A stretch of 64,000 bases of DNA from Corynebacterium glaucum (GTDB taxonomy: Bacteria; Actinomycetota; Actinomycetes; Mycobacteriales; Mycobacteriaceae). Where the stretch lies: the NCBI RefSeq assembly GCF_030408855.1, contig NZ_CP047358.1, positions 1,674,001-1,738,000 of the forward strand, read 5' to 3'. A program made the translations under genes and the position numbers. Positions 1 through 64,000 of the stretch are shown here, one piece after another. Each line of letters starts with the position of its first letter. Positions within the stretch are counted from its first letter, which is position 1. The notes under the pieces are model-generated. The model had not been told where the DNA came from and ran no database searches. It saw nothing but the letters and a program-made list of their open reading frames with translations.

Positions 1-119
1 ATGCCCTGGCGGGCAACCTCTTCGGCGAGCAAATCCACCTTCGCCATCCCATCGAGCATGGAAAATTCGGTGTGATTATGCAGATGCACGAAGGAGGAGT
101 TTTTGGCCATGCGGCTCAT
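1..119 (-). CDS. dnaE: DNA polymerase III alpha subunit, N-terminal fragment (runs off the left edge)
   Basis: Only the first ~39 codons are present; the gene continues beyond position 1. The translation begins [16 protein letters not shown] and continues with [19 protein letters not shown], which is the start of the PHP domain of bacterial replicative polymerase DnaE (HLHNH/EFSxLDG motif, histidines of the PHP metal site). ATG at 119 is taken as the start; ATG at 110 is equally possible because neither has a clear ribosome binding site. The family catalyses chromosomal DNA replication in the cytoplasm. It is transcribed in the same direction as the ABC exporter genes to its right, 26 bases away. 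The short length limits what can be said, but the PHP signature is distinctive. Confidence 0.88.
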
Positions 120-145
120 TGTATCGGCCGCGCCAACACACTCCC

Positions 146-1417
146 CTATTCGTAACGCAGCGCTTCGACAGGCTCCATTTTCGCCGCGCGGGAGGCCGGG
201 TACGCGCCGAAAAAGACGCCAATGGCCAGCGAGAAGAACAGGGCCAGGAGCACCGCCATAATGGGCGGTGTCGCAAACGCGTCGAACGCTGCGGTGCCAG
301 CCATGCCAAGCAATCCGCCGAGCACGACACCGATGATGCCGCCGAGCAAGCACACCATCATCGCTTCGATGATGAACTGCATACGAATGTCGCTTTGGGT
401 AGCCCCGAGTGCCTTGCGGACGCCAATCTCCCTCGTGCGCTCAGTGACGGTAATAAGCATGATGTTCATCACGCCAATGCCACCGACCAGGAGCGAAATA
501 CCCGCGATCGCGGAGAGCACCGACGTCATGATGGCGAACACCTGCGTCAGTTCCTTAATCGCGTCAGACATGTCGAGTACCTCTGCCGTGTACTCGTCAT
601 TTCCCCTGTAAAGGCGGTCGAGGTAGGTCTGCAGATCCGATTGGAACACCGCGGTTTCCTCCTCCGCGCTCGAGCGCACGGTGAAGAAATTGAACCATTC
701 GGCGTCCATACCAACGCGGTTCGCGCCGCTGATCGGGATATAGATATCCGCGTACGACTGCGGCCCCATCTGCATGCCGCCCTCGTTAACGTCCTTGGCG
801 ATGCCCACCACGGTGAAGACCGCGATCTGCCCGTTCGCCTCGACATCAATCCGGCTGCCCAGGGCCTCCTGCGGATTGCCGCCGAACGCCGCATCCACGA
901 GCGACCAAGTCACCACCGCGAGCGGACGTTGCCCATCGATGTCGTCTTGGGTGATCCCGCGACCGTATTCGATGTCGATGCCCCGCATCTCCAGCGACGC
1001 AGGCAACACTGGGTTGATCCCGGTGCTCACAGGCGTGTCTTCGAACAAGACTTCGCCGCCACCGGAGTTCTCTATGTCGATGCCTTCGACGCGCTCGCCA
1101 AAGTGCGCTTGAAGATCTTCGAAATCCTGAAGCGACATCGCGTTTTCGGCATCCATGGCTGGCGCGTAGTCTAACGCCGCGAAAGGATCGTCGGAAACTT
1201 CTTCTTCGTCAGGCCGCTCGTGCACCATCACCATGTGCGTCGTGGTGCCAATGCCCTGCATGCCGCTCATCACCTGGTTTTGGAGGCCACGGCCCAGGGT
1301 GGTGATGACAATGACGGCGGTGATGCCGATGATGATGCCCAGCAGCGTCAGCAGCGAGCGCATCTTGTTGTTGTTCAGGCTTGAAAGCGCAAGCCTGAGC
1401 GATTCTCGGATGTTCAC
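146..1417 (-). CDS. MacB/FtsX-type ABC transporter permease
   Basis: 423 residues. The N-terminus ([20 protein letters not shown]) followed by a hydrophobic helix (about residues 20-42), a large extracytoplasmic domain (about 45-280) and three C-terminal helices (about 285-310, 340-365, 380-405) is the MacB/YknZ layout. The conserved [16 protein letters not shown] segment between the membrane helices and the ending EPVEALRYE are family hallmarks. It starts with GTG five bases after the ATPase gene, so the two are translated together. With the ATPase and fusion protein it should form a tripartite-like exporter or mechanotransducer that acts on a periplasmic or envelope substrate, possibly a peptide or antibiotic. 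The substrate cannot be read from sequence. Confidence 0.9.
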
Positions 1418-1422
1418 GCAGC

Positions 1423-2301
1423 TTACGCCCCTTCGTGTCGCACGCCCGAGGGTTCACGGATGTCGTTAATGCGACCGTCGATAATCTCGACGATGCGCTC
1501 CGTCTCCTCGGCGAGCTCCGGGTTGTGGGTGATCAGCACGATCGCCTTTCCCAACTCGTCGTGCAACTGGTGGAACAGGTCCATCACCAGCCGTCCGGTT
1601 TTGGTGTCCAAGGCGCCGGTCGGTTCGTCGGCAAGCAAAAGATCCGGGTCATTCGCTAGCGCGCGTGCGATTGCGACTCGCTGCTTCTGACCACCGGAAA
1701 GCTCGTTGGGCTGGTGGTGGATGCGCTCGCCCATGCCCATCATGCCCAGCAGCTCCTCGGCGCGGGCCTCGCGGGCCTTCTTATCGACGCCCGCGTACAT
1801 CATCGGCATCGCGACATTCTGCAGCGCGTCGATGCGCCCCACCAAATTGAAGTTTTGGAACACAAAGCCGATGTTGTGGCTGCGGTAGGTGGCGAGTTCC
1901 TTGTCGCTCTTGGCATACACCGGCTCGCCGTTGAAGGCGTAGGCGCCCTCGGTGGGCCGGTCCAGCATGCCGATCAAGTTCATCAGCGTGGACTTGCCGC
2001 CGCCGGACGGGCCAACGATGGAGACGAACTCGCGCTGTCGGGCCTGGAACTCGACACTGTGGAGCACGGTGAGCTCGCTCGGCTCGCCCACGTTGTAGGT
2101 CTTGACGATGTTGCGCATGTCGATGAGCAAGCCGGTATCGGCAAGGCGTGGGCCCTGTGTTGCGGCCACCGGTTGCTCGGATACCACCGCAGGTTGCTCA
2201 GCCGTCGCAGGTTCCTCGCCGAAGAAGAACGGATCGTTGTCCTGGTGCGGCTGCGGATCGGTCTGTTGCTCGGATTTCTTGCGTCGAAACGGGTTACTCA
2301 C
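1423..2301 (-). CDS. MacB-type ABC transporter ATP-binding protein
   Basis: 292 residues. Walker A GPSGGGKST, signature LSGGQKQR, Walker B LLLADEP with catalytic Glu, and the H-loop ITHN are all present, so the ATPase should be active. The MNLIGMLDRPTEGAY region is typical of the LolD/MacB (ABC3-linked) subfamily. An N-terminal acidic/Gln-rich extension of about 70 residues (starting MSNPFRRKKSEQQ) precedes the nucleotide-binding domain, and its role is unknown. The GTG start has GGGGAGA four bases upstream. The gene lies between the lipoprotein fusion subunit (11-base gap) and the permease (5-base gap), which gives a three-gene export operon. Confidence 0.93.
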   Translation of the reverse strand: MSNPFRRKKSEQQTDPQPHQDNDPFFFGEEPATAEQPAVVSEQPVAATQGPRLADTGLLIDMRNIVKTYNVGEPSELTVLHSVEFQARQREFVSIVGPSGGGKSTLMNLIGMLDRPTEGAYAFNGEPVYAKSDKELATYRSHNIGFVFQNFNLVGRIDALQNVAMPMMYAGVDKKAREARAEELLGMMGMGERIHHQPNELSGGQKQRVAIARALANDPDLLLADEPTGALDTKTGRLVMDLFHQLHDELGKAIVLITHNPELAEETERIVEIIDGRINDIREPSGVRHEGA

Positions 2302-2312
2302 AAGCTCTCCCC

Positions 2313-3992
2313 TTACTTCGACTCTGCCGGGCGGGTACTGGTGACCGTCACGGTCGCGGTCGAGGAGCCCTTCGTATTCTTCGCATCCTCCACCGCGCCC
2401 GGATCGAAGCTCGGGTCGGTAATCGAGACGGTCTCGCCGATGCGGTCGCGGTACTCCTCGGGCCAGTTGATCACGATGTCGCCGGCCTTCAAGTCACCGC
2501 CGGTGATAGCGATGTCGACGTCGTTCGCGGTGCCGGTCTTCACTTCGCGTTCCTCGACCTTGCCGGAGCCAGCGTCGTCACCATCGGTGGCTAGAACGAG
2601 AACCTTGTCCTTGCCGCCGTCCTCGTAGACCGCATCGAGCGGCACGTTGAGCGCCTTATCGGTTTCCGCAGTGATGATCTCTGCACGGACAGAGCCGCCC
2701 AAGAGCAGCCCCTCCTTGTCACCGGTGACCTCAATCTCCACCGGGAACATCACGGTGGAGCCTTCGCCGCCGCCAGCACTATCTCCGCCGCCCATCACGG
2801 CAGCCGGATCCACGCTGGCGCCGCCGCCGGAGTTTCCGGCGGGAGAGATGCGAGTTACGCGACCCGCGTACTCCTTCTTGCCGGTGGCGGTGGAAGTGAA
2901 GGTCACTCGGTTGTCCTTGGCAATCGATGCGACGTCGGCTTCGCGTACCTCGGCGCGGATGATCAGACGAGAGTCGTCGGCAATGCTCAAGATACGTCCC
3001 TGCGGCACATCACCTTCCTGCACGTCGACCGAGGTGACTAAACCGTTGATCGGCGAGTAGATCGTCGCTTCCTTGACCTGGTACTCCAGGGTGCCGTCGC
3101 CGGCTTCGAGCTCGGAGTTCTCCATTGCGCGCCACGCGGAGTCCACCTGACCCTGCAGCTGGATGCGCTCTTGCTCCACCTGCGAACGCGCGGCCGCGAG
3201 TTCAGCCTGCGCATCCTGCAGTGCCGCGTATGCCTCCTGCGTACTCATCCCCGCGGACGGCGCGTAGTTCCCCTCCAACGCCGGAATCTCAGCGGGGTAC
3301 CCCTGCACCTGGTCTCCGGGAACCGGAACTGGAGCGGGCTCGGGAACAGGCACAGGCACAGGGGCCGGAGCAGGTGCGGGCGCTGGCGCCGGCTGCTGCC
3401 CGCCATTGCCGTGCACCTGCTGGTCGAGCCAACTGGAGACTTGTCCGGCCATGTCGGTGGCCACGCGCACCGCGCGGGTCGCCGCGCGCACCCCACCGTT
3501 GGCAGCCACCGCTGCGTCGTACGCCGCCTGCGCCTGGTTCACCTGCGCCTGCGCCGCGCGAATCGACGGGTGCGTGCCATTAGCCACGCTGGCGTTGAGC
3601 GCGTCAAGCTGCGCCTGAGCCTGGTCCACACCCTGCTTCGCTTCTGCCTGGGCGTTGGCCTGCTGACGCTCCTGAATCTGCAGCTGGCGGTCCAGCTGCT
3701 CAGTGTTCATCTCTGCGAGCAGCTGCTCGGTACGCACGCGATCGCCGGGCGCAACCTCGATGCGCTCCACCTCAGACTGCACGGAGGACGTAATGCTCAC
3801 CGCACGGATCGGCGCGATCTTGCCGCTGACCACCACGCTATCGCGCACGCCCTCAGCGGAGGCGATGGTGTAGTCCCCCGGCGCGAGACCGTCCTCGCCT
3901 CCCCCGTCGCCGCCGCCCGGCATCCCGCAGGAACCGAGGAAGAACGACGCGGCCACAACCGCTGAGAGGGCTTTGAACTTGGTGGAAGCCAA
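2313..3992 (-). CDS. Membrane fusion (HlyD/MacA-like) lipoprotein of ABC exporter
   Basis: 559 residues. The signal peptide ends in lipobox FLGSC (Cys about residue 22), so the protein is probably a lipid-anchored extracellular adaptor. It has a split biotinyl-lipoyl-like region: PIRAVSITSSVQSEVERI (about 58-75) and ATIYSPINGLVTSVDVQEGD (about 310-330). A long Gln/Ala-rich coiled-coil hairpin lies between them, followed by a beta-barrel and a membrane-proximal domain, as in MacA. An unusual Pro-Ala-Val repeat (alternating PAPAPA, PVPVPV; about 200-225) interrupts the hairpin. The start is TTG with GGAG five bases upstream. It is the first gene of the exporter operon and should couple the ATPase and permease to the cell wall side. 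Confidence 0.88.
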   Translation of the reverse strand: MASTKFKALSAVVAASFFLGSCGMPGGGDGGGEDGLAPGDYTIASAEGVRDSVVVSGKIAPIRAVSITSSVQSEVERIEVAPGDRVRTEQLLAEMNTEQLDRQLQIQERQQANAQAEAKQGVDQAQAQLDALNASVANGTHPSIRAAQAQVNQAQAAYDAAVAANGGVRAATRAVRVATDMAGQVSSWLDQQVHGNGGQQPAPAPAPAPAPVPVPVPEPAPVPVPGDQVQGYPAEIPALEGNYAPSAGMSTQEAYAALQDAQAELAAARSQVEQERIQLQGQVDSAWRAMENSELEAGDGTLEYQVKEATIYSPINGLVTSVDVQEGDVPQGRILSIADDSRLIIRAEVREADVASIAKDNRVTFTSTATGKKEYAGRVTRISPAGNSGGGASVDPAAVMGGGDSAGGGEGSTVMFPVEIEVTGDKEGLLLGGSVRAEIITAETDKALNVPLDAVYEDGGKDKVLVLATDGDDAGSGKVEEREVKTGTANDVDIAITGGDLKAGDIVINWPEEYRDRIGETVSITDPSFDPGAVEDAKNTKGSSTATVTVTSTRPAESK

Positions 3993-4102
3993 GGTGTCTC
4001 CTTACGTACCGTGCCTGAAAAACCGGCTAGAACCTCAGCAGACTATACACGCCCAACCTGTGTCACTCTGGCCGAAACGGGAAAAATAGCACCTAGGTCA
4101 AT

Positions 4103-4645
4103 CTAGTTGACAGGCCAAATCGCAAACGAACCCCATACCGCATCCGGTGGCAGCGCCTCGAGCGCCCGCACCCCCTCGGCATCCGCGAGCGCCCGCAACG
4201 TCGCGCCGTTGTCGTAGACCACCACCGCCGCAATCGCCTCCGGGTCCAGCTGGATGCCGTTGGCTCTGCCTTGCGCCGCCAGCCGCTCAGCTTCGCGCTG
4301 GAACACATCTGCCCGGTTTTGGCCGGTTGTGGGTTCGGGAATGGGCTGAAATGGGGCGTCGATAAGCAAAAGTGCATTGACCCTCCGCACCTCCCGCACG
4401 ATGGCTGCGGCCTCCTCCGCGCGGCGCGGCGTATCAAAGGTGACCAGGGCAAAGGAGGAGCTTTCGCTTATCGACGGCTTCGTGCGCGACGCATACTCCT
4501 CCCAACTTTCCCCTTGGTTACGCCCGAGGGTGTCGCCCTGGAGGGTTGGTGCGTGCGGTTGGGTGCGCAAACCCACGACGTAGACTCCGGCGACGACGAG
4601 GATGATGCCAAGCGCCGCGGCGAGCGCCGTTGCGAGGCGGCGCAT
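4103..4645 (-). CDS. Membrane-anchored protein of unknown function
   Basis: 180 residues. One N-terminal membrane helix (about residues 5-27) is followed by an extracytoplasmic domain with a GESWEEYASRTKPS segment and an alternating hydrophobic pattern (FALVTFDTP, NALLLIDAPF, AAVVVYDNG). I recognise no family. It starts one base after the stop of the pseudouridine synthase gene, so it is probably co-transcribed and perhaps translationally coupled with it. Two copies of the GCTTATCGACG motif in opposite orientation lie inside it. It is likely a genuine gene because its codon pattern matches its neighbours and the frame has a classical signal anchor. Confidence 0.7.
   Translation of the reverse strand: MRRLATALAAALGIILVVAGVYVVGLRTQPHAPTLQGDTLGRNQGESWEEYASRTKPSISESSSFALVTFDTPRRAEEAAAIVREVRRVNALLLIDAPFQPIPEPTTGQNRADVFQREAERLAAQGRANGIQLDPEAIAAVVVYDNGATLRALADAEGVRALEALPPDAVWGSFAIWPVN
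4357..4476. repeat. Opposed pair of GCTTATCGACG motifs
   Basis: Minus-strand copy at 4357-4367 and plus-strand copy at 4466-4476. Further exact copies are at 7414-7424, 9840-9850, 15103-15113, 24309-24319, 31644-31654 and 47240-47250 (plus), and 48004-48014 and 51388-51398 (minus). Near copies with G for A (GCTTGTCGACG) are at 36102-36112 and 48025-48035 (plus) and 30149-30159 (minus). The motif is read in three reading frames, so the constraint appears to be on DNA. Confidence 0.75.
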
Positions 4646-4646
4646 C

Positions 4647-5576
4647 CTACGACTGCCTCATCGCGTCGAGCGCGTGCTGCAAATCAGCCGGGTACGGCGA
4701 CTCCACCTCCACGTAGTCGCCGGTGCGCGGGTGGGTGAAGCCGAGCTTGGTGGCGTGGAGCCACTGGCGGTTCAGGTTCAGCTCCTTGGCCAGGTTGGGG
4801 TCGGAGCCGTACATCGGATCGCCCACGCACGGGTGGCCAATGGCGGACATGTGCACGCGGATCTGGTGCGTGCGGCCGGTCTCCAGGTGCACCTCGAGCA
4901 GGCTCGCGCGGCGGAAGGCCTCGAGCACCTCGTAGTGGGTGACGGACTGGCGGCCGTCGTCAGTGACCGCGAACTTCCAGCCGGACGACGGGTGGCGCCC
5001 GATTGGCGCGTCGATGGTGCCCACGATCGGATCCGGCAAGCCCTGGACCATGGTGTGGTAGGTCTTGTCCACCGTGCGCTCTTTGAATGCGCGCTTGAGC
5101 ACGGAGTAACCGGGGACGGAAAGGGCGACGACCATGACGCCGGAGGTGCCGACGTCGAGGCGCTGCACGATGCCTTTACGCTCCGGTGGGCCCGCGTCCG
5201 GCAGCGTGAAGCCCATTGCTTGGAGGCCGCCGACGACGGTTGGACCTTCCCAGCCAAGGGTGGGGTGCGCGGCGACGCCGACGGGTTTGTCCACCGCGAT
5301 GACGTCGTCGTCCTGGTAGATGATGGTCAGGCCCTCGACGTGCTCGGCGACCGGCTCGGGCGCGCGCTTCGGCTCCGGCAGGGTCGCTTCGAGCATGGTG
5401 CCAGGGGTGACGCGGTCGGACTTCTGCACCGGCTGGGCATCGATGAGAACATCGCCCGCCGCAATCATGTCCGCGGCGGCGGCGCGGGAGACGCCGAAGA
5501 GCTTTGCAATCGCCGCGTCCACGCGCATCCCGTCAAGGCCCTCAGGCACGGGCAGGGAGCGAAATTCCCCGCTCAC
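4647..5576 (-). CDS. RluA/RluD-family pseudouridine synthase
   Basis: 309 residues, starting [13 protein letters not shown]. It has an N-terminal S4 RNA-binding domain (about residues 15-70, [15 protein letters not shown]) and then the catalytic domain. The active-site motif QRLDVGTSG carries the invariant Asp, and [13 protein letters not shown] and [12 protein letters not shown] are conserved family segments. The family converts uridines in 23S rRNA to pseudouridine. The GTG start at 5576 overlaps the lspA stop (GTGA), which is the coupling normally seen for lspA-rluD; a much longer upstream frame reaching 5924 runs through lspA in another frame and was discarded. The exact target uridines cannot be read, so no rlu letter is assigned. 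Confidence 0.93.
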
Positions 5577-6067
5577 TGCTTCTGCCCCAGTTCGGCAACG
5601 AAAATAGCGATCAGCAGCACGACCACGCCGACGCTGATGCTGGCATCCGCGATGTTGAACACAGCGAAGCTGCGCACTGAGATGTAGTCCACGACGTGCC
5701 CGAACCAGAACCCCGGCTCGCGGAAGAGGCGGTCGCAGAGGTTGCCTAGGGCGCCACCGGCGATGAGGCCGACGCCGAGCGCCTCGAAGCGGCTCGTGAT
5801 GCGCGGGGCGTAAATCAGCGCGCCGATCACGAACGCGAGCTGGATGGCAGTAAACAGCCAAGTGACGTTCGTGCCCATAGAAAACGCGGCGCCCGGGTTG
5901 AACAACAGGCGAAACTTCAGCCACTCGCCGAGCACGTAGACCGTCTCACCGGGCTCAAGCCATGAGAGCATGAATTGCTTCACTGCCTGGTCCACCGCCG
6001 CGATGGCCACCATCGCGACCGCCACCGGCGCGAGGTAGTTGCGGGTGGATACTGTCTGCGCTGTCAT
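5573..6067 (-). CDS. lspA: Lipoprotein signal peptidase II
   Basis: 164 residues, four hydrophobic helices. The two catalytic aspartates lie in [11 protein letters not shown] and [11 protein letters not shown], both intact, along with the [10 protein letters not shown] motif. The enzyme removes signal peptides from diacylglyceryl-prolipoproteins in the cytoplasmic membrane. Start ATG at 6067 ([12 protein letters not shown]) gives the family length; the frame stays open upstream but is not conserved. It overlaps the pseudouridine synthase gene by four bases. Substrates in this window include the exporter lipoprotein, the two neighbouring lipoproteins and CtaC, all with a lipobox. Confidence 0.96.
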
Positions 6068-6154
6068 CACCGACTCACTGTAGCCGGTTCGGCACAGTGC
6101 TTCGGAATAGTGCTTCTCTACTGGTGCGCTTGTGCCATGGGGTAGGTTCAAAGC

Positions 6155-7153
6155 GTGTTTACCTTGCGTCGGTTCCCTGTAGTTACGTTGGCGTCCGCCG
6201 CATTGTCCAGCCTTGTCCTGGGCCTGGTGGCGTGCTCGACCGAGGAGCCCGACCCGATGGCGGACGTGCCCGCCTTTCCGGTGGACGCCCCGGTAGTCAC
6301 GGTTTTGGAGCAAGGCGAGAACCCGCAGCTGTTGGAGTACACCTACGCTTCGTTTGAATCGCCGGAGGCGAACTGGCACACCACCTTGGAGGTCGCGGGC
6401 GGCATCGACCAGGCGGTCGCGGCCGAAGGCGAAAACGTTGACCCGGAGGCACCGGCTGGCGGCGATGTGATGACCACGACGCTGCCGGTGACCATCACCT
6501 TCCCCGCCGGCCCGGCCCCCGAAGAGGCAGCTGATTCGACGCGCAGTGTACGGATCACCGCTGGTGCCGGCAAGCACTCCGATCTGGCGCTGGGCCAGGA
6601 GGTTGCCGCCAACGAGGGCTTCATGCTCAGCTGGTGGGGCGATGACACCGGCGCCATCGATGCCGTGAAACTCCTGCCGCCTGAGGAATCCCCGGAGGCC
6701 GGTCGCCAGGTGGTGGAGCAGGCGCTGCTTTCAGTCATGTCCGCTAACGTGGTGTTCCCGGCTGAGCCGATCGGCGTCGGCGGCTCGTGGTCCGTGGAGG
6801 CGCGCACGACTGGCGATACCTCCATGATCCGCACCACCACATACACGGTGCGCGACATCACCGACGGCCCGGACACCGCAGTCTCGCTCGACGTAAAGGT
6901 GGACGAGCGCCCCGCCCAGCAGCCGCTGCGCATCGACAATCAGGTCGCGGGTGCCCTCGACGGCCAGACGCTACAGGTTGAAAACACCTCAACCACCTCC
7001 GACGGCGAACTCACGGTGGAATTGAACTACCCGCTTCCCACCAGCGGCAACGTCGCCTCCACCACGCGCCTGACCTACTCCGGCGGCGAGGGCAGCTCAT
7101 TCCGCATCGTCCAAGACGTGACCTCCGGGGTCACCTTTAAAAAGGAGGGCTAG
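6155..7153 (+). CDS. Secreted lipoprotein of unknown function
   Basis: 332 residues, GTG start. The signal peptide has a Leu/Ala-rich core and lipobox GLVAC (Cys about residue 27), followed by an acidic linker (STEEPDPMADVPAFP). The mature part is beta-rich, Thr/Val-rich and Cys-poor, with many short hydrophobic strands. No catalytic motif is visible and I cannot place it in a characterised family. The stop codon is followed directly by the ATG of the ABC-F gene (TAGATG), so the two genes form an operon. The gene is divergent from lspA, with an 87-base promoter region between them. Confidence 0.85.
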   Translation: MFTLRRFPVVTLASAALSSLVLGLVACSTEEPDPMADVPAFPVDAPVVTVLEQGENPQLLEYTYASFESPEANWHTTLEVAGGIDQAVAAEGENVDPEAPAGGDVMTTTLPVTITFPAGPAPEEAADSTRSVRITAGAGKHSDLALGQEVAANEGFMLSWWGDDTGAIDAVKLLPPEESPEAGRQVVEQALLSVMSANVVFPAEPIGVGGSWSVEARTTGDTSMIRTTTYTVRDITDGPDTAVSLDVKVDERPAQQPLRIDNQVAGALDGQTLQVENTSTTSDGELTVELNYPLPTSGNVASTTRLTYSGGEGSSFRIVQDVTSGVTFKKEG

Positions 7154-8851
7154 ATGGTAGCGCCCTTACACATTGGCCTCGACGGCATCTCGTTTTCCTA
7201 CCCCGGCGGCAACCGTGTGCTCACCGACATCTCGTTCGCCGTGCCGTCGGGATCCGTCACCGGCTTAATCGGCGAGAACGGCGCGGGTAAATCAACGCTC
7301 CTCGGCATCATCTCCGGGGAGCTCACACCGGACGTCGGCACCTTGATCACGCCGCCGGTCACCGGGTTCATCGCCCAGGAAACCTCACTGCCGTTCACGG
7401 AGCCCGCGAGCACGCTTATCGACGCCGCTGTGAACGAGTTCCGACAAATCGAAACCGACATCGCAACGTACTCCGAGAAAATGGCAGAGGAGCCGGAGAA
7501 CCAAAAGCTGGCGGAAGCCTTTGACCGCGCGCTTGCCCGCGCCGAGAACTCCGGCGTGTGGGAGCTCGACGCCCGCATTGCCACCGTGCTCGCCGGCCTG
7601 GACTTAGCCAACGTGCCGCTGGAGACCCCGCTTGGGGAGATGTCGGGCGGCCAACGCCGCCGTTTCGCTCTGGCGACGCTTCTGCTGCGACCAGTCGATG
7701 CGATGGTACTGGATGAGCCAACGAACCACCTCGATGACGAAGCTGTGGACTTCCTCATCGGTGAGCTCGAGGCGTTCAAGGGACCGGTGCTCGCAGCCTC
7801 CCACGACCGTTACTTCCTCGACTCCGCGTGCGACGGCATCGTCGATCTTGACCCCGGCTTGGGCGCCGAAGGCGGCTACGGCGAGGCGACCCGCCAAGGT
7901 GCGCGCTTCACCGGCGCGTTCACCGACTACCTCAAGGCGCGCGAGGACCGACGCCGCCGCTGGGAAACCGACTACGCCGCCCAAGAACACGAGCGCGTCC
8001 GGCTGGAAAAGGCCGCGGAGCAGACCGCTGAGGACGTCTTCAACTCGCAGGAAAACAAGACGGAAACTCGCGCGGCGGCGAAGTTCTACGCCGACCGCGC
8101 GGCGAAGACCGTCGGCTCACGCCGCCGCGCCGCCGAACAAAGGCTGGACAGCCTGGAACGCAGCGCTATTCCGGTCCCGCCGCAACGTCTGCGGTTTACC
8201 GGGGTGCCGCCGCACACGGCGACGTCGATAGGCGTGCCTGCGGTGACAGCCGTGAACCTGCGGGTGCCCGACCGCCTAATGCCCCTTTCCCTGAAGGTGC
8301 AGCCCGGCCAGCACCTTCTGGTGGAAGGCCCGAACGGCTCCGGCAAGTCCACGCTGCTGAAAATCATCGACGGCACCATCACCGACTACGAGGGCGAGCT
8401 GCTCATCCCCGAAGAGCTCACCATCGCCCGCCTCGAGCAGGATGACGCCTGGCACGACCTTGAGGCCACCGCCGCGGAGATCTTCGAAAGCCACACCCCC
8501 GACGGCACGCCCGACCTGGTGGAAATGGGGCTCATGACCCCCGAACAAGCGGTGAAAAAGCTCGCAGATCTCTCGCTTGGCCAGCGCCGCCGCGTCTCGC
8601 TCGGCATCATCTTGGCTTCGCCGCCGGATCTTTTGCTTCTCGACGAGCCGACGAACCACCTCTCACTCGTCCTCGCGGAAGAGCTCGAGCATGCTTTGCT
8701 CGACTTTGCGGGCACCGTGATCATCACCAGTCACGACCGTTGGGTGCGCCGCCAGTGGCGCCGCCGCATCGAGCAAAATGATCCTCGCGCCAGGATTCTC
8801 ACCCTGTCCACCATGTGGACGGGCGAGCTCTGGCGCGAGGATCGCTTGTAA
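7154..8851 (+). CDS. ABC-F family ATPase
   Basis: 565 residues with two ABC domains and no membrane segments. Domain 1 has Walker A GENGAGKST, signature MSGGQRRR and Walker B MVLDEPTNHLDD. Domain 2 has GPNGSGKST, LSLGQRRR and LLLLDEPTNHLS. A charged linker rich in Arg/Lys/Glu joins them. The DEPTNHL motif and soluble tandem layout identify the ABC-F class, whose characterised members act on the ribosome (translation factors or antibiotic protection). Which subtype this is cannot be decided from sequence alone. It starts directly after the lipoprotein stop codon. Confidence 0.92.
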   Translation: MVAPLHIGLDGISFSYPGGNRVLTDISFAVPSGSVTGLIGENGAGKSTLLGIISGELTPDVGTLITPPVTGFIAQETSLPFTEPASTLIDAAVNEFRQIETDIATYSEKMAEEPENQKLAEAFDRALARAENSGVWELDARIATVLAGLDLANVPLETPLGEMSGGQRRRFALATLLLRPVDAMVLDEPTNHLDDEAVDFLIGELEAFKGPVLAASHDRYFLDSACDGIVDLDPGLGAEGGYGEATRQGARFTGAFTDYLKAREDRRRRWETDYAAQEHERVRLEKAAEQTAEDVFNSQENKTETRAAAKFYADRAAKTVGSRRRAAEQRLDSLERSAIPVPPQRLRFTGVPPHTATSIGVPAVTAVNLRVPDRLMPLSLKVQPGQHLLVEGPNGSGKSTLLKIIDGTITDYEGELLIPEELTIARLEQDDAWHDLEATAAEIFESHTPDGTPDLVEMGLMTPEQAVKKLADLSLGQRRRVSLGIILASPPDLLLLDEPTNHLSLVLAEELEHALLDFAGTVIITSHDRWVRRQWRRRIEQNDPRARILTLSTMWTGELWREDRL

Positions 8852-8885
8852 TGCCGGCGTAAGACCGGTGTAAGACCGAGCGTTC

Positions 8886-9533
8886 CTACAGCCCCGGCGC
8901 CTGCTGGTAGCCCTGCTCAGGTGCAGGGGCTGCCGGCGCTGCAGGTGCTTCCGGCGCCGCAGGTGCTGGCGCGCCGCCCTGACCCGGATCAACCGGGGCC
9001 GGCGCGACCGGCGGATTCGCGCTGCACATTGCCGGCACCTGCTCCGGCGGCAGGGTCGAGGAAATCAGGTTGCAGGCCCACATCTGGGACAGCTTCCAGT
9101 GTCCGCCCTCGTAGACAAAGGTGACATCGTTAATCAGCGTCGGCTCCTGGCCCGGCGCGGTGAGGTTCACCGCAGCGAGCACCTGGTTCGGCTCGAAGTC
9201 CGGCAGCACCGGCTCCACGACCTGGAAGTTCGCGCCGGATTCAACCTGGGACTGCGTCATGACGTCGAAAAGCTCAGGCACGTTTTCACCGCCTTGGACG
9301 GTGAGCATGCGCTCTTGAATCGGCAGGTTCGGATCTGCCGCGCGCTGAATTACGGAGTTAAGCTCCGCCACCGTCGGCATCTCCGCCACCGGAGCGGCTT
9401 GGGTCTGCTGTTCACTCGACGGCGCAGCGGCAGTCGTGGACTCCTTCCCCGCATCCTGCTCATCAGAGCAGGCGGCCAACCCCACGCTCAGGCCAATCGC
9501 GGCGACAGCAGCAGCAATTTTTTGTGTGTGCAC
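8886..9533 (-). CDS. MTB12-like secreted lipoprotein
   Basis: 215 residues, GTG start with GGGAG five bases upstream. The signal peptide ends in lipobox GLAAC. The core domain (about residues 45-175, from MPTVAELNSVIQRAADP to SQMWACNLIS) resembles the mycobacterial low-molecular-weight antigen MTB12 family, which has an NTF2-like fold. A low-complexity Pro/Ala tail follows (APAAPEAPAAPAAP and similar). Two cysteines (WACNL, AMCS) could form a disulphide. It is convergent with the ABC-F gene and divergent from the asparaginase gene. The role of the family is not established, and the assignment rests on recognising the domain pattern. Confidence 0.8.
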   Translation of the reverse strand: MHTQKIAAAVAAIGLSVGLAACSDEQDAGKESTTAAAPSSEQQTQAAPVAEMPTVAELNSVIQRAADPNLPIQERMLTVQGGENVPELFDVMTQSQVESGANFQVVEPVLPDFEPNQVLAAVNLTAPGQEPTLINDVTFVYEGGHWKLSQMWACNLISSTLPPEQVPAMCSANPPVAPAPVDPGQGGAPAPAAPEAPAAPAAPAPEQGYQQAPGL

Positions 9534-9627
9534 GTGTTCTCCCTTTCACATGTGTAACACCACGAGCGTACCCATAGCCCGGCGTCCAACCCCAAACGAC
9601 ACCGCCACTTCTGGCACGCTGGTGCAC

Positions 9628-10539
9628 ATGGGCAACTTCATTCTCGTCATTTCCACCGGGGGCACTATCGCGTGCACCACGGACGCTACCGGCACCCGCC
9701 GACCTACGCTCACTGCCGCTGAGCTGGTCGAGCAGTCCGGCACCGCCGAAAGTGTCGGGGTCTATGACGCAGCCAGCCTCGACTCCTCAGCCATCACTCT
9801 TGCCGACATCGACACGCTCGCAGAGCTCATCGAACAATCGCTTATCGACGACTCCATCACCGGCGTCGTCCTCACCCACGGCACCGACTCGATGGCAGAG
9901 ACCGCGCTGGCGCTCGATCTCATCCACAACGATCCTCGACCCGTTGTCCTTACCGGGGCGCAGCACCCCGCCGACCACCCGCACGCCGACGGACCGGAGA
10001 ATCTGCGCCGCGCCATCGACGTGGCCGCCGACCCGCTGCGGCGCGGCAACGGCGTGCTTGTGCATTTCGACGGTGACACCCTGCCCGCCCGCGGCTTGTA
10101 TAAGGCCTCCACCGCGGACCTCGGCGCATTCGCGCTGACCACCGAGCGTCCTCAGCCGCGCCCCGCGCCGGTGGCGCGCGCCATGCTCAGCGGCAAGAAC
10201 GTACCTATCCTGCGCGCCTGGCCCGGCGCGGACGGCACGCTGGTCGAGCTCGCCGCTGACGCGAACCCTGACGGCATCGTCGTCGAAGCGCTCGGTTCCG
10301 GCAACGTCTCCCCCGCCATGGGGGAAGCGCTTGGTCGCGCTATCGAGCGTGGCATCCCCGTCGTCGTTTCCACCTCAGTTCCGCGTGGCGGAGTCGAGTT
10401 CGCCTACGGCGGGGGCGGCGGTGGCGCCACTCTCGGCGAACTCGGCGCCCTCCCCGCCGGCTCCCTCTCCCCCGGCCAGGCCCGCATCGCGCTCATCACC
10501 GCGTTGGCCACAGGAACAGACCCGCGGTCACTGCTCTAG
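9628..10539 (+). CDS. L-asparaginase (type I/II fold, cytoplasmic)
   Basis: 303 residues. The two catalytic Thr motifs are present: STGGTIAC near the N-terminus and THGTDSM at about residue 90, with the LTGAQ segment. The enzyme hydrolyses asparagine to aspartate and ammonia. No signal peptide is seen with the ATG at 9628, so a cytoplasmic enzyme is likely; the frame stays open upstream, but that part overlaps the divergent lipoprotein gene. Its 3' end overlaps the dinB 3' end by 12 bases in convergent orientation. Confidence 0.92.
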   Translation: MGNFILVISTGGTIACTTDATGTRRPTLTAAELVEQSGTAESVGVYDAASLDSSAITLADIDTLAELIEQSLIDDSITGVVLTHGTDSMAETALALDLIHNDPRPVVLTGAQHPADHPHADGPENLRRAIDVAADPLRRGNGVLVHFDGDTLPARGLYKASTADLGAFALTTERPQPRPAPVARAMLSGKNVPILRAWPGADGTLVELAADANPDGIVVEALGSGNVSPAMGEALGRAIERGIPVVVSTSVPRGGVEFAYGGGGGGATLGELGALPAGSLSPGQARIALITALATGTDPRSLL

Positions 10540-11910
10540 CCAATCACCCCAGTCCAAGCTGTCGAGGGGGTCTGCTGGGTGGAGCAGTGGGTCGTCGGCA
10601 CGCATGCTTTTGATGCGACCTGGACCAGTGGCTCGGGTTTCAAACCGCACGGTGACCCATCCTTTGCCCGCGCCTTGGACCCAGCCGTGGCCGTGCTCTT
10701 CGTGGTAGACGTCCTGCGTGGCCTGCCACTGCCCCGCCTTCGGCGCAGCATCAGCGATGACCTCCACCTGCGGACCACCTGCGCGGTCCGATACCCCGGA
10801 CTCGTAATCCGTTTGCACCGGTTTCACGATTGTTTGGTCGAGCTCGGGAAACAGGACGTCTTGCAGCGAATCCTCCAGCCCCGAATAGCTCACACCCACC
10901 AGCCGGATCGGGCCGACTTCATCCGGGTAGCGCATGATACGAAACGCGGTGGCCAAGAGCGTCTCCTCATCATCGGTGGCGTACGGCAGGGTCGCCGAAC
11001 GTGACTCGGTGTGGAAGTCCGACATCTTCAGCTTCACTGTCACTGTGCGCGCGCCGCGGCCATCCTTGCGCAAGCGTCGATGCGACTCTGCGGCCGCTCG
11101 CTTGAGTGCTGCGTCGACCTCGGGCGCGGTCGTGAGATCCTTTGGATAGGTGTGCTCGGAGGAAATCTGCTTCGACTCGGCGCGGGGCGCGACTGCACGT
11201 TCATCCTGACCGCGCGCGAGGTGCCACAGCTGCTTGCCGACGACACCGCCGAGCGCGATCTCGACCTCCTTTTCCGTCAGCGCTGCGAGATCACCGATCG
11301 TCTCAATGCCTGCCGCTTTCAGCTTCGCGCCGGTCACCGGCCCCACTCCCCACAGCTCGTTAACCGGCAGCGGGTGCAGGATCTCCAACTGCTCCTCGTG
11401 CGGGATAACGAACACACCGTCTGGTTTCGCCAAACCGGAGCCGATCTTCGCGTACTGCTTGCCGCTGCCCGCGCCGATCGAGCTCGGCAAGCCGGTTTCG
11501 CGTTTGATTTCCGCGCGGAGCTCGTTGGCCCATTCGGTAACCGCGTCGGGTGAGGCGTCGAAAAGCACCGATGGCTCCATGAAGGCCTCATCGATGGAGA
11601 GCTGCTCGAACACATCTACGTGGCGCGCGATGATCTCGAATACCCTGCGGGAGGCTGCAGAGTAGACGGGGCGCCGGGGTGCGACGAGTACTGCTTGCGG
11701 TCCGACGAGCCGCGCCGCCCGGTGAGTGGGCATCGCGGAGCGGGCGCCAAACTTGCGGGCCTCATAGCTCGCGCCTGCGACTACCCCGCGGCCCGAGACC
11801 CCCGCCACGAGCACCGGGCGGCCTTTGAGCGTTGGGCGGGTGAGCTGCTCCACGGATGCGTAAAACGCGTCCATATCGATGTGCAGCACCCAACGTGACA
11901 TGTCCCTCAC
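10528..11910 (-). CDS. dinB: DNA polymerase IV (Y-family, translesion)
   Basis: 460 residues. The palm motifs LHIDMDAFYASVEQ and LSIDEAFME carry the metal-binding acidic residues, and YSAASRRVFEI and the helix-hairpin-helix segment LKAAGIETIGDLAAL follow. The ~100-residue C-terminal extension beyond the little-finger domain (DRAGGPQVEVIADAAPK onward) is typical of actinobacterial members. The enzyme performs error-prone synthesis across damaged template. The GTG at 11910 is used; an in-frame ATG three codons later (11901, MSRWVLHIDMD) is the alternative. No LexA-type box was recognised upstream. Confidence 0.94.
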   Translation of the reverse strand: MRDMSRWVLHIDMDAFYASVEQLTRPTLKGRPVLVAGVSGRGVVAGASYEARKFGARSAMPTHRAARLVGPQAVLVAPRRPVYSAASRRVFEIIARHVDVFEQLSIDEAFMEPSVLFDASPDAVTEWANELRAEIKRETGLPSSIGAGSGKQYAKIGSGLAKPDGVFVIPHEEQLEILHPLPVNELWGVGPVTGAKLKAAGIETIGDLAALTEKEVEIALGGVVGKQLWHLARGQDERAVAPRAESKQISSEHTYPKDLTTAPEVDAALKRAAAESHRRLRKDGRGARTVTVKLKMSDFHTESRSATLPYATDDEETLLATAFRIMRYPDEVGPIRLVGVSYSGLEDSLQDVLFPELDQTIVKPVQTDYESGVSDRAGGPQVEVIADAAPKAGQWQATQDVYHEEHGHGWVQGAGKGWVTVRFETRATGPGRIKSMRADDPLLHPADPLDSLDWGDWLEQ

Positions 11911-12007
11911 GGTACCTGGAGCCCCGCTGGCCTCCGCTGATTGCTCATCGCATCACCGGCGTGTGCCGGGCGCGGTTGGCTAGGCGAAGGTGAGGTCATC
12001 CCGCACC

Positions 12008-12305
12008 TCAGCGGACTCCACCCGCTCCGGAAGCCCTCGGGACGCTGGCCAGGAACCGCGAGCCGTCGATGAAGCTGAACTCGATGGCTGAACCCCGAGC
12101 CCGGATCTCCGCAAGGCCGTGGCTCACCTTCGAGTGGCAGCTTGAGCACAGTGGAATGAGGTTGTCGATGTTGGTTTCGCCGCCCTCTGCCCACTCGATT
12201 TAACGCAGCAGGTAGCGCACCGTGGTGCAGTTTGGACAACGCCACCCAATTGGAAAGAGGTAGACAAAGTCCCATTGAGTCCAAGACTCAATCTTGAAGT
12301 CTTTC
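12008..12305 (-). pseudogene. Remnant of an HNH endonuclease (13E12/DUF222-like)
   Basis: In the minus frame ending at the TGA at 12008-12010 the translation reads GWRCPNCTTVRYLLR, stop, IEWAEGGETNIDNLIPLCSS, CHSKVSHGL. The usual HNH pattern is CxxC, then RYL..HHIxxW..GG.TN.DNL..LCxxCH. Here the internal TAA (12200-12202) sits exactly where the catalytic His-His pair should be, and a few residues around it are missing. The N-terminal DUF222 part is also absent. I therefore call it a decayed end of an HNH-type gene. The segment lies between dinB and the ArsR gene, at the border of the lower-GC islet. Confidence 0.6.
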
Positions 12306-12635
12306 TCACTCCAGCTGGCCGCCTCCACTCGAGATAATTATCTGGTCCAGCAAGCCGGGGAACGCTTTCTCAAGATCAGTTCTGCGCAGACGAGTCATGC
12401 GTCCATTTCCCACGTCACGCTGCCAGACCAAACCGGCATTGCGCAGAACTTTGAAGTGATGTGTTCGCGTCGAAGGCGCCCATGGGGTACCGAATTCTGA
12501 ACAGAATTGTTCAGTACCATCGGGCTGAGCAGCCAATTCTACGATTACTTTGCGTCGGTTAGCGTCTGACAACGCATGCAAAATCTTAGAGAGGTCAAAC
12601 TCGTCGACACTTGGGTGGCCATCCTGATCAGCCAT
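12306..12635 (-). CDS. ArsR-family (winged helix) transcriptional regulator
   Basis: 109 residues. The segment LSKILHALSDANRRKVIVEL followed by STRTHHFKVLRNAGLVWQRD and GNGRMTRL is an ArsR-type winged helix-turn-helix with recognition helix and wing. No obvious Cys-rich metal site: a single Cys (EQFCSEF), so the effector may be organic. ATG at 12635 has GGGAG five bases upstream and is preferred over an upstream ATG (12647) and TTG (12662). It is followed by the MFS exporter in this islet, and both genes carry a related palindrome near their starts, suggesting that it represses itself and the exporter. Confidence 0.85.
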   Translation of the reverse strand: MADQDGHPSVDEFDLSKILHALSDANRRKVIVELAAQPDGTEQFCSEFGTPWAPSTRTHHFKVLRNAGLVWQRDVGNGRMTRLRRTDLEKAFPGLLDQIIISSGGGQLE

Positions 12636-12669
12636 GCGGTCTCCCATCAAGGAATGAAGCAACTAACAA

Positions 12670-12682
12670 AATAGTAGCTATT
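12670..12682. promoter_or_regulatory. Candidate ArsR-type operator upstream of the regulator gene
   Basis: Interrupted inverted repeat AATAG-TAG-CTATT, about 35 bases upstream of the regulator start. It shares ATAGTAGCTA with the palindrome in front of the MFS gene. No binding data; proposed from position and sharing. Confidence 0.5.
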
Positions 12683-12975
12683 CAGAGTCTTGCAACATCA
12701 TTCCAGGTTGAATAGACCACGCGAACTATTGGAAAGAAATCTTTTACTTTCAAGCCGTAATACGGGGCGATGCACCCATACTCCCGTGTCCCAGTTGATG
12801 TTCTCAGGGGTCGCTGCTGGAGAAAACGTCGGCAGCTGTTCAGCCAGATCGGCAAAATGACCTGAGCTAGACCCCGGTTATGACTAGACGCGGGTGTAGT
12901 CATCGAATTACACCAGAGACCGGGGCCGACTCGGATATCGAAGAAACGAATAGCTGAGCCTATTGTTCCTTACTC
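12683..12975. other. Intergenic stretch with nested palindromes, possible mobile-element debris
   Basis: Between the ArsR gene and the MFS stop. It holds an elaborate dyad at 12872-12925: CCCCGGT (12872-12878) pairs with ACCGGGG (12919-12925), and inside it ATGACTA (12880-12886) pairs with TAGTCAT (12897-12903). A short minus-strand frame (12682-12903) exists, but its product resembles nothing I recognise and has no clear ribosome binding site. The dyad could be the end of a lost insertion sequence or a terminator for the MFS transcript, although no T-run follows it. Confidence 0.4.
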
Positions 12976-14286
12976 CTATTCATTTGACTTAGAGCTGGGG
13001 CTACGCCTTACGAGCACAACAGACACGGTCACAAGTAAGACAAGGACCGTCAGCATGAGCGCGCTGGTGCCGAATGCGTCGGCATAGACATCTGGATGGC
13101 CCGGTTGCCCAGCCGCGGTATTCGTCGCGGCTTCACCGGAAAGCTGGTGTCGAATTTGCACAGAAAGTATGAACGCGTACCCGGCGACAAACAACGCCTC
13201 ACTACCCACACGGAAAAAGTTGAGCACGCCAGCAGCTGTACCAGTCCTTTCAGGAGGAACTACCTCCAGTGCGTGTCCATCTACAAGGCCAATGGGTAGG
13301 CCGAAACCCAATCCAAGCAAGATCATCGGAGCGATAACGAGCCCGATTGATCCCTCGGGCGTGAGCAACACAAGGCCAAGGTCTCCGACAATTAGGCAGA
13401 TCAGACTGAGGTACACCACAAAGCCAACCGTGATCCACGAGACCTTCTCAATCAACTTAGCCGCCAGCATTGGCGCAACTACGACGGGGATTGTCATTGC
13501 AAGCATGATCAGGCCAGCTCGACCCGGACCGATACCTTTAATGCCACTGAAGGCAGAAGGTAAATAGGTCAGCATTGTAACGAATCCGATTGAGCCCGCA
13601 ATCGGCACCAAACACATGGCGAGAAACTCTCTGTTCTTAAGAATGGAGAGGTCAAGCAGAGGTGTCTTCGCCTCTTTCGGATCCTGCACAGCGCCGTTGG
13701 CTGCAGGAAGGAATCTTGTATTCAGACTAACCAACGCAAGAATCGCGCCATGAACAGCAAAAACTCCCCGCCAACCGAAGCTCGAAACCAGAATTCCTGA
13801 GATAGTTGGACCTAATGTCAAGCCCAATCCGTTGATCGTTCCAAAGAGGGCGAATGCTCGGCCTCGCGCGTTGCCTTCATAGGCGTTAGAGAGCATAGAG
13901 CTGGCCCCAGTGAGGACGGCTGCCGCCCCGACCCCTGCGACAATTCGCATGCAATCAAGCAAAAGCAGCGACGGGCTAGCCGCACTTATCAGGCTAGACA
14001 GCGAGAATAGGGTCGATCCGATGGCGAAAGTCATGCGATAACCAATACGGTCACTTACAGCTCCCCAGCCGAGAACACCAAGTGCAAACGCAGCGTTAAA
14101 GCCGTTTACTACCCATTGAAGTGCTGTCGTATTCGTTCCAAGGTCAGTGGAGATCTGCGGAAGAGCGATGCCCGTACCGGCAATTGACATCGGCGTAATG
14201 AATTGCGCCACAAGGACTATAGGCAAAGTCCATCGACTTGGGGCGGTGTCCGCCACGACTTTCTCTTCTGACAAAACTGCTACCAT
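12976..14286 (-). CDS. MFS transporter, drug:H+ antiporter type
   Basis: 436 residues with about 12 hydrophobic helices. Motif A lies between helices 2 and 3 (GWGAVSDRIGYRM), and the antiporter motif C is seen in helix 5 (LGLTLGPTISGIL), with the helix 4 motif RIVAGVGAAAVLTG. These mark proton-driven exporters of drugs or toxic organics. The base composition is visibly more AT-rich than the flanking genes and codon use differs (more ATA, TTA and AGA-type codons), which suggests horizontal acquisition together with the ArsR regulator. The start ATG at 14286 has GGCAGG just upstream. The substrate is unknown. Confidence 0.88.
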   Translation of the reverse strand: MVAVLSEEKVVADTAPSRWTLPIVLVAQFITPMSIAGTGIALPQISTDLGTNTTALQWVVNGFNAAFALGVLGWGAVSDRIGYRMTFAIGSTLFSLSSLISAASPSLLLLDCMRIVAGVGAAAVLTGASSMLSNAYEGNARGRAFALFGTINGLGLTLGPTISGILVSSFGWRGVFAVHGAILALVSLNTRFLPAANGAVQDPKEAKTPLLDLSILKNREFLAMCLVPIAGSIGFVTMLTYLPSAFSGIKGIGPGRAGLIMLAMTIPVVVAPMLAAKLIEKVSWITVGFVVYLSLICLIVGDLGLVLLTPEGSIGLVIAPMILLGLGFGLPIGLVDGHALEVVPPERTGTAAGVLNFFRVGSEALFVAGYAFILSVQIRHQLSGEAATNTAAGQPGHPDVYADAFGTSALMLTVLVLLVTVSVVLVRRSPSSKSNE

Positions 14287-14305
14287 CCTGCCTGTCTCGC
14301 TAGAT

Positions 14306-14327
14306 ACTATACCTATAGTAGCTACTA
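14306..14327 (-). promoter_or_regulatory. MFS promoter with perfect 12-bp palindrome (operator candidate)
   Basis: TAGTAGCTACTA at 14316-14327 is a perfect palindrome about 30 bases upstream of the MFS start. On the minus strand TATAGT (14311-14306) is a good -10 box directly downstream of it, so a bound repressor would block the polymerase. The core matches the site in front of the ArsR gene. Inferred, not demonstrated. Confidence 0.5.
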
Positions 14328-14621
14328 CACTTTTAGTACCTGCGCAAGCAGAGGGACGGTACTTCGCCGAAAATCAGGGCCAGATTGAATTGGTGAAACT
14401 CTGCGATTTTTGTGGCGACGTTTGCACCTGATCCGAATTCGAAAGGCGATGAAGTCCGAGGATCCTGTCGGCGATCGCCCGCACCCCGATTGGGTACCGG
14501 CCTCGGTTTCAAGTGGTGCAGGCCCTCGGATCTAGATTCGCTTGCATACCTCATTGACCCTCGCCCACTTCCCTAATTCGAGTTGCCGTTTATTGTGTTT
14601 GCGCTCCGGGTCCACCTCTGG
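14328..14621. other. Intergenic stretch at the right border of the islet
   Basis: No convincing gene. Composition changes from AT-richer (left) to the genome norm (right). A short frame on each strand lacks a ribosome binding site and any recognisable motif. The AT-rich piece near 14370-14430 could be the edge of a former insertion element, but no terminal repeat pair was found. Confidence 0.3.
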
Positions 14622-14680
14622 TTGTCCGCGCGGCGGACAACCCTCAACCCCCACTGCACAGTTGTCCGCCGCGCGGACAA
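14622..14680. promoter_or_regulatory. Two tandem 19-bp palindromes (operator candidate)
   Basis: TTGTCCGC-GCG-GCGGACAA at 14622-14640 and TTGTCCGC-CGC-GCGGACAA at 14662-14680. The arms are identical and the centre-to-centre distance is exactly 40 bases, close to four helical turns. They end 21 bases before the metallophosphoesterase ATG, a position suited to a repressor. A degenerate third copy lies at 56138-56155 in front of ctaE. Confidence 0.6.
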
Positions 14681-14701
14681 GCACCCGCTACCGTGGTCCC
14701 C

Positions 14702-15400
14702 ATGGATCCCATTCTCGCGCTCGCAGACATCCACTTCGGCCGCAAACAAACCGGCGACAAGAAGGTCGGGCCGGGCCTCGCGTGGGCACTCGAGGCGCTC
14801 GACCAGGGTGCCAAAGCGGGCGCGCGCCACCTGATCATGGCGGGCGACATCATCGATCGGAAGCGCTTCACCGAAGCGACATACGGCGAGGTGAACCAGT
14901 TCTTCGAGCGCGCACTTTCACTCTTCGACACCGTCCTGTTCACCTCCGGCAACCACGACGTCCACCACAACCTCGACCTCCCCGCCGGCGTCACTGTCGC
15001 CTCAACCTCCCCAGCCAGCTACCAAATGGGCAGTTGCGCGGTCCACACCGCAGGGGTTGAGGTAGACAAGGACCCGCGCGAGCTTGTCGGTAGCTTTCCT
15101 TCGCTTATCGACGGCACCGTCAACCTCGGCATCCTCCACACCAGCCTCACCGGCGAGCATTCCAACAACCCGTGCTTGCCGTGCACTCGGGAAGAGCTGC
15201 TTGACCACGGCTGCGACGCGTGGTTGCTTGGACACGTGCACCAGCCCGTTTCGGTCAACGAGTCGCCCTTCATCGGCTGGATTGGCATGGGGCGTGCGCT
15301 GATAGTGCGCAACGCTGAATCAGGGGTGCCAGATTCGAATGCGCCTGAATCGAAGGCGGCGGTCGAAGAGCTGACCTCCATACGGTGGCAGCATGACTGA
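14702..15400 (+). CDS. Metallophosphoesterase (SbcD/Mre11-like fold)
   Basis: 232 residues. The calcineurin-like metal motifs occur in order: ADIHFGRK (D-x-H), AGDIIDRK (GD..DR), SGNHDVHH (GNHD), ILHTSLTGEH and LLGHVHQP (GHxH). The binuclear metal site looks complete. The family includes nucleases such as SbcD and phosphodiesterases, and at this length it lacks the capping domain of SbcD. ATG at 14702 is preferred to GTG at 14693. The next gene starts inside its last codons (8-base overlap). Two perfect palindromes lie just upstream, so the pair is probably regulated as a unit. Confidence 0.85.
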   Translation: MDPILALADIHFGRKQTGDKKVGPGLAWALEALDQGAKAGARHLIMAGDIIDRKRFTEATYGEVNQFFERALSLFDTVLFTSGNHDVHHNLDLPAGVTVASTSPASYQMGSCAVHTAGVEVDKDPRELVGSFPSLIDGTVNLGILHTSLTGEHSNNPCLPCTREELLDHGCDAWLLGHVHQPVSVNESPFIGWIGMGRALIVRNAESGVPDSNAPESKAAVEELTSIRWQHD

Positions 15401-15881
15401 TCGAAACCGCAAACCCATCCCCAAGGTCGCCTACGCGCCGATGGTCGGGCTGGAAACCTTCGTGCGAGCGCGAGTGAACAAGGACTTCTCGCACCTGGTG
15501 CAGCTGCGCGCGTCTGCGCTGAACCAGTGCGTGTATTGCCTTGCAATGCACCGCAGGGACGCGCGCAAAGATGGCTGGCCAAAAGACCGCATCCGCCAAG
15601 TTGAAGCGTGGACGGATCACCGCGATGAGTTCAACGCCGCAGAGACTGCCGCACTCGAGCTCACCGACGCGGTGACGCGCATCCACGGTGACGAGTCGGT
15701 CCCGGACGAACTCTGGAACCGCGTCGAGGCAGAGCACGGCGAGAAGGACGCCCGCAACCTGCTGATGGCGATCGTGACCATCAACGCGTGGAACCGAATC
15801 GGGATTACCACCCGACTCGACCCCGAAAGCCTCTCAGGCGTAGACGCGTTCGACCTTGGAGAAGAGCAGGGCGAAAAGTAG
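15393..15881 (+). CDS. AhpD-like carboxymuconolactone decarboxylase family protein
   Basis: 162 residues. The redox motif CVYCLAMHRRDA (CxxC followed by His three residues later) is that of alkylhydroperoxidase AhpD and relatives. It is preceded by a helical ALNQ segment and followed by helical repeats. Such proteins reduce peroxides or serve as thiol-dependent peroxidase adaptors. The ATG overlaps the end of the metallophosphoesterase gene by eight bases, indicating co-translation. It is convergent with ileS, four bases from its stop. Confidence 0.88.
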   Translation: MTDRNRKPIPKVAYAPMVGLETFVRARVNKDFSHLVQLRASALNQCVYCLAMHRRDARKDGWPKDRIRQVEAWTDHRDEFNAAETAALELTDAVTRIHGDESVPDELWNRVEAEHGEKDARNLLMAIVTINAWNRIGITTRLDPESLSGVDAFDLGEEQGEK

Positions 15882-15885
15882 CGGC

Positions 15886-18800
15886 TTAGCCGTTCTTTTC
15901 GACGGTCGCGGTGACGCCGTCGATGACCTGCACTGCCCCATCCAGCGGCTCCGACACGACCGTGAAGTCGGTCGCTAGCGTCTCACCGGCGATGTGCGAC
16001 GCGTGGCGCTCCGCCCACTCGACGCAGTCCGCAGGCACCGACAGGCGTACCGCAATGCGGTCAGAAACGGCTAGCCCTGCCTGCTTACGCGCATCTTGCA
16101 GGCCGCGGATCACGTCCGCTGCCCAGCCCTCGGCTTCCAGCTCCTCGGTGACTTCGGTGTCCAACACGACCAATCCGACGGTGCCGTCGGGGCCTTCGAC
16201 GCGCGCCGTGGACTCCGGGTTTTCGGCCACGAGGCGCTCGGTGTAGAGCTCGGGGGTGAGCACGATATCACCGTCGACCACGACGTTCTCGCCATCGCGG
16301 ACGTAGTTGCCGGCCTTGACGTTCTTGATCGCCCGCTGCACGTCTTTGCCCAGTGTCGGGCCAGCCACCTTGGCATTGACAACCACGTCGAAGGAACCTG
16401 CGGCGTCGACATCGTCGCTAAGCACAAGCTCCTTGACATTGACCTCGTCGCGGATGACCGAGGCGAAGTCCTGCAGCTGGCCTGCGTTCGGCAGCGCGAC
16501 GGTGAGCGCAGGCAGCGGCAGGCGGTTGCGCAGCTTGCGAGCCTTGCGCACCGACGACGCTGCGGAGCACACCGCGCGGGTGGCATCCATGGCGGCGACG
16601 AGTTCCTCGTTCGCCGGCAGATCCGAAGCCTGCGGGTAGTCGGTGAGGTGCACGGAGCGCTCGCCGGTGAGTCCGCGCCAGATCACCTCGGTGATGTACG
16701 GCAGCAGCGGCGCAGCGGCGCGGCAGGTGACCTCAAGCACGGTGTACAGCGTGTTGAAGGCCTCCGGGTGCGCCTCCTGGCCCTCCCAGAAGCGGTCGCG
16801 GGAACGGCGCACGTACCAGTTAGTCAGCGTGTCGGCGAACTGGCGAAGCTCCTCGCAGGCATCGGCGATGCGGACCTCGTCGAGTGCGGCGCCGACACCG
16901 GCGACCATGTCGTGTGTCTTGGCCAAGATGTAGCGGTCGAGCACGTCGGTGGAATCCACCGACCACTGCGCCTCCTCCGACGAATAGAGCTGCAGGAAGG
17001 TGTACGCATTCCAGATCGGCAGGATCGCCTGACGCACGCCGTCGCGGATGCCCTGCTCGGTGACGATGAGGTTTCCGCCGCGCAGAATCGGCGAGGACAT
17101 GAGGAACCAGCGCATCGCGTCGGAGCCGTCGCGGTCGAAGACCTCGTTGACGTTCGGGTAGTTGCCCTTCGACTTGGACATCTTCTGCCCGTCGCTGCCC
17201 AACACGATGCCGTGCGCGACGACTTTCTTGAACGCGACGCGGTCAAACAGCGCGGTCGACAGCACGTGCTGCACGTAGAACCAGCCGCGGGACTGGCCCG
17301 AGTACTCCACGATGAAGTCCGCCGGCTGGCGCACGTCGTGCTCCTCGACGTTCTCAAACGGGTAGTGGTACTGCGCGAACGGCATCGACCCGGATTCGAA
17401 CCAGCAGTCCAGCACGTCCGGCACGCGGCGCATCATGGATTGCCCCGTCGGGTCGTCCGGGTTCGGGCGCACCAGCTCATCGATGTACGGACGGTGCAGC
17501 GACTTGGGGCGCTCGCCGAAGTCGCGCTCCAGCTCCTCCAGCGAGCCGTACACGTCTACGCGCGGGTACTCCGGGTTGTCCGACACCCACGCCGGCACCG
17601 GCGAGCCCCAGTAACGGGTGCGCGAGATGTTCCAGTCGCGCGCGCCCTCGAGCCACTTGCCAAATTGGCCGTCGCGCATGTGAGACGGGATCCACTTAAT
17701 CTCCTGGTTGAGCTCCACCATGCGGTCGCGGATCTCGGTGACCTTCACGAACCACGCCGGCAGCGCCATGTAGATCAGCGGCTCACCCGAGCGCCACGAG
17801 TGCGGGTAGGAGTGCTCGATCGTCTGATCGCGCACCACGCGGCCGCGCTCCTTGAGGTCGCGGATGATGTCGCGGTTCGCGTCAAACACCAGCTTGCCCT
17901 CGTAATCCGGCACCAGCGAGGTGAACTTGCCGTCTGCGTCCACAGGGATGACCAGCGGGACGCCGTAGCGTTCGCAGGTGAGCATATCGTCCTCACCGAA
18001 CGCAGGCGCCTGGTGCACCACGCCGGTGCCGTCCTCGGTGGTCACGTAATCAGCGTTGAGCACCATGAACGCATTCTCGGTGTCCCTGAAGTAGTCGAAC
18101 ACCGGCTCGTAGGTCAGGCCCTCGAGCTCTGCGCCAGCAAACGTCGCCAGCACCTCGTACTCGCCCAGCTCCTTCGCGTACGCACCCAGCAGGTCAGTTG
18201 CCAGGAGCAATTGCTCATCGACGGTCCGGACAACGCTGTACTCCACCTCCGGATGCACCGCGAGCGCCAAGTTTGACGGCAGAGTCCAGGGAGTAGTGGT
18301 CCACGCGATTGCGGCGGCGTCGTGAAGCTCTGGGTGCTCTTCCCATGTCTTTTGGGCGGGGAAGCCTTCGCGCGCGCCGGTCAGCGGCATGGTGACGGTG
18401 ACGGTCGGGTCCTGGCGCATGCGGTAGGAGTCGTCCAGGCGGGTCTCCTGGTTCGACAGCGGGGTGTGTTCAGCCCACGAATACGGCAGCACGCGGAAGC
18501 CCTGGTAGATCAGGCCCTTGTCGTAGAGTTCCTTGAACGCCCACATGACGGACTCCATGTACTCCGGGTCCATGGTCTTGTAGCCGTTTTCAAAGTCCAC
18601 CCAGCGGGCCTGGCGGGTGACGTATTCTTCCCACTCGTCCGCGTAGTGCATGACGGACTGGCCACAGTACTCGTTGAACTTCTCCAAGCCCATGTCTTCG
18701 ATCTGGGCTTTGTCGGTGATACCGAGCTGCTTCTCGGCCTCGAGCTCCGCGGGCAAGCCGTGGCAGTCCCAACCAAACACGCGGGGGACGAAGTAGCCCG

Positions 18801-19044
18801 CCTGCGTGCGGTAGCGCGGGACGATGTCTTTGACGTAGCCGGTCAGCAGGTGGCCGTAGTGCGGCAAGCCGTTGGCGAAAGGGGGGCCGTCGTTGAAGAC
18901 GTACTCCTCGCACCCTTCGCGATTCTCAAGCGAAGCCTGGAACGTGTTGTCCTCGTTCCAGAACTTCAGCACCTCTTGTTCCATGTCCGGGAATTTGGTG
19001 CTGCCCCCGGTGAGATCGACCTTGGGATAGACGTTGCCTACCAT
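15886..19044 (-). CDS. ileS: Isoleucyl-tRNA synthetase
   Basis: 1052 residues, the size of the class I enzyme with Zn-independent C-terminal region typical of actinobacteria and eukaryote-like IleRS. The HIGH-type signature is [11 protein letters not shown] and the KMSKS loop is [19 protein letters not shown] is also diagnostic. It charges tRNA-Ile and edits Val through the CP1 domain. Start ATG at 19044 has GGAGGA eight bases upstream; a longer frame (to 19095) runs through the T-box leader and is discarded. Expression is controlled by the T-box immediately upstream. Confidence 0.97.
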
Positions 19045-19222
19045 TACGCATTCCTCCACATCCAACGCAGGGACGCTTGCGATGCGCGGTACCACCCTGC
19101 TTGAGCGCTTAACGCGCCCCGCTTCGTTGTGGAGGAAGTGACGTCTTCCCTGATACGTCCGGTTCTACTGAGCGTGGTGCTGTTCTTCCGGAACGCTCCC
19201 CGGTGATGGCCGGATCATTGCG
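19045..19222 (-). promoter_or_regulatory. T-box riboswitch (translational type) in the ileS leader
   Basis: On the minus strand the leader contains the T-box AGGGTGGTACCGCG (19098 to 19085), the conserved core that pairs with the tRNA acceptor end. Upstream, GGCCATCACC contains the specifier ATC (19207 to 19205), matching isoleucine. TTCCTCCACA (19137 to 19128) is perfectly complementary to TGTGGAGGAA (19060 to 19051), which holds the ileS ribosome binding site. Uncharged tRNA-Ile would therefore free the site. No run of T follows, consistent with the actinobacterial translational class. Confidence 0.9.
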
Positions 19223-19224
19223 TG

Positions 19225-19246
19225 TGTGCGCTTATCGTAGCGCACA
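19225..19246. terminator. Hairpin between divIVA and the ileS leader
   Basis: TGTGCGCT (19225-19232) and AGCGCACA (19239-19246) form an 8-bp stem with a 6-base loop, 14 bases after the divIVA stop. No T-run follows on the minus strand, so it could be a weak terminator or the base of the T-box leader structure. Confidence 0.4.
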
Positions 19247-19259
19247 GTTGTCGAGCGGA

Positions 19260-20255
19260 CTACTTCTCGTTTGGTGCGAAGCTGCCGCGGGCTTCCAGCT
19301 CCTCGAGCTGGGAGGTCAGCATCGTCTTCAGACGGGTGCGGTACTCGCGCTCGAAGGTGCGCAGCTCTGCGATGCGGTTCTCCAGCGCGGTCTGCTGCTG
19401 CTTCACCGTGTTCATGATCTCGGTGTGCTTGCGCTCTGCCTCAGCCTGGAGCTGCTTCGCCTGCTCCTCCGCCTGGCGGATCTGTGCCTCCGCGCGGGAG
19501 GTGGCGTCGCTAGTGGTCTGCTCAGCCTTCTTCTGGGCATCCTGCACAAGCGTGTTGGCGCGCTGCTCGGCCTCGCGGGTGGTCTGATTTGCGCGCTGCT
19601 CGGCGTCGCGGGTGGTCTGCTCCGCGCGCTTCTGCGCATCCTGGAGCTGACGCTTCGAGTTGGTGTCCGCCTCGGTGAGCTGCTTGTCGGCGGCGCTGCG
19701 CGCCTCGTTGAGCATGCTCTGCGCCTCGGCCTGTGCGTCGGAAGTCAGGCGCTCTGCCATCTCCTGCGCAAGACCAAGCACCTTAGCGGCCTGCACGTGG
19801 GTGTCCGCTGATGCTGTACCCTCGGTTCGCGACGACGCAGCGGCCTTCACCTCGGTGTTGGAGTTGCCCGAGGCCTTCCTCGCTTCCTCCGCCTGCTGAC
19901 GCGCCTTCTTCGCCTCGTCACGTGCAGCGGCAACCTGGGACTCAGCCTGCTCCTGGGCTTCCTTCGCCTGGCGCAAACGGGCTTCGTAATCAGCGCGCAG
20001 CCGCTCCTCGACATCGCGTCGGATCGCCGACTCGTCGACATCAGAGCGGATCGGGGTAGCTGCAGCCGACGATGCCTCGCCGTTGCTGAGCTCCTCGACG
20101 CGGGCGCGCAGGTCGTCGTTCTCGTCCTGCAGCTGCGCGAGCGTGTCCTCTACCAGGTCGAGGAACTGGTCGACCTCGTCCTCGTTATAGCCACGCTTCC
20201 CGATTGGCGGCTTGCTGAAAGCTACATTGTGCACGTCTGCGGGTGTCAGCGGCAT
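19260..20255 (-). CDS. divIVA: Polar growth scaffold DivIVA/Wag31
   Basis: 331 residues. The N-terminal lipid-binding domain is the DivIVA signature: [19 protein letters not shown], then [17 protein letters not shown]. The rest is an almost continuous coiled coil rich in Ala/Glu/Gln/Arg, with heptad-like repeats ([20 protein letters not shown] region, about 215-270). In Corynebacteriales it localises to the poles and directs apical peptidoglycan synthesis. It is the last gene of the dcw-linked cluster. On the minus strand TATAAAT (20299 to 20293) is a good -10 box and GAAGGGAA lies just before the ATG. Confidence 0.95.
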
Positions 20256-20326
20256 GAGCGTTCCCTTCGGTTAAGAATTCGGTTCAAGAATTATTTATAC
20301 CCTGAATCTACACCAGACATTGAACT

Positions 20327-20638
20327 TTATGCCCGGATACCTGGCATGATCAACAGCCCATTGATGAGCATTTGGATGATCATTAGCACGATGAACAGCA
20401 CAATTACGCTGATATCGATCCCAATCCCCCCGCCCGCCTGAAGCGGTGGAATCATGCGGCGAAGGGCCTTGACAGGTGGGTCAGTGATCACGAAAAGTGG
20501 CTCAGCCACAACGAAGAACCACGACGGTGGATCAAACTGCTTGGAAAACCCCTGAATCATCTCGATGATGATGCGGATGACCACCACGAGCGAGTACAAG
20601 CCCACCAAGGCGTAAAGAATTGCTCCTACGAATGCCAC
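20327..20638 (-). CDS. YggT family membrane protein
   Basis: 103 residues from GTG at 20638, which has AGGTAGGG nine bases upstream; a TTG at 20647 is an alternative. There are two hydrophobic regions (about residues 5-25 and 70-95) separated by the conserved DPPVKALRRMIPPLQAG segment of the YggT family. Its place between sepF and divIVA is conserved in actinobacteria, and a role in division or envelope assembly is assumed but not established. Confidence 0.88.
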   Translation of the reverse strand: MAFVGAILYALVGLYSLVVVIRIIIEMIQGFSKQFDPPSWFFVVAEPLFVITDPPVKALRRMIPPLQAGGGIGIDISVIVLFIVLMIIQMLINGLLIMPGIRA

Positions 20639-20685
20639 GGCTACCAACCCTACCTACCGCGCCCCCTTGCGCGGTATCGCGCCAA

Positions 20686-21177
20686 CTAGGCGAGGCGGGC
20701 CGCGCGCTTGAGCTCGTCGGTGGTGATGCGAGCGTTCTCCGGCACGATCGCGAACACGCGGCGACGCGAGCCGGTATTACGAGCCAGGTTGAGCATGCTG
20801 CCACGCAGCGCGAAGCACAGGCCAGCGGCAAAGTCGACGACGCGCTTGGCATCAGCGGTGTCGAGATCGGTGAGATCCATGATCACGGCGTCGCCATCCC
20901 GGAACGGCTCGCCGATCTCCTTGGCATCGTTGTAGGAACGCGGTGCGGTGCTGACAATCTCCGGGGTGAAGGAGCGGGACTCGTAGGCGGTGTAGCTTGC
21001 GCCGCGCTGAGCGGAGTGAGCAGAGTGGGTGGAGTGGGTGGAGTGGGCGGAGCGGGATGTCTGCGGTACCTGCTCGGCGCGCGGCTCGCGGTAGCTCCGC
21101 TCGTCGTAGTAGGTGTCCTCAACCTCGTCGTACGGGCCGAAACCGAAGAACTCTTTTGCGCTGCCAATGAAGGACAT
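20686..21177 (-). CDS. sepF: Cell division protein SepF
   Basis: 163 residues. It starts with an amphipathic membrane-targeting helix (MSFIGSAKEFFGFGP) and ends with the SepF beta-sandwich domain (about residues 75-155: DGDAVIMDLTDLDTADAKR, RVVDFAAGLCFALRG). SepF links FtsZ to the membrane, and no ftsA is seen in this cluster, as expected for actinobacteria. The linker contains a His-Ser-Thr repeat (SAHSTHSTHSAHSAQ, about 43-57) encoded by near-repeated GGAGTGGGT units. Confidence 0.94.
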   Translation of the reverse strand: MSFIGSAKEFFGFGPYDEVEDTYYDERSYREPRAEQVPQTSRSAHSTHSTHSAHSAQRGASYTAYESRSFTPEIVSTAPRSYNDAKEIGEPFRDGDAVIMDLTDLDTADAKRVVDFAAGLCFALRGSMLNLARNTGSRRRVFAIVPENARITTDELKRAARLA

Positions 21178-21223
21178 TTGATGCTCCTAGCTGGGGTGTA
21201 TTGGGCAAGTGCTCGCGTTTCGC

Positions 21224-21925
21224 TCAGACTACGGGGCGCGGGCCGAACACCGCAGTACCGACACGCACGATGTCGGATCCGCATGCAATTGCCGTCTCGA
21301 AATCACCGCTCATACCAGCCGACAGCACGAGGTTTCGGCCGACTCGTTCGGAGTATTCGTCGGTAAGCGAGCGAAGCTCTTCGAACACCGCGCGGGGCTC
21401 AGCGTCCAGCGGTGGGACCACCATGAAACCTTTGAGACGGAGGTGCGCTGCGCCCTCGGTGGCGGCAACGAGTTCGTCGAGACCCTCGCGGGTGATGCCG
21501 CCGCGAGAGGTATCACCGTCGGCGGAGACTTGAATGAGGCACGGCAGGGTGTCGCTCGTGCGGTCGCCGCGCTCCAGCGCGAGCGACATGCCGCGGTCGA
21601 GGCCGTTCGCGAGCTTGACGGAGTCCAAAGAGTGCACCTCGGAAGCCCAGCGTGCGACCGAGTTCGCCTTCTTGGACTGGATCTGGCCGATCATGGCGAT
21701 CCCGCAGGCGTCGTCAAGCTTTGCTGCTTTCTCCCTTGCCTCCTGCTCGCGGTTTTCTCCCACCATGGTGATGTCGCGCGCCGCGACCTCGCGAATGGCT
21801 TCGACCGGGTGGAACTTGCTGACTGGCAGGAGGGTGACGCTGCCAGATTCGCGGCCGGCTGCGCGCTCGGCCTCGCGGATCTGGGACTGAACATGCTCAA
21901 GGTTGTCGGCGATCATGCTGCTCAT
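21224..21925 (-). CDS. YggS-family PLP homeostasis protein
   Basis: 233 residues. Segments SVTLLPVSKFHPVEAIREV (PLP-binding Lys in VSKF) and MIGQIQSKKANSVA fit the alanine-racemase-like barrel of YggS/PROSC. LVLSAGMSGDFETAIACGSD and VRVGTAVFG near the C-terminus are the phosphate-binding and closing motifs. The protein binds pyridoxal phosphate without known enzyme activity and balances the vitamin B6 pool. The ATG overlaps the end of pgeF by four bases. Confidence 0.93.
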   Translation of the reverse strand: MSSMIADNLEHVQSQIREAERAAGRESGSVTLLPVSKFHPVEAIREVAARDITMVGENREQEAREKAAKLDDACGIAMIGQIQSKKANSVARWASEVHSLDSVKLANGLDRGMSLALERGDRTSDTLPCLIQVSADGDTSRGGITREGLDELVAATEGAAHLRLKGFMVVPPLDAEPRAVFEELRSLTDEYSERVGRNLVLSAGMSGDFETAIACGSDIVRVGTAVFGPRPVV

Positions 21926-22650
21926 GCTGCCCCCGTCAACCAGATCACGCCGGCCTGGCGGCCGGTGGTGCCTTCACGGCGGTAGGAGAAGAAGTCGGTG
22001 TCCGTGATGGTGTCGCGCGGATCAGCGTCGACGTTGGTAACCCCCAGGCTGAGAAGTTGGCGAACGAGGCCCGCGCGGATGTCCAGGCCGGTGGTTCCCT
22101 TGCGGGTTGTGGTCAAAGCACCGGGCAAATGCTTCTCGACGTCTTGCGCCATCTCTTTGGGGACCTCGTAGGTCTCCCCCGCCGCGGCCGGTCCGAGCAG
22201 TACCTGGATGTTGGGCGTGGTGGCTCCGAGCTCCAGCATGGTCTCCACCGTCTTTTTCACAATGCCGTTGCGTGCGCCAAGCCGGCCCGCGTGCGCGGCG
22301 GCGACCACGCCCGCGGAGTGGTCCGCGAGCAACACGGGGACACAGTCGGCGACGAGGACGCAGAGGGCAAGGCCGGTCTCGCGGGTGACGATTGCGTCAG
22401 TCGCCTCCACGGGTTCGGACTGCGGGCCGTCCACCACCGTGACCGTGTTGGTGTGGAGCTGCTCCATCCAGACAAACTGCGCTGCGTCGAGGCCGAGGAT
22501 GCGCGCGAGGCGGGCGCGGTTGGCTACGACATGGGCCGGGTCATCGCCGACGTGATCGCCGAGGTTGAACGAGCCGTACGGGGACGACGACGCCCCGCCG
22601 GCACGGGAAGTGAACACCATGCGGACGGGGCGATTGGAAAGATCTGCCAT
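21922..22650 (-). CDS. pgeF: YfiH/PgeF family protein (peptidoglycan editing factor, laccase-domain)
   Basis: 242 residues from ATG at 22650. The conserved metal-site motifs are CVLVADCVPVLL (Cys), AAAHAGRLGARNGI (His) and LGPAAAGETYEV, in family order; the usual Cys of the LGPCI segment is replaced by Ala-Ala here, which is unusual. Characterised members remove mis-incorporated amino acids from peptidoglycan precursors, and others have purine nucleoside phosphorylase or oxidase activity. It sits between ftsZ (10-base gap) and yggS (4-base overlap). A longer frame towards 23085 lies within ftsZ and is discarded. Confidence 0.9.
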   Translation of the reverse strand: MADLSNRPVRMVFTSRAGGASSSPYGSFNLGDHVGDDPAHVVANRARLARILGLDAAQFVWMEQLHTNTVTVVDGPQSEPVEATDAIVTRETGLALCVLVADCVPVLLADHSAGVVAAAHAGRLGARNGIVKKTVETMLELGATTPNIQVLLGPAAAGETYEVPKEMAQDVEKHLPGALTTTRKGTTGLDIRAGLVRQLLSLGVTNVDADPRDTITDTDFFSYRREGTTGRQAGVIWLTGAA

Positions 22651-22660
22651 GCGGGCCAAA

Positions 22661-23941
22661 CTAGCGCATGAAGTCAGGCACGTCGACGTCGAAGTCGTCG
22701 TCAAAACCGCGGGTGTCGCGGGTGTCGCGGGTGTCGCGGGGTTCGCGGGGTTCGCGCGAGTCACGGCCGTCGCGATCCGTGAACAGCCCGCCCGAGCGCG
22801 GGGAGTCTGAACGGTGGCGGGCCTGGTGTTCGCCGTTGTCGCTGCCGGCGCTGCTCGAGGTAGTCGCGCTGTCGGCGCGGCGATCGTCGAACAACGAGCC
22901 GCGTGCGGGTGCCGGAGTGGCGGTCTCAGCAGCGTGCTCCGACTCGACCACGGTGGAACCCGCCGATTCCATGTTCGGCTCCGGCAGCTTGTTGGCCTTC
23001 TCGTCGAAGCCGGTGGCAATGATGGTGACGCGGACCTCGTCGCCCAGGTTGTCGTCGATAATGGTGCCGAAGATGATGTTGGCATCCTCGTCGGCCTTTT
23101 CGGCGACGATGGTGGCCGCGGTGTTGACCTCGTTGATGCCCAGGTCCGAGCCGCCGGCGATGGAGAGCAGTACGCCCTTCGCGCCCTCCATAGTGGACTC
23201 GAGCAGCGGTGAGTTGATCGCCTGCTCGGTAGCGGTGGTGACGCGGTTGTCGCCGCGTGAGGAGCCCACCCCCATGAGCGCGGAGCCAGCGTCGGCCATG
23301 ACGGAGCGTACGTCCGCGAAGTCCACGTTGATCACGCCCGGGGTGGTGATCAGGTTGGTGATGCCCTGGACACCGTTGTGCAGCACCTCATCTGCGGCGC
23401 GGAACGCGTCCATCATGGACAAGTCGGCGTCGCCAAGCTGCAGCAGGCGGTCGTTCGGGATGACGATGACGGTGTCGCAAACCTCCTTGAGGTTCTCGAT
23501 GCCCTCCATCGCCTGACGGGTGCGGCGCTTGCCCTCGAAGGTGAACGGGCGGGTAACCACGCCGATGGTCAGCGCACCCATCTTCTTGGCGATGCCGGCC
23601 ACCACCGGCGCCGCGCCCGTACCCGTGCCGCCACCCTCGCCGGCGGTAACGAAGACCATGTCGGAGCCCTTCAACGACTCCTCAATCTCCTGCTTATGGT
23701 CCTCCGCGGACGTCCGGCCAACCTCCGGGTTCGCGCCGGCTCCGAGTCCGCGGGTGGCCTCTCGGCCGATGTCGAGCTTGGTATCAGCGTCGGTGAACAG
23801 CAACGCCTGCGAGTCGGTGTTGATGGCAACGAACTCGACGCCCTTGAGACCTTCCTCGATCATGCGGTTCACGGCGTTGACGCCGCCGCCGCCGACACCG
23901 ACAACGCGGATCATGGCGAGGTAGTTGGCTGGAGAGGTCAT
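22661..23941 (-). CDS. ftsZ: Tubulin-like division GTPase FtsZ
   Basis: 426 residues. The tubulin signature [10 protein letters not shown] (about residue 105), the N-terminal [21 protein letters not shown] and the T7 loop [11 protein letters not shown] are all intact, so GTP binding and polymerisation should be normal. The C-terminal tail DVDVPDFMR is the SepF/membrane-tether binding peptide. The linker (about 320-415) is long and low complexity, ending in tandem tripeptide repeats (REP x2, RDT x3). FtsZ forms the Z-ring at midcell. The start ATG ([15 protein letters not shown]) matches relatives, and the upstream region holds a hairpin and a tandem repeat. Confidence 0.97.
22709..22753. repeat. 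Five tandem 9-mers in the ftsZ linker
   Basis: Three exact copies of GCGGGTGTC (22709-22735) followed by two of GCGGGGTTC (22736-22753), plus strand. On the coding strand they encode (REP)2(RDT)3. The pattern suggests replication-slippage growth of the disordered linker without loss of frame. Confidence 0.85.
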
Positions 23942-24033
23942 GGTGGTGGATCTCGCCTTTCAAAGTGGATGGGTTTTGCAGTGCTTCCCATCTTTAGGGA
24001 CGAGGCGAGTTTTTTCGTGTTCTGGGTCGGCGT

Positions 24034-24107
24034 GTCACAACCCTCAACCTCTACTTTAGGGTTGTGACCAGGGGTTTTGCTGCCGTTTAACTTTGCTGCC
24101 GTTTAAC
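24034..24107. promoter_or_regulatory. ftsQ-ftsZ intergenic hairpin and tandem 16-mer
   Basis: The 172-base gap between ftsQ and ftsZ holds a perfect 11-bp inverted repeat, GTCACAACCCT (24034-24044) and AGGGTTGTGAC (24058-24068), with a 13-base loop. Next to it are two head-to-tail exact copies of TTTGCTGCCGTTTAAC (24076-24091, 24092-24107). They lie directly after the ftsQ stop and upstream of ftsZ, where a dedicated ftsZ promoter would be expected. They could be an operator and attenuator for independent ftsZ control. Confidence 0.6.
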
Positions 24108-24113
24108 GCTGCC

Positions 24114-24848
24114 CTACTTCGACGTGACCAGCTGCGGGTTGGTGATGTTGAACTCCTTGCCCTCCATCTGCAACACCGCCTCGAGCGCGTACGCCTTGTT
24201 CTGGTTGTCCTCCGACGCACCCCAGTAAATCGTGCGCCCATCGTGCGTCTTCAACACATGGTTAAAGGGTCCCACTTCAATCACGGCAATCTCGCCGCGA
24301 GCTTCATCGCTTATCGACGAAGCGATGTCGACCGCATCCGCCATCACTTGCTCGTTATCCGCTTGGGCTCCAACGAGTTCCACGGCGCCGGCGGGCGGCT
24401 CGGCGACAAGAAAAGCCTTGCCGTCGCGGTCGATGAGGTGCGCGCCATCCGACTGCTTGAGATAGGCAACGGCGACATGCTCCTCAAGCGCGACATCGAC
24501 GGTGTTCGGCCAGTTGCGTGCCACCGTCACGGTTTTAATCCACGGATCGGTGGCAACGCGGTGTGCTGCGTCGTTGACGTCGACGCGGCCCATCGGAGTG
24601 TCCGGCGCAATGCCCGCCAGATCCCGGACCTGGTCCGCAGAGAGCGTGCGGTTTCCTTCCACCGTGACTTCTTTGACCCCCATGACCGGGGTGAACGGTG
24701 CAATCGCGGCCAAGGCGGCAAGGATTGCCACGCATCCTGCTGCAATGCCGATGGTGCGACGCCGGTTCTTCGGGCGCTGCTCCTCAGGCTGCCGTGGCTG
24801 GCGCTCCTCCGCCTCCTCGGGTGGCGGGACACTGATTTTCGTCGACAT
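24114..24848 (-). CDS. ftsQ: Cell division protein FtsQ
   Basis: 244 residues from ATG at 24848 (MSTKISVPPPEEAEERQ). It has a Pro/Glu/Arg-rich cytoplasmic tail, one membrane helix (about residues 32-52, TIGIAAGCVAILAALAAI), then the POTRA domain (VMGVKEVTVEGNRTLS, GIAPDTPMGRVDVND) and the beta domain. FtsQ is a divisome scaffold in the membrane. An upstream ATG at 24908 would overlap the murC coding region by 50 bases and is rejected. It starts 10 bases after murC. Confidence 0.93.
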   Translation of the reverse strand: MSTKISVPPPEEAEERQPRQPEEQRPKNRRRTIGIAAGCVAILAALAAIAPFTPVMGVKEVTVEGNRTLSADQVRDLAGIAPDTPMGRVDVNDAAHRVATDPWIKTVTVARNWPNTVDVALEEHVAVAYLKQSDGAHLIDRDGKAFLVAEPPAGAVELVGAQADNEQVMADAVDIASSISDEARGEIAVIEVGPFNHVLKTHDGRTIYWGASEDNQNKAYALEAVLQMEGKEFNITNPQLVTSK

Positions 24849-24858
24849 GGGGCCGCGC

Positions 24859-26295
24859 TTAGCTTTCCTGGAGGGCGTAGAGGATTTCGTCGGCAAGCAA
24901 TGTGACATTGCCCGCGCCCATGGTGAAGACGATGTCGCCCGGCTTTGTCAGCGCGGCAACGGTGCGCGGGGCCGCCGAGAAGTCCGGTTCGTAGCTGACG
25001 GTGGTGCCGGAGTCGTCGGAGATGCGGTCCGTGATGATGCGCGAGTCGACGCCTTCGACCGGCGCCTCGCGGGCACCGAAGATGTCGAGGACGACCACTG
25101 CATCTGCCAGCGAGAGCGCGTCGGCGAATTCGGCGGCAAACTCCTGGGTGCGCGAGTAGAGGTGCGGCTGGAAGCACACCACCACGCGGGTGCCGTCGCC
25201 TTCCGAGACCGCCTTTTCGCGCGCTGCGGTGAGCACCGCCGCGACCTCGGTTGGGTGGTGGGCGTAATCGTCGTAGACGCGGGTGCCGTCGGCCGCTTGG
25301 CCTTTGAACTCGAAGCGCCGGCGCACCCCGGTGAAGTCGCTTAAGCCCCCGGCCAGCTTGACCGGGTCAGCCCCGGTAAGCGAGCCTGCGAGCAGCGCCG
25401 CCGCGGAGTTGAGCACCATGTGCCGGCCGGGAACGCCCAGCGTGTAGGTGACGGTGCCGAATTCTGCGAGCTTTATGGTGACATCGACGTTGGAACCGTC
25501 AAGCACCTCTCCGGTGATCACGGCGCTAGCGGTGAGGTTCGGGTGGCGCGCGGCGGCTTCTGCCGTGCCGTATCCCTTGACCGCGATGCCACGCGCCGCT
25601 GCGCGTTCACCGCACGCCGCTGCATTGTCGTCGTCAAGGCACACCACGAGCGCTCCCCCGTCCGTGACGCGGTCAGCGAAGTCGTCGAAGACCTTGAAAT
25701 ACGCTTCGCGGGTGCCGAAATAGTCGAGGTGATCCGGCTCAATGTTGGTGATCACAGCAACATCAGGCTTGTAGCGCAGCAAGGAAGCGTCAGATTCGTC
25801 GGCCTCTGCAACAAAGACATCGCCCGCGCCGTGGTGGGCGTTGGTGCCGGCGCGGTTGAGCTGGCCCCCGATAGCGAAGGACGGATCTGCCCCGGCCGCC
25901 TGCAGCGCCACAACTGCCATTGAGGTGGTCGAGGTCTTGCCGTGAGTGCCAGCGAGGAGCACCTGGGTGTAGCCCTCCATGAGTTCGCCGAGCAGATCCG
26001 AGCGGCGAATCACCGGAATGGAAGCCTCCGCGGCGCGGAGCAGCTCCGGGTTGTCTTTCGGGATCGCGGCGAAGCTGGTTACCACGACGGTGGGCAGCTC
26101 GCCGGCGAGTTCGAGGTTCTCCGGCGCGTGGCCGATCGCAATCGTCGCGCCCTGACTGCGCAGCGCACGCACCGGGCGGGAGTCTTTCACATCGGAGCCG
26201 GTAACCACCGCGCCGCGGTCCAGCAGGATGTGGGCGACACCGGACATACCGGCACCGCCGATGCCGATGAGGTGGACACGAGACAGGTCGTACAT
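24859..26295 (-). CDS. murC: UDP-N-acetylmuramate--L-alanine ligase
   Basis: 478 residues. Opening [16 protein letters not shown] and the ATP loop [12 protein letters not shown] identify MurC, and later [11 protein letters not shown] (here [13 protein letters not shown]) and LYSRTQEF are the C-terminal motifs. It adds the first alanine of the stem peptide in the cytoplasm. Translation starts at ATG 26295 directly next to the murG stop codon. Confidence 0.97.
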
Positions 26296-27390
26296 CTACT
26301 TGCTCCCCACTGCTTGATCGGTGTTACTTGCGATGTCGTGGATGATCCGCGCGGCGAGGTCTTCCGCGACGTTGCCTGCACCGGACTGGGCCAGGGCTGC
26401 GCGCATGTCGGCGAGGCGGGTGTCGTCGCCGAGGATCTCGCTGACCGCGGTGTACAACGACTCCGGTGTCAACGCGGCGTCGTCGATACGCACTGCGGCC
26501 CCGGCGGACACGAGGTGCGCCGAGTTGAGCCCCTGCTCACCGTTGCCGTGCGGCAGCGGGACGTAGACCGCGGGCAGGCTGGCGGCGGAGTTTTCAGCGA
26601 CAGTCATGGCGCCGGAGCGGCACACCACCATGTCCGCGACTGCGTACGCGGCCTCCATGTCATCGATGTACGGCACCGCCGTGTAGTGCTCGTGCGCGGC
26701 GGGCGCGTCGTTCTTGCGCCCGTAGGCGTGCAGGATCTGGAAGCCATCGGCGACCAGGCGCTCTACGGTGCCGGCGAGCGCCTCGTTGATGCGCACCGCG
26801 CCCTGCGAACCGCCGGTGACCAGCAAGGTCTTGCGGTCCGGATCGAGGTTCCACATCTTCAGGCCGCGCTCGGCCTTCGCGCCGTCGGGGTCGACGCCCA
26901 CACCGGGACGCACCGGAATGCCGACCACGTCACCGGGCATGCCGGAGTTCGCCACGGCGTTGAAGCCGGTGCCGCCGAGGCGCACGCCGAGCTTGTTCGC
27001 CATGCCGGCAAGCGCGTTGGTCTCCAGCACGTAGAACGGGATGCCGAGCGAGCGCGCGGCGAGATACGCCGGAGCTGCGACGTAGCCGCCGGTACCAAAG
27101 ACCGCCTGCGCACCGGTGTCTTTGAGGATCCGACGCGTCTGGCTCACCGACTTGTTCAGCTTGAACGGCACGCCCGCGAGTAGCCACGGCTTGGAGCGCG
27201 GGATGGGCACCGGGTCGATCAGCCGTAGTTCGAAGCCGCGGGCCGGCACAATGGAGGTCTCTAGACCGCGTTCGGTGCCCAGCGCCACAACGTTCGCGTT
27301 ATGGGCGTCGCGGAGGACTTCACCTACCGCCAACGCCGGTTCGATGTGTCCTGCGGTGCCGCCACCTGCGACAACAACGCTTGGTGCCAT
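26296..27390 (-). CDS. murG: Lipid II synthase (GlcNAc transferase) MurG
   Basis: 364 residues. The glycine-rich donor/lipid loops are VVAGGGTAGHIEPALAVGE at the N-terminus and LLVTGGSQGAVRINEAL in the centre, with the UDP-GlcNAc site near VVCRSGAMTVAE and LPHGNGEQGLNS. The enzyme transfers GlcNAc to lipid I at the inner face of the membrane. The ATG at 27390 lies 22 bases after ftsW. Confidence 0.97.
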   Translation of the reverse strand: MAPSVVVAGGGTAGHIEPALAVGEVLRDAHNANVVALGTERGLETSIVPARGFELRLIDPVPIPRSKPWLLAGVPFKLNKSVSQTRRILKDTGAQAVFGTGGYVAAPAYLAARSLGIPFYVLETNALAGMANKLGVRLGGTGFNAVANSGMPGDVVGIPVRPGVGVDPDGAKAERGLKMWNLDPDRKTLLVTGGSQGAVRINEALAGTVERLVADGFQILHAYGRKNDAPAAHEHYTAVPYIDDMEAAYAVADMVVCRSGAMTVAENSAASLPAVYVPLPHGNGEQGLNSAHLVSAGAAVRIDDAALTPESLYTAVSEILGDDTRLADMRAALAQSGAGNVAEDLAARIIHDIASNTDQAVGSK

Positions 27391-27412
27391 GTTTCACTTG
27401 CCCCTTACTTCG

Positions 27413-28966
27413 CTAGCTGGCTCTGCGCATGTCATCGTAACGCGGGGGCTCGCGGCGGCTCGAGCGGCTCCCGGTGACCGGGGTACCGAAGCGGGCCTCG
27501 CGCTCAGCATCGGCCACGGTACGGCCGGGTCGGCTGGGGCGAACAGGCCGGGTGGGACGCGCGGTTCCGGCAGAGCGGCCCGGGTCGGCGGCACTGCGGC
27601 GCGGGCGCTGGCTCGCGTTGCGGCTTTGCGACGGCGCCTGCGGCTCCCCGATTCCAAGTACCCGGTCGAAGGCGGGACGGCCGTAGTTCTGCATTGCGGA
27701 GATGGCATCCGGCTCGTGGCGCGCCACCGAGGCGAGCACACCCATGCCGGCCAAGGTGATGATCGCGGAGGTGCCGCCGGCGGAAAGCATCGGCAGCTGG
27801 ATACCGGTCACCGGCAGCAGTCCGATCACGTAGCCGATGTTGATGAACGCCTGCGAAACCACGCCGGCCGCCAGTGCCGCCGCCATCAGGGACTGGAACT
27901 GGTTCTGCGCTCGGCGCGCGGTGCGCAGCCCGAAGTAAGCGAGCAGCGCGAAGAGGATGATGACCAGCGCGCCGCCCCACAGGCCGAGCTCCTCGCCGAT
28001 GACGGCGAAGATGAAGTCGTTGCGTGCTTCAGGCAGGTAGAACCACTTCGCGCGGGATTGTCCGAGGCCTACGCCGAACACGGAGCCGTCGGCAAGCGAA
28101 AGGAAGCCCTGGTGCGACTGGAAGGCCACGCCGCGGGTGTCGTGGAACCGGCCGAAGAATGCGTCGAAGTAGACGGTGAAGCGGTCGGATCGGAAGCCTC
28201 CCGAGAAAAACTCGTAGACCAGCACCAAGGCGCCGCCGAACGCCGCGAGCCCGACGGCTTTCCAGGACACCCCTGCGAACAGCAGGATGAGTGCCACGAC
28301 GACGGCGAAGGACACGGCCATGCCGAGGTCACCCTGGGCTGCGATGAGCAGGATGCACAGTGCTGCGACGGAGAGGAACAGCGGGAAGCCGTTGTTGGCT
28401 TGGAAGAGGCGCTTCGGGTCGCGGCCGGCAAGTACCTGGGCGCCCCAGATCGCGATGGCTACGCGTGCCACCTCAGAAGGCTGCAGGCGCAGCGGCCCCA
28501 TGACAATCCACGACTGCGAACCAACCTCTGCGCGACCGGTACCGATGCCCGGGATCAGCACGGCGATCAGCAGAAGCACGGCGCCGAGCATGATCCAGCT
28601 GGACCAGCGCCGCAGCCGTTCGGGCGGGGTCTTCAGGGCGCACCAGAACGCGATCAGTCCGAAGGCGACCATCACCGTTTGACGGATCGCCAGCGACCAC
28701 ACGGACGAAGACGCGGCAAACGAAGTCGCCATCGAGGAACTCATCACCATGACGATGCCGAGGCCGGCGAGGATGAGCACGATGGTGCGCACCATGGTGT
28801 AGTCGAGCAGCGGACGCGCCTCCATTGCCTGGTGTAGCTTCTGCGTGGCGCGCGCGATGCCGGACTCGGGTGCACGGTGCGGTTGCTGCGGCGCTGGCTG
28901 TGGCTGTGGTTTGGCGGGCTTGCGCGCAGCGCTCGGGGCTGGACGACGGGTGCCGCGGACCGTCAT
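27413..28966 (-). CDS. ftsW: SEDS-family septal glycosyltransferase FtsW
   Basis: 517 residues with about ten membrane helices between residues 60 and 425. Conserved SEDS segments include LQPSEVARVAIAIWGAQVLA, LPEARNDFIFAVIGEELG and LPMLSAGGTSAI. FtsW polymerises glycan at the septum together with class B PBP (FtsI). It has an N-terminal Pro/Gln/Arg-rich extension (about 45 residues) and a ~90-residue basic cytoplasmic tail rich in Arg, Ser and Pro. The position between murD and murG is standard. Confidence 0.96.
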   Translation of the reverse strand: MTVRGTRRPAPSAARKPAKPQPQPAPQQPHRAPESGIARATQKLHQAMEARPLLDYTMVRTIVLILAGLGIVMVMSSSMATSFAASSSVWSLAIRQTVMVAFGLIAFWCALKTPPERLRRWSSWIMLGAVLLLIAVLIPGIGTGRAEVGSQSWIVMGPLRLQPSEVARVAIAIWGAQVLAGRDPKRLFQANNGFPLFLSVAALCILLIAAQGDLGMAVSFAVVVALILLFAGVSWKAVGLAAFGGALVLVYEFFSGGFRSDRFTVYFDAFFGRFHDTRGVAFQSHQGFLSLADGSVFGVGLGQSRAKWFYLPEARNDFIFAVIGEELGLWGGALVIILFALLAYFGLRTARRAQNQFQSLMAAALAAGVVSQAFINIGYVIGLLPVTGIQLPMLSAGGTSAIITLAGMGVLASVARHEPDAISAMQNYGRPAFDRVLGIGEPQAPSQSRNASQRPRRSAADPGRSAGTARPTRPVRPSRPGRTVADAEREARFGTPVTGSRSSRREPPRYDDMRRAS

Positions 28967-29012
28967 AGGTGCATCACGCCTCTCGGTCGGGGTCTAAAGC
29001 TCTACTTGATGC

Positions 29013-30380
29013 TTAGTAGTGTCTCATTGCGGCAGCGGCAAACGCGTCGCCACGCGCAGACATTCCCGAATACATGTCGAGGCTTGCAGCAGCCGGCGCG
29101 AGCAGCACAGTGTCGCCAGGCTTTACGACGGTTGCGGCATAGGCGATAACTTCGTCCATTGCTTCTTCCGGGTCGGTGGAGTCTGTGACAAACACCGGGA
29201 CCTCAGGGACGAGGCGGGAGAGGGCTTCACGCAAGATTTCGCGGTCTGTGCCCAAAAGCGCGACGGCGCGGAACTGGTCGGCGTGAGCGGCGATGAGCTC
29301 ATCCACGGCGGCACCCTTGAGCTGGCCACCGGCCACCCACACCACGCTGCCTGCCCCGGTGAGCGCGGAATCCGCGGCGTGCGGGTTGGTGGCCTTGGAG
29401 TTGTCGACGAAATCGACCCCGCCTGCGGAGTACACTACGGCACCACGGTGGCCCTCTACGCGGTACTCCTGCAGTGCGGTCTGGATGTGCTCCGGCCGCG
29501 CGCCTTGGGTAAGCGCCACCGCGGAGGCTGCAAGTGCGTCGAGGATTCCCGCCGCGCCAGCGGGTTCGATGCCGTCCGCGGAGGCGAGGTCAGTGAGACG
29601 GCCGCTGCGGTTATCCACCAACCGGCCATCCACCACGCCGAGCTGGCCCGGCGCAGGTGCGCCGAGGGTGAAGCCGATGATGTCCTCGCGGCCGGTGCGG
29701 GCGACGAGGTCTCGCACGTGCGAGTCGTCGATACCTGCGACAGCGTGGGGTGCTGTGAGCACCCGGGCCTTGGCGGTGGCGTAGTGCTCAAAGCTGCCGT
29801 GCCAGTCGATGTGGTCGTCCGCCAGGTTCAGCAGCACCCCAGCGTCCGGGACGAGCTGCGAGGACCAAAAGAGCTGGAAGCTCGACAGCTCCGCAACGAG
29901 GACGTCGACGCGCTCGGGGGCGGTCAGTGCGTCCGCGACCGCAAGCCCGATGTTGCCGCAGGCCTGCGCGCGCTTGCCGGTGTCTTCGCCGAGCTGGTGC
30001 ATCATCGCGGCCAGCATGCCGGTGGTGGTGGTTTTGCCGTTGGTGCCGGTGACCACCAACCAGTCCCGCGGCGGGCCGAAAACCCCCGCGCGGTCGAGGC
30101 GGAAGCAGGCTTCGACGTCCCCGAGGACTTCGAGGTGGGCAAACGAGGCGTCGACAAGCAATGGTGAATTCGGGCGCCAACCTGGAGATGTGACAACCGT
30201 ACCGACCTCTGCAAAGTGGTTTCGGGCTTCGGCTGTGGTGACGATGCGCTCGCCGGTCGCATTGTCGTCAGCGATGATGACGGGGACGTCGAGTTGGCGG
30301 AAGAGCTTGGCAATGCCGGTACCGGAAACGCCTGCACCGGCGACGATGACGCCGCGCTCGAATGCTGCAGGCAGGCTCAC
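29013..30380 (-). CDS. murD: UDP-N-acetylmuramoylalanine--D-glutamate ligase
   Basis: 455 residues. The ATP loop [43 protein letters not shown] and [12 protein letters not shown] are the MurD/Mur ligase motifs. It adds D-glutamate to the precursor. GTG at 30380 is chosen because it overlaps the mraY stop as GTGA, giving translational coupling; the ATG at 30407 would overlap mraY by 31 bases. Confidence 0.96.
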
Positions 30381-31483
30381 AGGTGCACCCCGACTTGACC
30401 GAGCCACTCGCTGTAGAACGCGGCGGTGCCGAGCGCCACCGACATGCCGGCGATGAGCCAGAAACGGATGACCACCGTGGTTTCGGGCCAGCCGCCGCGC
30501 TCAAAGTGGTGGTGGAACGGGGCCATGCGGAAGACGCGCTTGCCGGTGGACTTGAAGGAGACGACTTGGATGACCACGGAGGCGGCCTCGCAGACAAACA
30601 GCGCGCCGACGATGATCATCAGCAGCTCCGTGCGCGAGCAGACGGAGAGGCCGGCGACGAGGCCGCCCAGGGCGAGCGAGCCGGTGTCGCCCATGAAGAT
30701 CTTGGCGGGTGCAGCGTTCCACCACAGGAACCCGATGCTGGCGCCGAGCCCGGAGACCGCAAGCACGGCCAAATCGAGCGGGTCGCGCACCGAGTAGCAG
30801 CCCGGGGCGGCGCCCGCGACGCAGGAGTTACGGAACTGCCAGAACGTGATGAAGGTGTATGCCGCCATGACCAGTGCGGTGGTGCCGGCCGCAAGTCCGT
30901 CGAGGCCGTCGGTGAGGTTCACGGCGTTGGACCAGGCCGCGAGCAGGATGTAGGTGAAGACGAGGAAGAGGATCGTGCCTATGATGCCGCCGCCCGCGGC
31001 GATGTCGATCGTCTCGATGTCGCGGGCGAAGCTCAAAAACGTCGACCCAGGTGTGAGACCGTTCTGGTCCGGGAACTGCAGGATAAGCAGGCCGAAGATC
31101 AGCGCGATCGCGAGCTGCGCGAGCAATTTCGCCGTCTTGTTCAGACCCAGGTTGCGTTTGAAGAAGATCTTGATGCCGTCATCGGCAAAACCCACCAGGC
31201 CGAGCGACAGTGTCAGCCCCAGCACGATCAATCCGGACGCGGTGAAACTTTCGTGACCGCTGAACACGGCGTACAACCCGCTGAAGAAATAGCCCGCGGT
31301 GATGCCGAGCAAGATGGCGATGCCGCCCATGGTCGGCGTGCCGCGTTTGCTGGCGTGCCACTTGGGCCCGTCCTCGCGGATCTCCTGGCCCATCTCGCGG
31401 TGATGGAAGTACCGGATCAGCAGCGGGGTGGTGAAGATGGCAACGAGGAAGCTAACAATTCCTGCGATGATGAGCTGAATCAT
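30377..31483 (-). CDS. mraY: Phospho-N-acetylmuramoyl-pentapeptide transferase
   Basis: 368 residues and ten membrane helices. Diagnostic segments are [30 protein letters not shown] (catalytic Asp-Asp), [23 protein letters not shown] and [14 protein letters not shown] (HHH motif). It makes lipid I on undecaprenyl phosphate. AAAGGA lies six bases before the ATG. Confidence 0.97.
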
Positions 31484-31494
31484 GTGGTGTCCTT

Positions 31495-33033
31495 TTAAGC
31501 TTTGTCGCCATCAAGGGTATGCCCTGGCAGCAACCGTTCAGCCACTGCCCACAGACCCAGCGCGTTTGATGCCTTGACCAGCACAACATCGCGGTGCTCG
31601 CGGGTGTGCCAGCCGTCAATGCCAGCGGGAGCAGACGCCACAAGCTTATCGACGACACCGGCAGCCGCTTCGGCATCCTCCACCTCAGTAGTTTCAATGC
31701 CGTGCTCGCGGGCGCAAGTCGCCAGCGCATCTGTGGCGTCGTTGAAGCCAACCGTCACAAGGTGGGTGACCCGGTAGCGCGAAAGTTCGTCGGCAAGCGA
31801 TGCGTGCGCGGCGACCGAATCCTGTCCCAGCTCCCCCATTTCACCGAGGACGGCGATTGCGCGCGCACCCGGGCGTGCGGCTGCGGTGAACCCGAGCGCG
31901 GCGATTGCGGCGCGCATGGATTCGGGGTTCGCGTTATACGCGTCGTTGATGACGGTGACGCCGTCTGGGCGAGTGTTCACGTCCATACGCGCGACGGATA
32001 CGGAGTGGGCGATGCTCAGCGCGTCTGCGACTTCGGGTGCAGCGATGCCGCACTCCATGCCCACCGCTGCGGCGGCGAGCGCGTTGGAAACTTGGTGCAC
32101 ACCGAAGACGTTCAGGCGCACGCGCTGCGGCGGGTTGGCCGGGCTGTGCAGCGTGAAGGTGGCGCGGGCCAGCTCATCGAGTTCGACGTCGGTGGCGTAG
32201 TAATCCGCCTGGGCGCCTGCCGCTGAGAAAGTGACCACGCGGGCTTGGGTGCGCGAGGCCATCGCGGAAACGAGCTCGTCGTCCGCGTTGAGCACGGCCA
32301 CTCCCCCGTCGGCGGCGGCAGGCAGCGCCTCAACGAGCTCACCCTTCGCGCGCGCAATGTTTTCTCGCGAGCCGAATTCACCGATGTGCGCCGAGCCAAC
32401 GTTCAGCACAACACCCACCTGCGGCGGCGCAATCTCTGCCAAGTGCGCGATGTGGCCGATGCCGCGGGCGGACAGCTCCGCAACGAGGAACTTCGTGTCC
32501 TCGGTGCAACGCAGCACCGTGTACGGGTGGCCGAGCTCGTTGTTGAACGACCCCGGAGGAGCCACCGTCTCACCGCTGCGAGAAAGCACCGCGGCAATCA
32601 GATCCTTGGTCGAAGTCTTGCCCGCCGAGCCGGTCACGCCCGTGATGCGCAGGCCGTGGTGGGCCACGAGCTCGCGGGCAACGTGAGCCGCCAGTTTGGA
32701 CATGCCCTCTACGACACCAGCTGCGGAGCCGTCTGGGTCGTTCGCGGCGAGATCAGAGTTGTCGCCTTCCCGTGGCTCGGTTTTTGGGACCACGATGGCA
32801 GGCTCCCCCACCTCACGAGTAACAAGCGCTGCAGTTGCACCTTGCTCCACAGCTTTAGCAACGAAGTCGTGGCCATCAACTCGCGTGCCAGGCAGCGCGA
32901 TAAAAAGTCCGCCTGGGGTGATTTTGCGGGAGTCGAACTCGACGAAGCTAGTCACCAGCGCGCCGGGGTCGGCCTCCGGGCTCACGACGCCGCCGGTAAC
33001 GTCGGCGATCTGCTGCAATGAAAGCGTAATCAT
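31495..33033 (-). CDS. murF: UDP-MurNAc-tripeptide--D-Ala-D-Ala ligase
   Basis: 512 residues from ATG at 33033 ([15 protein letters not shown]). The ATP loop [29 protein letters not shown] and [16 protein letters not shown] are MurF motifs. It adds D-Ala-D-Ala, finishing the pentapeptide. A longer frame upstream overlaps murE and is discarded. It carries one copy of the GCTTATCGACG motif (31644-31654), where the coding strand reads VVDKL. Confidence 0.96.
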
Positions 33034-33037
33034 TCCC

Positions 33038-34555
33038 TTACTCCCCGCCGCCTGTGAGTGCGCGGCGCATTTCTTCCCTGTCGTCGAAGTGGTGCGTGGT
33101 ATCGCCGATAATTTGGCCGACCTCATGCCCTTTGCCAACCACGATCACCGCGTCGCCGGGCCTGGCCCAAGCTACGAGCTGTTCGATGGCATTTCTGCGA
33201 TCCCCGACCTCCCGCACTTCGGTGCCCGGCTCGGCTGCCTCTCGGGCGCCGGCTAGGACAGCGGCGCGGATCGTCGCCGGATCTTCGGTGCGCGGATTGT
33301 CATCTGTAACAATCACCAGCTCGGCTCGTCGCGCAGCCTCCGCACCCATGAGTGGGCGTTTCGACGCATCGCGGTCGCCTCCCGCGCCGACTGCGACAGC
33401 GACGCGCCCCTGCACCTGGCCGCGCAAGGTGTCCAAGACTGCCGCCACGGCTGCGGGTTTGTGGGCGTAGTCCACAACGGCGACGAAGTCTTGCCCGCAG
33501 TCGATGCGCTCCATACGCCCCGGCACGGAGGCCGCTTCGAGCCCGGCAATGAACTCGCCAGCCTTGACACCCACCGCGTCGGCAAGGGCGACAGCCAGCG
33601 CCGCGTTTGCCACATTGAACGCGCCAGGCATGGGCAGCCGGAACGTATGGCGCGTGCCGCGGAGCTCTATCGCGATTTCCTGCGCACCCGTGTCTTCAAC
33701 GGCGAGCTGCTGCGCGGACACGTCGAGGTCGGCCTGGCCGCGGGTGCCCACCCGCACCGGGCGCTCAGCCACCTGCGCCATCTTTTCGCCCCACTCATCA
33801 TCCACGCACACCACGGCGCGCCGCGCCGCAAGCGGTGAGGCAGGGTCGAAGAACATCGCCTTTGCGGAGAAGTACTCCTCCATCGTCGGGTGGAAATCAA
33901 GGTGATCTTGGGAAAGGTTTGTGAATCCAGCGACATCAAACTTGGTCCCGCCGACTCTGCCCAGCACCAGTGCGTGGGAGGACACCTCCATCACCACGTG
34001 CGTGACCCCTTCGCGCACCATGCGGGCAAACAGCGCCTGCAAGGTTGGCGCCTCCGGCGTGGTCAACGAAGTGCGCACGTCCACCCCGTTGATCTTTGTG
34101 CCGGTGGTGCCAATCAACCCCACCTTGCACCCTGCGGCGGTTAAACCGCGCTCGAGCAGATACGTGGTGGTGGTTTTGCCCGAGGTGCCGGTCACGCCGA
34201 TCAGCGTCATTCGCTCGGAAGGGTGCCCGTAGATCTCGGCCGACACCGCGCCGAGCACGGCACGCACATCATCGACGATGAGGACAGGACGGCGGTTGTC
34301 GGTGCCGTCGATAATGGCAAAGCCCTCGTCGTCGGTGAGGATGGCCCCGGCCGCAGCACCGGCAGCAAAAGTTGCTCCGTGGACGCGAGTGCCGGGTAGC
34401 GCAGCGAACATGCCGCCGGGCTCGAGCGCCTGCGAATCGAGACTGATTGAAGGCACCACTATCTCCTCGGCAGGCGCGTTCACAACCCTGGCACCTGCGA
34501 TTTCTGCGAGACGTCGCAGCGTTGGCCCGTCACCTGGGTGGTGCAAATTGGTCAT
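33038..34555 (-). CDS. murE: UDP-MurNAc-L-Ala-D-Glu--meso-DAP ligase
   Basis: 505 residues from ATG at 34555, preceded by GAAGGAGG with a good spacing; the upstream in-frame ATG at 34591 is weaker. The ATP loop is VTGTSGKTTTTYLLE. DDNPRTEDP contains the DNPR motif that selects meso-diaminopimelate over lysine, so the cell wall is DAP type. It adds the third residue of the stem peptide. It ends four bases before murF. Confidence 0.96.
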   Translation of the reverse strand: MTNLHHPGDGPTLRRLAEIAGARVVNAPAEEIVVPSISLDSQALEPGGMFAALPGTRVHGATFAAGAAAGAILTDDEGFAIIDGTDNRRPVLIVDDVRAVLGAVSAEIYGHPSERMTLIGVTGTSGKTTTTYLLERGLTAAGCKVGLIGTTGTKINGVDVRTSLTTPEAPTLQALFARMVREGVTHVVMEVSSHALVLGRVGGTKFDVAGFTNLSQDHLDFHPTMEEYFSAKAMFFDPASPLAARRAVVCVDDEWGEKMAQVAERPVRVGTRGQADLDVSAQQLAVEDTGAQEIAIELRGTRHTFRLPMPGAFNVANAALAVALADAVGVKAGEFIAGLEAASVPGRMERIDCGQDFVAVVDYAHKPAAVAAVLDTLRGQVQGRVAVAVGAGGDRDASKRPLMGAEAARRAELVIVTDDNPRTEDPATIRAAVLAGAREAAEPGTEVREVGDRRNAIEQLVAWARPGDAVIVVGKGHEVGQIIGDTTHHFDDREEMRRALTGGGE

Positions 34556-34616
34556 AGGTACGCCTCCTTCTCTCCCACTGCTCTTAGCCATTTCCTAAAC
34601 AGTTGTAATTTAATGT

Positions 34617-36590
34617 CTAGTCCGCTTGCAGAATATAGGGATCAGCGGGGGGAGACGGGGGGACGTTCTCGCGGTTGAGCAGCCAGTTTGCGATCTGCGT
34701 GAACACCGGCGCAGCGGACTGACCGCCGGCACCCCCTTCGAGCGGACCGCGCTTTGGTTCGTCGAGCATGACTGCCACGACAAAACGCGGATCGTCCGCA
34801 GGCGCGATGCCGGCGAAGGTGATCCAGAATTGGTGCTGCGAGTACGCCCCGGTCTCCGAATTCACCTTTTGTGCGGTGCCGGTCTTGCCCGCGAGCTGGT
34901 AGCCCTCAAGCTCGTTGCCACCCGCGGTACCCGACTGTACGCCCGACGGATCGGACTGGAAGACGGAGCGGAACATGTCCACCACAGTGTGCGCGGTTTC
35001 TTCACTGACCACACGGGTGTGCCCAGGCTTGGGTTGCTCCACCTCTTGGCCGTCCGGGCCGATGACACGGGAAATCACGCGTGGCTCGATGCGCTCGCCG
35101 CCGTTGGCAAGCGCTTGGTAAACGCTCGCCATCTGCAGCGCGGACCAGCTCATGCCCTGGCCAATCGGCAGGTTGGCAAAGGTGCCGCCGGACCACTGCT
35201 CGCGGACCGGCAACAGGCCAGCAGTCTCGTTCGGCAGCTCAATGCCGGTCGTCTGGCCCAGGCCGAAGCGCTGCAGGTAATCCCAGTAGCGTTCCTCCCC
35301 CAGCCGCTGCGCAAGCTGCAAGGTGCCCACGTTGGAAGACTTTCCGAAGATACCTGCAGTGGTGTACGGCGCGACACCATGCGGCCACGCGTCCGAGACG
35401 GTCACGCCCGCCATATCGATAGAGCCGGGCACCTGATGTACTTCATACGGATCGGTCAGCCCCTCTTCGATCGCGGCGGCCGCGGTGATCACCTTCGCCA
35501 CAGAACCCGGCTCGAAGGGGTGGGAGATCGAGTCGTTCTCAAAATCGCGGCCTTCGGAGAGCTGCTTTTCCAGGTCGCCGTTCGGGTCGATCGTGCCCGT
35601 GTTCGCCATCGCCAGCACCTCACCGGTTCGCGCGTCAAGCACCACCGCCTGCGCGTCAAGCGCCTGCGAGTTCTCCTTCGCCTGCTCCAAAGTCTGCTGC
35701 ACGTACGTCTGCAGATCCAGATCGATGGTCAGCTCGACGCGCGACCCATCCACCGCGGGCACCACATCGCGCAGCGTGCCGGGAATCGCCTGGCCGTCGC
35801 CGGAGACATCCTCGCGGGAGCTGCCGTTAATGCCCGTGAGCATCGAATCCCCCGACGCCTCCAGACCGAACTGCCCGTGGCCGTCCATGGAGACCCTGCC
35901 CAGAACGTTCTCACCAATCGCCCCGTTCGGGTACTGACGGATATCTTGGTGATCTGCCGCCACCCCGTGGAACGTCTGCGCAATGGTCGCCGCCACGTCC
36001 GGGTCGACGTTTCGCACCAGCACCTCATAGTCGGAGTCAGCATGCAGCTTGTCCAGAATTTCTCGAGAGCTCACGTCGCCCACCTTGCGGTTGGAGCTTT
36101 CGCTTGTCGACGCAGCGTCCTCCTCAACCACGCCATCCCCAATCATGCTGGGGATCTCGTTGGCCATGGTTCGAAGCACGTCTTCCACACGAGCGTTGAT
36201 CTGGGCGTCGATGGAGTCCCGAGACAGCCCGTCGACACGCATCTGTAGCTCCTGCTGCTGGCGGATCTCGTTGCGCAGCGTGACTGGAGAGACGGTAAGC
36301 GATCGCGCCTGCATCGTGTAAGCGAGCTGGTTGCCCTCGCGGTCTACGATTTCGCCTCGGCGCGCCGGTTCGGTGTAGACGCGTGCGCGCTGAGCCTGCG
36401 CTTGCTCGCGGAGTTCTGGCCCCCACACCACCTGGACCCAGAAAAGGCGCCCGATCAGCACAGCGGCGAGCACAAGGAAAGCGACCGCGAACCAGGACGA
36501 CCGGCGGTTGGTGATTTGGGATTGACGCACCGGTACATCCGCAGTCTCGCGCTTTCGAATGCGGTTGTTTGGCTCAGCCGGCCTGACCAC
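34617..36590 (-). CDS. ftsI: Class B penicillin-binding protein (septal transpeptidase FtsI/PbpB)
   Basis: 657 residues, GTG start. A short cytoplasmic tail, one membrane helix (about residues 32-52), a pedestal domain (from PARRGEIVDREGNQLAYT), then the transpeptidase domain with the three active-site motifs: SVAK in FEPGSVAKVI, SSN in GKSSNVGT, and KTG in AGKTGTAQK. No PASTA repeats. It cross-links septal peptidoglycan as the partner of FtsW. It is 84 bases downstream of the ftsL-like gene. Confidence 0.96.
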   Translation of the reverse strand: MVRPAEPNNRIRKRETADVPVRQSQITNRRSSWFAVAFLVLAAVLIGRLFWVQVVWGPELREQAQAQRARVYTEPARRGEIVDREGNQLAYTMQARSLTVSPVTLRNEIRQQQELQMRVDGLSRDSIDAQINARVEDVLRTMANEIPSMIGDGVVEEDAASTSESSNRKVGDVSSREILDKLHADSDYEVLVRNVDPDVAATIAQTFHGVAADHQDIRQYPNGAIGENVLGRVSMDGHGQFGLEASGDSMLTGINGSSREDVSGDGQAIPGTLRDVVPAVDGSRVELTIDLDLQTYVQQTLEQAKENSQALDAQAVVLDARTGEVLAMANTGTIDPNGDLEKQLSEGRDFENDSISHPFEPGSVAKVITAAAAIEEGLTDPYEVHQVPGSIDMAGVTVSDAWPHGVAPYTTAGIFGKSSNVGTLQLAQRLGEERYWDYLQRFGLGQTTGIELPNETAGLLPVREQWSGGTFANLPIGQGMSWSALQMASVYQALANGGERIEPRVISRVIGPDGQEVEQPKPGHTRVVSEETAHTVVDMFRSVFQSDPSGVQSGTAGGNELEGYQLAGKTGTAQKVNSETGAYSQHQFWITFAGIAPADDPRFVVAVMLDEPKRGPLEGGAGGQSAAPVFTQIANWLLNRENVPPSPPADPYILQAD

Positions 36591-36674
36591 GAGCGTGTGT
36601 CACCTACCTTGCACTAGTTGTATCGACCCCCCCCATACTGCACGTTGACGGTCGGTTCCAGCGTGCGCCACACG

Positions 36675-37385
36675 CTAGAACGCGGTGGGAACGTTCGGCT
36701 GGTAGGGCGCCACGTTGTCGAGGTGCGGACCAGCGGTATCGGGGACGTTGGCCGGAGCCTCGGCGCGTGAATGTTCCTCTCCCAAGACGTTGCCGCCCGG
36801 GACTTGGGTGAGGTTGTCCGCGACCTCGTCGACCGCCCGGCGGTTGGAGGTCGCACGATCTGCACGGGTCGGGGCACCATTGACGTCAACCACTGGCGCA
36901 ACCGCTTCCGGATTCGGTTCGCGGCGCTGTTCGAGCGCCCCGTCGGCAGTGACTTCCATGATGCCCGGCTGGGCCGCAACGACCATGCCTGCGTCTGCGG
37001 CGCGCTGCGCAATTTCGGCAGACGAGCGCAGATCCTCCAGATCACGGTTGAGCGACTCGACCTCGTTTTGCAGCATCCGCTCCTTCGACTGGAGCTGCTG
37101 GATAGTGAAGGTCTGCGTGGTGGACACGCCCGAAAGCACCATCGCCACTGCCACACCGATCGCAAGAATGGTCAGGGCGATACCGCCAACGGCGAAGATC
37201 GGGTGCTTCGGTTTGACCGGGGCTGCAACGCGGCGACCGCGGACCGAGACAACCTGCTGCGAGCCGAGGCGACCGCGAGATTTGCCGTGCGGGACGTGGG
37301 GACGCACCCCAGGCCGCGCGGGTGCGCGACCCGGGGCCGTGCGAGTGCGCGGCAGCGTCATTGTGTTGGAGTTGTGTACTGCCAT
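36675..37385 (-). CDS. ftsL: FtsL-like divisome protein
   Basis: 236 residues from ATG at 37385; a GTG at 37394 overlaps the rsmH stop as GTGA and is an alternative. A basic N-terminal tail is followed by one membrane helix (about residues 63-85, AVGGIALTILAIGVAVAMVL), then a leucine-zipper coiled coil (FTIQQLQSKERMLQNEVESL). A ~110-residue extracytoplasmic Pro/Ala/Glu-rich tail follows, longer than in typical FtsL. The location between rsmH and ftsI is diagnostic. It should bridge FtsQ/FtsB and FtsWI; homology at sequence level is weak, as always for FtsL. Confidence 0.85.
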   Translation of the reverse strand: MAVHNSNTMTLPRTRTAPGRAPARPGVRPHVPHGKSRGRLGSQQVVSVRGRRVAAPVKPKHPIFAVGGIALTILAIGVAVAMVLSGVSTTQTFTIQQLQSKERMLQNEVESLNRDLEDLRSSAEIAQRAADAGMVVAAQPGIMEVTADGALEQRREPNPEAVAPVVDVNGAPTRADRATSNRRAVDEVADNLTQVPGGNVLGEEHSRAEAPANVPDTAGPHLDNVAPYQPNVPTAF

Positions 37386-37390
37386 GGTTC

Positions 37391-38401
37391 TCACTGTCCT
37401 TCGGTCTGGTTGTCGTTGGTTGAGGCAAGCTTTTCGATCCCGCGAACACGCACCGGTGCCGCCCGTGGATTGCGTTCAATCTCCGCTTCCGGGGCCTTCT
37501 CGGCACCGTGGGTGATCGCTGCGAACTTTGGCGCCGTTCCAGGAAGGTCCATCGGTAACCCAGGCGGAGTTTTCGACGTGGTCAGCTCCGCGAACGCGGA
37601 TTTGACGATCTTGTCTTCCAGGCTCTGGTAGCTCATGAAGACAGCTCGCCCACCCACGCCAAGCATCTCGGTGATGACGGGCACCGCATTCTCGACGGCC
37701 TCGAGCTCGCGGTTGACCTCCACACGCAACGCCTGGAAGGTGCGTTTGGCAGGGTGTCCACCAGTGCGTCGCGACGCAGCGGGGATGGTGTTGTAGAGCA
37801 GTTCCACGAGACGCGCACTGCGGGAGAACGGTTCGCGTTCCCGCTCTTTCACCACGGCGCTGGCGATTTTGCCGGCGAACCGTTCGTCGCCGTAGGTTTT
37901 GAGAATCCGCGCAATATCACCGTGGGAGTACGTATTCAGGATGTCCGCTGCGGTGACTTCCGTAGTCGGGTCCATGCGCATGTCCAGCGGCGCATCGACT
38001 TTGTACGCAAAGCCGCGCTCTTCCTGGTCCAGCTGCATCGAGGAAACACCCAGATCGAACAGTGCCCCTGCAACCCCACTTTCGCGAACTGCGTCGAAGG
38101 CTGGACCTACACCAGCCGCGATGGGTTCCGTAATCCGGTCGAACCTCGCCTGCACCGACGAAAATCGGTTCCCGAACCGAGCGAGGCGGTTCAAAGCGAT
38201 GGCGAGGGCTTGAGGGTCGCGATCCACACCAATCACACGGACGTTGGGGAACACCTCGAGGAAGTGCTCGGTGTGTCCGCCGGCACCGAGAGTGCCATCG
38301 ACAATGACGGCAGTATCGCCGAAAGCTTCAACAGCAGGGGCGAGCAGCTCGGCCATGCGGTCGCGCATAACGGGGACGTGGCCGTGGTCTTCGGTAGCCA
38401 T
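37391..38401 (-). CDS. rsmH: 16S rRNA (cytosine1402-N4)-methyltransferase
   Basis: 336 residues from ATG at 38401 ([12 protein letters not shown]); a GTG at 38413 is an alternative. HVPVM, the SAM loop [34 protein letters not shown] and [16 protein letters not shown] are classic MraW/RsmH motifs. It methylates C1402 in the ribosomal P site. It follows mraZ after 191 bases and begins the compact cell-wall operon. Confidence 0.96.
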
Positions 38402-38592
38402 CCCGGGTGTCACCCCCTGCCGTCGTTAAGTGCCTCGCGTATGGGTTTCCCTCGTTGGGGGAGCGAGTAGAGCCCTGCCCGGGGCGGCTGATCTGATGTC
38501 GGGGAAGTACACCAGAGAAGCTTCACACCCCGGACAGAGTCCGTACACGCTCTCCGTCAGTAGTCGGGTGCCCGCTCTTCGGGTAGTCAGTC

Positions 38593-39027
38593 CTAGAGCA
38601 GACCGGAGAGAATGTCGTCGTCGTCCGCCGCGGAGAACGCGGCTTCCGTCTCTTGTTGGTAGTTAGCCCAGGACTCTGCGTCCCAGATCTCGAGAAAATC
38701 AACCGAACCAATGACTACGCACTCCTTCGACAGGTTTGCGTACTCGCGGTGCGCCGGCGACAGCGTGATGCGACCAGATCCGTCAAGCGTTTGCTCATCT
38801 GCACTGGAAGCCAGGTTGCGGATGAACGCTCGCGCTTTCGGGTTCGTGCGAGAAGCGGCCGCCGCTTTACGCGCGCGAGCAGCGAACTCCTCACGGGGGT
38901 AGACCGCAAGCGAGTGATCCTGCCCCTTGGTCACCATCAGCCCGTCCGCCAATTCCTCTCGAAACTTGGCGGGCAGCGTCAGGCGCCCTTTGTCGTCGAG
39001 TTTGGGAGTGTAGGTTCCCAGAAACAT
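38593..39027 (-). CDS. mraZ: Transcriptional regulator MraZ
   Basis: 144 residues with two SpoVT/AbrB-like halves: [20 protein letters not shown] (start of repeat 1) and [17 protein letters not shown] (repeat 2), including the paired DxKGR and DxxGR motifs. MraZ binds the promoter of its own dcw operon, and three evenly spaced GTGGG boxes lie upstream. It begins the minus-strand cluster that runs down to divIVA. Confidence 0.96.
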
Positions 39028-39136
39028 CGGGCGACCTACCTTTCCTTCACCGTCTGACCATGAGCTCTGAAGTTTTCTCGGCTTCGATCCATGGCTTTCA
39101 CGTAGTCAAAATGAACACCACGTCTCTCCGCTGCGC

Positions 39137-39161
39137 CCCACTTTAACCCACTTCAACCCAC
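39137..39161 (-). promoter_or_regulatory. MraZ boxes: three GTGGG repeats with 10-bp period
   Basis: On the minus strand GTGGG occurs at 39161-39157, 39151-39147 and 39141-39137, each separated by five bases. This is the TGGGN-N5 direct-repeat architecture known for MraZ operators. It lies 110-134 bases upstream of mraZ, so autoregulation is likely. Confidence 0.8.
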
Positions 39162-39420
39162 AAAAGCTAGAAGGCGCGCAAAATTCTCCGCACATTTCAG
39201 AATCTCCGCAGGTGAAAAGCCATGATAGTCGTGGGGAGATTTTCCACAATTTTCGTCTCTCGCCTAACTTGAACCCCTTTATTCACACAAAATCAACGAC
39301 GCATCAGCCCTACCCACCCAGCCTCCACAACCCCTACGCCGCCCGACCTGGCAATATTGTTGCAGTGGGGCGCGGTGGGTGAAGAAGGTGGGTGAAAGTG
39401 GGAGCCCTGAAGAGGGCACG
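39162..39420. promoter_or_regulatory. mraZ upstream region with a second, opposite TGGGN cluster
   Basis: Non-coding stretch, AT-rich in its left part. On the plus strand TGGGN is repeated at 39366-39370, 39376-39380, 39389-39393 and 39399-39403, with spacers of 5, 8 and 5 bases. That is a second possible MraZ site in opposite orientation, about 205 bases from the first. No plus-strand gene follows it directly, so it may act as a remote auxiliary site. Confidence 0.45.
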
Positions 39421-39449
39421 AAAAAATGCCCCTCCGAATCGGAGGGGCA
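39421..39449 (-). terminator. Rho-independent terminator after the DUF3040 gene
   Basis: TGCCCCTCCG (39427-39436) and CGGAGGGGCA (39440-39449) form a 10-bp stem with a 3-base loop, followed on the minus strand by six T (39426-39421). It insulates the mraZ promoter region from the upstream gene. Confidence 0.92.
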
Positions 39450-39467
39450 CTTTGCCTACAGCCTTAC

Positions 39468-39860
39468 CTATTGGCGATCTTCGAAACGGCGACGGAAGTT
39501 CTCTTCCATCGCGACACTGCGCTGGGATCGCTGCCGCTCCCCTGTCGACGCAACCCGACTTGACCCGGGATTCGACACCGGGGCACGCAGGGCCATGACA
39601 CCGCCAGCCATCATCACCCCGAAACCGAGCACGCTGATCACGATTGCCCACATGCTCATCGACGCAAGTGCAACACCGCCAATCAGCAGCACGAGGCCGA
39701 GTACCATGAGAGCGACGCTGCGCATCGTGAGCTGGCCGGTTCGCGGCGCGTCGCTGAATCCAACCTCGTGGGCGACATCGCTTCCGAACTTCGGATCCTC
39801 TGCAAGCAACGATTGCTCGATCTCGCGTAGCGCTTGCTGCTCCTGCTCAGAAAGAGACAC
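39468..39860 (-). CDS. DUF3040 small membrane protein
   Basis: 130 residues. The N-terminal MSLSEQEQQALREIEQSLLA, with DPKFGSDV following, is the DUF3040 signature. Two adjacent membrane helices follow (about residues 45-90), then a short Arg/Ser-rich tail. This gene is conserved upstream of mraZ in actinobacteria (Rv2169c type); function unknown. It has its own terminator. Confidence 0.9.
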   Translation of the reverse strand: MSLSEQEQQALREIEQSLLAEDPKFGSDVAHEVGFSDAPRTGQLTMRSVALMVLGLVLLIGGVALASMSMWAIVISVLGFGVMMAGGVMALRAPVSNPGSSRVASTGERQRSQRSVAMEENFRRRFEDRQ

Positions 39861-39988
39861 TGGTTTACTCCACAGCTAATGGGCGGACATTGTTTCCCTA
39901 ATAACGGCCATAGTATCGGTTTTGTTCCCGCCACTGATATTCGTCCTGGGATTCGCCCTTCCCACCAAACGTCCCTTTACAGTCTCGG

Positions 39989-40423
39989 CTATGCAACTAG
40001 GGGCAGATCCACCGGATGGACATCCCTATAGAACTCCTCGACGTCTGCAAGTAACCGAAGAACCAGTTTCGGATCGGGGGCAGTATCAATACCAGATGCG
40101 ACACGACCTCTCGTCCGAGAGTAAGTCTGGAACCGTGCCGCCCAGCGCTTCCCATCATCGCCCGTAAGCGCCAGTTTCTCCCACGCGCTGGACGGGTGCC
40201 GTTTACGCTTCCGTAAGTCCGGCGAATCGGCGTTGGCCGCACCGGCAACTCGGAGCGCGCCTCGGTACGCATTTTCTAGGGCGAGATCAAATTGCCCCGC
40301 CTCGATCTCATCGTGAGCCGCAGCAATCAACGTCTCCGCAGAGGCCAAGAACTGGTCCCTGCGCGAAAGTGATGCAATAGCGCCATACGTTGCCCGAGTG
40401 GTTGCCGAAACAATGCTGCCCAT
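39989..40423 (-). CDS. SAV_6107-type HEPN domain protein
   Basis: 144 residues, helical. The central segment SAETLIAAAHDEIEAGQFDL, with ALENAYRGALRVAGA next to it, fits the HEPN-like helical bundle of the SAV_6107 family, conserved near mraZ in actinobacteria. I see no RNase RxxxxH motif of toxin-type HEPN proteins. Function is not known; it is divergent from the GNAT gene. Confidence 0.75.
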   Translation of the reverse strand: MGSIVSATTRATYGAIASLSRRDQFLASAETLIAAAHDEIEAGQFDLALENAYRGALRVAGAANADSPDLRKRKRHPSSAWEKLALTGDDGKRWAARFQTYSRTRGRVASGIDTAPDPKLVLRLLADVEEFYRDVHPVDLPLVA

Positions 40424-40561
40424 GTTTTCCCCTTTGTGTGCGTTCAGATTTGTTGCACCTGAACCTAAAACATCCGTTCGACATTCCGTGCGGCTCTATA
40501 GAACATGTTTTCGAATCGTTTAAATACCACACATCCCCACTCATCGTGGTTAGGTGATGGG

Positions 40562-41128
40562 GTGACCGTTGAAATCCGTCGCCTTAGCCCAGCCGAATTT
40601 ACAATGCTGGCACCCGACCTGGTCGACATCTATCTAGAAGCCATGGGTTACGACCCATCTATACGACAACAGCGCATCAACGTTTGGCGCCGAGAAATCA
40701 TGTGGGAAGGCTTCACCGCAATCGCAGCAGAGGAGCAGGAAAATGTTGTCGGCGTTGCCTACGGTTTTCTTGGCACCCGCGAGCGTTGGTGGGACCGGCA
40801 ACTACTTCGCAGCATGCGACAATCTGGCGGCATCACTGAGCAGCGCCAGCAGATCCTCAACAGCTACTTCGAAATCGCCGAGATCCATGTCTCGTCGTCT
40901 CGCCAGGGCCATGGTATCGGCGCCGCACTTCTAACGGAACTGCTACGCCTGGCCCCCGCCGAGTGGGCACTGCTCTCTACGCCGGAAGTGGATGGTGAAG
41001 CGAATAGCGCGTTTGGGCTGTACCGCAAGTTCGGGTTCACCGACATCGCGCGCGACTACCTTTATCCCGGCGACCACCGTCCATTCGCCATCCTCGGTCG
41101 ACCGCTACCGCTCTCACCCAAGAAATAG
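40562..41128 (+). CDS. GNAT family N-acetyltransferase
   Basis: 188 residues from GTG at 40562, with AGGTGA about seven bases upstream; an ATG at 40505 is an alternative that would add 19 residues. The acetyl-CoA loop is SSSRQGHGIGAALL (R/Q-x-x-G-x-G/A form), with preceding strand FEIAEIHV and the C-terminal FGLYRKFGFTD typical of GNAT. A gene of this family sits here in mycobacteria (Rv2170 type). The substrate is unknown. Confidence 0.88.
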   Translation: MTVEIRRLSPAEFTMLAPDLVDIYLEAMGYDPSIRQQRINVWRREIMWEGFTAIAAEEQENVVGVAYGFLGTRERWWDRQLLRSMRQSGGITEQRQQILNSYFEIAEIHVSSSRQGHGIGAALLTELLRLAPAEWALLSTPEVDGEANSAFGLYRKFGFTDIARDYLYPGDHRPFAILGRPLPLSPKK

Positions 41129-41192
41129 CTTCACTGTAGGGTAGGTGGCCGAATAGCGCACTATCTGCGCCTCTACATATAAAGGAGCACTT

Positions 41193-42284
41193 GTGGATTA
41201 CCGCAGTGTCGACCTCGTTGAGGTTCCGGCAGCTGTCAACGCCCAGCTTGCTGAGTACTTCTCCTACCGCGCACCCGAGGTGGCCGCGCTGGGTTCACCT
41301 TTCCAGAAGTCGGTCTCGTACCTCGAGCAATTCGTGCTCGGAGGAGGCAAGCGAATCCGTCCGCTGTATGGGTGGGCAGGGTTCGTCGGCGGCGGCGGAC
41401 TCGAGAAAGGCGAAGAGGATCCGCAGTCCGTGTTGCGCGCAGTCAGCGCTCTAGAGTTCATCCAAGCCTGCGCACTCATTCACGATGACATCATCGATGC
41501 CTCTGATACCCGCCGTGGACAACCAACGGTGCATCGAGCTATTGAGGCAGAGCACCAGGAGCGCGATTTCTTGGGCAGTTCGCCGGCGTTCGGCGAGCAC
41601 GCTGCAATTCTCATCGGTGATCTTGCCCTGGTCTGGGCGGAGGACATGTGGCGGTCGTCTGGTGTGTCGAACGCCGCGCTTGATCGCGCAGCAGAGCCAT
41701 GGCAGGGCATGCGCACTGAAGTCATTGGAGGCCAGCTCCTCGACATCATGCTGGAAGCTGAGGGAAGCGAGTCGGCCGAAGCGGCGAATACGGTCAACCG
41801 CTACAAGACCGCGGCCTACACCATCGAGCGTCCGTTGCACCTGGGCGCGGCCTTGGCCGGAGCAACAGACGCCATCATCGAGGCGTTTCGAGGCTACGGT
41901 CGCGATATCGGGATGGCGTTCCAGCTTCGCGACGACATGCTCGGGGTCTTCGGCGACTCAGCGATCACCGGTAAGCCCGCCGGCGACGACCTGCGCGAAG
42001 GCAAACGGACCGTGCTTTACGCCACCGCACTTAAGCTCCTAGATGAGTCCAGCCCCGGTCAGGCAGCTAAGCTGCGCGCCGGCATCGGTACTGTCGAAGA
42101 TCCCGACGCTGTACACGAAATTGCATCCATTATCGCGGGCAGCGGCGCTGTGGAAGCGGTCGAAGAGGAGATCGATCGACTGAGCACCTCCGGTCTCGCT
42201 CACCTCGACAGCGTCACCCTCAGCGACGAAGTCGGAGAAATTCTGCGCACACTCGCGATCAAATCAACCGCTCGACGCAGTTAA
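41193..42284 (+). CDS. idsA: Polyprenyl (geranylgeranyl-type) diphosphate synthase
   Basis: 363 residues, GTG start with GGAG five bases upstream. The two aspartate-rich motifs are DDIIDASDTRRG (first, DDxxD) and RDDMLGVFGD (second, DDxxG), and GGGKRIRP is the IPP-binding region. The enzyme condenses IPP with allylic diphosphates, feeding menaquinone and polyprenyl phosphate carriers. The product chain length cannot be judged, but the residues before DDxxD (FIQACALIH) resemble GGPP-type enzymes. It ends exactly one base before the convergent Rv2175c-like gene. Confidence 0.92.
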   Translation: MDYRSVDLVEVPAAVNAQLAEYFSYRAPEVAALGSPFQKSVSYLEQFVLGGGKRIRPLYGWAGFVGGGGLEKGEEDPQSVLRAVSALEFIQACALIHDDIIDASDTRRGQPTVHRAIEAEHQERDFLGSSPAFGEHAAILIGDLALVWAEDMWRSSGVSNAALDRAAEPWQGMRTEVIGGQLLDIMLEAEGSESAEAANTVNRYKTAAYTIERPLHLGAALAGATDAIIEAFRGYGRDIGMAFQLRDDMLGVFGDSAITGKPAGDDLREGKRTVLYATALKLLDESSPGQAAKLRAGIGTVEDPDAVHEIASIIAGSGAVEAVEEEIDRLSTSGLAHLDSVTLSDEVGEILRTLAIKSTARRS

Positions 42285-42647
42285 CTAAAATGCCATCGCT
42301 TGCGCGCGGCGGATCACTTCGCGCGCACCGTGACCATGCAGCGCGTCAATCGGCCTACCCGGTAAGGATTCGTCCTCCGTGAACAAGAACTGGAGGATCT
42401 CTGCAGGCTCGTAGCCGCCGTCGGAAAGCACTGTAATCGCTCCACCGACAAACTTGGACAGCTCACCGTCGTCAAGCAATGCCGCCGGAATCGTGTTCAC
42501 GCCATCCTTGCGGTAGACCACCAGCTTGCCAGCGCCCACCATGTCGTGCACCTTCGTCACCGGCACGCCGAGGATCTCAGCTACGTCTGGAAATGGAAGA
42601 AGCTCCTCGTTGACAAGGAGCGCATCAAGATTCTGCTGGGAAGTCAC
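42285..42647 (-). CDS. Rv2175c-like DNA-binding protein
   Basis: 120 residues from GTG at 42647 (TTG at 42656 is an alternative). A winged-helix core (LPFPDVAEILGVPVTKVHDM, then AGKLVVYRKDGVNTIP) and the C-terminal GYEPAEILQFLFTEDESLPG, with PIDAL, match the Rv2175c family. In M. tuberculosis this protein is a substrate of kinase PknL, whose gene is divergent 59 bases away here, keeping the pair. It probably binds DNA, controlled by phosphorylation. Confidence 0.9.
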   Translation of the reverse strand: MTSQQNLDALLVNEELLPFPDVAEILGVPVTKVHDMVGAGKLVVYRKDGVNTIPAALLDDGELSKFVGGAITVLSDGGYEPAEILQFLFTEDESLPGRPIDALHGHGAREVIRRAQAMAF

Positions 42648-42706
42648 GGCTCCCAAGTTTAGCGCGCCGTTGGCCTTCAGCTTGCGCGGTGAGCATACTG
42701 AAACGC

Positions 42707-43966
42707 ATGCAATTGGCAGTGGGCGACTCCCTAGACAACCGCTACGTGATCGATCGGCCGATCGCGCGCGGCGGCATGGCGACGGTGTACCGCTGCGTGG
42801 ACACCCGACTTGGGCGCGAAGTTGCTGCCAAGGTCATGCACGAACAATTCGTTCACGACCCAGTGTTTCGCGACCGCTTTCGCCGTGAAGCTCGGGCAAT
42901 GGCACAGCTCTCCCACCCCAACTTGGTCAATGTCTACGATTTCTCGGCGCAGGGTAATGCCATTTTCCTCATTATGGAGCTAATCACTGGAGGCACACTG
43001 CGCGAGCTTCTCGACGAGCGGGGGCCAATGCCTCCACACGCTGCAGCTTCAGTCATGCGGGGCATGCTCACCGGCCTCGCAGCTGCCCACGCCCGTGGGC
43101 TAATCCACCGCGACATCAAGCCGGATAATGTGCTGATTAACGCAGATCACCGGGTAAAACTCGCCGATTTCGGTCTTGTGCGGGCGGCAGCTGAAGCCAC
43201 GCATTCGACCGATCAGATCGTGGGCACGGTGAGCTACCTGTCACCGGAGCAAGTTGACGGCTCCCCCATGACGCACGCTTCTGACGTTTACTCGGCGGGG
43301 ATCGTACTCTTCGAATTGCTCACCGGACGCACCCCTTTCGCTGGAGACACACCCATTGCTCACGCGTACGCCCGGTTGCGCGGGGATGTCCCTCCCCCGT
43401 CAGCGTTTATTGCGGGCGTGCCAAAGCTTTTCGACGAGCTGGTTGCCACCGCGACCGCCCGGGCACCCGAAGACCGCTTCCGAGATGCGACGGAATTCCT
43501 CCACGCACTCGACGATGTCGCTGAAGCATTGCGCCTACCCGCGTACACCGTGCCGGTGCCTACAAATTCCGCGGCGACCCGAGCCGCCGCGCACCCCACC
43601 AACGTCGACATGCGACCTTCGCCGGCACCGGAAGAAGGTCCGCAGCGTGCTCCCGCCGCGGCGAATGTAGCAGAGACCCGGGTGGCCACACCCCGCGCCA
43701 GCGAGGAACGCCTCTTCCCCGAAGGCCAAGCGCAGATGCCGGCGCAAGCGCCGCCTGCTTATCACGCTCCCGCCCAGCAAATGCCGCCCGCCCAGCCCCC
43801 GGCACAACCGCAAAAGCCCCGCATCAACCCAGTGACGAACCGGGGTGGTGTGGGGTTAGCAGTGTTTGTTGTACTCGCCTTCGCCGTGATCGCTGCGGTG
43901 GCGATCGGCGGCTGGTGGTTCGGCTCTGGCAACTACGGCCAGGTGCCACCGCTTATCGCTGTGTAG
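42707..43966 (+). CDS. pknL: Serine/threonine protein kinase PknL, truncated before PASTA domains
   Basis: 419 residues (ATG at 42707; GTG at 42689 possible). The kinase domain is complete: GGMATVYR, VAAKVM (Lys), HRDIKPDN catalytic loop, ADFGLV, GTVSYLSPEQ. After a Pro/Ala/Gln-rich linker there is one membrane helix (about residues 377-400). Only about 14 residues follow (GSGNYGQVPPLIAV), the last ones resembling the opening of a PASTA repeat, then TAG. Corynebacterial PknL normally carries several extracellular PASTA domains, so this copy appears to have lost its peptidoglycan sensor. Confidence 0.88.
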   Translation: MQLAVGDSLDNRYVIDRPIARGGMATVYRCVDTRLGREVAAKVMHEQFVHDPVFRDRFRREARAMAQLSHPNLVNVYDFSAQGNAIFLIMELITGGTLRELLDERGPMPPHAAASVMRGMLTGLAAAHARGLIHRDIKPDNVLINADHRVKLADFGLVRAAAEATHSTDQIVGTVSYLSPEQVDGSPMTHASDVYSAGIVLFELLTGRTPFAGDTPIAHAYARLRGDVPPPSAFIAGVPKLFDELVATATARAPEDRFRDATEFLHALDDVAEALRLPAYTVPVPTNSAATRAAAHPTNVDMRPSPAPEEGPQRAPAAANVAETRVATPRASEERLFPEGQAQMPAQAPPAYHAPAQQMPPAQPPAQPQKPRINPVTNRGGVGLAVFVVLAFAVIAAVAIGGWWFGSGNYGQVPPLIAV

Positions 43967-43990
43967 CACGCAGCGGTGGTTTGAGAGCTC

Positions 43991-45397
<1,407 letters not shown>

Positions 45398-45409
45398 TCA
45401 GAAGGGCGT

Positions 45410-45943
45410 TCACCTATTGAAAGGGCGATCTCGCGATACGGACACCCGGCTCGAGGAGTCGAGAGGAAGAAACTCAGCGCAGGCACGGAATTTTCGACGA
45501 TTGTGCCGTGCGTCTACCAACGCATCGTGGTTCCCTTCCGGCAACCTTGGCAGACGCGGACGCCCCGCCATGATCCAATACTGCTTTAGCTCGTTGGTGT
45601 AACGCGGCAGTTCTGCAGGCAGGCCTCGCATGTCGCCCCACAGCTGCGCCAGTACCACATGGTCATAAGCGCCAACCCACGCCCACAACTCCGGCTTATT
45701 GCCCGGGGCAGTGAGGAACTCGAATACCTCCGTGCGAATCGTCGCAAGTGGCTTCCACGCAGCGCTCCCACGATCAGGGAGCTTGTCCAACACGTTGGCT
45801 TTGACCCAGTCGTTGGCGCGGTCCGGATCGAACTCGGAGGAAACTGCGTAGTACTCGCGGCCATCTTCGCCGACGATGCCAATCGAAACCAGTTCGATAG
45901 TGGCGCCGTCTTCGATGAACTCGGTGTCGTAGAAGAACCGCAC
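45410..45943 (-). CDS. DEDDh-type 3'-5' exoribonuclease (Rv2179c-like)
   Basis: 177 residues. MRFFYDTEFIEDGATIELVS carries the first acidic pair (DTE), VGAYDHVVLAQLWG the second Asp, and NHDALVDARHNRR the His/Asp pair. This is the polyadenylate-specific exoribonuclease AS family known from M. tuberculosis Rv2179c. The gene follows aroG as in mycobacteria. The C-terminal 30 residues are Ser/Arg-rich and less conserved. Confidence 0.92.
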   Translation of the reverse strand: MRFFYDTEFIEDGATIELVSIGIVGEDGREYYAVSSEFDPDRANDWVKANVLDKLPDRGSAAWKPLATIRTEVFEFLTAPGNKPELWAWVGAYDHVVLAQLWGDMRGLPAELPRYTNELKQYWIMAGRPRLPRLPEGNHDALVDARHNRRKFRACAEFLPLDSSSRVSVSRDRPFNR

Positions 45944-45945
45944 GG

Positions 45946-46167
45946 CTACCGCTGCGTTTCTTCGCGGAGGTGCCGGATCTCTTCACGGGTGCTGGTCGTG
46001 GTCGTGTCTGCCGCTTTAGAGCGCCGCGGCCAGAACATGATGACCGCAACAACTATCACCGCGACGGGAGCGACCACAGTCGGATAGAAATCCACACGCG
46101 TTGCAATGAGGTAAAGCACCACCGTGGCAATCACGAGGCCTACCCGGGTGAGAAGGTCTTTATCCAT
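45946..46167 (-). CDS. Small two-helix membrane protein
   Basis: 73 residues. Two hydrophobic helices (about residues 7-25 and 30-48) and a charged C-terminal tail (RREEIRHLREETQR type). No known family recognised. The ATG is adjacent to the acyltransferase stop codon and its own stop is two bases from the ribonuclease start, so it is co-transcribed with both. Tight packing and conserved codon use support a real gene. Confidence 0.7.
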   Translation of the reverse strand: MDKDLLTRVGLVIATVVLYLIATRVDFYPTVVAPVAVIVVAVIMFWPRRSKAADTTTTSTREEIRHLREETQR

Positions 46168-46914
46168 TTATCGTTCCAGCGCTCCTCCCGGCTCGGTGCC
46201 CTCCGGGTACTCTCCCGTTTCCTCGAGTGTCTTTTTCACCTCTGAGGCGTACGCGTCGACGTAGGGGTAGCCCGAAAGCTCAGAGAGCTCGTGCATGACA
46301 TAGTCCGTAAATGGGCGCATGACCTCACGCGACTCGGGGTCATATCCGTTCTCGCGAGCCCACTCGTGCGGGTCGATTGGCTCGCTGATTTTGATGCGCA
46401 CCTTCGCGGGGCGCGGAATTGAGGTGCCAATCGGGTTCGCGTCGCGAGTACCGATCATCGCAGTGAGAACTACCGGAGCCCCGGTGGCCATGGCGACCCG
46501 AGCGACACCGGTTCTGCCCTTGTAGATCCGGCCATCAGGCGAGCGGGTTCCCTCCGGGTAGATGCCGAACACGTCACCGTTGTCCAATACGCCACTAGCG
46601 GCGTCGAGCAGCGCCTGGCCCGCGTCTTTGCTGGTGCGATCCATGGGGATTTGGCCGACGGAGGTAAAGAAGAACTTCTGCACCCGCCCTTTCAGACCAG
46701 GGGTGGTGAAGTACTCCTTTTTCGCCGGGAACTGGATCTGCCGCCGCATCATGAGCGGCAGGTAGAACGAATCCATGACTGCCTGGTGGTTTGAAACTAG
46801 AATCACCGGGCCATCTTCAGGCACGTGCTCAGCGCCTTCGATGGTGGGGCGGTTATAGACCCGCAGTGGAGGCCCAAAGATGGATTTAAAGAACGAGTAC
46901 CACTTGTTTTGCAT
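46168..46914 (-). CDS. 1-acyl-sn-glycerol-3-phosphate acyltransferase family protein
   Basis: 248 residues. The HX4D catalytic motif is in LVSNHQAVMDSFYLPL and the glycerol-phosphate motif in IYPEGTRSPDGRIYKG, placing it in the PlsC family (Rv2182c-like). It should acylate a lysophospholipid or related lipid at the cytoplasmic membrane. The N-terminal helix region is only moderately hydrophobic. It sits between the glucokinase and a small membrane protein. Confidence 0.9.
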   Translation of the reverse strand: MQNKWYSFFKSIFGPPLRVYNRPTIEGAEHVPEDGPVILVSNHQAVMDSFYLPLMMRRQIQFPAKKEYFTTPGLKGRVQKFFFTSVGQIPMDRTSKDAGQALLDAASGVLDNGDVFGIYPEGTRSPDGRIYKGRTGVARVAMATGAPVVLTAMIGTRDANPIGTSIPRPAKVRIKISEPIDPHEWARENGYDPESREVMRPFTDYVMHELSELSGYPYVDAYASEVKKTLEETGEYPEGTEPGGALER

Positions 46915-46928
46915 ATTTTGTACTCCCT

Positions 46929-47873
46929 TTAGGCATCGGCGCGGGCCAGATCAGCTACGCCGATCATACCTGCCTGCGGACCGAGCTCCGCCGCAAGCAC
47001 CTGCGGCACCGGCCGGTAGCCGGCACCGACCATGTTGGCTGCCATTTCCGCACGCGCCTCGTCGATGAACAGGTCTGCATCTGCGCTGACTCCCCCACCC
47101 ACAACGATGCAGGCGGGATCAAGCACATCAGCAACAATGGACAATCCACGCCCGAGCCAGGTTCTGAAGCTTTCCAGCGCCGCAATCCCCAGTGCGTCAC
47201 CGCCGCGCGCCGCTGCCATCACATCGTGGCCATTCGCTCGCTTATCGACGACCTTGCGGTACAAAGCGCAATCCTCGTAATTGCCCTGCGTCGCCTTCTC
47301 CAGCGCACAATCCACCAGCGACGTGCCGGAGGCGTAGCGTTCGAGACAGCCCTTCTTTCCGCACGAGCACACACGCCCACCTGGTACCACCGTGATGTGA
47401 CCGAATTCGGGCGCGGTACCGAAAGAGCCACGGTAGATCTCACCGCGATCCACCAACGTAGCGCCAATGCCCGTGCCAACGGCGAAGAACACCCACGTCT
47501 CCGCGTCCTGCGCTGCCCCGAAGCGGTATTCGCCCCAGGCGGCGGCGTTCGCGTCGTGCTCTAGCCGCACCGGAAGCCCGATCGCAGCCTCCAGCTCGCG
47601 GCGTACCGGCCGATCAGCGCGCCACGGAAGGTGCGGCGCAAATCGCACGATTTCGCACTCTGGGTCGAGAAACCCCGCAATCGCCATACCCACGGCCGAG
47701 ATGTCGAATTCATTCCGCAGATCCGCGACCAAGTCGACAATGGTCTGCTCAAGTTCAGCATCCACGTGCGGGGTCTCGGTGGAGCGCACTGCCAGCACGT
47801 TGCCGTGGGCATCTACCACGCCCGCGCGAGTGTTCGTCCCGCCGATATCGAAGCCGATGGTATGAGAAGCCAT
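46929..47873 (-). CDS. ROK-family glucokinase
   Basis: 314 residues. The phosphate loop is FDIGGTNTRAGVVD, the catalytic segment LEHDANAAAWGEYRFG, and EFGHITV followed by CSCGKKGCLERYASG is the ROK zinc-binding motif (all three Cys and the His present). It phosphorylates glucose or a related hexose in the cytoplasm, using ATP or polyphosphate (not decidable). It abuts the pimB' gene (two-base gap). Confidence 0.92.
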   Translation of the reverse strand: MASHTIGFDIGGTNTRAGVVDAHGNVLAVRSTETPHVDAELEQTIVDLVADLRNEFDISAVGMAIAGFLDPECEIVRFAPHLPWRADRPVRRELEAAIGLPVRLEHDANAAAWGEYRFGAAQDAETWVFFAVGTGIGATLVDRGEIYRGSFGTAPEFGHITVVPGGRVCSCGKKGCLERYASGTSLVDCALEKATQGNYEDCALYRKVVDKRANGHDVMAAARGGDALGIAALESFRTWLGRGLSIVADVLDPACIVVGGGVSADADLFIDEARAEMAANMVGAGYRPVPQVLAAELGPQAGMIGVADLARADA

Positions 47874-47875
47874 AA

Positions 47876-49030
47876 CTAGCTATCGTAGACCGCCGGCGTT
47901 TCGCCTCGGAGCACTTCCACCAGCCTGTCCCCTAGCACCTTCCATGAGTACGCCTGCGAGACGTGGCACCTGCCGGCTTGGCCCATGCGGGCGGCCAAGG
48001 GGGCGTCGATAAGCAATAAGCTCAGCTTGTCGACGAGCTCTTGGATGCTGTGACCGTCGACGACGAAACCTGTGTCTTTTGTGACCGTTTCAGGTGCGCC
48101 GCCGGAGTCGCCGGCGATGACCGGGATGGCGCAAGCTTGTGCTTCGAGGTAGACGATGCCCAGGCCTTCGATGTCGAGACCTGCTTTGCGAGTGCGGGCG
48201 GGCATGGCGAACACATCCGCGGCTGCGACGATGTCGCGCAGTCGTTCGCGCGAGACGGCACCGGTGAACGTGACACCCTCGACGTCGCGCGCGAGTCGCT
48301 TCAGCTTGTGACGGAACGGGCCGTCGCCGACGATGATGAGCTGGGTGCCCGGGACGCGCTCGCGGACAGCTGGGATAGCGCGGATGAGCTGATCCTGGCC
48401 CTTGCGGGCGACCAGGCGCGAGCTGCAGACAACTAGTGGGGACTCGCCAACGCCGAGAGATTCTCGGGTGGCGCCGCGCTCGACTGGTTCCGCGGGGCGG
48501 AAGAATTCCGTATCCACGCCCGACGGCAGGGGGACGAAGTCGGGGTCTCGTCCAAAGGCGTCCTTGAGACGTTCGAGCGTGAAGTTGGAAATGTAAGTGA
48601 TGGTGTCGGCGTGCTCGCCGATGCGCTGCAATGAGCGGCGTGCACCCGGCACGAGCGACCAGCCGACCTCGTGGCCGTGCGTGGAGGCGACAACCCGCGA
48701 TGCGCCTGCGCGCTTCGCGGCTGCCCCCATCACTGCGAACGGGGCGGCAGCACCGAACCAAACTGTGTCGATGTTGTGCGCGCGAATCAACTCTTGCATC
48801 TTTCGCGTCACCCGGACAGTCGGCAGCAAAAAGTAATGGGGCCAGCGCACGACCGTGTATTCGCGGGCTGCATCCCAGGCAGCAGCCTCCTCTTTGTTCG
48901 GAGTCGGTGCGAAAACGAAGACGGACTCCGGCCCCTCACGCCGCACGATCTCGTCGACAAAATCGCGGACGTAGGACTGAATCCCCCCGATGGCCGGAGG
49001 GAAATCATTGGTAACAATAAGCACGCGCAT
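47876..49030 (-). CDS. pimB: GT4 mannosyltransferase PimB'
   Basis: 384 residues from ATG at 49030 (MRVLIVTNDFPPAIGGIQS). GT-B fold with donor-site motifs SRLVARKGQDQLIRAIP, GDGPFRHKLKRLAR and EGLGIVYLEAQACAIPVIAG (EX7E motif). This is the second mannosyltransferase of phosphatidylinositol mannoside synthesis (Rv2188c type), acting on PIM1 at the inner membrane face. A longer frame upstream is in the divergent intergenic and is discarded. Confidence is higher for the family than for the exact substrate. Confidence 0.88.
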   Translation of the reverse strand: MRVLIVTNDFPPAIGGIQSYVRDFVDEIVRREGPESVFVFAPTPNKEEAAAWDAAREYTVVRWPHYFLLPTVRVTRKMQELIRAHNIDTVWFGAAAPFAVMGAAAKRAGASRVVASTHGHEVGWSLVPGARRSLQRIGEHADTITYISNFTLERLKDAFGRDPDFVPLPSGVDTEFFRPAEPVERGATRESLGVGESPLVVCSSRLVARKGQDQLIRAIPAVRERVPGTQLIIVGDGPFRHKLKRLARDVEGVTFTGAVSRERLRDIVAAADVFAMPARTRKAGLDIEGLGIVYLEAQACAIPVIAGDSGGAPETVTKDTGFVVDGHSIQELVDKLSLLLIDAPLAARMGQAGRCHVSQAYSWKVLGDRLVEVLRGETPAVYDS

Positions 49031-49043
49031 AGCGCGACAGAGT

Positions 49044-50072
49044 CTAGTACCGAACCGCCCCGCTGATTGGCATCGAGTCGTACGCGACCACCTGAACTGG
49101 GATGCCGTAATCCGAAGCGTGGACCACCATACCATCACCGATATACATGCCGACGTGCGTGGTTCCCGGGTAGTAGCCAATGATGTCGCCGGGCTGAAGC
49201 TGACTCAACGGCACCGGCGTGCCTCCGGCAAGCTGCGCTTGGGATGTGCGCGGAATCGACTTTCCGTTCTGTGCGTAAGCGAAGACCATCAACCCCGAAC
49301 AGTCGAACGCGTTTGGTCCAGTTGCACCCCAACCATAGGGCTTACCCACCTGAGCCATTGCCGAGGACACCACACCCGAGCCAGCCCCCGGAATATTGAT
49401 GCCATAAGGGTCAATCGGATTGTCCTTGTTGATCCAGCGCTGCATGCCCTCAGGGCTCAGGGCATCCACCTGTGCTTCTAGGTCGCTTACCTGGGACTCC
49501 AGATCCTTGCGCTCTCGTTCAAGCTTGCCGCGCTTCGCTTTGAGATCGTCTCGGGTCTTCTGCGCCTCGGTAACGGCCGCCACCGCAGCGTCGTTCCGCT
49601 CCGTCGCGCTGCGGCTAGCCTTGTCCAACCCCTGCAGTGTGCGCTCCGCATTGCGTGACAGCGTGCTCAGGAATGCAGCTCGGTCAATCGCGGCCTGCGG
49701 GCTGCCTGACTCGAGTGTGGTGAGGAGACGCTCATTGTTGGTGTTGCGGTAGCGCGATTGCGCGATGCCGTTGAGATTCTGCTGGAAGCCGACACGCTCA
49801 CCGTTTGCGCGGTCTGCCGCACCACGGGCTACCTCCGCCTCGCGCGACAGCTGCGTAACGCGGCCCTCGGCCGCGGCGATCTCATCTTCGAGACCTTTGA
49901 TCTCCTCAGCCTTCGCGGAAACCTCGTGGGAGACATTCTCAAGCTTGTCAATCAGCTCATCCACGTCGTCGGCGCCGGCAACTGGTGCCACCACGGAGGA
50001 AAGCACTGCGCCGAACGTTGTTGCCGCAACCGCACGTCCGACTCCGACCTGACGCTTTGAGTGCTTACCCAC
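49044..50072 (-). CDS. NlpC/P60 peptidoglycan endopeptidase with coiled-coil N-terminus
   Basis: 342 residues. Signal peptide (about 1-33, ending near VAGADD), a long coiled coil (about 35-200: EIKGLEDEIAAAEGRVTQL and similar), then the NlpC/P60 domain with catalytic Cys in NAFDCSGLMVFAY, His in GTTHVGMYIG and a second His in GMVVHASDY. RipA-like proteins of this layout cleave the DAP cross-bridge in the cell wall; the coiled coil may inhibit or localise the enzyme (Rv2190c type). The GTG start has AGGAGG eight bases upstream. It is separate from the next NlpC/P60 gene by 174 bases and a terminator. Confidence 0.92.
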   Translation of the reverse strand: MGKHSKRQVGVGRAVAATTFGAVLSSVVAPVAGADDVDELIDKLENVSHEVSAKAEEIKGLEDEIAAAEGRVTQLSREAEVARGAADRANGERVGFQQNLNGIAQSRYRNTNNERLLTTLESGSPQAAIDRAAFLSTLSRNAERTLQGLDKASRSATERNDAAVAAVTEAQKTRDDLKAKRGKLERERKDLESQVSDLEAQVDALSPEGMQRWINKDNPIDPYGINIPGAGSGVVSSAMAQVGKPYGWGATGPNAFDCSGLMVFAYAQNGKSIPRTSQAQLAGGTPVPLSQLQPGDIIGYYPGTTHVGMYIGDGMVVHASDYGIPVQVVAYDSMPISGAVRY

Positions 50073-50199
50073 TTGTAATTCCTCCTGATGTTTCCAAAAC
50101 CGCTATCACTATAACCCCCGGAGTTCGGCGGTCAAAGGACTATTGGTCTAGGCGGGAAATGTTGTGACTCGAGTGAACCTAAGATGCCGCTGAACACGC

Positions 50200-50232
50200 A
50201 AAACCCCCGCACCAGGGTGGCTGGGCGGGGGT
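50200..50232 (-). terminator. Terminator after the second NlpC/P60 gene
   Basis: ACCCCCGC (50203-50210) and GCGGGGGT (50225-50232) form an 8-bp GC-rich stem, and the minus strand continues with TTTT. It lies 15 bases after the stop of the upstream gene. Confidence 0.85.
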
Positions 50233-50246
50233 AGACTGCGCTAATT

Positions 50247-51008
50247 TTAGAAGCGCACCACGGAGTGGATCGGCATGTAGTTCAGTGGCCGTTCGCCAAC
50301 CGGAATGCCGGAGTTCAGCGCGTCGATCATCATGCCGTCGCCGGCGTAGATTGCAACGTGGGATGCACCGCCGTAGTACACGACGATGTCACCTGGCTGG
50401 ATCTGATCGAGCGGGATGTTCTGGCCTGCAGACGCCTGCGCCTGGGAGGTGCGCGGAATGGAGATGCCCGCCTGGGAGTACACCCAAGAAGTGAAACCGG
50501 AGCAGTCGAACGCGTTCGGGCCAGCAGCGCCGTAGACGTACGGTGCACCCACCTTGCTGCGCGCGATGTCCACGATCTGCTGACCCTTGGAAGTCTCGAC
50601 GACCGGGGCTTCCTCAACGATCTCTTCAACCGGCTCGGCGGGAGCTACGTACTGCTCAGCAGCAGCCACCTGTTCGGTGTAGCGAACCTCAAGGTTGTCG
50701 AGGTACGCGCTGAAGCCCTGCAGGTTCTTAACGCCTGGAACAGCCTTCGCTGCCTTAACAGCTGCCAGAACATCAGCGTCAGCGTCGACACCCTCCAGCG
50801 ACGGAATCCACTGCTCAATGCCCGGGATAGCTGCGATTCCGGGGACGTTCTCGATGCCAGGAACCTCAACGGCAACCGGGGTGTTCGGAACGCGTACCTC
50901 GGCCGCCTCGGCGGTCGGGACCATCAACGTCGCGCCTGCAACAGCTGCAGTTGCAGCTGCAACGGTGCGTGCCACGGTGCTGGTCTCCTGGCGACGGTGC
51001 TTAGCCAC
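50247..51008 (-). CDS. NlpC/P60 peptidoglycan hydrolase under a ydaO riboswitch
   Basis: 253 residues from GTG at 51008 (MAKHRRQETSTVARTV). A signal peptide (to about residue 36, ending EAAEV), a Val/Pro/Gly/Ile-rich middle with repeated PGI units (VPGIENVPGIAAIPGIEQW), and a C-terminal NlpC/P60 domain with Cys in NAFDCSGFTSWVY, His in GGASHVAIYAGD. Unlike the other NlpC/P60 copy there is no long coiled coil. The third catalytic position reads MIDALNSG instead of VVHASDY, so the usual second His is missing in this copy. A ydaO-type riboswitch precedes it. Confidence 0.92.
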   Translation of the reverse strand: MAKHRRQETSTVARTVAAATAAVAGATLMVPTAEAAEVRVPNTPVAVEVPGIENVPGIAAIPGIEQWIPSLEGVDADADVLAAVKAAKAVPGVKNLQGFSAYLDNLEVRYTEQVAAAEQYVAPAEPVEEIVEEAPVVETSKGQQIVDIARSKVGAPYVYGAAGPNAFDCSGFTSWVYSQAGISIPRTSQAQASAGQNIPLDQIQPGDIVVYYGGASHVAIYAGDGMMIDALNSGIPVGERPLNYMPIHSVVRF

Positions 51009-51030
51009 GAAAAGTGTTCTCCATATCCTT

Positions 51031-51185
51031 CTCAATCGCCTACCGGGTTAGCTGACGGGTGGGGCTTGAGAATCAGCCCTGGCGCGCTCCGCGACAAGTA
51101 AAGCTGTCGTCCCTCACGGCCATTTACCCCAGGGGCGAAACTCCTTGGCTTCACTTGGGCCCCCGGCTCCCGTTCCTGCGTACTC
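51031..51185 (-). promoter_or_regulatory. ydaO/yuaA-type (c-di-AMP) riboswitch
   Basis: On the minus strand the leader of the NlpC/P60 gene contains GGGAGCCGGGGGCCCA, then CCCTGGGGTAAATGG and CGTCAGCTAACCCGGTAGGCG in order, which are the conserved blocks of the ydaO-yuaA aptamer as seen in Streptomyces and mycobacteria. This class binds c-di-AMP and in actinobacteria commonly precedes cell-wall hydrolase genes. The gene starts only 22 bases after the aptamer, so control is probably at translation or by a short overlapping terminator. Confidence 0.9.
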
Positions 51186-51527
51186 ATTGGGGGCACGCGG
51201 TGTCCGAGAAGCGGCGTATATGTTGTGTCTTCGTACCTTGCGTCAACGGTCGTTATCGCAATGTCTCGAACAGATTACGAAACGGCAAAGACGATGTCCA
51301 CCCACTCGGCCGTTATCGATCCGTTATTTTTTCAAACTCCCCCAATCTGGGGTTACCTTAGCGCTGCCAATTCTTTGGCGCACGAACCGTCGATAAGCGA
51401 AGAACCGGCTTGTGAACTGGGCTTTCTTTCCAAGCCCTTCGGACCTGACCACGAGCGGGCCTGCACTCCTCCCGGAGCCACTGTGACCTTGCTCTCACAG
51501 AGGATTTAACCCGCTCGTAACAAAGGG
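51186..51527. other. Non-coding region upstream of the riboswitch
   Basis: Between qcrB and the riboswitch. I see no gene on either strand: short frames lack ribosome binding sites. It probably holds the promoter for the NlpC/P60 transcript. The stretch includes one copy of GCTTATCGACG (minus strand, 51388-51398) outside any coding sequence. Confidence 0.4.
51388..51398 (-). repeat. Intergenic copy of the GCTTATCGACG motif
   Basis: The only exact copy in this window not inside a coding sequence; flanked by CTTC on its 5' side (reads CTTCGCTTATCGACGG on the minus strand), matching the extended form seen at 4466 and 15103. Confidence 0.7.
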
Positions 51528-51561
51528 ATAAGGCCCCTTCCGCATTAGGAAAGGGCCTTAT
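51528..51561 (-). terminator. Terminator after qcrB
   Basis: ATAAGGCCC (51528-51536) and GGGCCTTAT (51553-51561) form a 9-bp stem 12 bases after the qcrB stop codon. The T-run on the minus strand is short, so termination may be partial. Confidence 0.65.
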
Positions 51562-51572
51562 CAATGACGGGA

Positions 51573-53213
51573 TTAGCTGCGTGGCTTACCGTCGCTGTAG
51601 GTCGCGTCGCGGTCGGTGACGTTCTTCGTCTCCTCGAGCTGACGCATGGTCTCGACCTCCTCGTGGTGGTATTCGTCCGCCGCGTCTCGAACGCGCTCGG
51701 TGACGGCAATGTCGGCCGGGCTGAATGCACCAACAGTTTCCGCGTCGGCAAAACCGAGCTGGTTCATCTGCTTCGGCACGCGGGCACCGCCGTACTCGAG
51801 CGGGATCGGGTGTCCGTGCTCGTCCACCTGGCCCAGCGGCTGGTGGATTTCGACGAACGCGCCGTTCGGCAGCTTCTTGATCACGCCGGTCTCGATACCG
51901 TGCTCCAGCACCTCGCGGTCAGAGCGCTGCAAACCAACGCAGATGCGGTAGGTGATGAAGTACGCCAGCGGCGGCAGGACGACCAGGCCGATACGGCCAA
52001 CCCAGGTCATCGCGTTCAGCGAGATCTGGAAGAAGTGAGCCACGTGGTCGTTTCCGCCAGAAATCGTAAGCAGCAAGAAGAACACGATGCCCATGACGCC
52101 GAGTCCGGTGCGAGCGGGCACGTCGCGCGGACGCTGCAGAAGGTTGTGGTGCGCACGATCGCCGGTGGCGGCAGCCTCGATGAACGGGTAGGAGATCAAG
52201 AGGATCACCATAACGCCACACATCAGGGCCACCCAGAAGGCGCCCGGGATCGTGTAGTTGCCCAAGTAGAGCTCCCATGCCGGCATCACACGGGCGGCAC
52301 CATCCGTCCAGAGCATGTAGACGTCAGGCTGTGAGCCTGCGGACACCTGGGATGGGTTGTACGGACCGAGGTTCCAGATCGCGTTGATGGTGGTCAGACC
52401 AGCCATGCCGGCGAGGACACCAAAGACGATCATCATGAAGCCGACGGCTTTCACGGCGAACACCGGGAGAATGCGGATACCGATCACGTTGTTCTCGGTG
52501 CGCCCCGGGCCAGGGAACTGGGTGTGCTTCTGGAACCAGACGAGCAGCAGGTGCGCTGCGATCAGCGCGAGAATGATGCCCGGAAGCACCAGCACGTGGA
52601 GGATGTAGAAGCGGTCCAGCATCAGATCCGACGGGAAGTCGCCGCCGAAGATCGCCCAGTGGATCCAGGTACCGATGATCGGCACTGACAGGATGATCGC
52701 GGACATGATTCGCAGGCCGACGCCGGAGAGCAGGTCATCCGGCAGCGAGTAGCCCATGAAGCCCTCGATCATGCCCAGCAGGATCAGGGTCACACCGATG
52801 ACCCAGTTCGCCTCACGCGGGCGACGGAACGCGCCGGTGAAGAAGATGCGCAGCATGTGGGCGAACATCGCCATCATGAACATCAGCGCAGCCCAGTGGT
52901 GCATCTGGCGGACGAATAGACCACCACGGACATCGAAGGAGATGTCCAACGCCGTGGCGTACGCACGCGACATTTCCACACCGTTGAGCGGGAGGTACGC
53001 GCCGTCGTAAATCACCTTGGTGATCGACGGGTCGAAGAACAAAGCCAGGTAGACACCGGTCAGAAGAAGGATGATGAAGCTGTAGAGCGCCATCTCGCCG
53101 AGCATGAAAGACCAGTGGCTCGGGAAAACCTTGTTCAGTTGCGGCCGGAGAACACCGGCAATCGTGTATCGCGAATCAACGTTATCCGCGGCTTTAGCGA
53201 GTTTCGTGCTCAT
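51573..53213 (-). CDS. qcrB: Menaquinol-cytochrome c reductase cytochrome b subunit
   Basis: 546 residues, with about nine membrane helices in the first 430 and a ~120-residue soluble C-terminal extension typical of actinobacteria. Heme-b ligand segments ([36 protein letters not shown]) are present, and the Qo-site region is around MGYSLPDD. It oxidises menaquinol in the bcc-aa3 supercomplex. Its ATG overlaps the qcrA stop by one base (TAATG). Confidence 0.96.
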
Positions 53214-54433
53214 TAGGACTGACGCTCCCAGAATGCCGGGCCAACGGGCTCAACAAAGTTGCCCTTGGCGATGAGGTATCCATCTTCGTCGATAGTGACA
53301 GGCAGCTGCGGCAGCGCGCGAGCGGCCGGGCCGAAAATCGGCTTGCCATACTGCAGCGCGTCGAACTGCGATTGGTGGCACGGGCACAGAATGCGGTTGG
53401 TCTGGGCCTCGTACAGAGATGTCGGGCAACCAATGTGCGTGCAGATCTTCGAGTAGGCGTAGAAGTCACCGTAGTGGAAGTCTTCCTGGCCTTCGCGCTC
53501 GACGACCTTTTCCGCGTCCTGCGAACGCAGGCGGATCAGCATGACCGCGTTGCGCGGACCGTGCAGAGAGTGCATGTGGTTCTCGTAGACATCGCGCTTC
53601 GGGTCGTACTTGTCGCCGTCGTTGACGTCTTCTTCGTACAGCGGGAAGATCGTCTCCATGGCACCGGCCGCAAGATCCTCTGGGCGCATACGCACCAAGC
53701 GCGAAACACCCGCGGTGCTGTAGTGCTCTCCAGCAGCACCAGCGTGCTTTTCCGCGATCGCGCCGGTGTCGCGAGCGAGGTAGATCTTCACCCCTTGGTC
53801 GTGCAGGGTCCAGCCGTGGGTCCAAAGCGTACCGTCGCCGTGGTAGCCAAGGGCGTGACGCTCGCGCCACGGGTTCTTGATCAGACCACCGAGCGGAGCG
53901 ATCACCACGAGACCGGCGAGGACACCGGCAGTGCCGAGAAGACCTTTCATTGCGGTGCGGCGACCGAGAGTGGAGGTCTCCCAAGCATCGTTCAGCAGAG
54001 CGGTAGTGGTACGGCGGTCGAGCTCCGAGGACCGGCCGTCGTGACGACGCTGTACCGAAATCTCCTCAGGGATGAACTTCTTCACGTACTGAACCATCGC
54101 AATGCCGAGCGATAGGAACGACAATCCGGCAGTCAAACCAAGTAGCGGGGTATATGCAGTGTAGATCCACAGGCCTTCATCACCGTGGAACTTCGGCTCC
54201 CACGGCCAGAAGAGGTAGATGCCGAGGAAGGCAATCGCGGTCACAACCGAAACTGCGAGCCACGCATTGATGCCTGCAGCAGCGGACTTCTCTCGCGGGT
54301 CACCCTCGACCGGAAAACGTTCCTTGCGGTAGGCGACGGTAACGTCGTCGAGCTCGGTGCCGAGCGCAGCGAGCTCCGCATTGCTCATGCGCTCAAGCTC
54401 CTGGTCGGTGTAGTTCTTTTTCACTTCACTCAT
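53213..54433 (-). CDS. qcrA: Rieske iron-sulfur subunit of bc1
   Basis: 406 residues from ATG at 54433. An N-terminal tail with three membrane helices (about 55-75, 88-110, 170-195) is the actinobacterial type. The 2Fe-2S ligands are in [10 protein letters not shown] and CPCHQSQFD (two Cys, two His) near residue 345-375. It accepts electrons from menaquinol and passes them to cytochrome c1. ATGA overlap with the qcrC stop shows coupling. Confidence 0.96.
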
Positions 54434-55278
54434 GAGCGGGATCCAATCCAAATCGCGGCTGCGGCCACAAGGGTCACGCCAATCATCCACATGGCCATAC
54501 CTTCAGACACCGGGCCAAGGCCACCAAGTCCCCAGCCACCCGGGCTCGGCGTCTCCTTTGACGACTTGATGAAGGCAATGATGTCCTTCTTCTCGTCTGC
54601 GCTGAGCTGACGGTCTGAGAACTTCGGCATGTTCTGAGGGCCGGTAAGCATCGCCTGGTAAATCTCCTGCTCATTCGCAGGGTCAAGCTCCGGAGCGTAC
54701 TTACCGGAAGACAGTGCGCCACCCCGGCCGGTGAAGCTGTGGCACGATGCACAGTTCAGACGGAAGAGTTCGCCGCCGCGCGCGACGTCCGCAGCCTGAA
54801 TCTGCCCGTCGTAGCCCTTGCCGCGCAGCTCCTCCATCGCTACGGTGCCGTCCTCGTTGTACACCAGCTCAGGGCCGCCGCCGTTAGCCGCGACGTAAGC
54901 CGCAAGAGCAAGCGCCTGCGACTCGGTGTAGCGCGGGCGCTTACGCTCAGCCTGCGCGTCATTCGACATCATCGGCATGCGGCCAGAGTTGACCTGGAAG
55001 TAAACCGCGCCTTCACCCGTGCCGATCAGCGACGGACCGCGATCTTCGACACCCTGCAGGTTCGCACCGTGGCAGGTGATGCAGGCCTGGTCGTAGAGGT
55101 CCTTGCCCTCCTGAATCATGGCCTGATCGTCGCGCTGGGCGGTTGCAACCTGTGCATTAGGGACGATTGCCGCGGCGAGGAAACCCGCTCCCGTCAGACC
55201 CAGGGTCAGGGCGGCGGCACCGGCGACAGTGCGCTGCGCCTTGCGGCGGCTGCGCTTCTTCTTAGGTGTGTTATCCAT
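54430..55278 (-). CDS. qcrC: Di-heme cytochrome c subunit of bc1 (cytochrome cc)
   Basis: 282 residues from ATG at 55278, which has AAAGGG six bases upstream; ATG at 55296 is an alternative. A signal-anchor follows a basic tail ([11 protein letters not shown]), then two c-type heme motifs CITCH and CASCH with Met ligands downstream, then a C-terminal membrane helix (about residues 257-277). In these bacteria the second heme domain replaces a separate cytochrome c by docking directly on CtaC. Confidence 0.95.
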
Positions 55279-55325
55279 GTTGTTCCCTTTAGACATCTTT
55301 GAGAAATACGTTCGGGCCAACCGGC

Positions 55326-55946
55326 TTACTGAACGATGTAGAGAGTGATGAACACGCCGATCCAGATGGCATCGACGAAGTGCCAGTAGTACGAAGTCGC
55401 CATAGCCGCGGTTGCCTGCGCCGGGGTGAACTTCGACTTGTGGACACGCAGGAGTACGACGATGAAGGCGAGGATTCCGGCTGTCACGTGCGCCATGTGG
55501 AAACCGGTGATGATGTAGAACACCGAGCCGTAGACGCTGGACTGGATGGTCACGCCCGCGTGCACCATTTCTGTCCACTCAAACGCAACGAGGCCAAGGA
55601 AGATGACGCCGAGGGCGATGGTTACGCCAAACCACTTGCGCAGGCCGAAGACGTCACCTCTCTCCGCCGCGAACACGCCGAACTGGGAAGTAAACGATGA
55701 AGCAACGAGCACCACGGTGATGATTCCACCGAACAGGATGTTTAGGTGCGCCGTCTGGTTATCCCAGTCGTTGGCTGCCAGACCGTTCGCACGAGACACG
55801 AAGTACATCGAGAACAGGCCGGCAAAGAACATCAACTCTTGGGCGAGGAACGCGATCGTGCCGACGCTGACGATGTTTGGTCGGTTCAGCGCAGAGACGC
55901 GATCTTGCGGAGTCGCCATGCCTTGGTTAGAAATTGCGGTCGTCAC
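55326..55946 (-). CDS. ctaE: Cytochrome aa3 oxidase subunit III
   Basis: 206 residues, GTG start, five membrane helices. Segments [21 protein letters not shown] and [16 protein letters not shown], with [19 protein letters not shown] at the end, are the COX3 signature. It belongs to the proton-pumping terminal oxidase. It is the first gene of the ctaE-qcrCAB run; the catalytic subunit gene ctaD is not in this window. Confidence 0.95.
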
Positions 55947-56332
55947 GCATGTGATTATTCCCCCTCACGACCGTAAAGTCACCTCGATTACCCCCGACTT
56001 TTTTCTGAGGCCACGGCTACAACCTGCCGTTTTTCCTGCCGCGCTGCGTTAAGCCCGTGCCTGCCTTCAACAGTCTCCACCAACCGGCGAGAGCACTCTT
56101 GTCATCTCTGCAGGTCAACTGCCAATGAAATTTTCAGTTGTCCGCGTGGCGGATGCGGCATTCTCCGGACTGCGAAACGAATCCGTCGGTTGACAATCCC
56201 CCAGAGTTCCCGAGCGTGTCGGACATCACAGTGCCTTTGCCTTTAACCCCACCCAGAACCAACTTTCGGATGACCCCCACGCTATCGGCGCTCCCCTATC
56301 CCGGAGGAGTGGGTGAGCGGATTCTGGACGAC
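55947..56332. other. Promoter region of ctaE-qcrCAB with half palindrome
   Basis: Non-coding. TTGTCCGC-GTG-GCGGATG (56138-56155) matches one arm and part of the second arm of the paired palindromes at 14622-14680. An AT-rich segment (56120-56136) lies next to it. Otherwise nothing recognisable; a promoter for the respiratory operon is expected here. Confidence 0.4.
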
Positions 56333-56366
56333 AAAACCCCGCCTCCGTCTTACGACGAGAGCGGGG
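56333..56366 (-). terminator. Terminator after ctaF
   Basis: CCCCGC (56337-56342) and GCGGGG (56361-56366) form a GC-rich stem with a partly paired 18-base loop; the minus strand continues with TTTT (56336-56333). It is 20 bases after the ctaF stop codon and separates ctaCF from ctaE. Confidence 0.8.
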
Positions 56367-56385
56367 CAACCTCAGCGCGAGATAG

Positions 56386-56817
56386 CTAGTGCTTCTCGCT
56401 CGGGATTCCGTACTGCAGATTCAGCTGGGTGGTTGTCCAGATCAGGAACACCGCACCGAAAGCCACAAGCCAGATCTGGTAGAAAGCGATGCCGAGTCCA
56501 AGGAAGAGGACTGCGCCAGCCATAGCGAACGGCCAGATCGATCCAGGCGAGAAGAAGCCCAGCACGCCAGCGCCGTCCTCAATCTCTGCCTCTTCCCAGT
56601 CCTCCGGGACGATATCCATGCGGCGCTCGGTGAAGTCGAGGTAGACACCCAGCATGAACGACATCAATGTTGCGAGCACGAGTGCGGCACCGCCGACCCA
56701 CTCCATGCCACCTCGCCAGGCATCCTCCCCGATCCGCGACGTCGCGATGATGTAGAAGACGGCCATCAAACCCAAGAAGGTGCCGATAGCGTAGAAGACT
56801 CTTGCGCCAGTTCCCAT
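56386..56817 (-). CDS. ctaF: Cytochrome aa3 oxidase subunit IV
   Basis: 143 residues with four membrane helices (about 8-28, 38-58, 88-106, 112-130). The segment TLMSFMLGVYLDFTERRMDI and the PEDWEEAEIEDGAGVLGFFS loop are typical of the actinobacterial subunit (CtaF). It is a structural part of the aa3 oxidase. It starts 17 bases after ctaC and is co-transcribed. Confidence 0.94.
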   Translation of the reverse strand: MGTGARVFYAIGTFLGLMAVFYIIATSRIGEDAWRGGMEWVGGAALVLATLMSFMLGVYLDFTERRMDIVPEDWEEAEIEDGAGVLGFFSPGSIWPFAMAGAVLFLGLGIAFYQIWLVAFGAVFLIWTTTQLNLQYGIPSEKH

Positions 56818-56834
56818 TTTTCTACACTCTCTTT

Positions 56835-57929
56835 CTAAACAGTCGCGTTCGGGTCAACGGTGTTCTGGCCGTCGCGGGTACCCACGCGGTTAGAAACGAA
56901 CGGCTTGGTGGAGGTTGCGTACGGCGCTTCCCCAATTTCCTGCAGTGCCGCCGAGTTCGGAGCCTGCGGGTTATCGAGACGGAAGTCCATGTACTGCTTG
57001 AACTTTTCCGGGGTCACAGCGCGAACCTCGAAGTTCATCATCGCGTGGTACGTACCGCACATCTCGGCACAGCGGCCAACGAAGGCACCTTCTTCCTCGA
57101 TCTTTTCGATCTGGAAGCGACGTTCCTGCTGGTTCGACTCCGGGTGAGCGTACGCATCGCGCTTGAACAGGAACTCCGGAACCCAGAACGCGTGGTTCAC
57201 GTCAGCGGACGCGAGGCGGAATTCAATCGCCGTATCGGTCGGCAGTACCAGGACCGGAACCTCTTCGGTGCTACCGACGGTCTCGATCTGGTTGTAGTTC
57301 AGGTACGACAGGTCACCCATGGAGGTGCCGTGAATCGGGTTCGCGTTGTGCATCTCCTCTGGATCGTGCTTGGTCATCTCCGCGAGATCCTGACGTTCCT
57401 TATCGCGCCCGTCGTAGTCCTGACCGTCCGCGGAGAGGTTGCCCGAAACGTTGGCGTAGCCGAACTTCCAGTTCCACTGGAACGCGGTCACGTCGACCAC
57501 GACCTCCGGACCCTTGTTCAACGCGGTGGTTCGGGTCTGCGCCTGCACAGTGAAGAAGAACAGCACCATCACGATGATGATCGGCACGATGGTGAGCCCA
57601 AGCTCCAACGGGACGTTGTACTGGAGCTGCTTCGGAAACTCTGGTGCACCCTGCTTCTCGCGACGCTTGTTGCCCCAGGCGAAGATGGCGACCAAGAACA
57701 GGCCCCACATAATGATGCCGATGATCCAGGCAGCCACCCAGACCCACACCCAGAAGTTGTACATCTGGGTCGCCTCTGGGGTGACGCCGCTCGGCCACCC
57801 CATGTCCAGGACGCGCGCAATGCCTGCCGGAGGGGCAACCTCACAGCCCGCGAGGAACAAGCCCCCAAAGAGCAACGAGCCCGCGGCACCAGCCTTCTTG
57901 GCAAAGCTGCGGTTCTTTTGCTTTTCCAC
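56835..57929 (-). CDS. ctaC: Cytochrome aa3 oxidase subunit II (lipoprotein)
   Basis: 364 residues from GTG at 57929. Signal peptide with lipobox FLAGC, two membrane helices (about 55-80, 110-130), then the CuA cupredoxin domain. CuA ligands: GRCAEMCGTYHAMMNF (two Cys, His, Met) and the His in VNHAFWVPEF. An insertion of about 60 residues rich in Asp/Glu/Asn (GQDYDGRDKERQDLAEM) in the domain is typical for actinobacteria and contacts cytochrome cc. It transfers electrons from QcrC to CtaD. Confidence 0.95.
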   Translation of the reverse strand: MEKQKNRSFAKKAGAAGSLLFGGLFLAGCEVAPPAGIARVLDMGWPSGVTPEATQMYNFWVWVWVAAWIIGIIMWGLFLVAIFAWGNKRREKQGAPEFPKQLQYNVPLELGLTIVPIIIVMVLFFFTVQAQTRTTALNKGPEVVVDVTAFQWNWKFGYANVSGNLSADGQDYDGRDKERQDLAEMTKHDPEEMHNANPIHGTSMGDLSYLNYNQIETVGSTEEVPVLVLPTDTAIEFRLASADVNHAFWVPEFLFKRDAYAHPESNQQERRFQIEKIEEEGAFVGRCAEMCGTYHAMMNFEVRAVTPEKFKQYMDFRLDNPQAPNSAALQEIGEAPYATSTKPFVSNRVGTRDGQNTVDPNATV

Positions 57930-58329
57930 GTGTGTTTGCCTTCCTGTCCACACTTCAACCACGAACGTTCATGGAAATGCCAGAACATTCCTACCCAGAC
58001 AGAATAGTTCATCGGGACTACGCCGCTGGAATTCTCTAAGGGTGACGCCCATCGCTTCACTATCGACGGGTGCGCCTTGCCGTTGCAGTCGAGTTTAACG
58101 CCCAAACGCTGCACAAAACCCAACCCACGAGGCGACTGACGCTCCACCCACCTTCGGTGCTCCAAAAACTTCCACCGAAAGTTGGCCCCCTTTCGGGGCA
58201 CGGCAAAAGGTGGAGCGAACGCAGCGGACCCGCGCTCCCAACTGACGCGGCGCATCTCTATTCTTTAGGTGAGTACCGCGCCGGCCTGCACGCCCCGGCG
58301 CACCTTAATTAATAGGGAGTGAAGCAACG
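57930..58329. other. Divergent ctaC / asnB promoter region
   Basis: Non-coding. A short hairpin, GCCCC (58185-58189) with GGGGC (58195-58199), lies 130 bases before asnB, and a weaker dyad AACTT/AAGTT precedes it. GGGAG lies ten bases before the asnB ATG. Nothing else is recognised; both operons presumably start here. Confidence 0.4.
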
Positions 58330-60252
58330 ATGTGTGGCCTTATCGCGTTCTTGTCCGCCGATGGCACTGCCGAGAAGTACGTTGATGCTGTCGATCGGGC
58401 GATGACCTGCATGTATCACCGTGGTCCGGACGCAGCTGGAACTTGGCACGATTCCAGTGCCGTCTTTGGTTTCAACCGCCTGGCCATTATCGATATCGAA
58501 CATTCGCATCAGCCGCTGCGGTGGGGACCGCAGGACAACCCGGAGCGTTACGCCATGACGTTCAACGGGGAGATCTACAACTACATTGAGCTGCGCGAGA
58601 AGCTCATCGAAGCCGGCTACGAGTTCAACACCGAAGGCGACGGCGAGCCGATCATTGTGGGCTACCACCATTTCGGCGAGAAGGTAGTTGAGCACCTGCG
58701 CGGCATGTTCGCATTCGTCATCTGGGACACCGAGAAGAAGACGATGTTCGCCGCCCGCGACCCGTTCGGCATCAAGCCGCTGTACTACGCCACGACCGAG
58801 GCCGGCACCGTCTTCGCGTCCGAGAAGAAGTCCATCCTGGAGATGGCAGAGCAGCTCGGACTGAACCTCGACCTCGACCAACGTGCCATCGAGCACTACG
58901 TCGATTTGCAGTACGTTCCAGAACCTGAAAGTCTCCACGCCCACATTCGCCGTCTTGAGTCCGGCTGTACGGCAACCTTAGAGCCCGGTTCAAACGTCAA
59001 CGCCGAGCGTTACTTAAAGCCGACATTCCAACCGACCGCGGTGACGAAAGACGCTGAGCAGGATCTCTACGACCGGATTGCTAAAGCGTTAGAGGATTCC
59101 GTCGAAAAGCACATGCGCGCTGACGTGACGGTGGGCTCTTTCCTTTCTGGTGGCATTGACTCCACTGCTGTCGCGGCGCTGGCTAAGCGACACAACCCCG
59201 ACCTGCTGACCTTCACCACCGGCTTTGAGCATGCGGGATACTCCGAGGTCGACGTGGCCGCAGAGTCGGCCGCCGCGATCGGCGTCGAGCACATCGTCAA
59301 GATTGTCAGCCCAGAGGAATACGCCGACGCAATTCCGAAGATCATGTGGTACCTCGACGACCCGGTGGCGGACCCGTCGCTTGTGCCGCTCTACTTTGTG
59401 GCACAGGAGGCCCGCAAGCACGTCAAGGTGGTGCTCTCCGGCGAGGGCGCAGACGAGCTCTTCGGCGGTTACACTATCTACAAGGAGCCGCTGTCGTTGC
59501 GGCCGTTTGAGGTGCTGCCCACTCCCCTGACTCGCGGCCTGAACCGCCTCAGCCGCGTGCTGCCGGATGGAGTGAAAGGCAAGAGTCTGCTCGAGCGCGG
59601 CACCACGCCGATCGAGGACCGCTACTACGGCAACGCCCGCTCCTTTAACTTCGCGCAGTTGCAGCGGGTGCTGCCGTGGGCGAAGGAAGAGTGGGACCAC
59701 CGCGAAGTCACCGCCCCCATCTATGCTGGCTCGACTGAGATGGATCCGGTGGCACGCATGCAGAACCTCGACCTGTTCACGTGGATGCGCGGAGACATCT
59801 TGGTCAAGGCCGACAAGATGAACATGGCCAACTCCCTCGAGCTACGCGTGCCCTTCCTGGATAAGGAAGTGTTCGCGGTCGCAGAGACCATCCCGCATGA
59901 GTACAAGATCGCGCACGGCACCACCAAGTACGCATTGCGCCGCGCGATGGAGCAGATCGTCCCCGCGCATGTGCTGAACCGAAAGAAGCTCGGTTTCCCA
60001 GTGCCGATGCGCCACTGGCTCGCAGGGGAAGAGCTTTACGGTTGGGCTCAGGACACCATTGAGCAATCGCTTACCGACGACATCTTCAACAAACGCGAAG
60101 TCTTGGAGATGCTCAAAGAACACCGCGATGGCGTTTCCGATCACTCGCGGCGACTTTGGACGGTGCTGGCGTTCATGATCTGGCACGGGATTTTCGTCGA
60201 AAAGCGAATTGACCCTCAGATTGAGCACAAGGATTACCCGGTCAAACTGTAA
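58330..60252 (+). CDS. asnB: Glutamine-dependent asparagine synthetase family amidotransferase (LtsA)
   Basis: 640 residues. Class II glutaminase domain with N-terminal nucleophile MCGLIAFLSADG, YHRGPDAAG and FNGEIYNYIELR; the synthetase domain has the PP-loop FLSGGIDSTAVAAL and GEGADELFGGY. In Corynebacterium the orthologue LtsA amidates meso-DAP in peptidoglycan, and its gene sits next to ctaC as here. The start ATG has GGGAG ten bases upstream. True asparagine synthesis cannot be excluded by sequence alone. Confidence 0.93.
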   Translation: MCGLIAFLSADGTAEKYVDAVDRAMTCMYHRGPDAAGTWHDSSAVFGFNRLAIIDIEHSHQPLRWGPQDNPERYAMTFNGEIYNYIELREKLIEAGYEFNTEGDGEPIIVGYHHFGEKVVEHLRGMFAFVIWDTEKKTMFAARDPFGIKPLYYATTEAGTVFASEKKSILEMAEQLGLNLDLDQRAIEHYVDLQYVPEPESLHAHIRRLESGCTATLEPGSNVNAERYLKPTFQPTAVTKDAEQDLYDRIAKALEDSVEKHMRADVTVGSFLSGGIDSTAVAALAKRHNPDLLTFTTGFEHAGYSEVDVAAESAAAIGVEHIVKIVSPEEYADAIPKIMWYLDDPVADPSLVPLYFVAQEARKHVKVVLSGEGADELFGGYTIYKEPLSLRPFEVLPTPLTRGLNRLSRVLPDGVKGKSLLERGTTPIEDRYYGNARSFNFAQLQRVLPWAKEEWDHREVTAPIYAGSTEMDPVARMQNLDLFTWMRGDILVKADKMNMANSLELRVPFLDKEVFAVAETIPHEYKIAHGTTKYALRRAMEQIVPAHVLNRKKLGFPVPMRHWLAGEELYGWAQDTIEQSLTDDIFNKREVLEMLKEHRDGVSDHSRRLWTVLAFMIWHGIFVEKRIDPQIEHKDYPVKL

Positions 60253-60599
60253 CGGGGAGGGCCATGAGCAAGGGCAGCCGGAAGACGCTGCCGAGTACGC
60301 CAGCTCAGAGGAACCGTCGCACATATCACGTGTGGTGCTGGTGAACCTGGCAACCCTGACGGCGTTCGCTTCGGTAGGACTCCTCATGGTAGACACCGCG
60401 AGTGCGAAAGGCCTTGAAGCTTGGGGGACGGCGGTCATGTCGCTGGGTAGCTAACGGTGCGGTGCGGCTCCGGACTGCTTTGGACTGTGGGGGTAGTGCT
60501 GGCACTACTCGCGTTGTAGCGCGAAAGGGATGGCTACCAGTGCTTCTAGTTGGGAGGATGAGGCAGAACATCGGAGCTCAACCAGACAGGAGCACGCAT
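60253..60599. other. Intergenic stretch after asnB with palindromes
   Basis: A perfect inverted repeat GTAGTGC-TG-GCACTAC lies at 60493-60508, followed by TCGCG/CGCGA around 60509-60524. They are about 90 bases before the first S41-like gene and could be an operator or a weak terminator. A small frame in the left part is listed separately. Confidence 0.4.
60332..60454 (+). CDS. Possible 40-residue membrane peptide
   Basis: In-frame GTG at 60332 would give a 40-residue peptide with one hydrophobic helix (VVLVNLATLTAFASVGLLMV, then DTASAKGLEAW). There is no clear ribosome binding site. The same frame is open upstream through the end of asnB in another phase. It may be chance. Confidence 0.25.
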   Translation: MVLVNLATLTAFASVGLLMVDTASAKGLEAWGTAVMSLGS

Positions 60600-61607
60600 A
60601 TGTCCCGTACAACCCGTACCCGGAAAGTCGGCGCCGTTGTTGGAGCGGTGCTTTTGGTGCTGGCTCTTCTCTTCGCTGCCGCCGCGTACTTTTTGGGGCC
60701 AGCACTGACGGCGCAGACTACGGGCACCGCGCGATTCTTCGGTACGGATACCCCGAAGCGCTACGCCCGGACAGTGCTCGACCTTTCGGAAAGCATGGGG
60801 CTGTACGGCGACTCTGAGGAGTTCGCCGCAGCGCGCGCCGAAGTCGAAGCGGCGATGGGGGATGCAGCCACCCGCGAAGAGCTTTACGACGTACTAGACA
60901 GCTCCGTGAAGGCAGCTGGCGGAAAACACTCCCGCCTCCTTCCGCCTGGCGTGGAGGGTGGAGGAGACGACGGCGGCGAAGATGAGCTACCGAGCGTCCG
61001 CGACGAAGAGGGCGTGACCGCGGCATCTGTCCCATCAGTCTCGCGCCTGGCGGACGGTCAAGCTTACGCCGACATCTTGACTCGCGGCCTAGTTGAGGCG
61101 CGCGACAGTGGCTCATGCGGAGTCTTGGTAGACCTGCGAGGCAACGGCGGTGGCGACATGGGCCCGATGGTGGCAGGGCTCAGCCCGCTTTTGCCCGACG
61201 GCCCTGCGGTGCACTTCATCTTCAAGAACAGCGAGAACCCCGTCAACATCGACGGAAACAGTGCGACCGGCGGCGGGACCGCAACCTCAACCGAAGGCGG
61301 TAAGTGGGAGACACCGGTAGCAGTGCTTGTCGACGGCGACACGGCATCCTCAGGCGAAGCCACGATGCTGGCCTTCCGCGGTCTCGACTACTCGTCGAGT
61401 TTCGGCTCCCCAACCGCGGGCTACGCGTCAGCGAATATGATTTACGACTTCCCCGATGGATCCGCGTTGATGCTCACCGTCGCGAAAGATAAGGCGCGAA
61501 CGGGCGAGGAGTTCTCGGAAGACCCGATTCAGCCGGACGTTGTCACCGATCAACCCGAGCAAGATGCCCGTGGGTGGCTGGCTGAGCGGTGCGGCGTGGC
61601 GTCGTAA
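60600..61607 (+). CDS. S41-protease-like membrane protein (first of a tandem pair)
   Basis: 335 residues, ATG at 60600. One N-terminal membrane helix (about residues 10-32), then TARFFGTDTPKRYARTVLDL, shared with the next gene. The C-terminal part has VLVDLRGNGGGDMG, VDGDTASSGEATML (two candidate nucleophile Ser, residues 250-251) and FGSPTAGYAS, matching the S41 (C-terminal processing peptidase) core with the GSPTAG variant that lacks the Ctp Lys. No PDZ domain is seen. It probably acts outside the membrane on an unknown protein. The family assignment rests on the order of these motifs. Confidence 0.8.
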   Translation: MSRTTRTRKVGAVVGAVLLVLALLFAAAAYFLGPALTAQTTGTARFFGTDTPKRYARTVLDLSESMGLYGDSEEFAAARAEVEAAMGDAATREELYDVLDSSVKAAGGKHSRLLPPGVEGGGDDGGEDELPSVRDEEGVTAASVPSVSRLADGQAYADILTRGLVEARDSGSCGVLVDLRGNGGGDMGPMVAGLSPLLPDGPAVHFIFKNSENPVNIDGNSATGGGTATSTEGGKWETPVAVLVDGDTASSGEATMLAFRGLDYSSSFGSPTAGYASANMIYDFPDGSALMLTVAKDKARTGEEFSEDPIQPDVVTDQPEQDARGWLAERCGVAS

Positions 61608-61675
61608 AGCTAAAAACCTCAAGTCCCTGGGTGCGATAGTTGCGATCTGGAGAAGAGATGGGTGGAATATCAACC

Positions 61676-62725
61676 ATGCCACGAACCGGAAAAATCTCCC
61701 GCACCAGAATGATCATCGCGACCTCCGCCGTCGCGGTGGTGGTGCTGCTCGCCCTCCTGGTGCTCTACCTGCTAGCACCCGTGCACTCAGCGCAGATGAC
61801 GGGCACGGCAAGGTTCGGGGGAACCGATACTCCGAAGCGGTACGCAAAAACGGTGCTGTCGCTTGCCGATCACGGGGTGAACGGCAACTCCAAGAACTAC
61901 GAGAAGGCGAAAGAAGAGGCGCTCGAAGCAGCTGAGGACGCGGAGACGCGCGAGGAGCTGTACGACGTGCTGGATAAGGCTGTCAAGGCCGCGGGTGGCA
62001 AACACTCCGGACTGCTCAAGCCAGAAGAAGACAAGCCTGAAGACCCCGACCTGCCGGAACAGAACTCGCAGCCCGAAGAGCTGACACTGCCGGATGATTT
62101 GGAGGTGGAGATCGAGGGCGGCTGGGCGTTTGTGAACGTCCCGCCCTTAGCCGAAGACACGGATCGCGAGGAATATGCGCATACCCTGGCGACCGAGCTG
62201 GTGAAAGCCCGCGGCACGGGCGTGTGTTCCGCCATCGTGGACCTGCGCGGCACCACAGGCAGCGACATTGTCCCTATCCTTGGCGGGCTCTCAATGTTTG
62301 TGCCGAACGGGCCGGCGTATTACACCGTCACCCGCGACAGGGAAGCATCCGTGATGGTGAACGGGACTTCCGTGAAGGGCGAGGACCTGGTCAAAGAGGA
62401 CGTGGGTAAATGGGATCCCACGCTTGCGGTGTTGGTGGATGACACCACCACGTTTGCAGGTGAAGTCGCACTGTTAGCGCTGAACAGCGCAGATAACTCA
62501 AAGAGCTTTGGCGAGCCCACCGCTGGGTACACCTCGACCAACCGGGTGTTCAATTTCCCGGATGGTTCTCAGATGGTGATAGCCATGAGCAACGCCGTTG
62601 ACGCCGAGGAAAACGAGTACGGCGATAAGCCGATCAAGCCGGATGAAATCCACGCAGACGACCCGATGAAGGCCGCGAAGGCGTGGATTTACGAAACGAC
62701 CGGCTGTGGCTGGATCGAGGACTGA
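61676..62725 (+). CDS. S41-like membrane protein lacking the nucleophile (second of the pair)
   Basis: 349 residues from ATG at 61676; ATG at 61658 has a better ribosome binding site (GGAG) and is an alternative. The same plan as its neighbour: membrane helix, GTARFGGTDTPKRYAKTVLSL, TREELYDVLDKAVKAAGGKH, AIVDLRGTTGSDIV, FGEPTAGYTS. At the nucleophile position the neighbour's TASSGE reads TTFAGE (Phe260, Ala261), so both serines are lost. It is likely a catalytically dead paralogue, perhaps a regulatory or substrate-binding partner. It is 68 bases after the first gene. Confidence 0.8.
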   Translation: MPRTGKISRTRMIIATSAVAVVVLLALLVLYLLAPVHSAQMTGTARFGGTDTPKRYAKTVLSLADHGVNGNSKNYEKAKEEALEAAEDAETREELYDVLDKAVKAAGGKHSGLLKPEEDKPEDPDLPEQNSQPEELTLPDDLEVEIEGGWAFVNVPPLAEDTDREEYAHTLATELVKARGTGVCSAIVDLRGTTGSDIVPILGGLSMFVPNGPAYYTVTRDREASVMVNGTSVKGEDLVKEDVGKWDPTLAVLVDDTTTFAGEVALLALNSADNSKSFGEPTAGYTSTNRVFNFPDGSQMVIAMSNAVDAEENEYGDKPIKPDEIHADDPMKAAKAWIYETTGCGWIED

Positions 62726-62731
62726 TCCAGA

Positions 62732-63076
62732 TTAGTTGAACGAGTCGCCGCAGGCGCAAGCGCTGCCGGCATTCGGGTTGTCGATGGTGAAACCCTGCTG
62801 CTCAATGGTGTCAGCGAAATCGATCGTGGCACCAGTGAGGTACGGCACGCTCATCTTGTCCACCACGAGGCGCACGCCGCCGACCTCATCGGCCTTGTCG
62901 CCGTCCAGATCGCGGTCATCGAAGTACAGCTGGTAGCGAAGACCAGCGCAGCCGCCCGGCTGGACAGCGATGCGCAGCGAAAGATCGTTACGACCCTCCT
63001 GGTCGAGCAGAGCCTTCGCCTTCGCAGCCGCGGCGTCGGTCAGGTTCACACCGGTGGTGGAGGTAGGTGCAGTCAT
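62732..63076 (-). CDS. erpA: A-type iron-sulfur cluster carrier (ErpA/HesB family)
   Basis: 114 residues. VQPGGCAGLRYQLYF carries the first Cys and NAGSACACGDSFN the C-terminal Cys-x-Cys pair; the domain starts with VNLTDAAAAKAKALL. It delivers Fe-S clusters to apo-enzymes. It is convergent with the S41 pair and divergent from the DUF3043 gene, as in related genomes (Rv2204c type). Confidence 0.92.
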   Translation of the reverse strand: MTAPTSTTGVNLTDAAAAKAKALLDQEGRNDLSLRIAVQPGGCAGLRYQLYFDDRDLDGDKADEVGGVRLVVDKMSVPYLTGATIDFADTIEQQGFTIDNPNAGSACACGDSFN

Positions 63077-63218
63077 TAGGTTCTCCTTACTTACGTCCTG
63101 GAGTCAGGCCCCAGCGTACTTGAACTACGCGATACAACAAGCCCCGCCCCACCCATATTCCAAGCCTGTATCCCAACCACATGCTGACTGCGCTAATGGG
63201 CCTTGTAGCCTAGAGGAC

Positions 63219-63911
63219 GTGAAACTTCCCTGGCAGAAATCCGAGCAGAACACCGGTGGTTCGACCAAGGTCGAGCTGCCCGAACCCCCTGCCGAGGAGC
63301 CGAAGAAGCTCCCGAAGGGCTACACCCCTCCAAAGGGCAAGCCCACGCCGAAGCGCGTCGACCAGGAAATCAAGCGCGGTGTGGTGCGCGACCCCAACGC
63401 CATGACTCCGGCGCAGCGCGACCAGCACAACAAAGAGCTGAAGAAGTCCATGTCCAAGGAGGAATGGAAGGCGTATAAGAAGGAGCAGCGCGAGGCCAAC
63501 CGCGCCCAGACCCGCGAGATCCAAGCCAAAATGGACGCCGGCGACGAGCGCTACCTCATGGACCGCGACAAGGGCGAGGTGCGCCGCTACGTGCGCGACT
63601 GGGTGGACTCGCAGCGATTCTTTAACAACTACGTGATGCCGATGGCGCTCGTGCTGCTGGTCATCCTGCTTCTGGGAACGTGGCTGCCGCGCCTGTCCCA
63701 GATTCTCTCGCTGGTCACCATGGCGTTCATGCTCACGATCTTCATCGAGGGCTTCATCATCGGCAAACGCGTGAACCGCGCCGTGAAGGCGAAATTCCCG
63801 GACACCACGGATACTGGCTTCGGGCTGGGCATGTACGCGTTCTCGCGCGCCACCCAGCCGCGCAATTGGCGCTCCCCGAAACCGCGCGTTGCCATTGGCG
63901 CTGAGGTGTAG
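63219..63911 (+). CDS. DUF3043 membrane protein
   Basis: 230 residues from GTG at 63219. A Lys/Pro/Glu-rich N-terminal half (PKKLPKGYTPPKGKPTPKR), then the charged segment RRYVRDWVDSQRFFNNYVMP, then two membrane helices (about 140-160, 165-188) and a basic tail. This pattern is DUF3043, conserved next to erpA in actinobacteria. Function unknown. Confidence 0.9.
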   Translation: MKLPWQKSEQNTGGSTKVELPEPPAEEPKKLPKGYTPPKGKPTPKRVDQEIKRGVVRDPNAMTPAQRDQHNKELKKSMSKEEWKAYKKEQREANRAQTREIQAKMDAGDERYLMDRDKGEVRRYVRDWVDSQRFFNNYVMPMALVLLVILLLGTWLPRLSQILSLVTMAFMLTIFIEGFIIGKRVNRAVKAKFPDTTDTGFGLGMYAFSRATQPRNWRSPKPRVAIGAEV

Positions 63912-63916
63912 GCACC

Positions 63917-64000
63917 GTGGCCATCCAGTTCCCGCCTGTTGATTCGCCTGAAGAGTCGCGCCGTCTTGCGGTGATCCAGGCGCTCGACTCCGAGGTCGCG
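63917..64000 (+). CDS. Start of an unidentified gene (runs off the right edge)
   Basis: 28 codons from GTG at 63917: MAIQFPPVDSPEESRRLAV, then IQALDSEVA. It starts five bases after the DUF3043 stop, so it is in the same operon. The F-PPV-SPEE opening resembles the start of CobT (nicotinate-nucleotide-dimethylbenzimidazole phosphoribosyltransferase), which follows DUF3043 genes in some relatives, but the fragment is too short to assign. Confidence 0.45.
   Translation, partial: MAIQFPPVDSPEESRRLAVIQALDSEVA

Follow-up and report, generated by a model that had tools for sequence, protein, structure and literature searches.

A short word repeated along the Corynebacterium glaucum chromosome is a candidate DNA uptake sequence with clade-specific dialects

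The 64,000-nucleotide stretch of the C. glaucum chromosome analysed here (the window) carries ten exact copies of one 11-mer, GCTTATCGACG, which raises the question of why this particular word should recur so often and what may read it. An initial annotation of the window had listed an uptake signal, a chi-like recombination site and a polar segregation motif among several options.

Copies and abundance of the word

All ten sites given for GCTTATCGACG were found to be correct in position and strand (plus strand 4466..4476, 7414..7424, 9840..9850, 15103..15113, 24309..24319, 31644..31654 and 47240..47250; minus strand 4357..4367, 48004..48014 and 51388..51398, the last described as intergenic in that annotation). 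The chance expectation had been placed far below one, and 100 dinucleotide-preserving shuffles of the window agreed with this, giving a mean of 0.05 copies and at most 1. In case of the variant GCTTGTCGACG, the three reported sites (minus strand 30149..30159; plus strand 36102..36112 and 48025..48035) are present, but the list was incomplete and a fourth, missed copy lies at 61325..61335 on the plus strand. The copies at 48004 (minus) and 48025 (plus) form a close inverted pair.

The underlying motif was found to be GCTTNNCGACG, a gapped 9-of-11 motif with two free bases and 41 copies in the window. Besides the two words above, these are GCTTGCCGACG (plus 11232..11242; minus 1626..1636, 24888..24898, 28087..28097, 31788..31798 and 45160..45170), GCTTCTCGACG (plus 8635..8645, 22131..22141 and 43006..43016), GCTTTTCGACG (plus 43426..43436; minus 9263..9273, 11556..11566, 59100..59110 and 60195..60205), GCTTACCGACG (minus 21358..21368; plus 60069..60079), GCTTGACGACG (minus 21709..21719 and 42467..42477) and GCTTTACGACG (plus 29120..29130 and 60881..60891; minus 61600..61610), together with single copies of GCTTAGCGACG (minus 16413..16423), GCTTCACGACG (minus 18318..18328), GCTTGGCGACG (minus 23428..23438), GCTTTGCGACG (plus 27623..27633), GCTTCGCGACG (plus 41924..41934) and GCTTTCCGACG (minus 42419..42429). 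The TC or TTC said to precede the word is a mild preference only: of 179 copies, 80% have a pyrimidine (T or C) at position -1 and 54% have T at position -2.

Genome-wide, the C. glaucum chromosome carries the short word about 1,600 times (1,606 matches to GCTTNNCGAYG, whereas the reversed control has 131), and the motif density is 0.61 per kb. The form GCTTNTCGACG alone has 446 forward and 462 reverse copies (908), against 9 and 15 (24) for its reversed control. A count close to the order-4 Markov expectation had been named as evidence against the word; GCTTATCGACG was counted 102 times across 464 kb, where 1.1 copies were expected.

Frames, strands and spacing

The called genes contain 262 copies, whereas shuffling of synonymous codons with proteins and codon usage fixed leaves 20.5 (maximum 29 in 40 shuffles). 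The motif is therefore a DNA-level signal, and the earlier statement that it is not a protein constraint was right. All six strand and frame classes lie above the synonymous-shuffle expectation. The claimed absence of a preference for the coding strand proved wrong, since 189 sense and 75 antisense copies were counted in 464 kb (47 and 28 for the exact 11-mer), the sense copies lying mostly in the frame xxG CTT NNC GAC Gxx.

Against the proposal of a polar segregation motif stands the similar number of copies on the two strands in each chromosome half, the origin being assumed near base 1 from GC skew: in the sampled stretches, 61 of 124 copies below 1.03 Mb and 89 of 197 above 1.13 Mb lie on the plus strand. 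KOPS and other polar motifs were rejected as the ori-to-ter orientation is absent, and replication polarity was rejected on the same strand balance. Even spacing was also rejected, the gaps being approximately Poisson (CV 1.13 overall, 464 kb). HIP1 of cyanobacteria is likewise a short word iterated genome-wide, but it is palindromic, whereas GCTTNNCGACG differs from its own reverse complement, as had been recognised for the word at the outset; a HIP1-type repeat was rejected on this ground.

Neighbouring copies 50-800 bp apart were found to favour opposite orientation, whereas those of the gonococcal control do not. The alternation is only weak in the second dialect described below (29 to 15, p = 0.049), and the exact 11-mer taken alone has no overall alternation, 47 of its 91 neighbours being opposite. 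Opposite pairs closer than 50 bp number 7 among 517 copies in 844 kb, against 41 among 204 copies in 200 kb of gonococcus, and a terminator role of the motif was rejected for the small number of such pairs.

Dialects, conservation and competence genes

Enrichment in related genomes, on which the initial annotation had let its reading depend, was found in most of them. At least 100 copies of GCTTNTCGACG occur in 169 of 242 Corynebacterium genomes, and a second dialect (dialect II), GCTTNNCGATG, reaches 490-1,337 copies in 14, each with 6-117 copies of GCTTNTCGACG; the remaining 60 are below both thresholds. When the letters were left free and the gap shape was fixed beforehand, GCTTnnCGACG, GCTTnnCGATG or GATTnnCGACG ranked within the top five words for 17 out of 27 genomes. 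In a TadA tree of 20 genomes, which is unrooted, built from one gene and weak in its deep support, all seven dialect-II genomes belong to a set of eight that one split separates from the rest (support 95/97). Most of the genus Corynebacterium carries clade-specific dialects of the motif. Among 196 genomes sampled from 90 other genera, none showed a comparable enrichment (up to about 2.6 times the control, against 12 times in C. glaucum), and in 14 genomes of the same family outside the genus the pattern reaches up to about 1.8 times the control. Window orthologues sought in dialect-II genomes with an 847-base DNA query gave only weak matches in seven of eight genomes.

Conservation at orthologous positions, the other point on which that reading was to turn, was found in six species. 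The motif is kept at 20/38, 14/32, 11/26, 9/26, 11/31 and 7/23 aligned sites, about three to four times the background of 10-15% for GC-matched other sites. For individual copies, counted as species carrying the motif over species aligned there out of the six compared, the values are 6/6 at 43426, 5/5 at 8635, 2/2 at 4357 and at 4466, 5/6 at 47240, 4/5 at 7414, 3/4 at 9840 and at 48004, 2/3 at 24309, 4/6 at 41924, 3/6 at 11232, 2/6 at 11556 and at 31644, and 0/6 at 9263, 21709 and 42467; the copies at 15103 and 51388 are aligned in 0/6 species. Part of this conservation could stem from L-x-D, the peptide read in the commonest frame; for the T of CTT, it amounts to only 56% of the aligned cases, a level similar to that of same-phase flanking sites.

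Three Corynebacterium phages contain 2 copies within 137 kb, where the chromosome has 0.61 per kb, a scarcity that may depend on the dialect of their hosts; 21 Corynebacterium records match one terminase, and three viral contigs were left out of the count. Corynebacterium plasmids were absent among the matches listed. The three longest motif-free gaps in the 464 kb contain transposase-type rve genes, glycosyltransferases and an ArdC-like gene, and look imported. Since the density of the motif rises with GC (r = 0.69), base composition may account for its scarcity in low-GC islands.

Genes of the kinds that serve transformation in Micrococcus luteus are present in nearly the whole genus. Among the 242 genomes, matches at E <= 0.001 were found for comEC in 241, for comEA in all 242, and for the T2SSE ATPase and the prepilin peptidase in 239 each. 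The C. glaucum genome has a single T2SSE match and one located tad cluster, which was identified gene by gene. These genes do not track the motif: motif-less genomes have them too, and three of these (G029, G043 and G131) carry tadA with three small pilin-like ORFs. The phylogenetic profile of comEC, the Tad-type ATPase, comEA and prepilin peptidase is nearly universal and separates nothing. Seven genomes are without a T2SSE match over the cut-off, including the motif-rich drafts G094 (732 copies), G189 (640) and G198 (1,188), and no prepilin-peptidase match was obtained in dialect-II G128 or G192 (262 copies); assembly gaps may be the cause of such missing matches in motif-rich genomes. A receptor change between dialects was also looked for in the small Tad pilins, where the differences are confounded with phylogeny, and no claim is made.

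A candidate uptake sequence among its rivals

The motif is over-represented, is a DNA-level signal, is conserved, has dialects, is without comparable enrichment in the sampled other genera and may be rare in phages, being nearly absent from three; as such features are typical of a DNA uptake sequence (DUS), GCTTNNCGACG is probably the DUS of Corynebacterium. The uptake signal, which had been one option among several, is thus the one favoured by the evidence, whereas polar segregation and chi are not.

It is unlikely that the copies are sites for a chromosome-organising or nucleoid-occlusion protein acting chromosome-wide, with dialects formed by drift of its specificity. The spread at about 0.6 per kb, the orthologous-site conservation, the rarity in phages and the motif-free island-like gaps would fit such sites, and looping by a dimer could explain the preference for inverted neighbours at 50-800 bp. 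However, about 1,600 sites would be a large number for a protein of this kind (there are only tens of sites for Noc, SlmA and parS), the motif is non-palindromic and has no ori-ter polarity, and many species whose chromosomes still have to be organised have few copies of it or another form in its place. A chi-like hotspot, as had been proposed, here taken to be read by AdnAB or RecBCD, fits poorly and is quite improbable: one genus contains two dialects and near-absence, replichore bias is missing, 14 other genomes of the family stay within about 1.8 times the control, and known chi sites are 5-8 bp against a 9-of-11 motif, even though the motif is abundant, asymmetric and DNA-level and its favoured inverted neighbours would stop the enzyme from either side of a break. 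The chance is slimmer still that the motif is a self-marker for defence, where a nuclease or modification enzyme (e.g., an unusual methylation system) would spare or modify motif-bearing DNA; recognition sequences seldom have nine bases and genomes normally avoid restriction sites instead of accumulating them, against which stand the rarity in three phages and the inverted neighbours, which would suit type III enzymes with their inverted site pairs. A codon or peptide artefact, with preferred codons for L-x-D yielding the word, is refuted by the synonymous-codon shuffling and has practically no chance: its frame is indeed the commonest (169 of 262 genic copies), but 8.6 copies are predicted there and 20.5 overall, antisense and remaining frames are likewise enriched, CTT is a minority leucine codon (12%), and sister species have the same signal with a different base at position 10.

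Returning to the uptake sequence, we infer uptake, a receptor and competence in Corynebacterium. The cells would be naturally transformable under some condition, and a surface receptor would bind the motif in free DNA and hand the DNA to ComEA/ComEC. This putative receptor is most plausibly a Tad minor pilin (a TadE-like or Rv3654c-like small protein after tadC). Biased uptake followed by homologous recombination would enrich the motif along the chromosome, and exchange would be restricted to DNA of the same dialect. Because neighbours 50-800 bp apart prefer opposite orientation, the motif may, as a weaker suggestion, also make uptake directional; on one fragment, an inverted second copy would then be useful, and one oriented like the first would be redundant. 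Further, it can be speculated, as a possibility short of probable, that the whole genus is naturally transformable and that its Tad-type pilus reads a gapped, dialect-bearing uptake sequence together with its orientation, the first outside Proteobacteria. In this tentative scheme, dialect-I neighbours within 0.05-0.8 kb might have been laid down oppositely oriented.

If the reading is true, it would be the first such uptake-tag case known to us in Gram-positive bacteria and a third, independent one, in a genus of actinomycetes that includes human-associated and industrial members. Selective DNA uptake would also have arisen with Tad-type pili, and hidden natural competence would be predicted in Corynebacterium. 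It would provide a handle for genetics in harmless species and explain gene-exchange barriers between dialect groups, and the opposite orientation of close neighbours is a testable clue to how the tag is read. No title or abstract describing the motif or a Corynebacterium uptake sequence was found, with subscription papers and preprints outside the scope; the two listed papers in which the 11-mer GCTTATCGACG occurs deal with a leader from a plant and a clone of a duck virus. In its available part, PMC5217627 mentions Corynebacterium for CRISPR repeats.

To our knowledge, self-specific uptake tags are known only from Neisseriaceae and Pasteurellaceae, and the motif resembles the tags for self-DNA uptake in Neisseria and Haemophilus. 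Like the Neisseriaceae DUS, as described in the accessible sections of PMC3630211, it is an asymmetric motif of about 10 bp with more than a thousand copies on both strands, its dialects follow phylogeny, and some related genomes are without an abundant repeat; all dialects share a core, which is CTG in Neisseriaceae (PMC3630211) and G-TT--CGA-G in the three Corynebacterium forms. Unlike that DUS, the Corynebacterium motif belongs to another phylum, is gapped with two free bases, has few terminator hairpins, has neighbours inverted at 50-800 bp instead of below 50 bp, and accompanies Tad-type and not type IVa pilus genes. The Pasteurellaceae USS is also a short abundant motif, with variants, common to the species of a family, whereas its sequence is different and its pairs are often terminators; the name Corynebacterium does not appear in that paper (PMC1852404). 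In M. luteus, transformation requires Tad genes, with two tad clusters that are both needed, unlike the one located in C. glaucum, and the main text of that paper has 0 occurrences of 'uptake sequence' or 'sequence-specific' (PMC4322843). The Flp/Tad-dependent system of M. luteus, in the sections available, has the same kinds of genes as C. glaucum, with comEA, comEC, tad genes, flp and TadE/TadF-like pilins (PMC4322843).

Form, coding context and conservation of the motif

All ten exact copies of GCTTATCGACG reported for the window were found in place, against 0.05 in shuffles, and a sample of 464 kb (the window plus 20 spaced 20-kb stretches) held 102 copies against 1.1 expected from a Markov model of order 4. 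In the complete chromosome of 2,529,320 bases, of which the window forms bases 1,674,001-1,738,000, the looser form GCTTNTCGACG occurs 446 + 462 times on the two strands, against 9 + 15 occurrences of the reversed pattern that served as control. The TC or TTC described in front of the 11-mer was found as a preference for T or C, but a mild one, and C is favoured at +12 (464 kb for both). When position 6 was left open, giving GCTTNNCGACG, the base there was T in 187, A in 66, C in 32 and G in 20 copies (484 kb); the motif is therefore taken as nine fixed and two free bases. This gapped motif has 41 copies in the window, and GCTTNNCGAYG is present 795 + 811 times in the genome (control 57 + 74). 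An inverted pair with arms ten bases apart lies at window positions 48004-48035.

The coding context was studied in 464 contiguous kb, where a simple hexamer caller gave 420 genes and a coding fraction of 0.855. Intergenic DNA holds 25 of 289 motif copies (42 expected from length) and 17 of 92 exact 11-mers (13 expected). The absence of CDS-strand preference claimed in the initial annotation is contradicted by 189 sense against 75 antisense genic copies, 168 of the genic copies being in a single sense frame (L-x-D). Its view that the motif is not a protein constraint has stood, as 262 genic copies were observed against 20.5 after shuffling of synonymous codons among genes (40 shuffles, highest count 29), with enrichment in all strand and frame classes. 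In the same test, neither the dialect II word (see below), with 7 copies against 11.8 expected, nor the reversed word, with 11 against 8.8, was enriched in the C. glaucum genome.

The window was aligned with its orthologous region in six related species, which covered 57-85% of it at 73.7-77.3% identity. All nine fixed bases were kept in 20/38, 14/32, 11/26, 9/26, 11/31 and 7/23 aligned copies, species by species, which is 2.9-3.8 times the 10-15% found for other GC-matched 9-of-11 words, so that the motif is conserved at orthologous positions. Identity was 82% at the fixed bases and 72% at the two free positions and flanks. The T of CTT was conserved in 56% only, hence copies are often lost at that T.

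Distribution and dialects

Enrichment extends well beyond C. glaucum: copy numbers of GCTTNTCGACG in 242 Corynebacterium genomes lie between 2 and 1,533, with at least 100 in 169 of the genomes, and the reversed control does not exceed 36 in any of the 242. A second dialect, GCTTNNCGATG, differing at position 10 and first detected by a k-mer search of 20 genomes (40 kb each), reaches 490-1,337 copies in 14 genomes, in each of which GCTTNTCGACG is present 6-117 times; eleven further genomes have 150-223 copies of the second dialect. With thresholds of 100 copies for GCTTNTCGACG and 400 for GCTTNNCGATG, 60 genomes fall below both, some of them still exceeding the control (G202 with 96 copies, G086 with 82). 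In a class-wide sample of 196 genomes from 90 other genera the motif did not exceed about 2.6 times the control, against 12 times in the C. glaucum genome.

A free-letter word search with a preset 4-nn-5 gap (27 genomes, 20-60 kb each) placed one of three motif forms among the top five words in 17 genomes. The third form, GATTnnCGACG, is present in G054, and a weak ACTTnnCGACG was seen in G202. G027 was not recovered despite its 736 dialect II copies, and no convincing word emerged from the 20-60 kb searched in each of G007, G011, G018, G029, G043, G087, G131 and G142. An unrooted tree of TadA from 20 genomes has all seven of its dialect II members, and the motif-less G043, together beyond one split (support 95/97); dialect I occurs in more than one part of the tree, whose deep forks are poorly supported.

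Other repeats were also met in 40-kb samples. G029 (L035-L036) has a different repeat holding GGAGTATACCA / CCCTGGTATAC 12 times, with the appearance of a repeat element that is either dispersed or clustered. G005 (L045-L046) carries TCCGGGAG / TCCGGGAGT 16 / 11 times alongside the motif form GCTTNACGACG. In the motif-less G018 (L031-L032), GACGAGCACAA occurs six times and CGATGCTCACC five times (expected below 0.1); these may be repeats or another motif.

Candidate uptake machinery and motif-free DNA

Matches at E ≤ 0.001 were found for comEC in 241, comEA in 242, the T2SSE ATPase in 239 and prepilin peptidase in 239 of the 242 genomes (241, 231, 235 and 230 above curated cut-offs), and some of the genomes that fall short are drafts rich in the motif. 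In Micrococcus luteus, such genes are described as needed for transformation (PMC4322843). As the set is nearly universal, it argues only for feasibility and provides no tie between the motif and the machinery. The Tad locus of C. glaucum, at about 178.6-183.0 kb (L074 4589-8950), encodes an Ssd/CpaE-type protein, a TadA-family ATPase, two T2SSF-type proteins (one slightly below cut-off), a DUF4244 small protein as putative pilin, a TadE-type minor pilin (match below cut-off) and an Rv3654c-family TadE-like protein; comEA-comEC lies at 1,933.9-1,936.2 kb (L065), and its ComEC shows 99% identity with the protein of C. glaucum DSM 30827, which places the host in or very close to that species. 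tadA was present in 20/20 Tad loci examined, including those of motif-less species. Among the matches listed, comEC of G123 and comEA of G007 have one in-frame TGA each; both genomes are motif-poor, and decay of competence genes in these species is possible.

Three Corynebacterium phages, whose hosts may not use this dialect, hold 2 copies in 137 kb against about 84 expected at the chromosomal 0.61 per kb. The longest motif-free gaps in 464 kb measure 15.6, 14.6 and 10.8 kb (about 2,002,131-2,017,744, 1,834,991-1,849,592 and 2,047,680-2,058,483), where 0.57 gaps above 10 kb are expected. Five of their genes gave Pfam matches, two to an integrase/transposase core, two to glycosyltransferase family 2 and one to an ArdC N-terminal domain, and with these rve transposase-type, glycosyltransferase and ArdC-like genes the gaps look like imported DNA. 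Their GC is 0.548 in two and 0.677 in the remaining one; since motif density tracks GC (r = 0.69), age and composition are confounded in motif-poor DNA.

Orientation of neighbours and comparison with known uptake sequences

In 844 kb of the C. glaucum genome, neighbouring copies separated by 50-800 bp formed 123 pairs of opposite and 51 of same orientation (p = 5e-8); the counts were 91 and 29 in ten other dialect I genomes, which are not independent because six include the orthologous region, and 29 and 15 in seven dialect II genomes. Beyond 800 bp the ratios were 179 to 135 and 117 to 99 in C. glaucum and the ten genomes, respectively. The opposite share of 0.69 exceeds that of all 284 gapped words of similar density (mean 0.47, maximum 0.62; 464 kb), and head-to-head (33) and tail-to-tail (34) pairs are equal. 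The exact 11-mer alone, which is rarer than the gapped motif, showed no overall alternation (47 of 91 neighbours opposite). Directional uptake may be the reason for this arrangement.

The rival explanations each fit fewer features than a DNA uptake sequence (DUS), and the motif probably works like one; it is set as a putative DUS variant rather than a proven member. The gonococcal DUS was counted likewise in 200 kb of NZ_CP119142.1 (L138-L141; 1.02 per kb), a 2.17-Mb Neisseria gonorrhoeae record filed as a plasmid which looks like the chromosome. There, copies less than 50 bp apart were opposite in 41 cases and same in 1, and those at 50-800 bp had no preference (35 to 32), whereas it is at 50-800 bp that the Corynebacterium motif prefers opposite neighbours; its arrangement is therefore unlike that of the known DUS. 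Scarcity in foreign DNA may be a further trait of this kind; of the other tested features, all but the terminator habit of close inverted pairs agree with those of a DUS.
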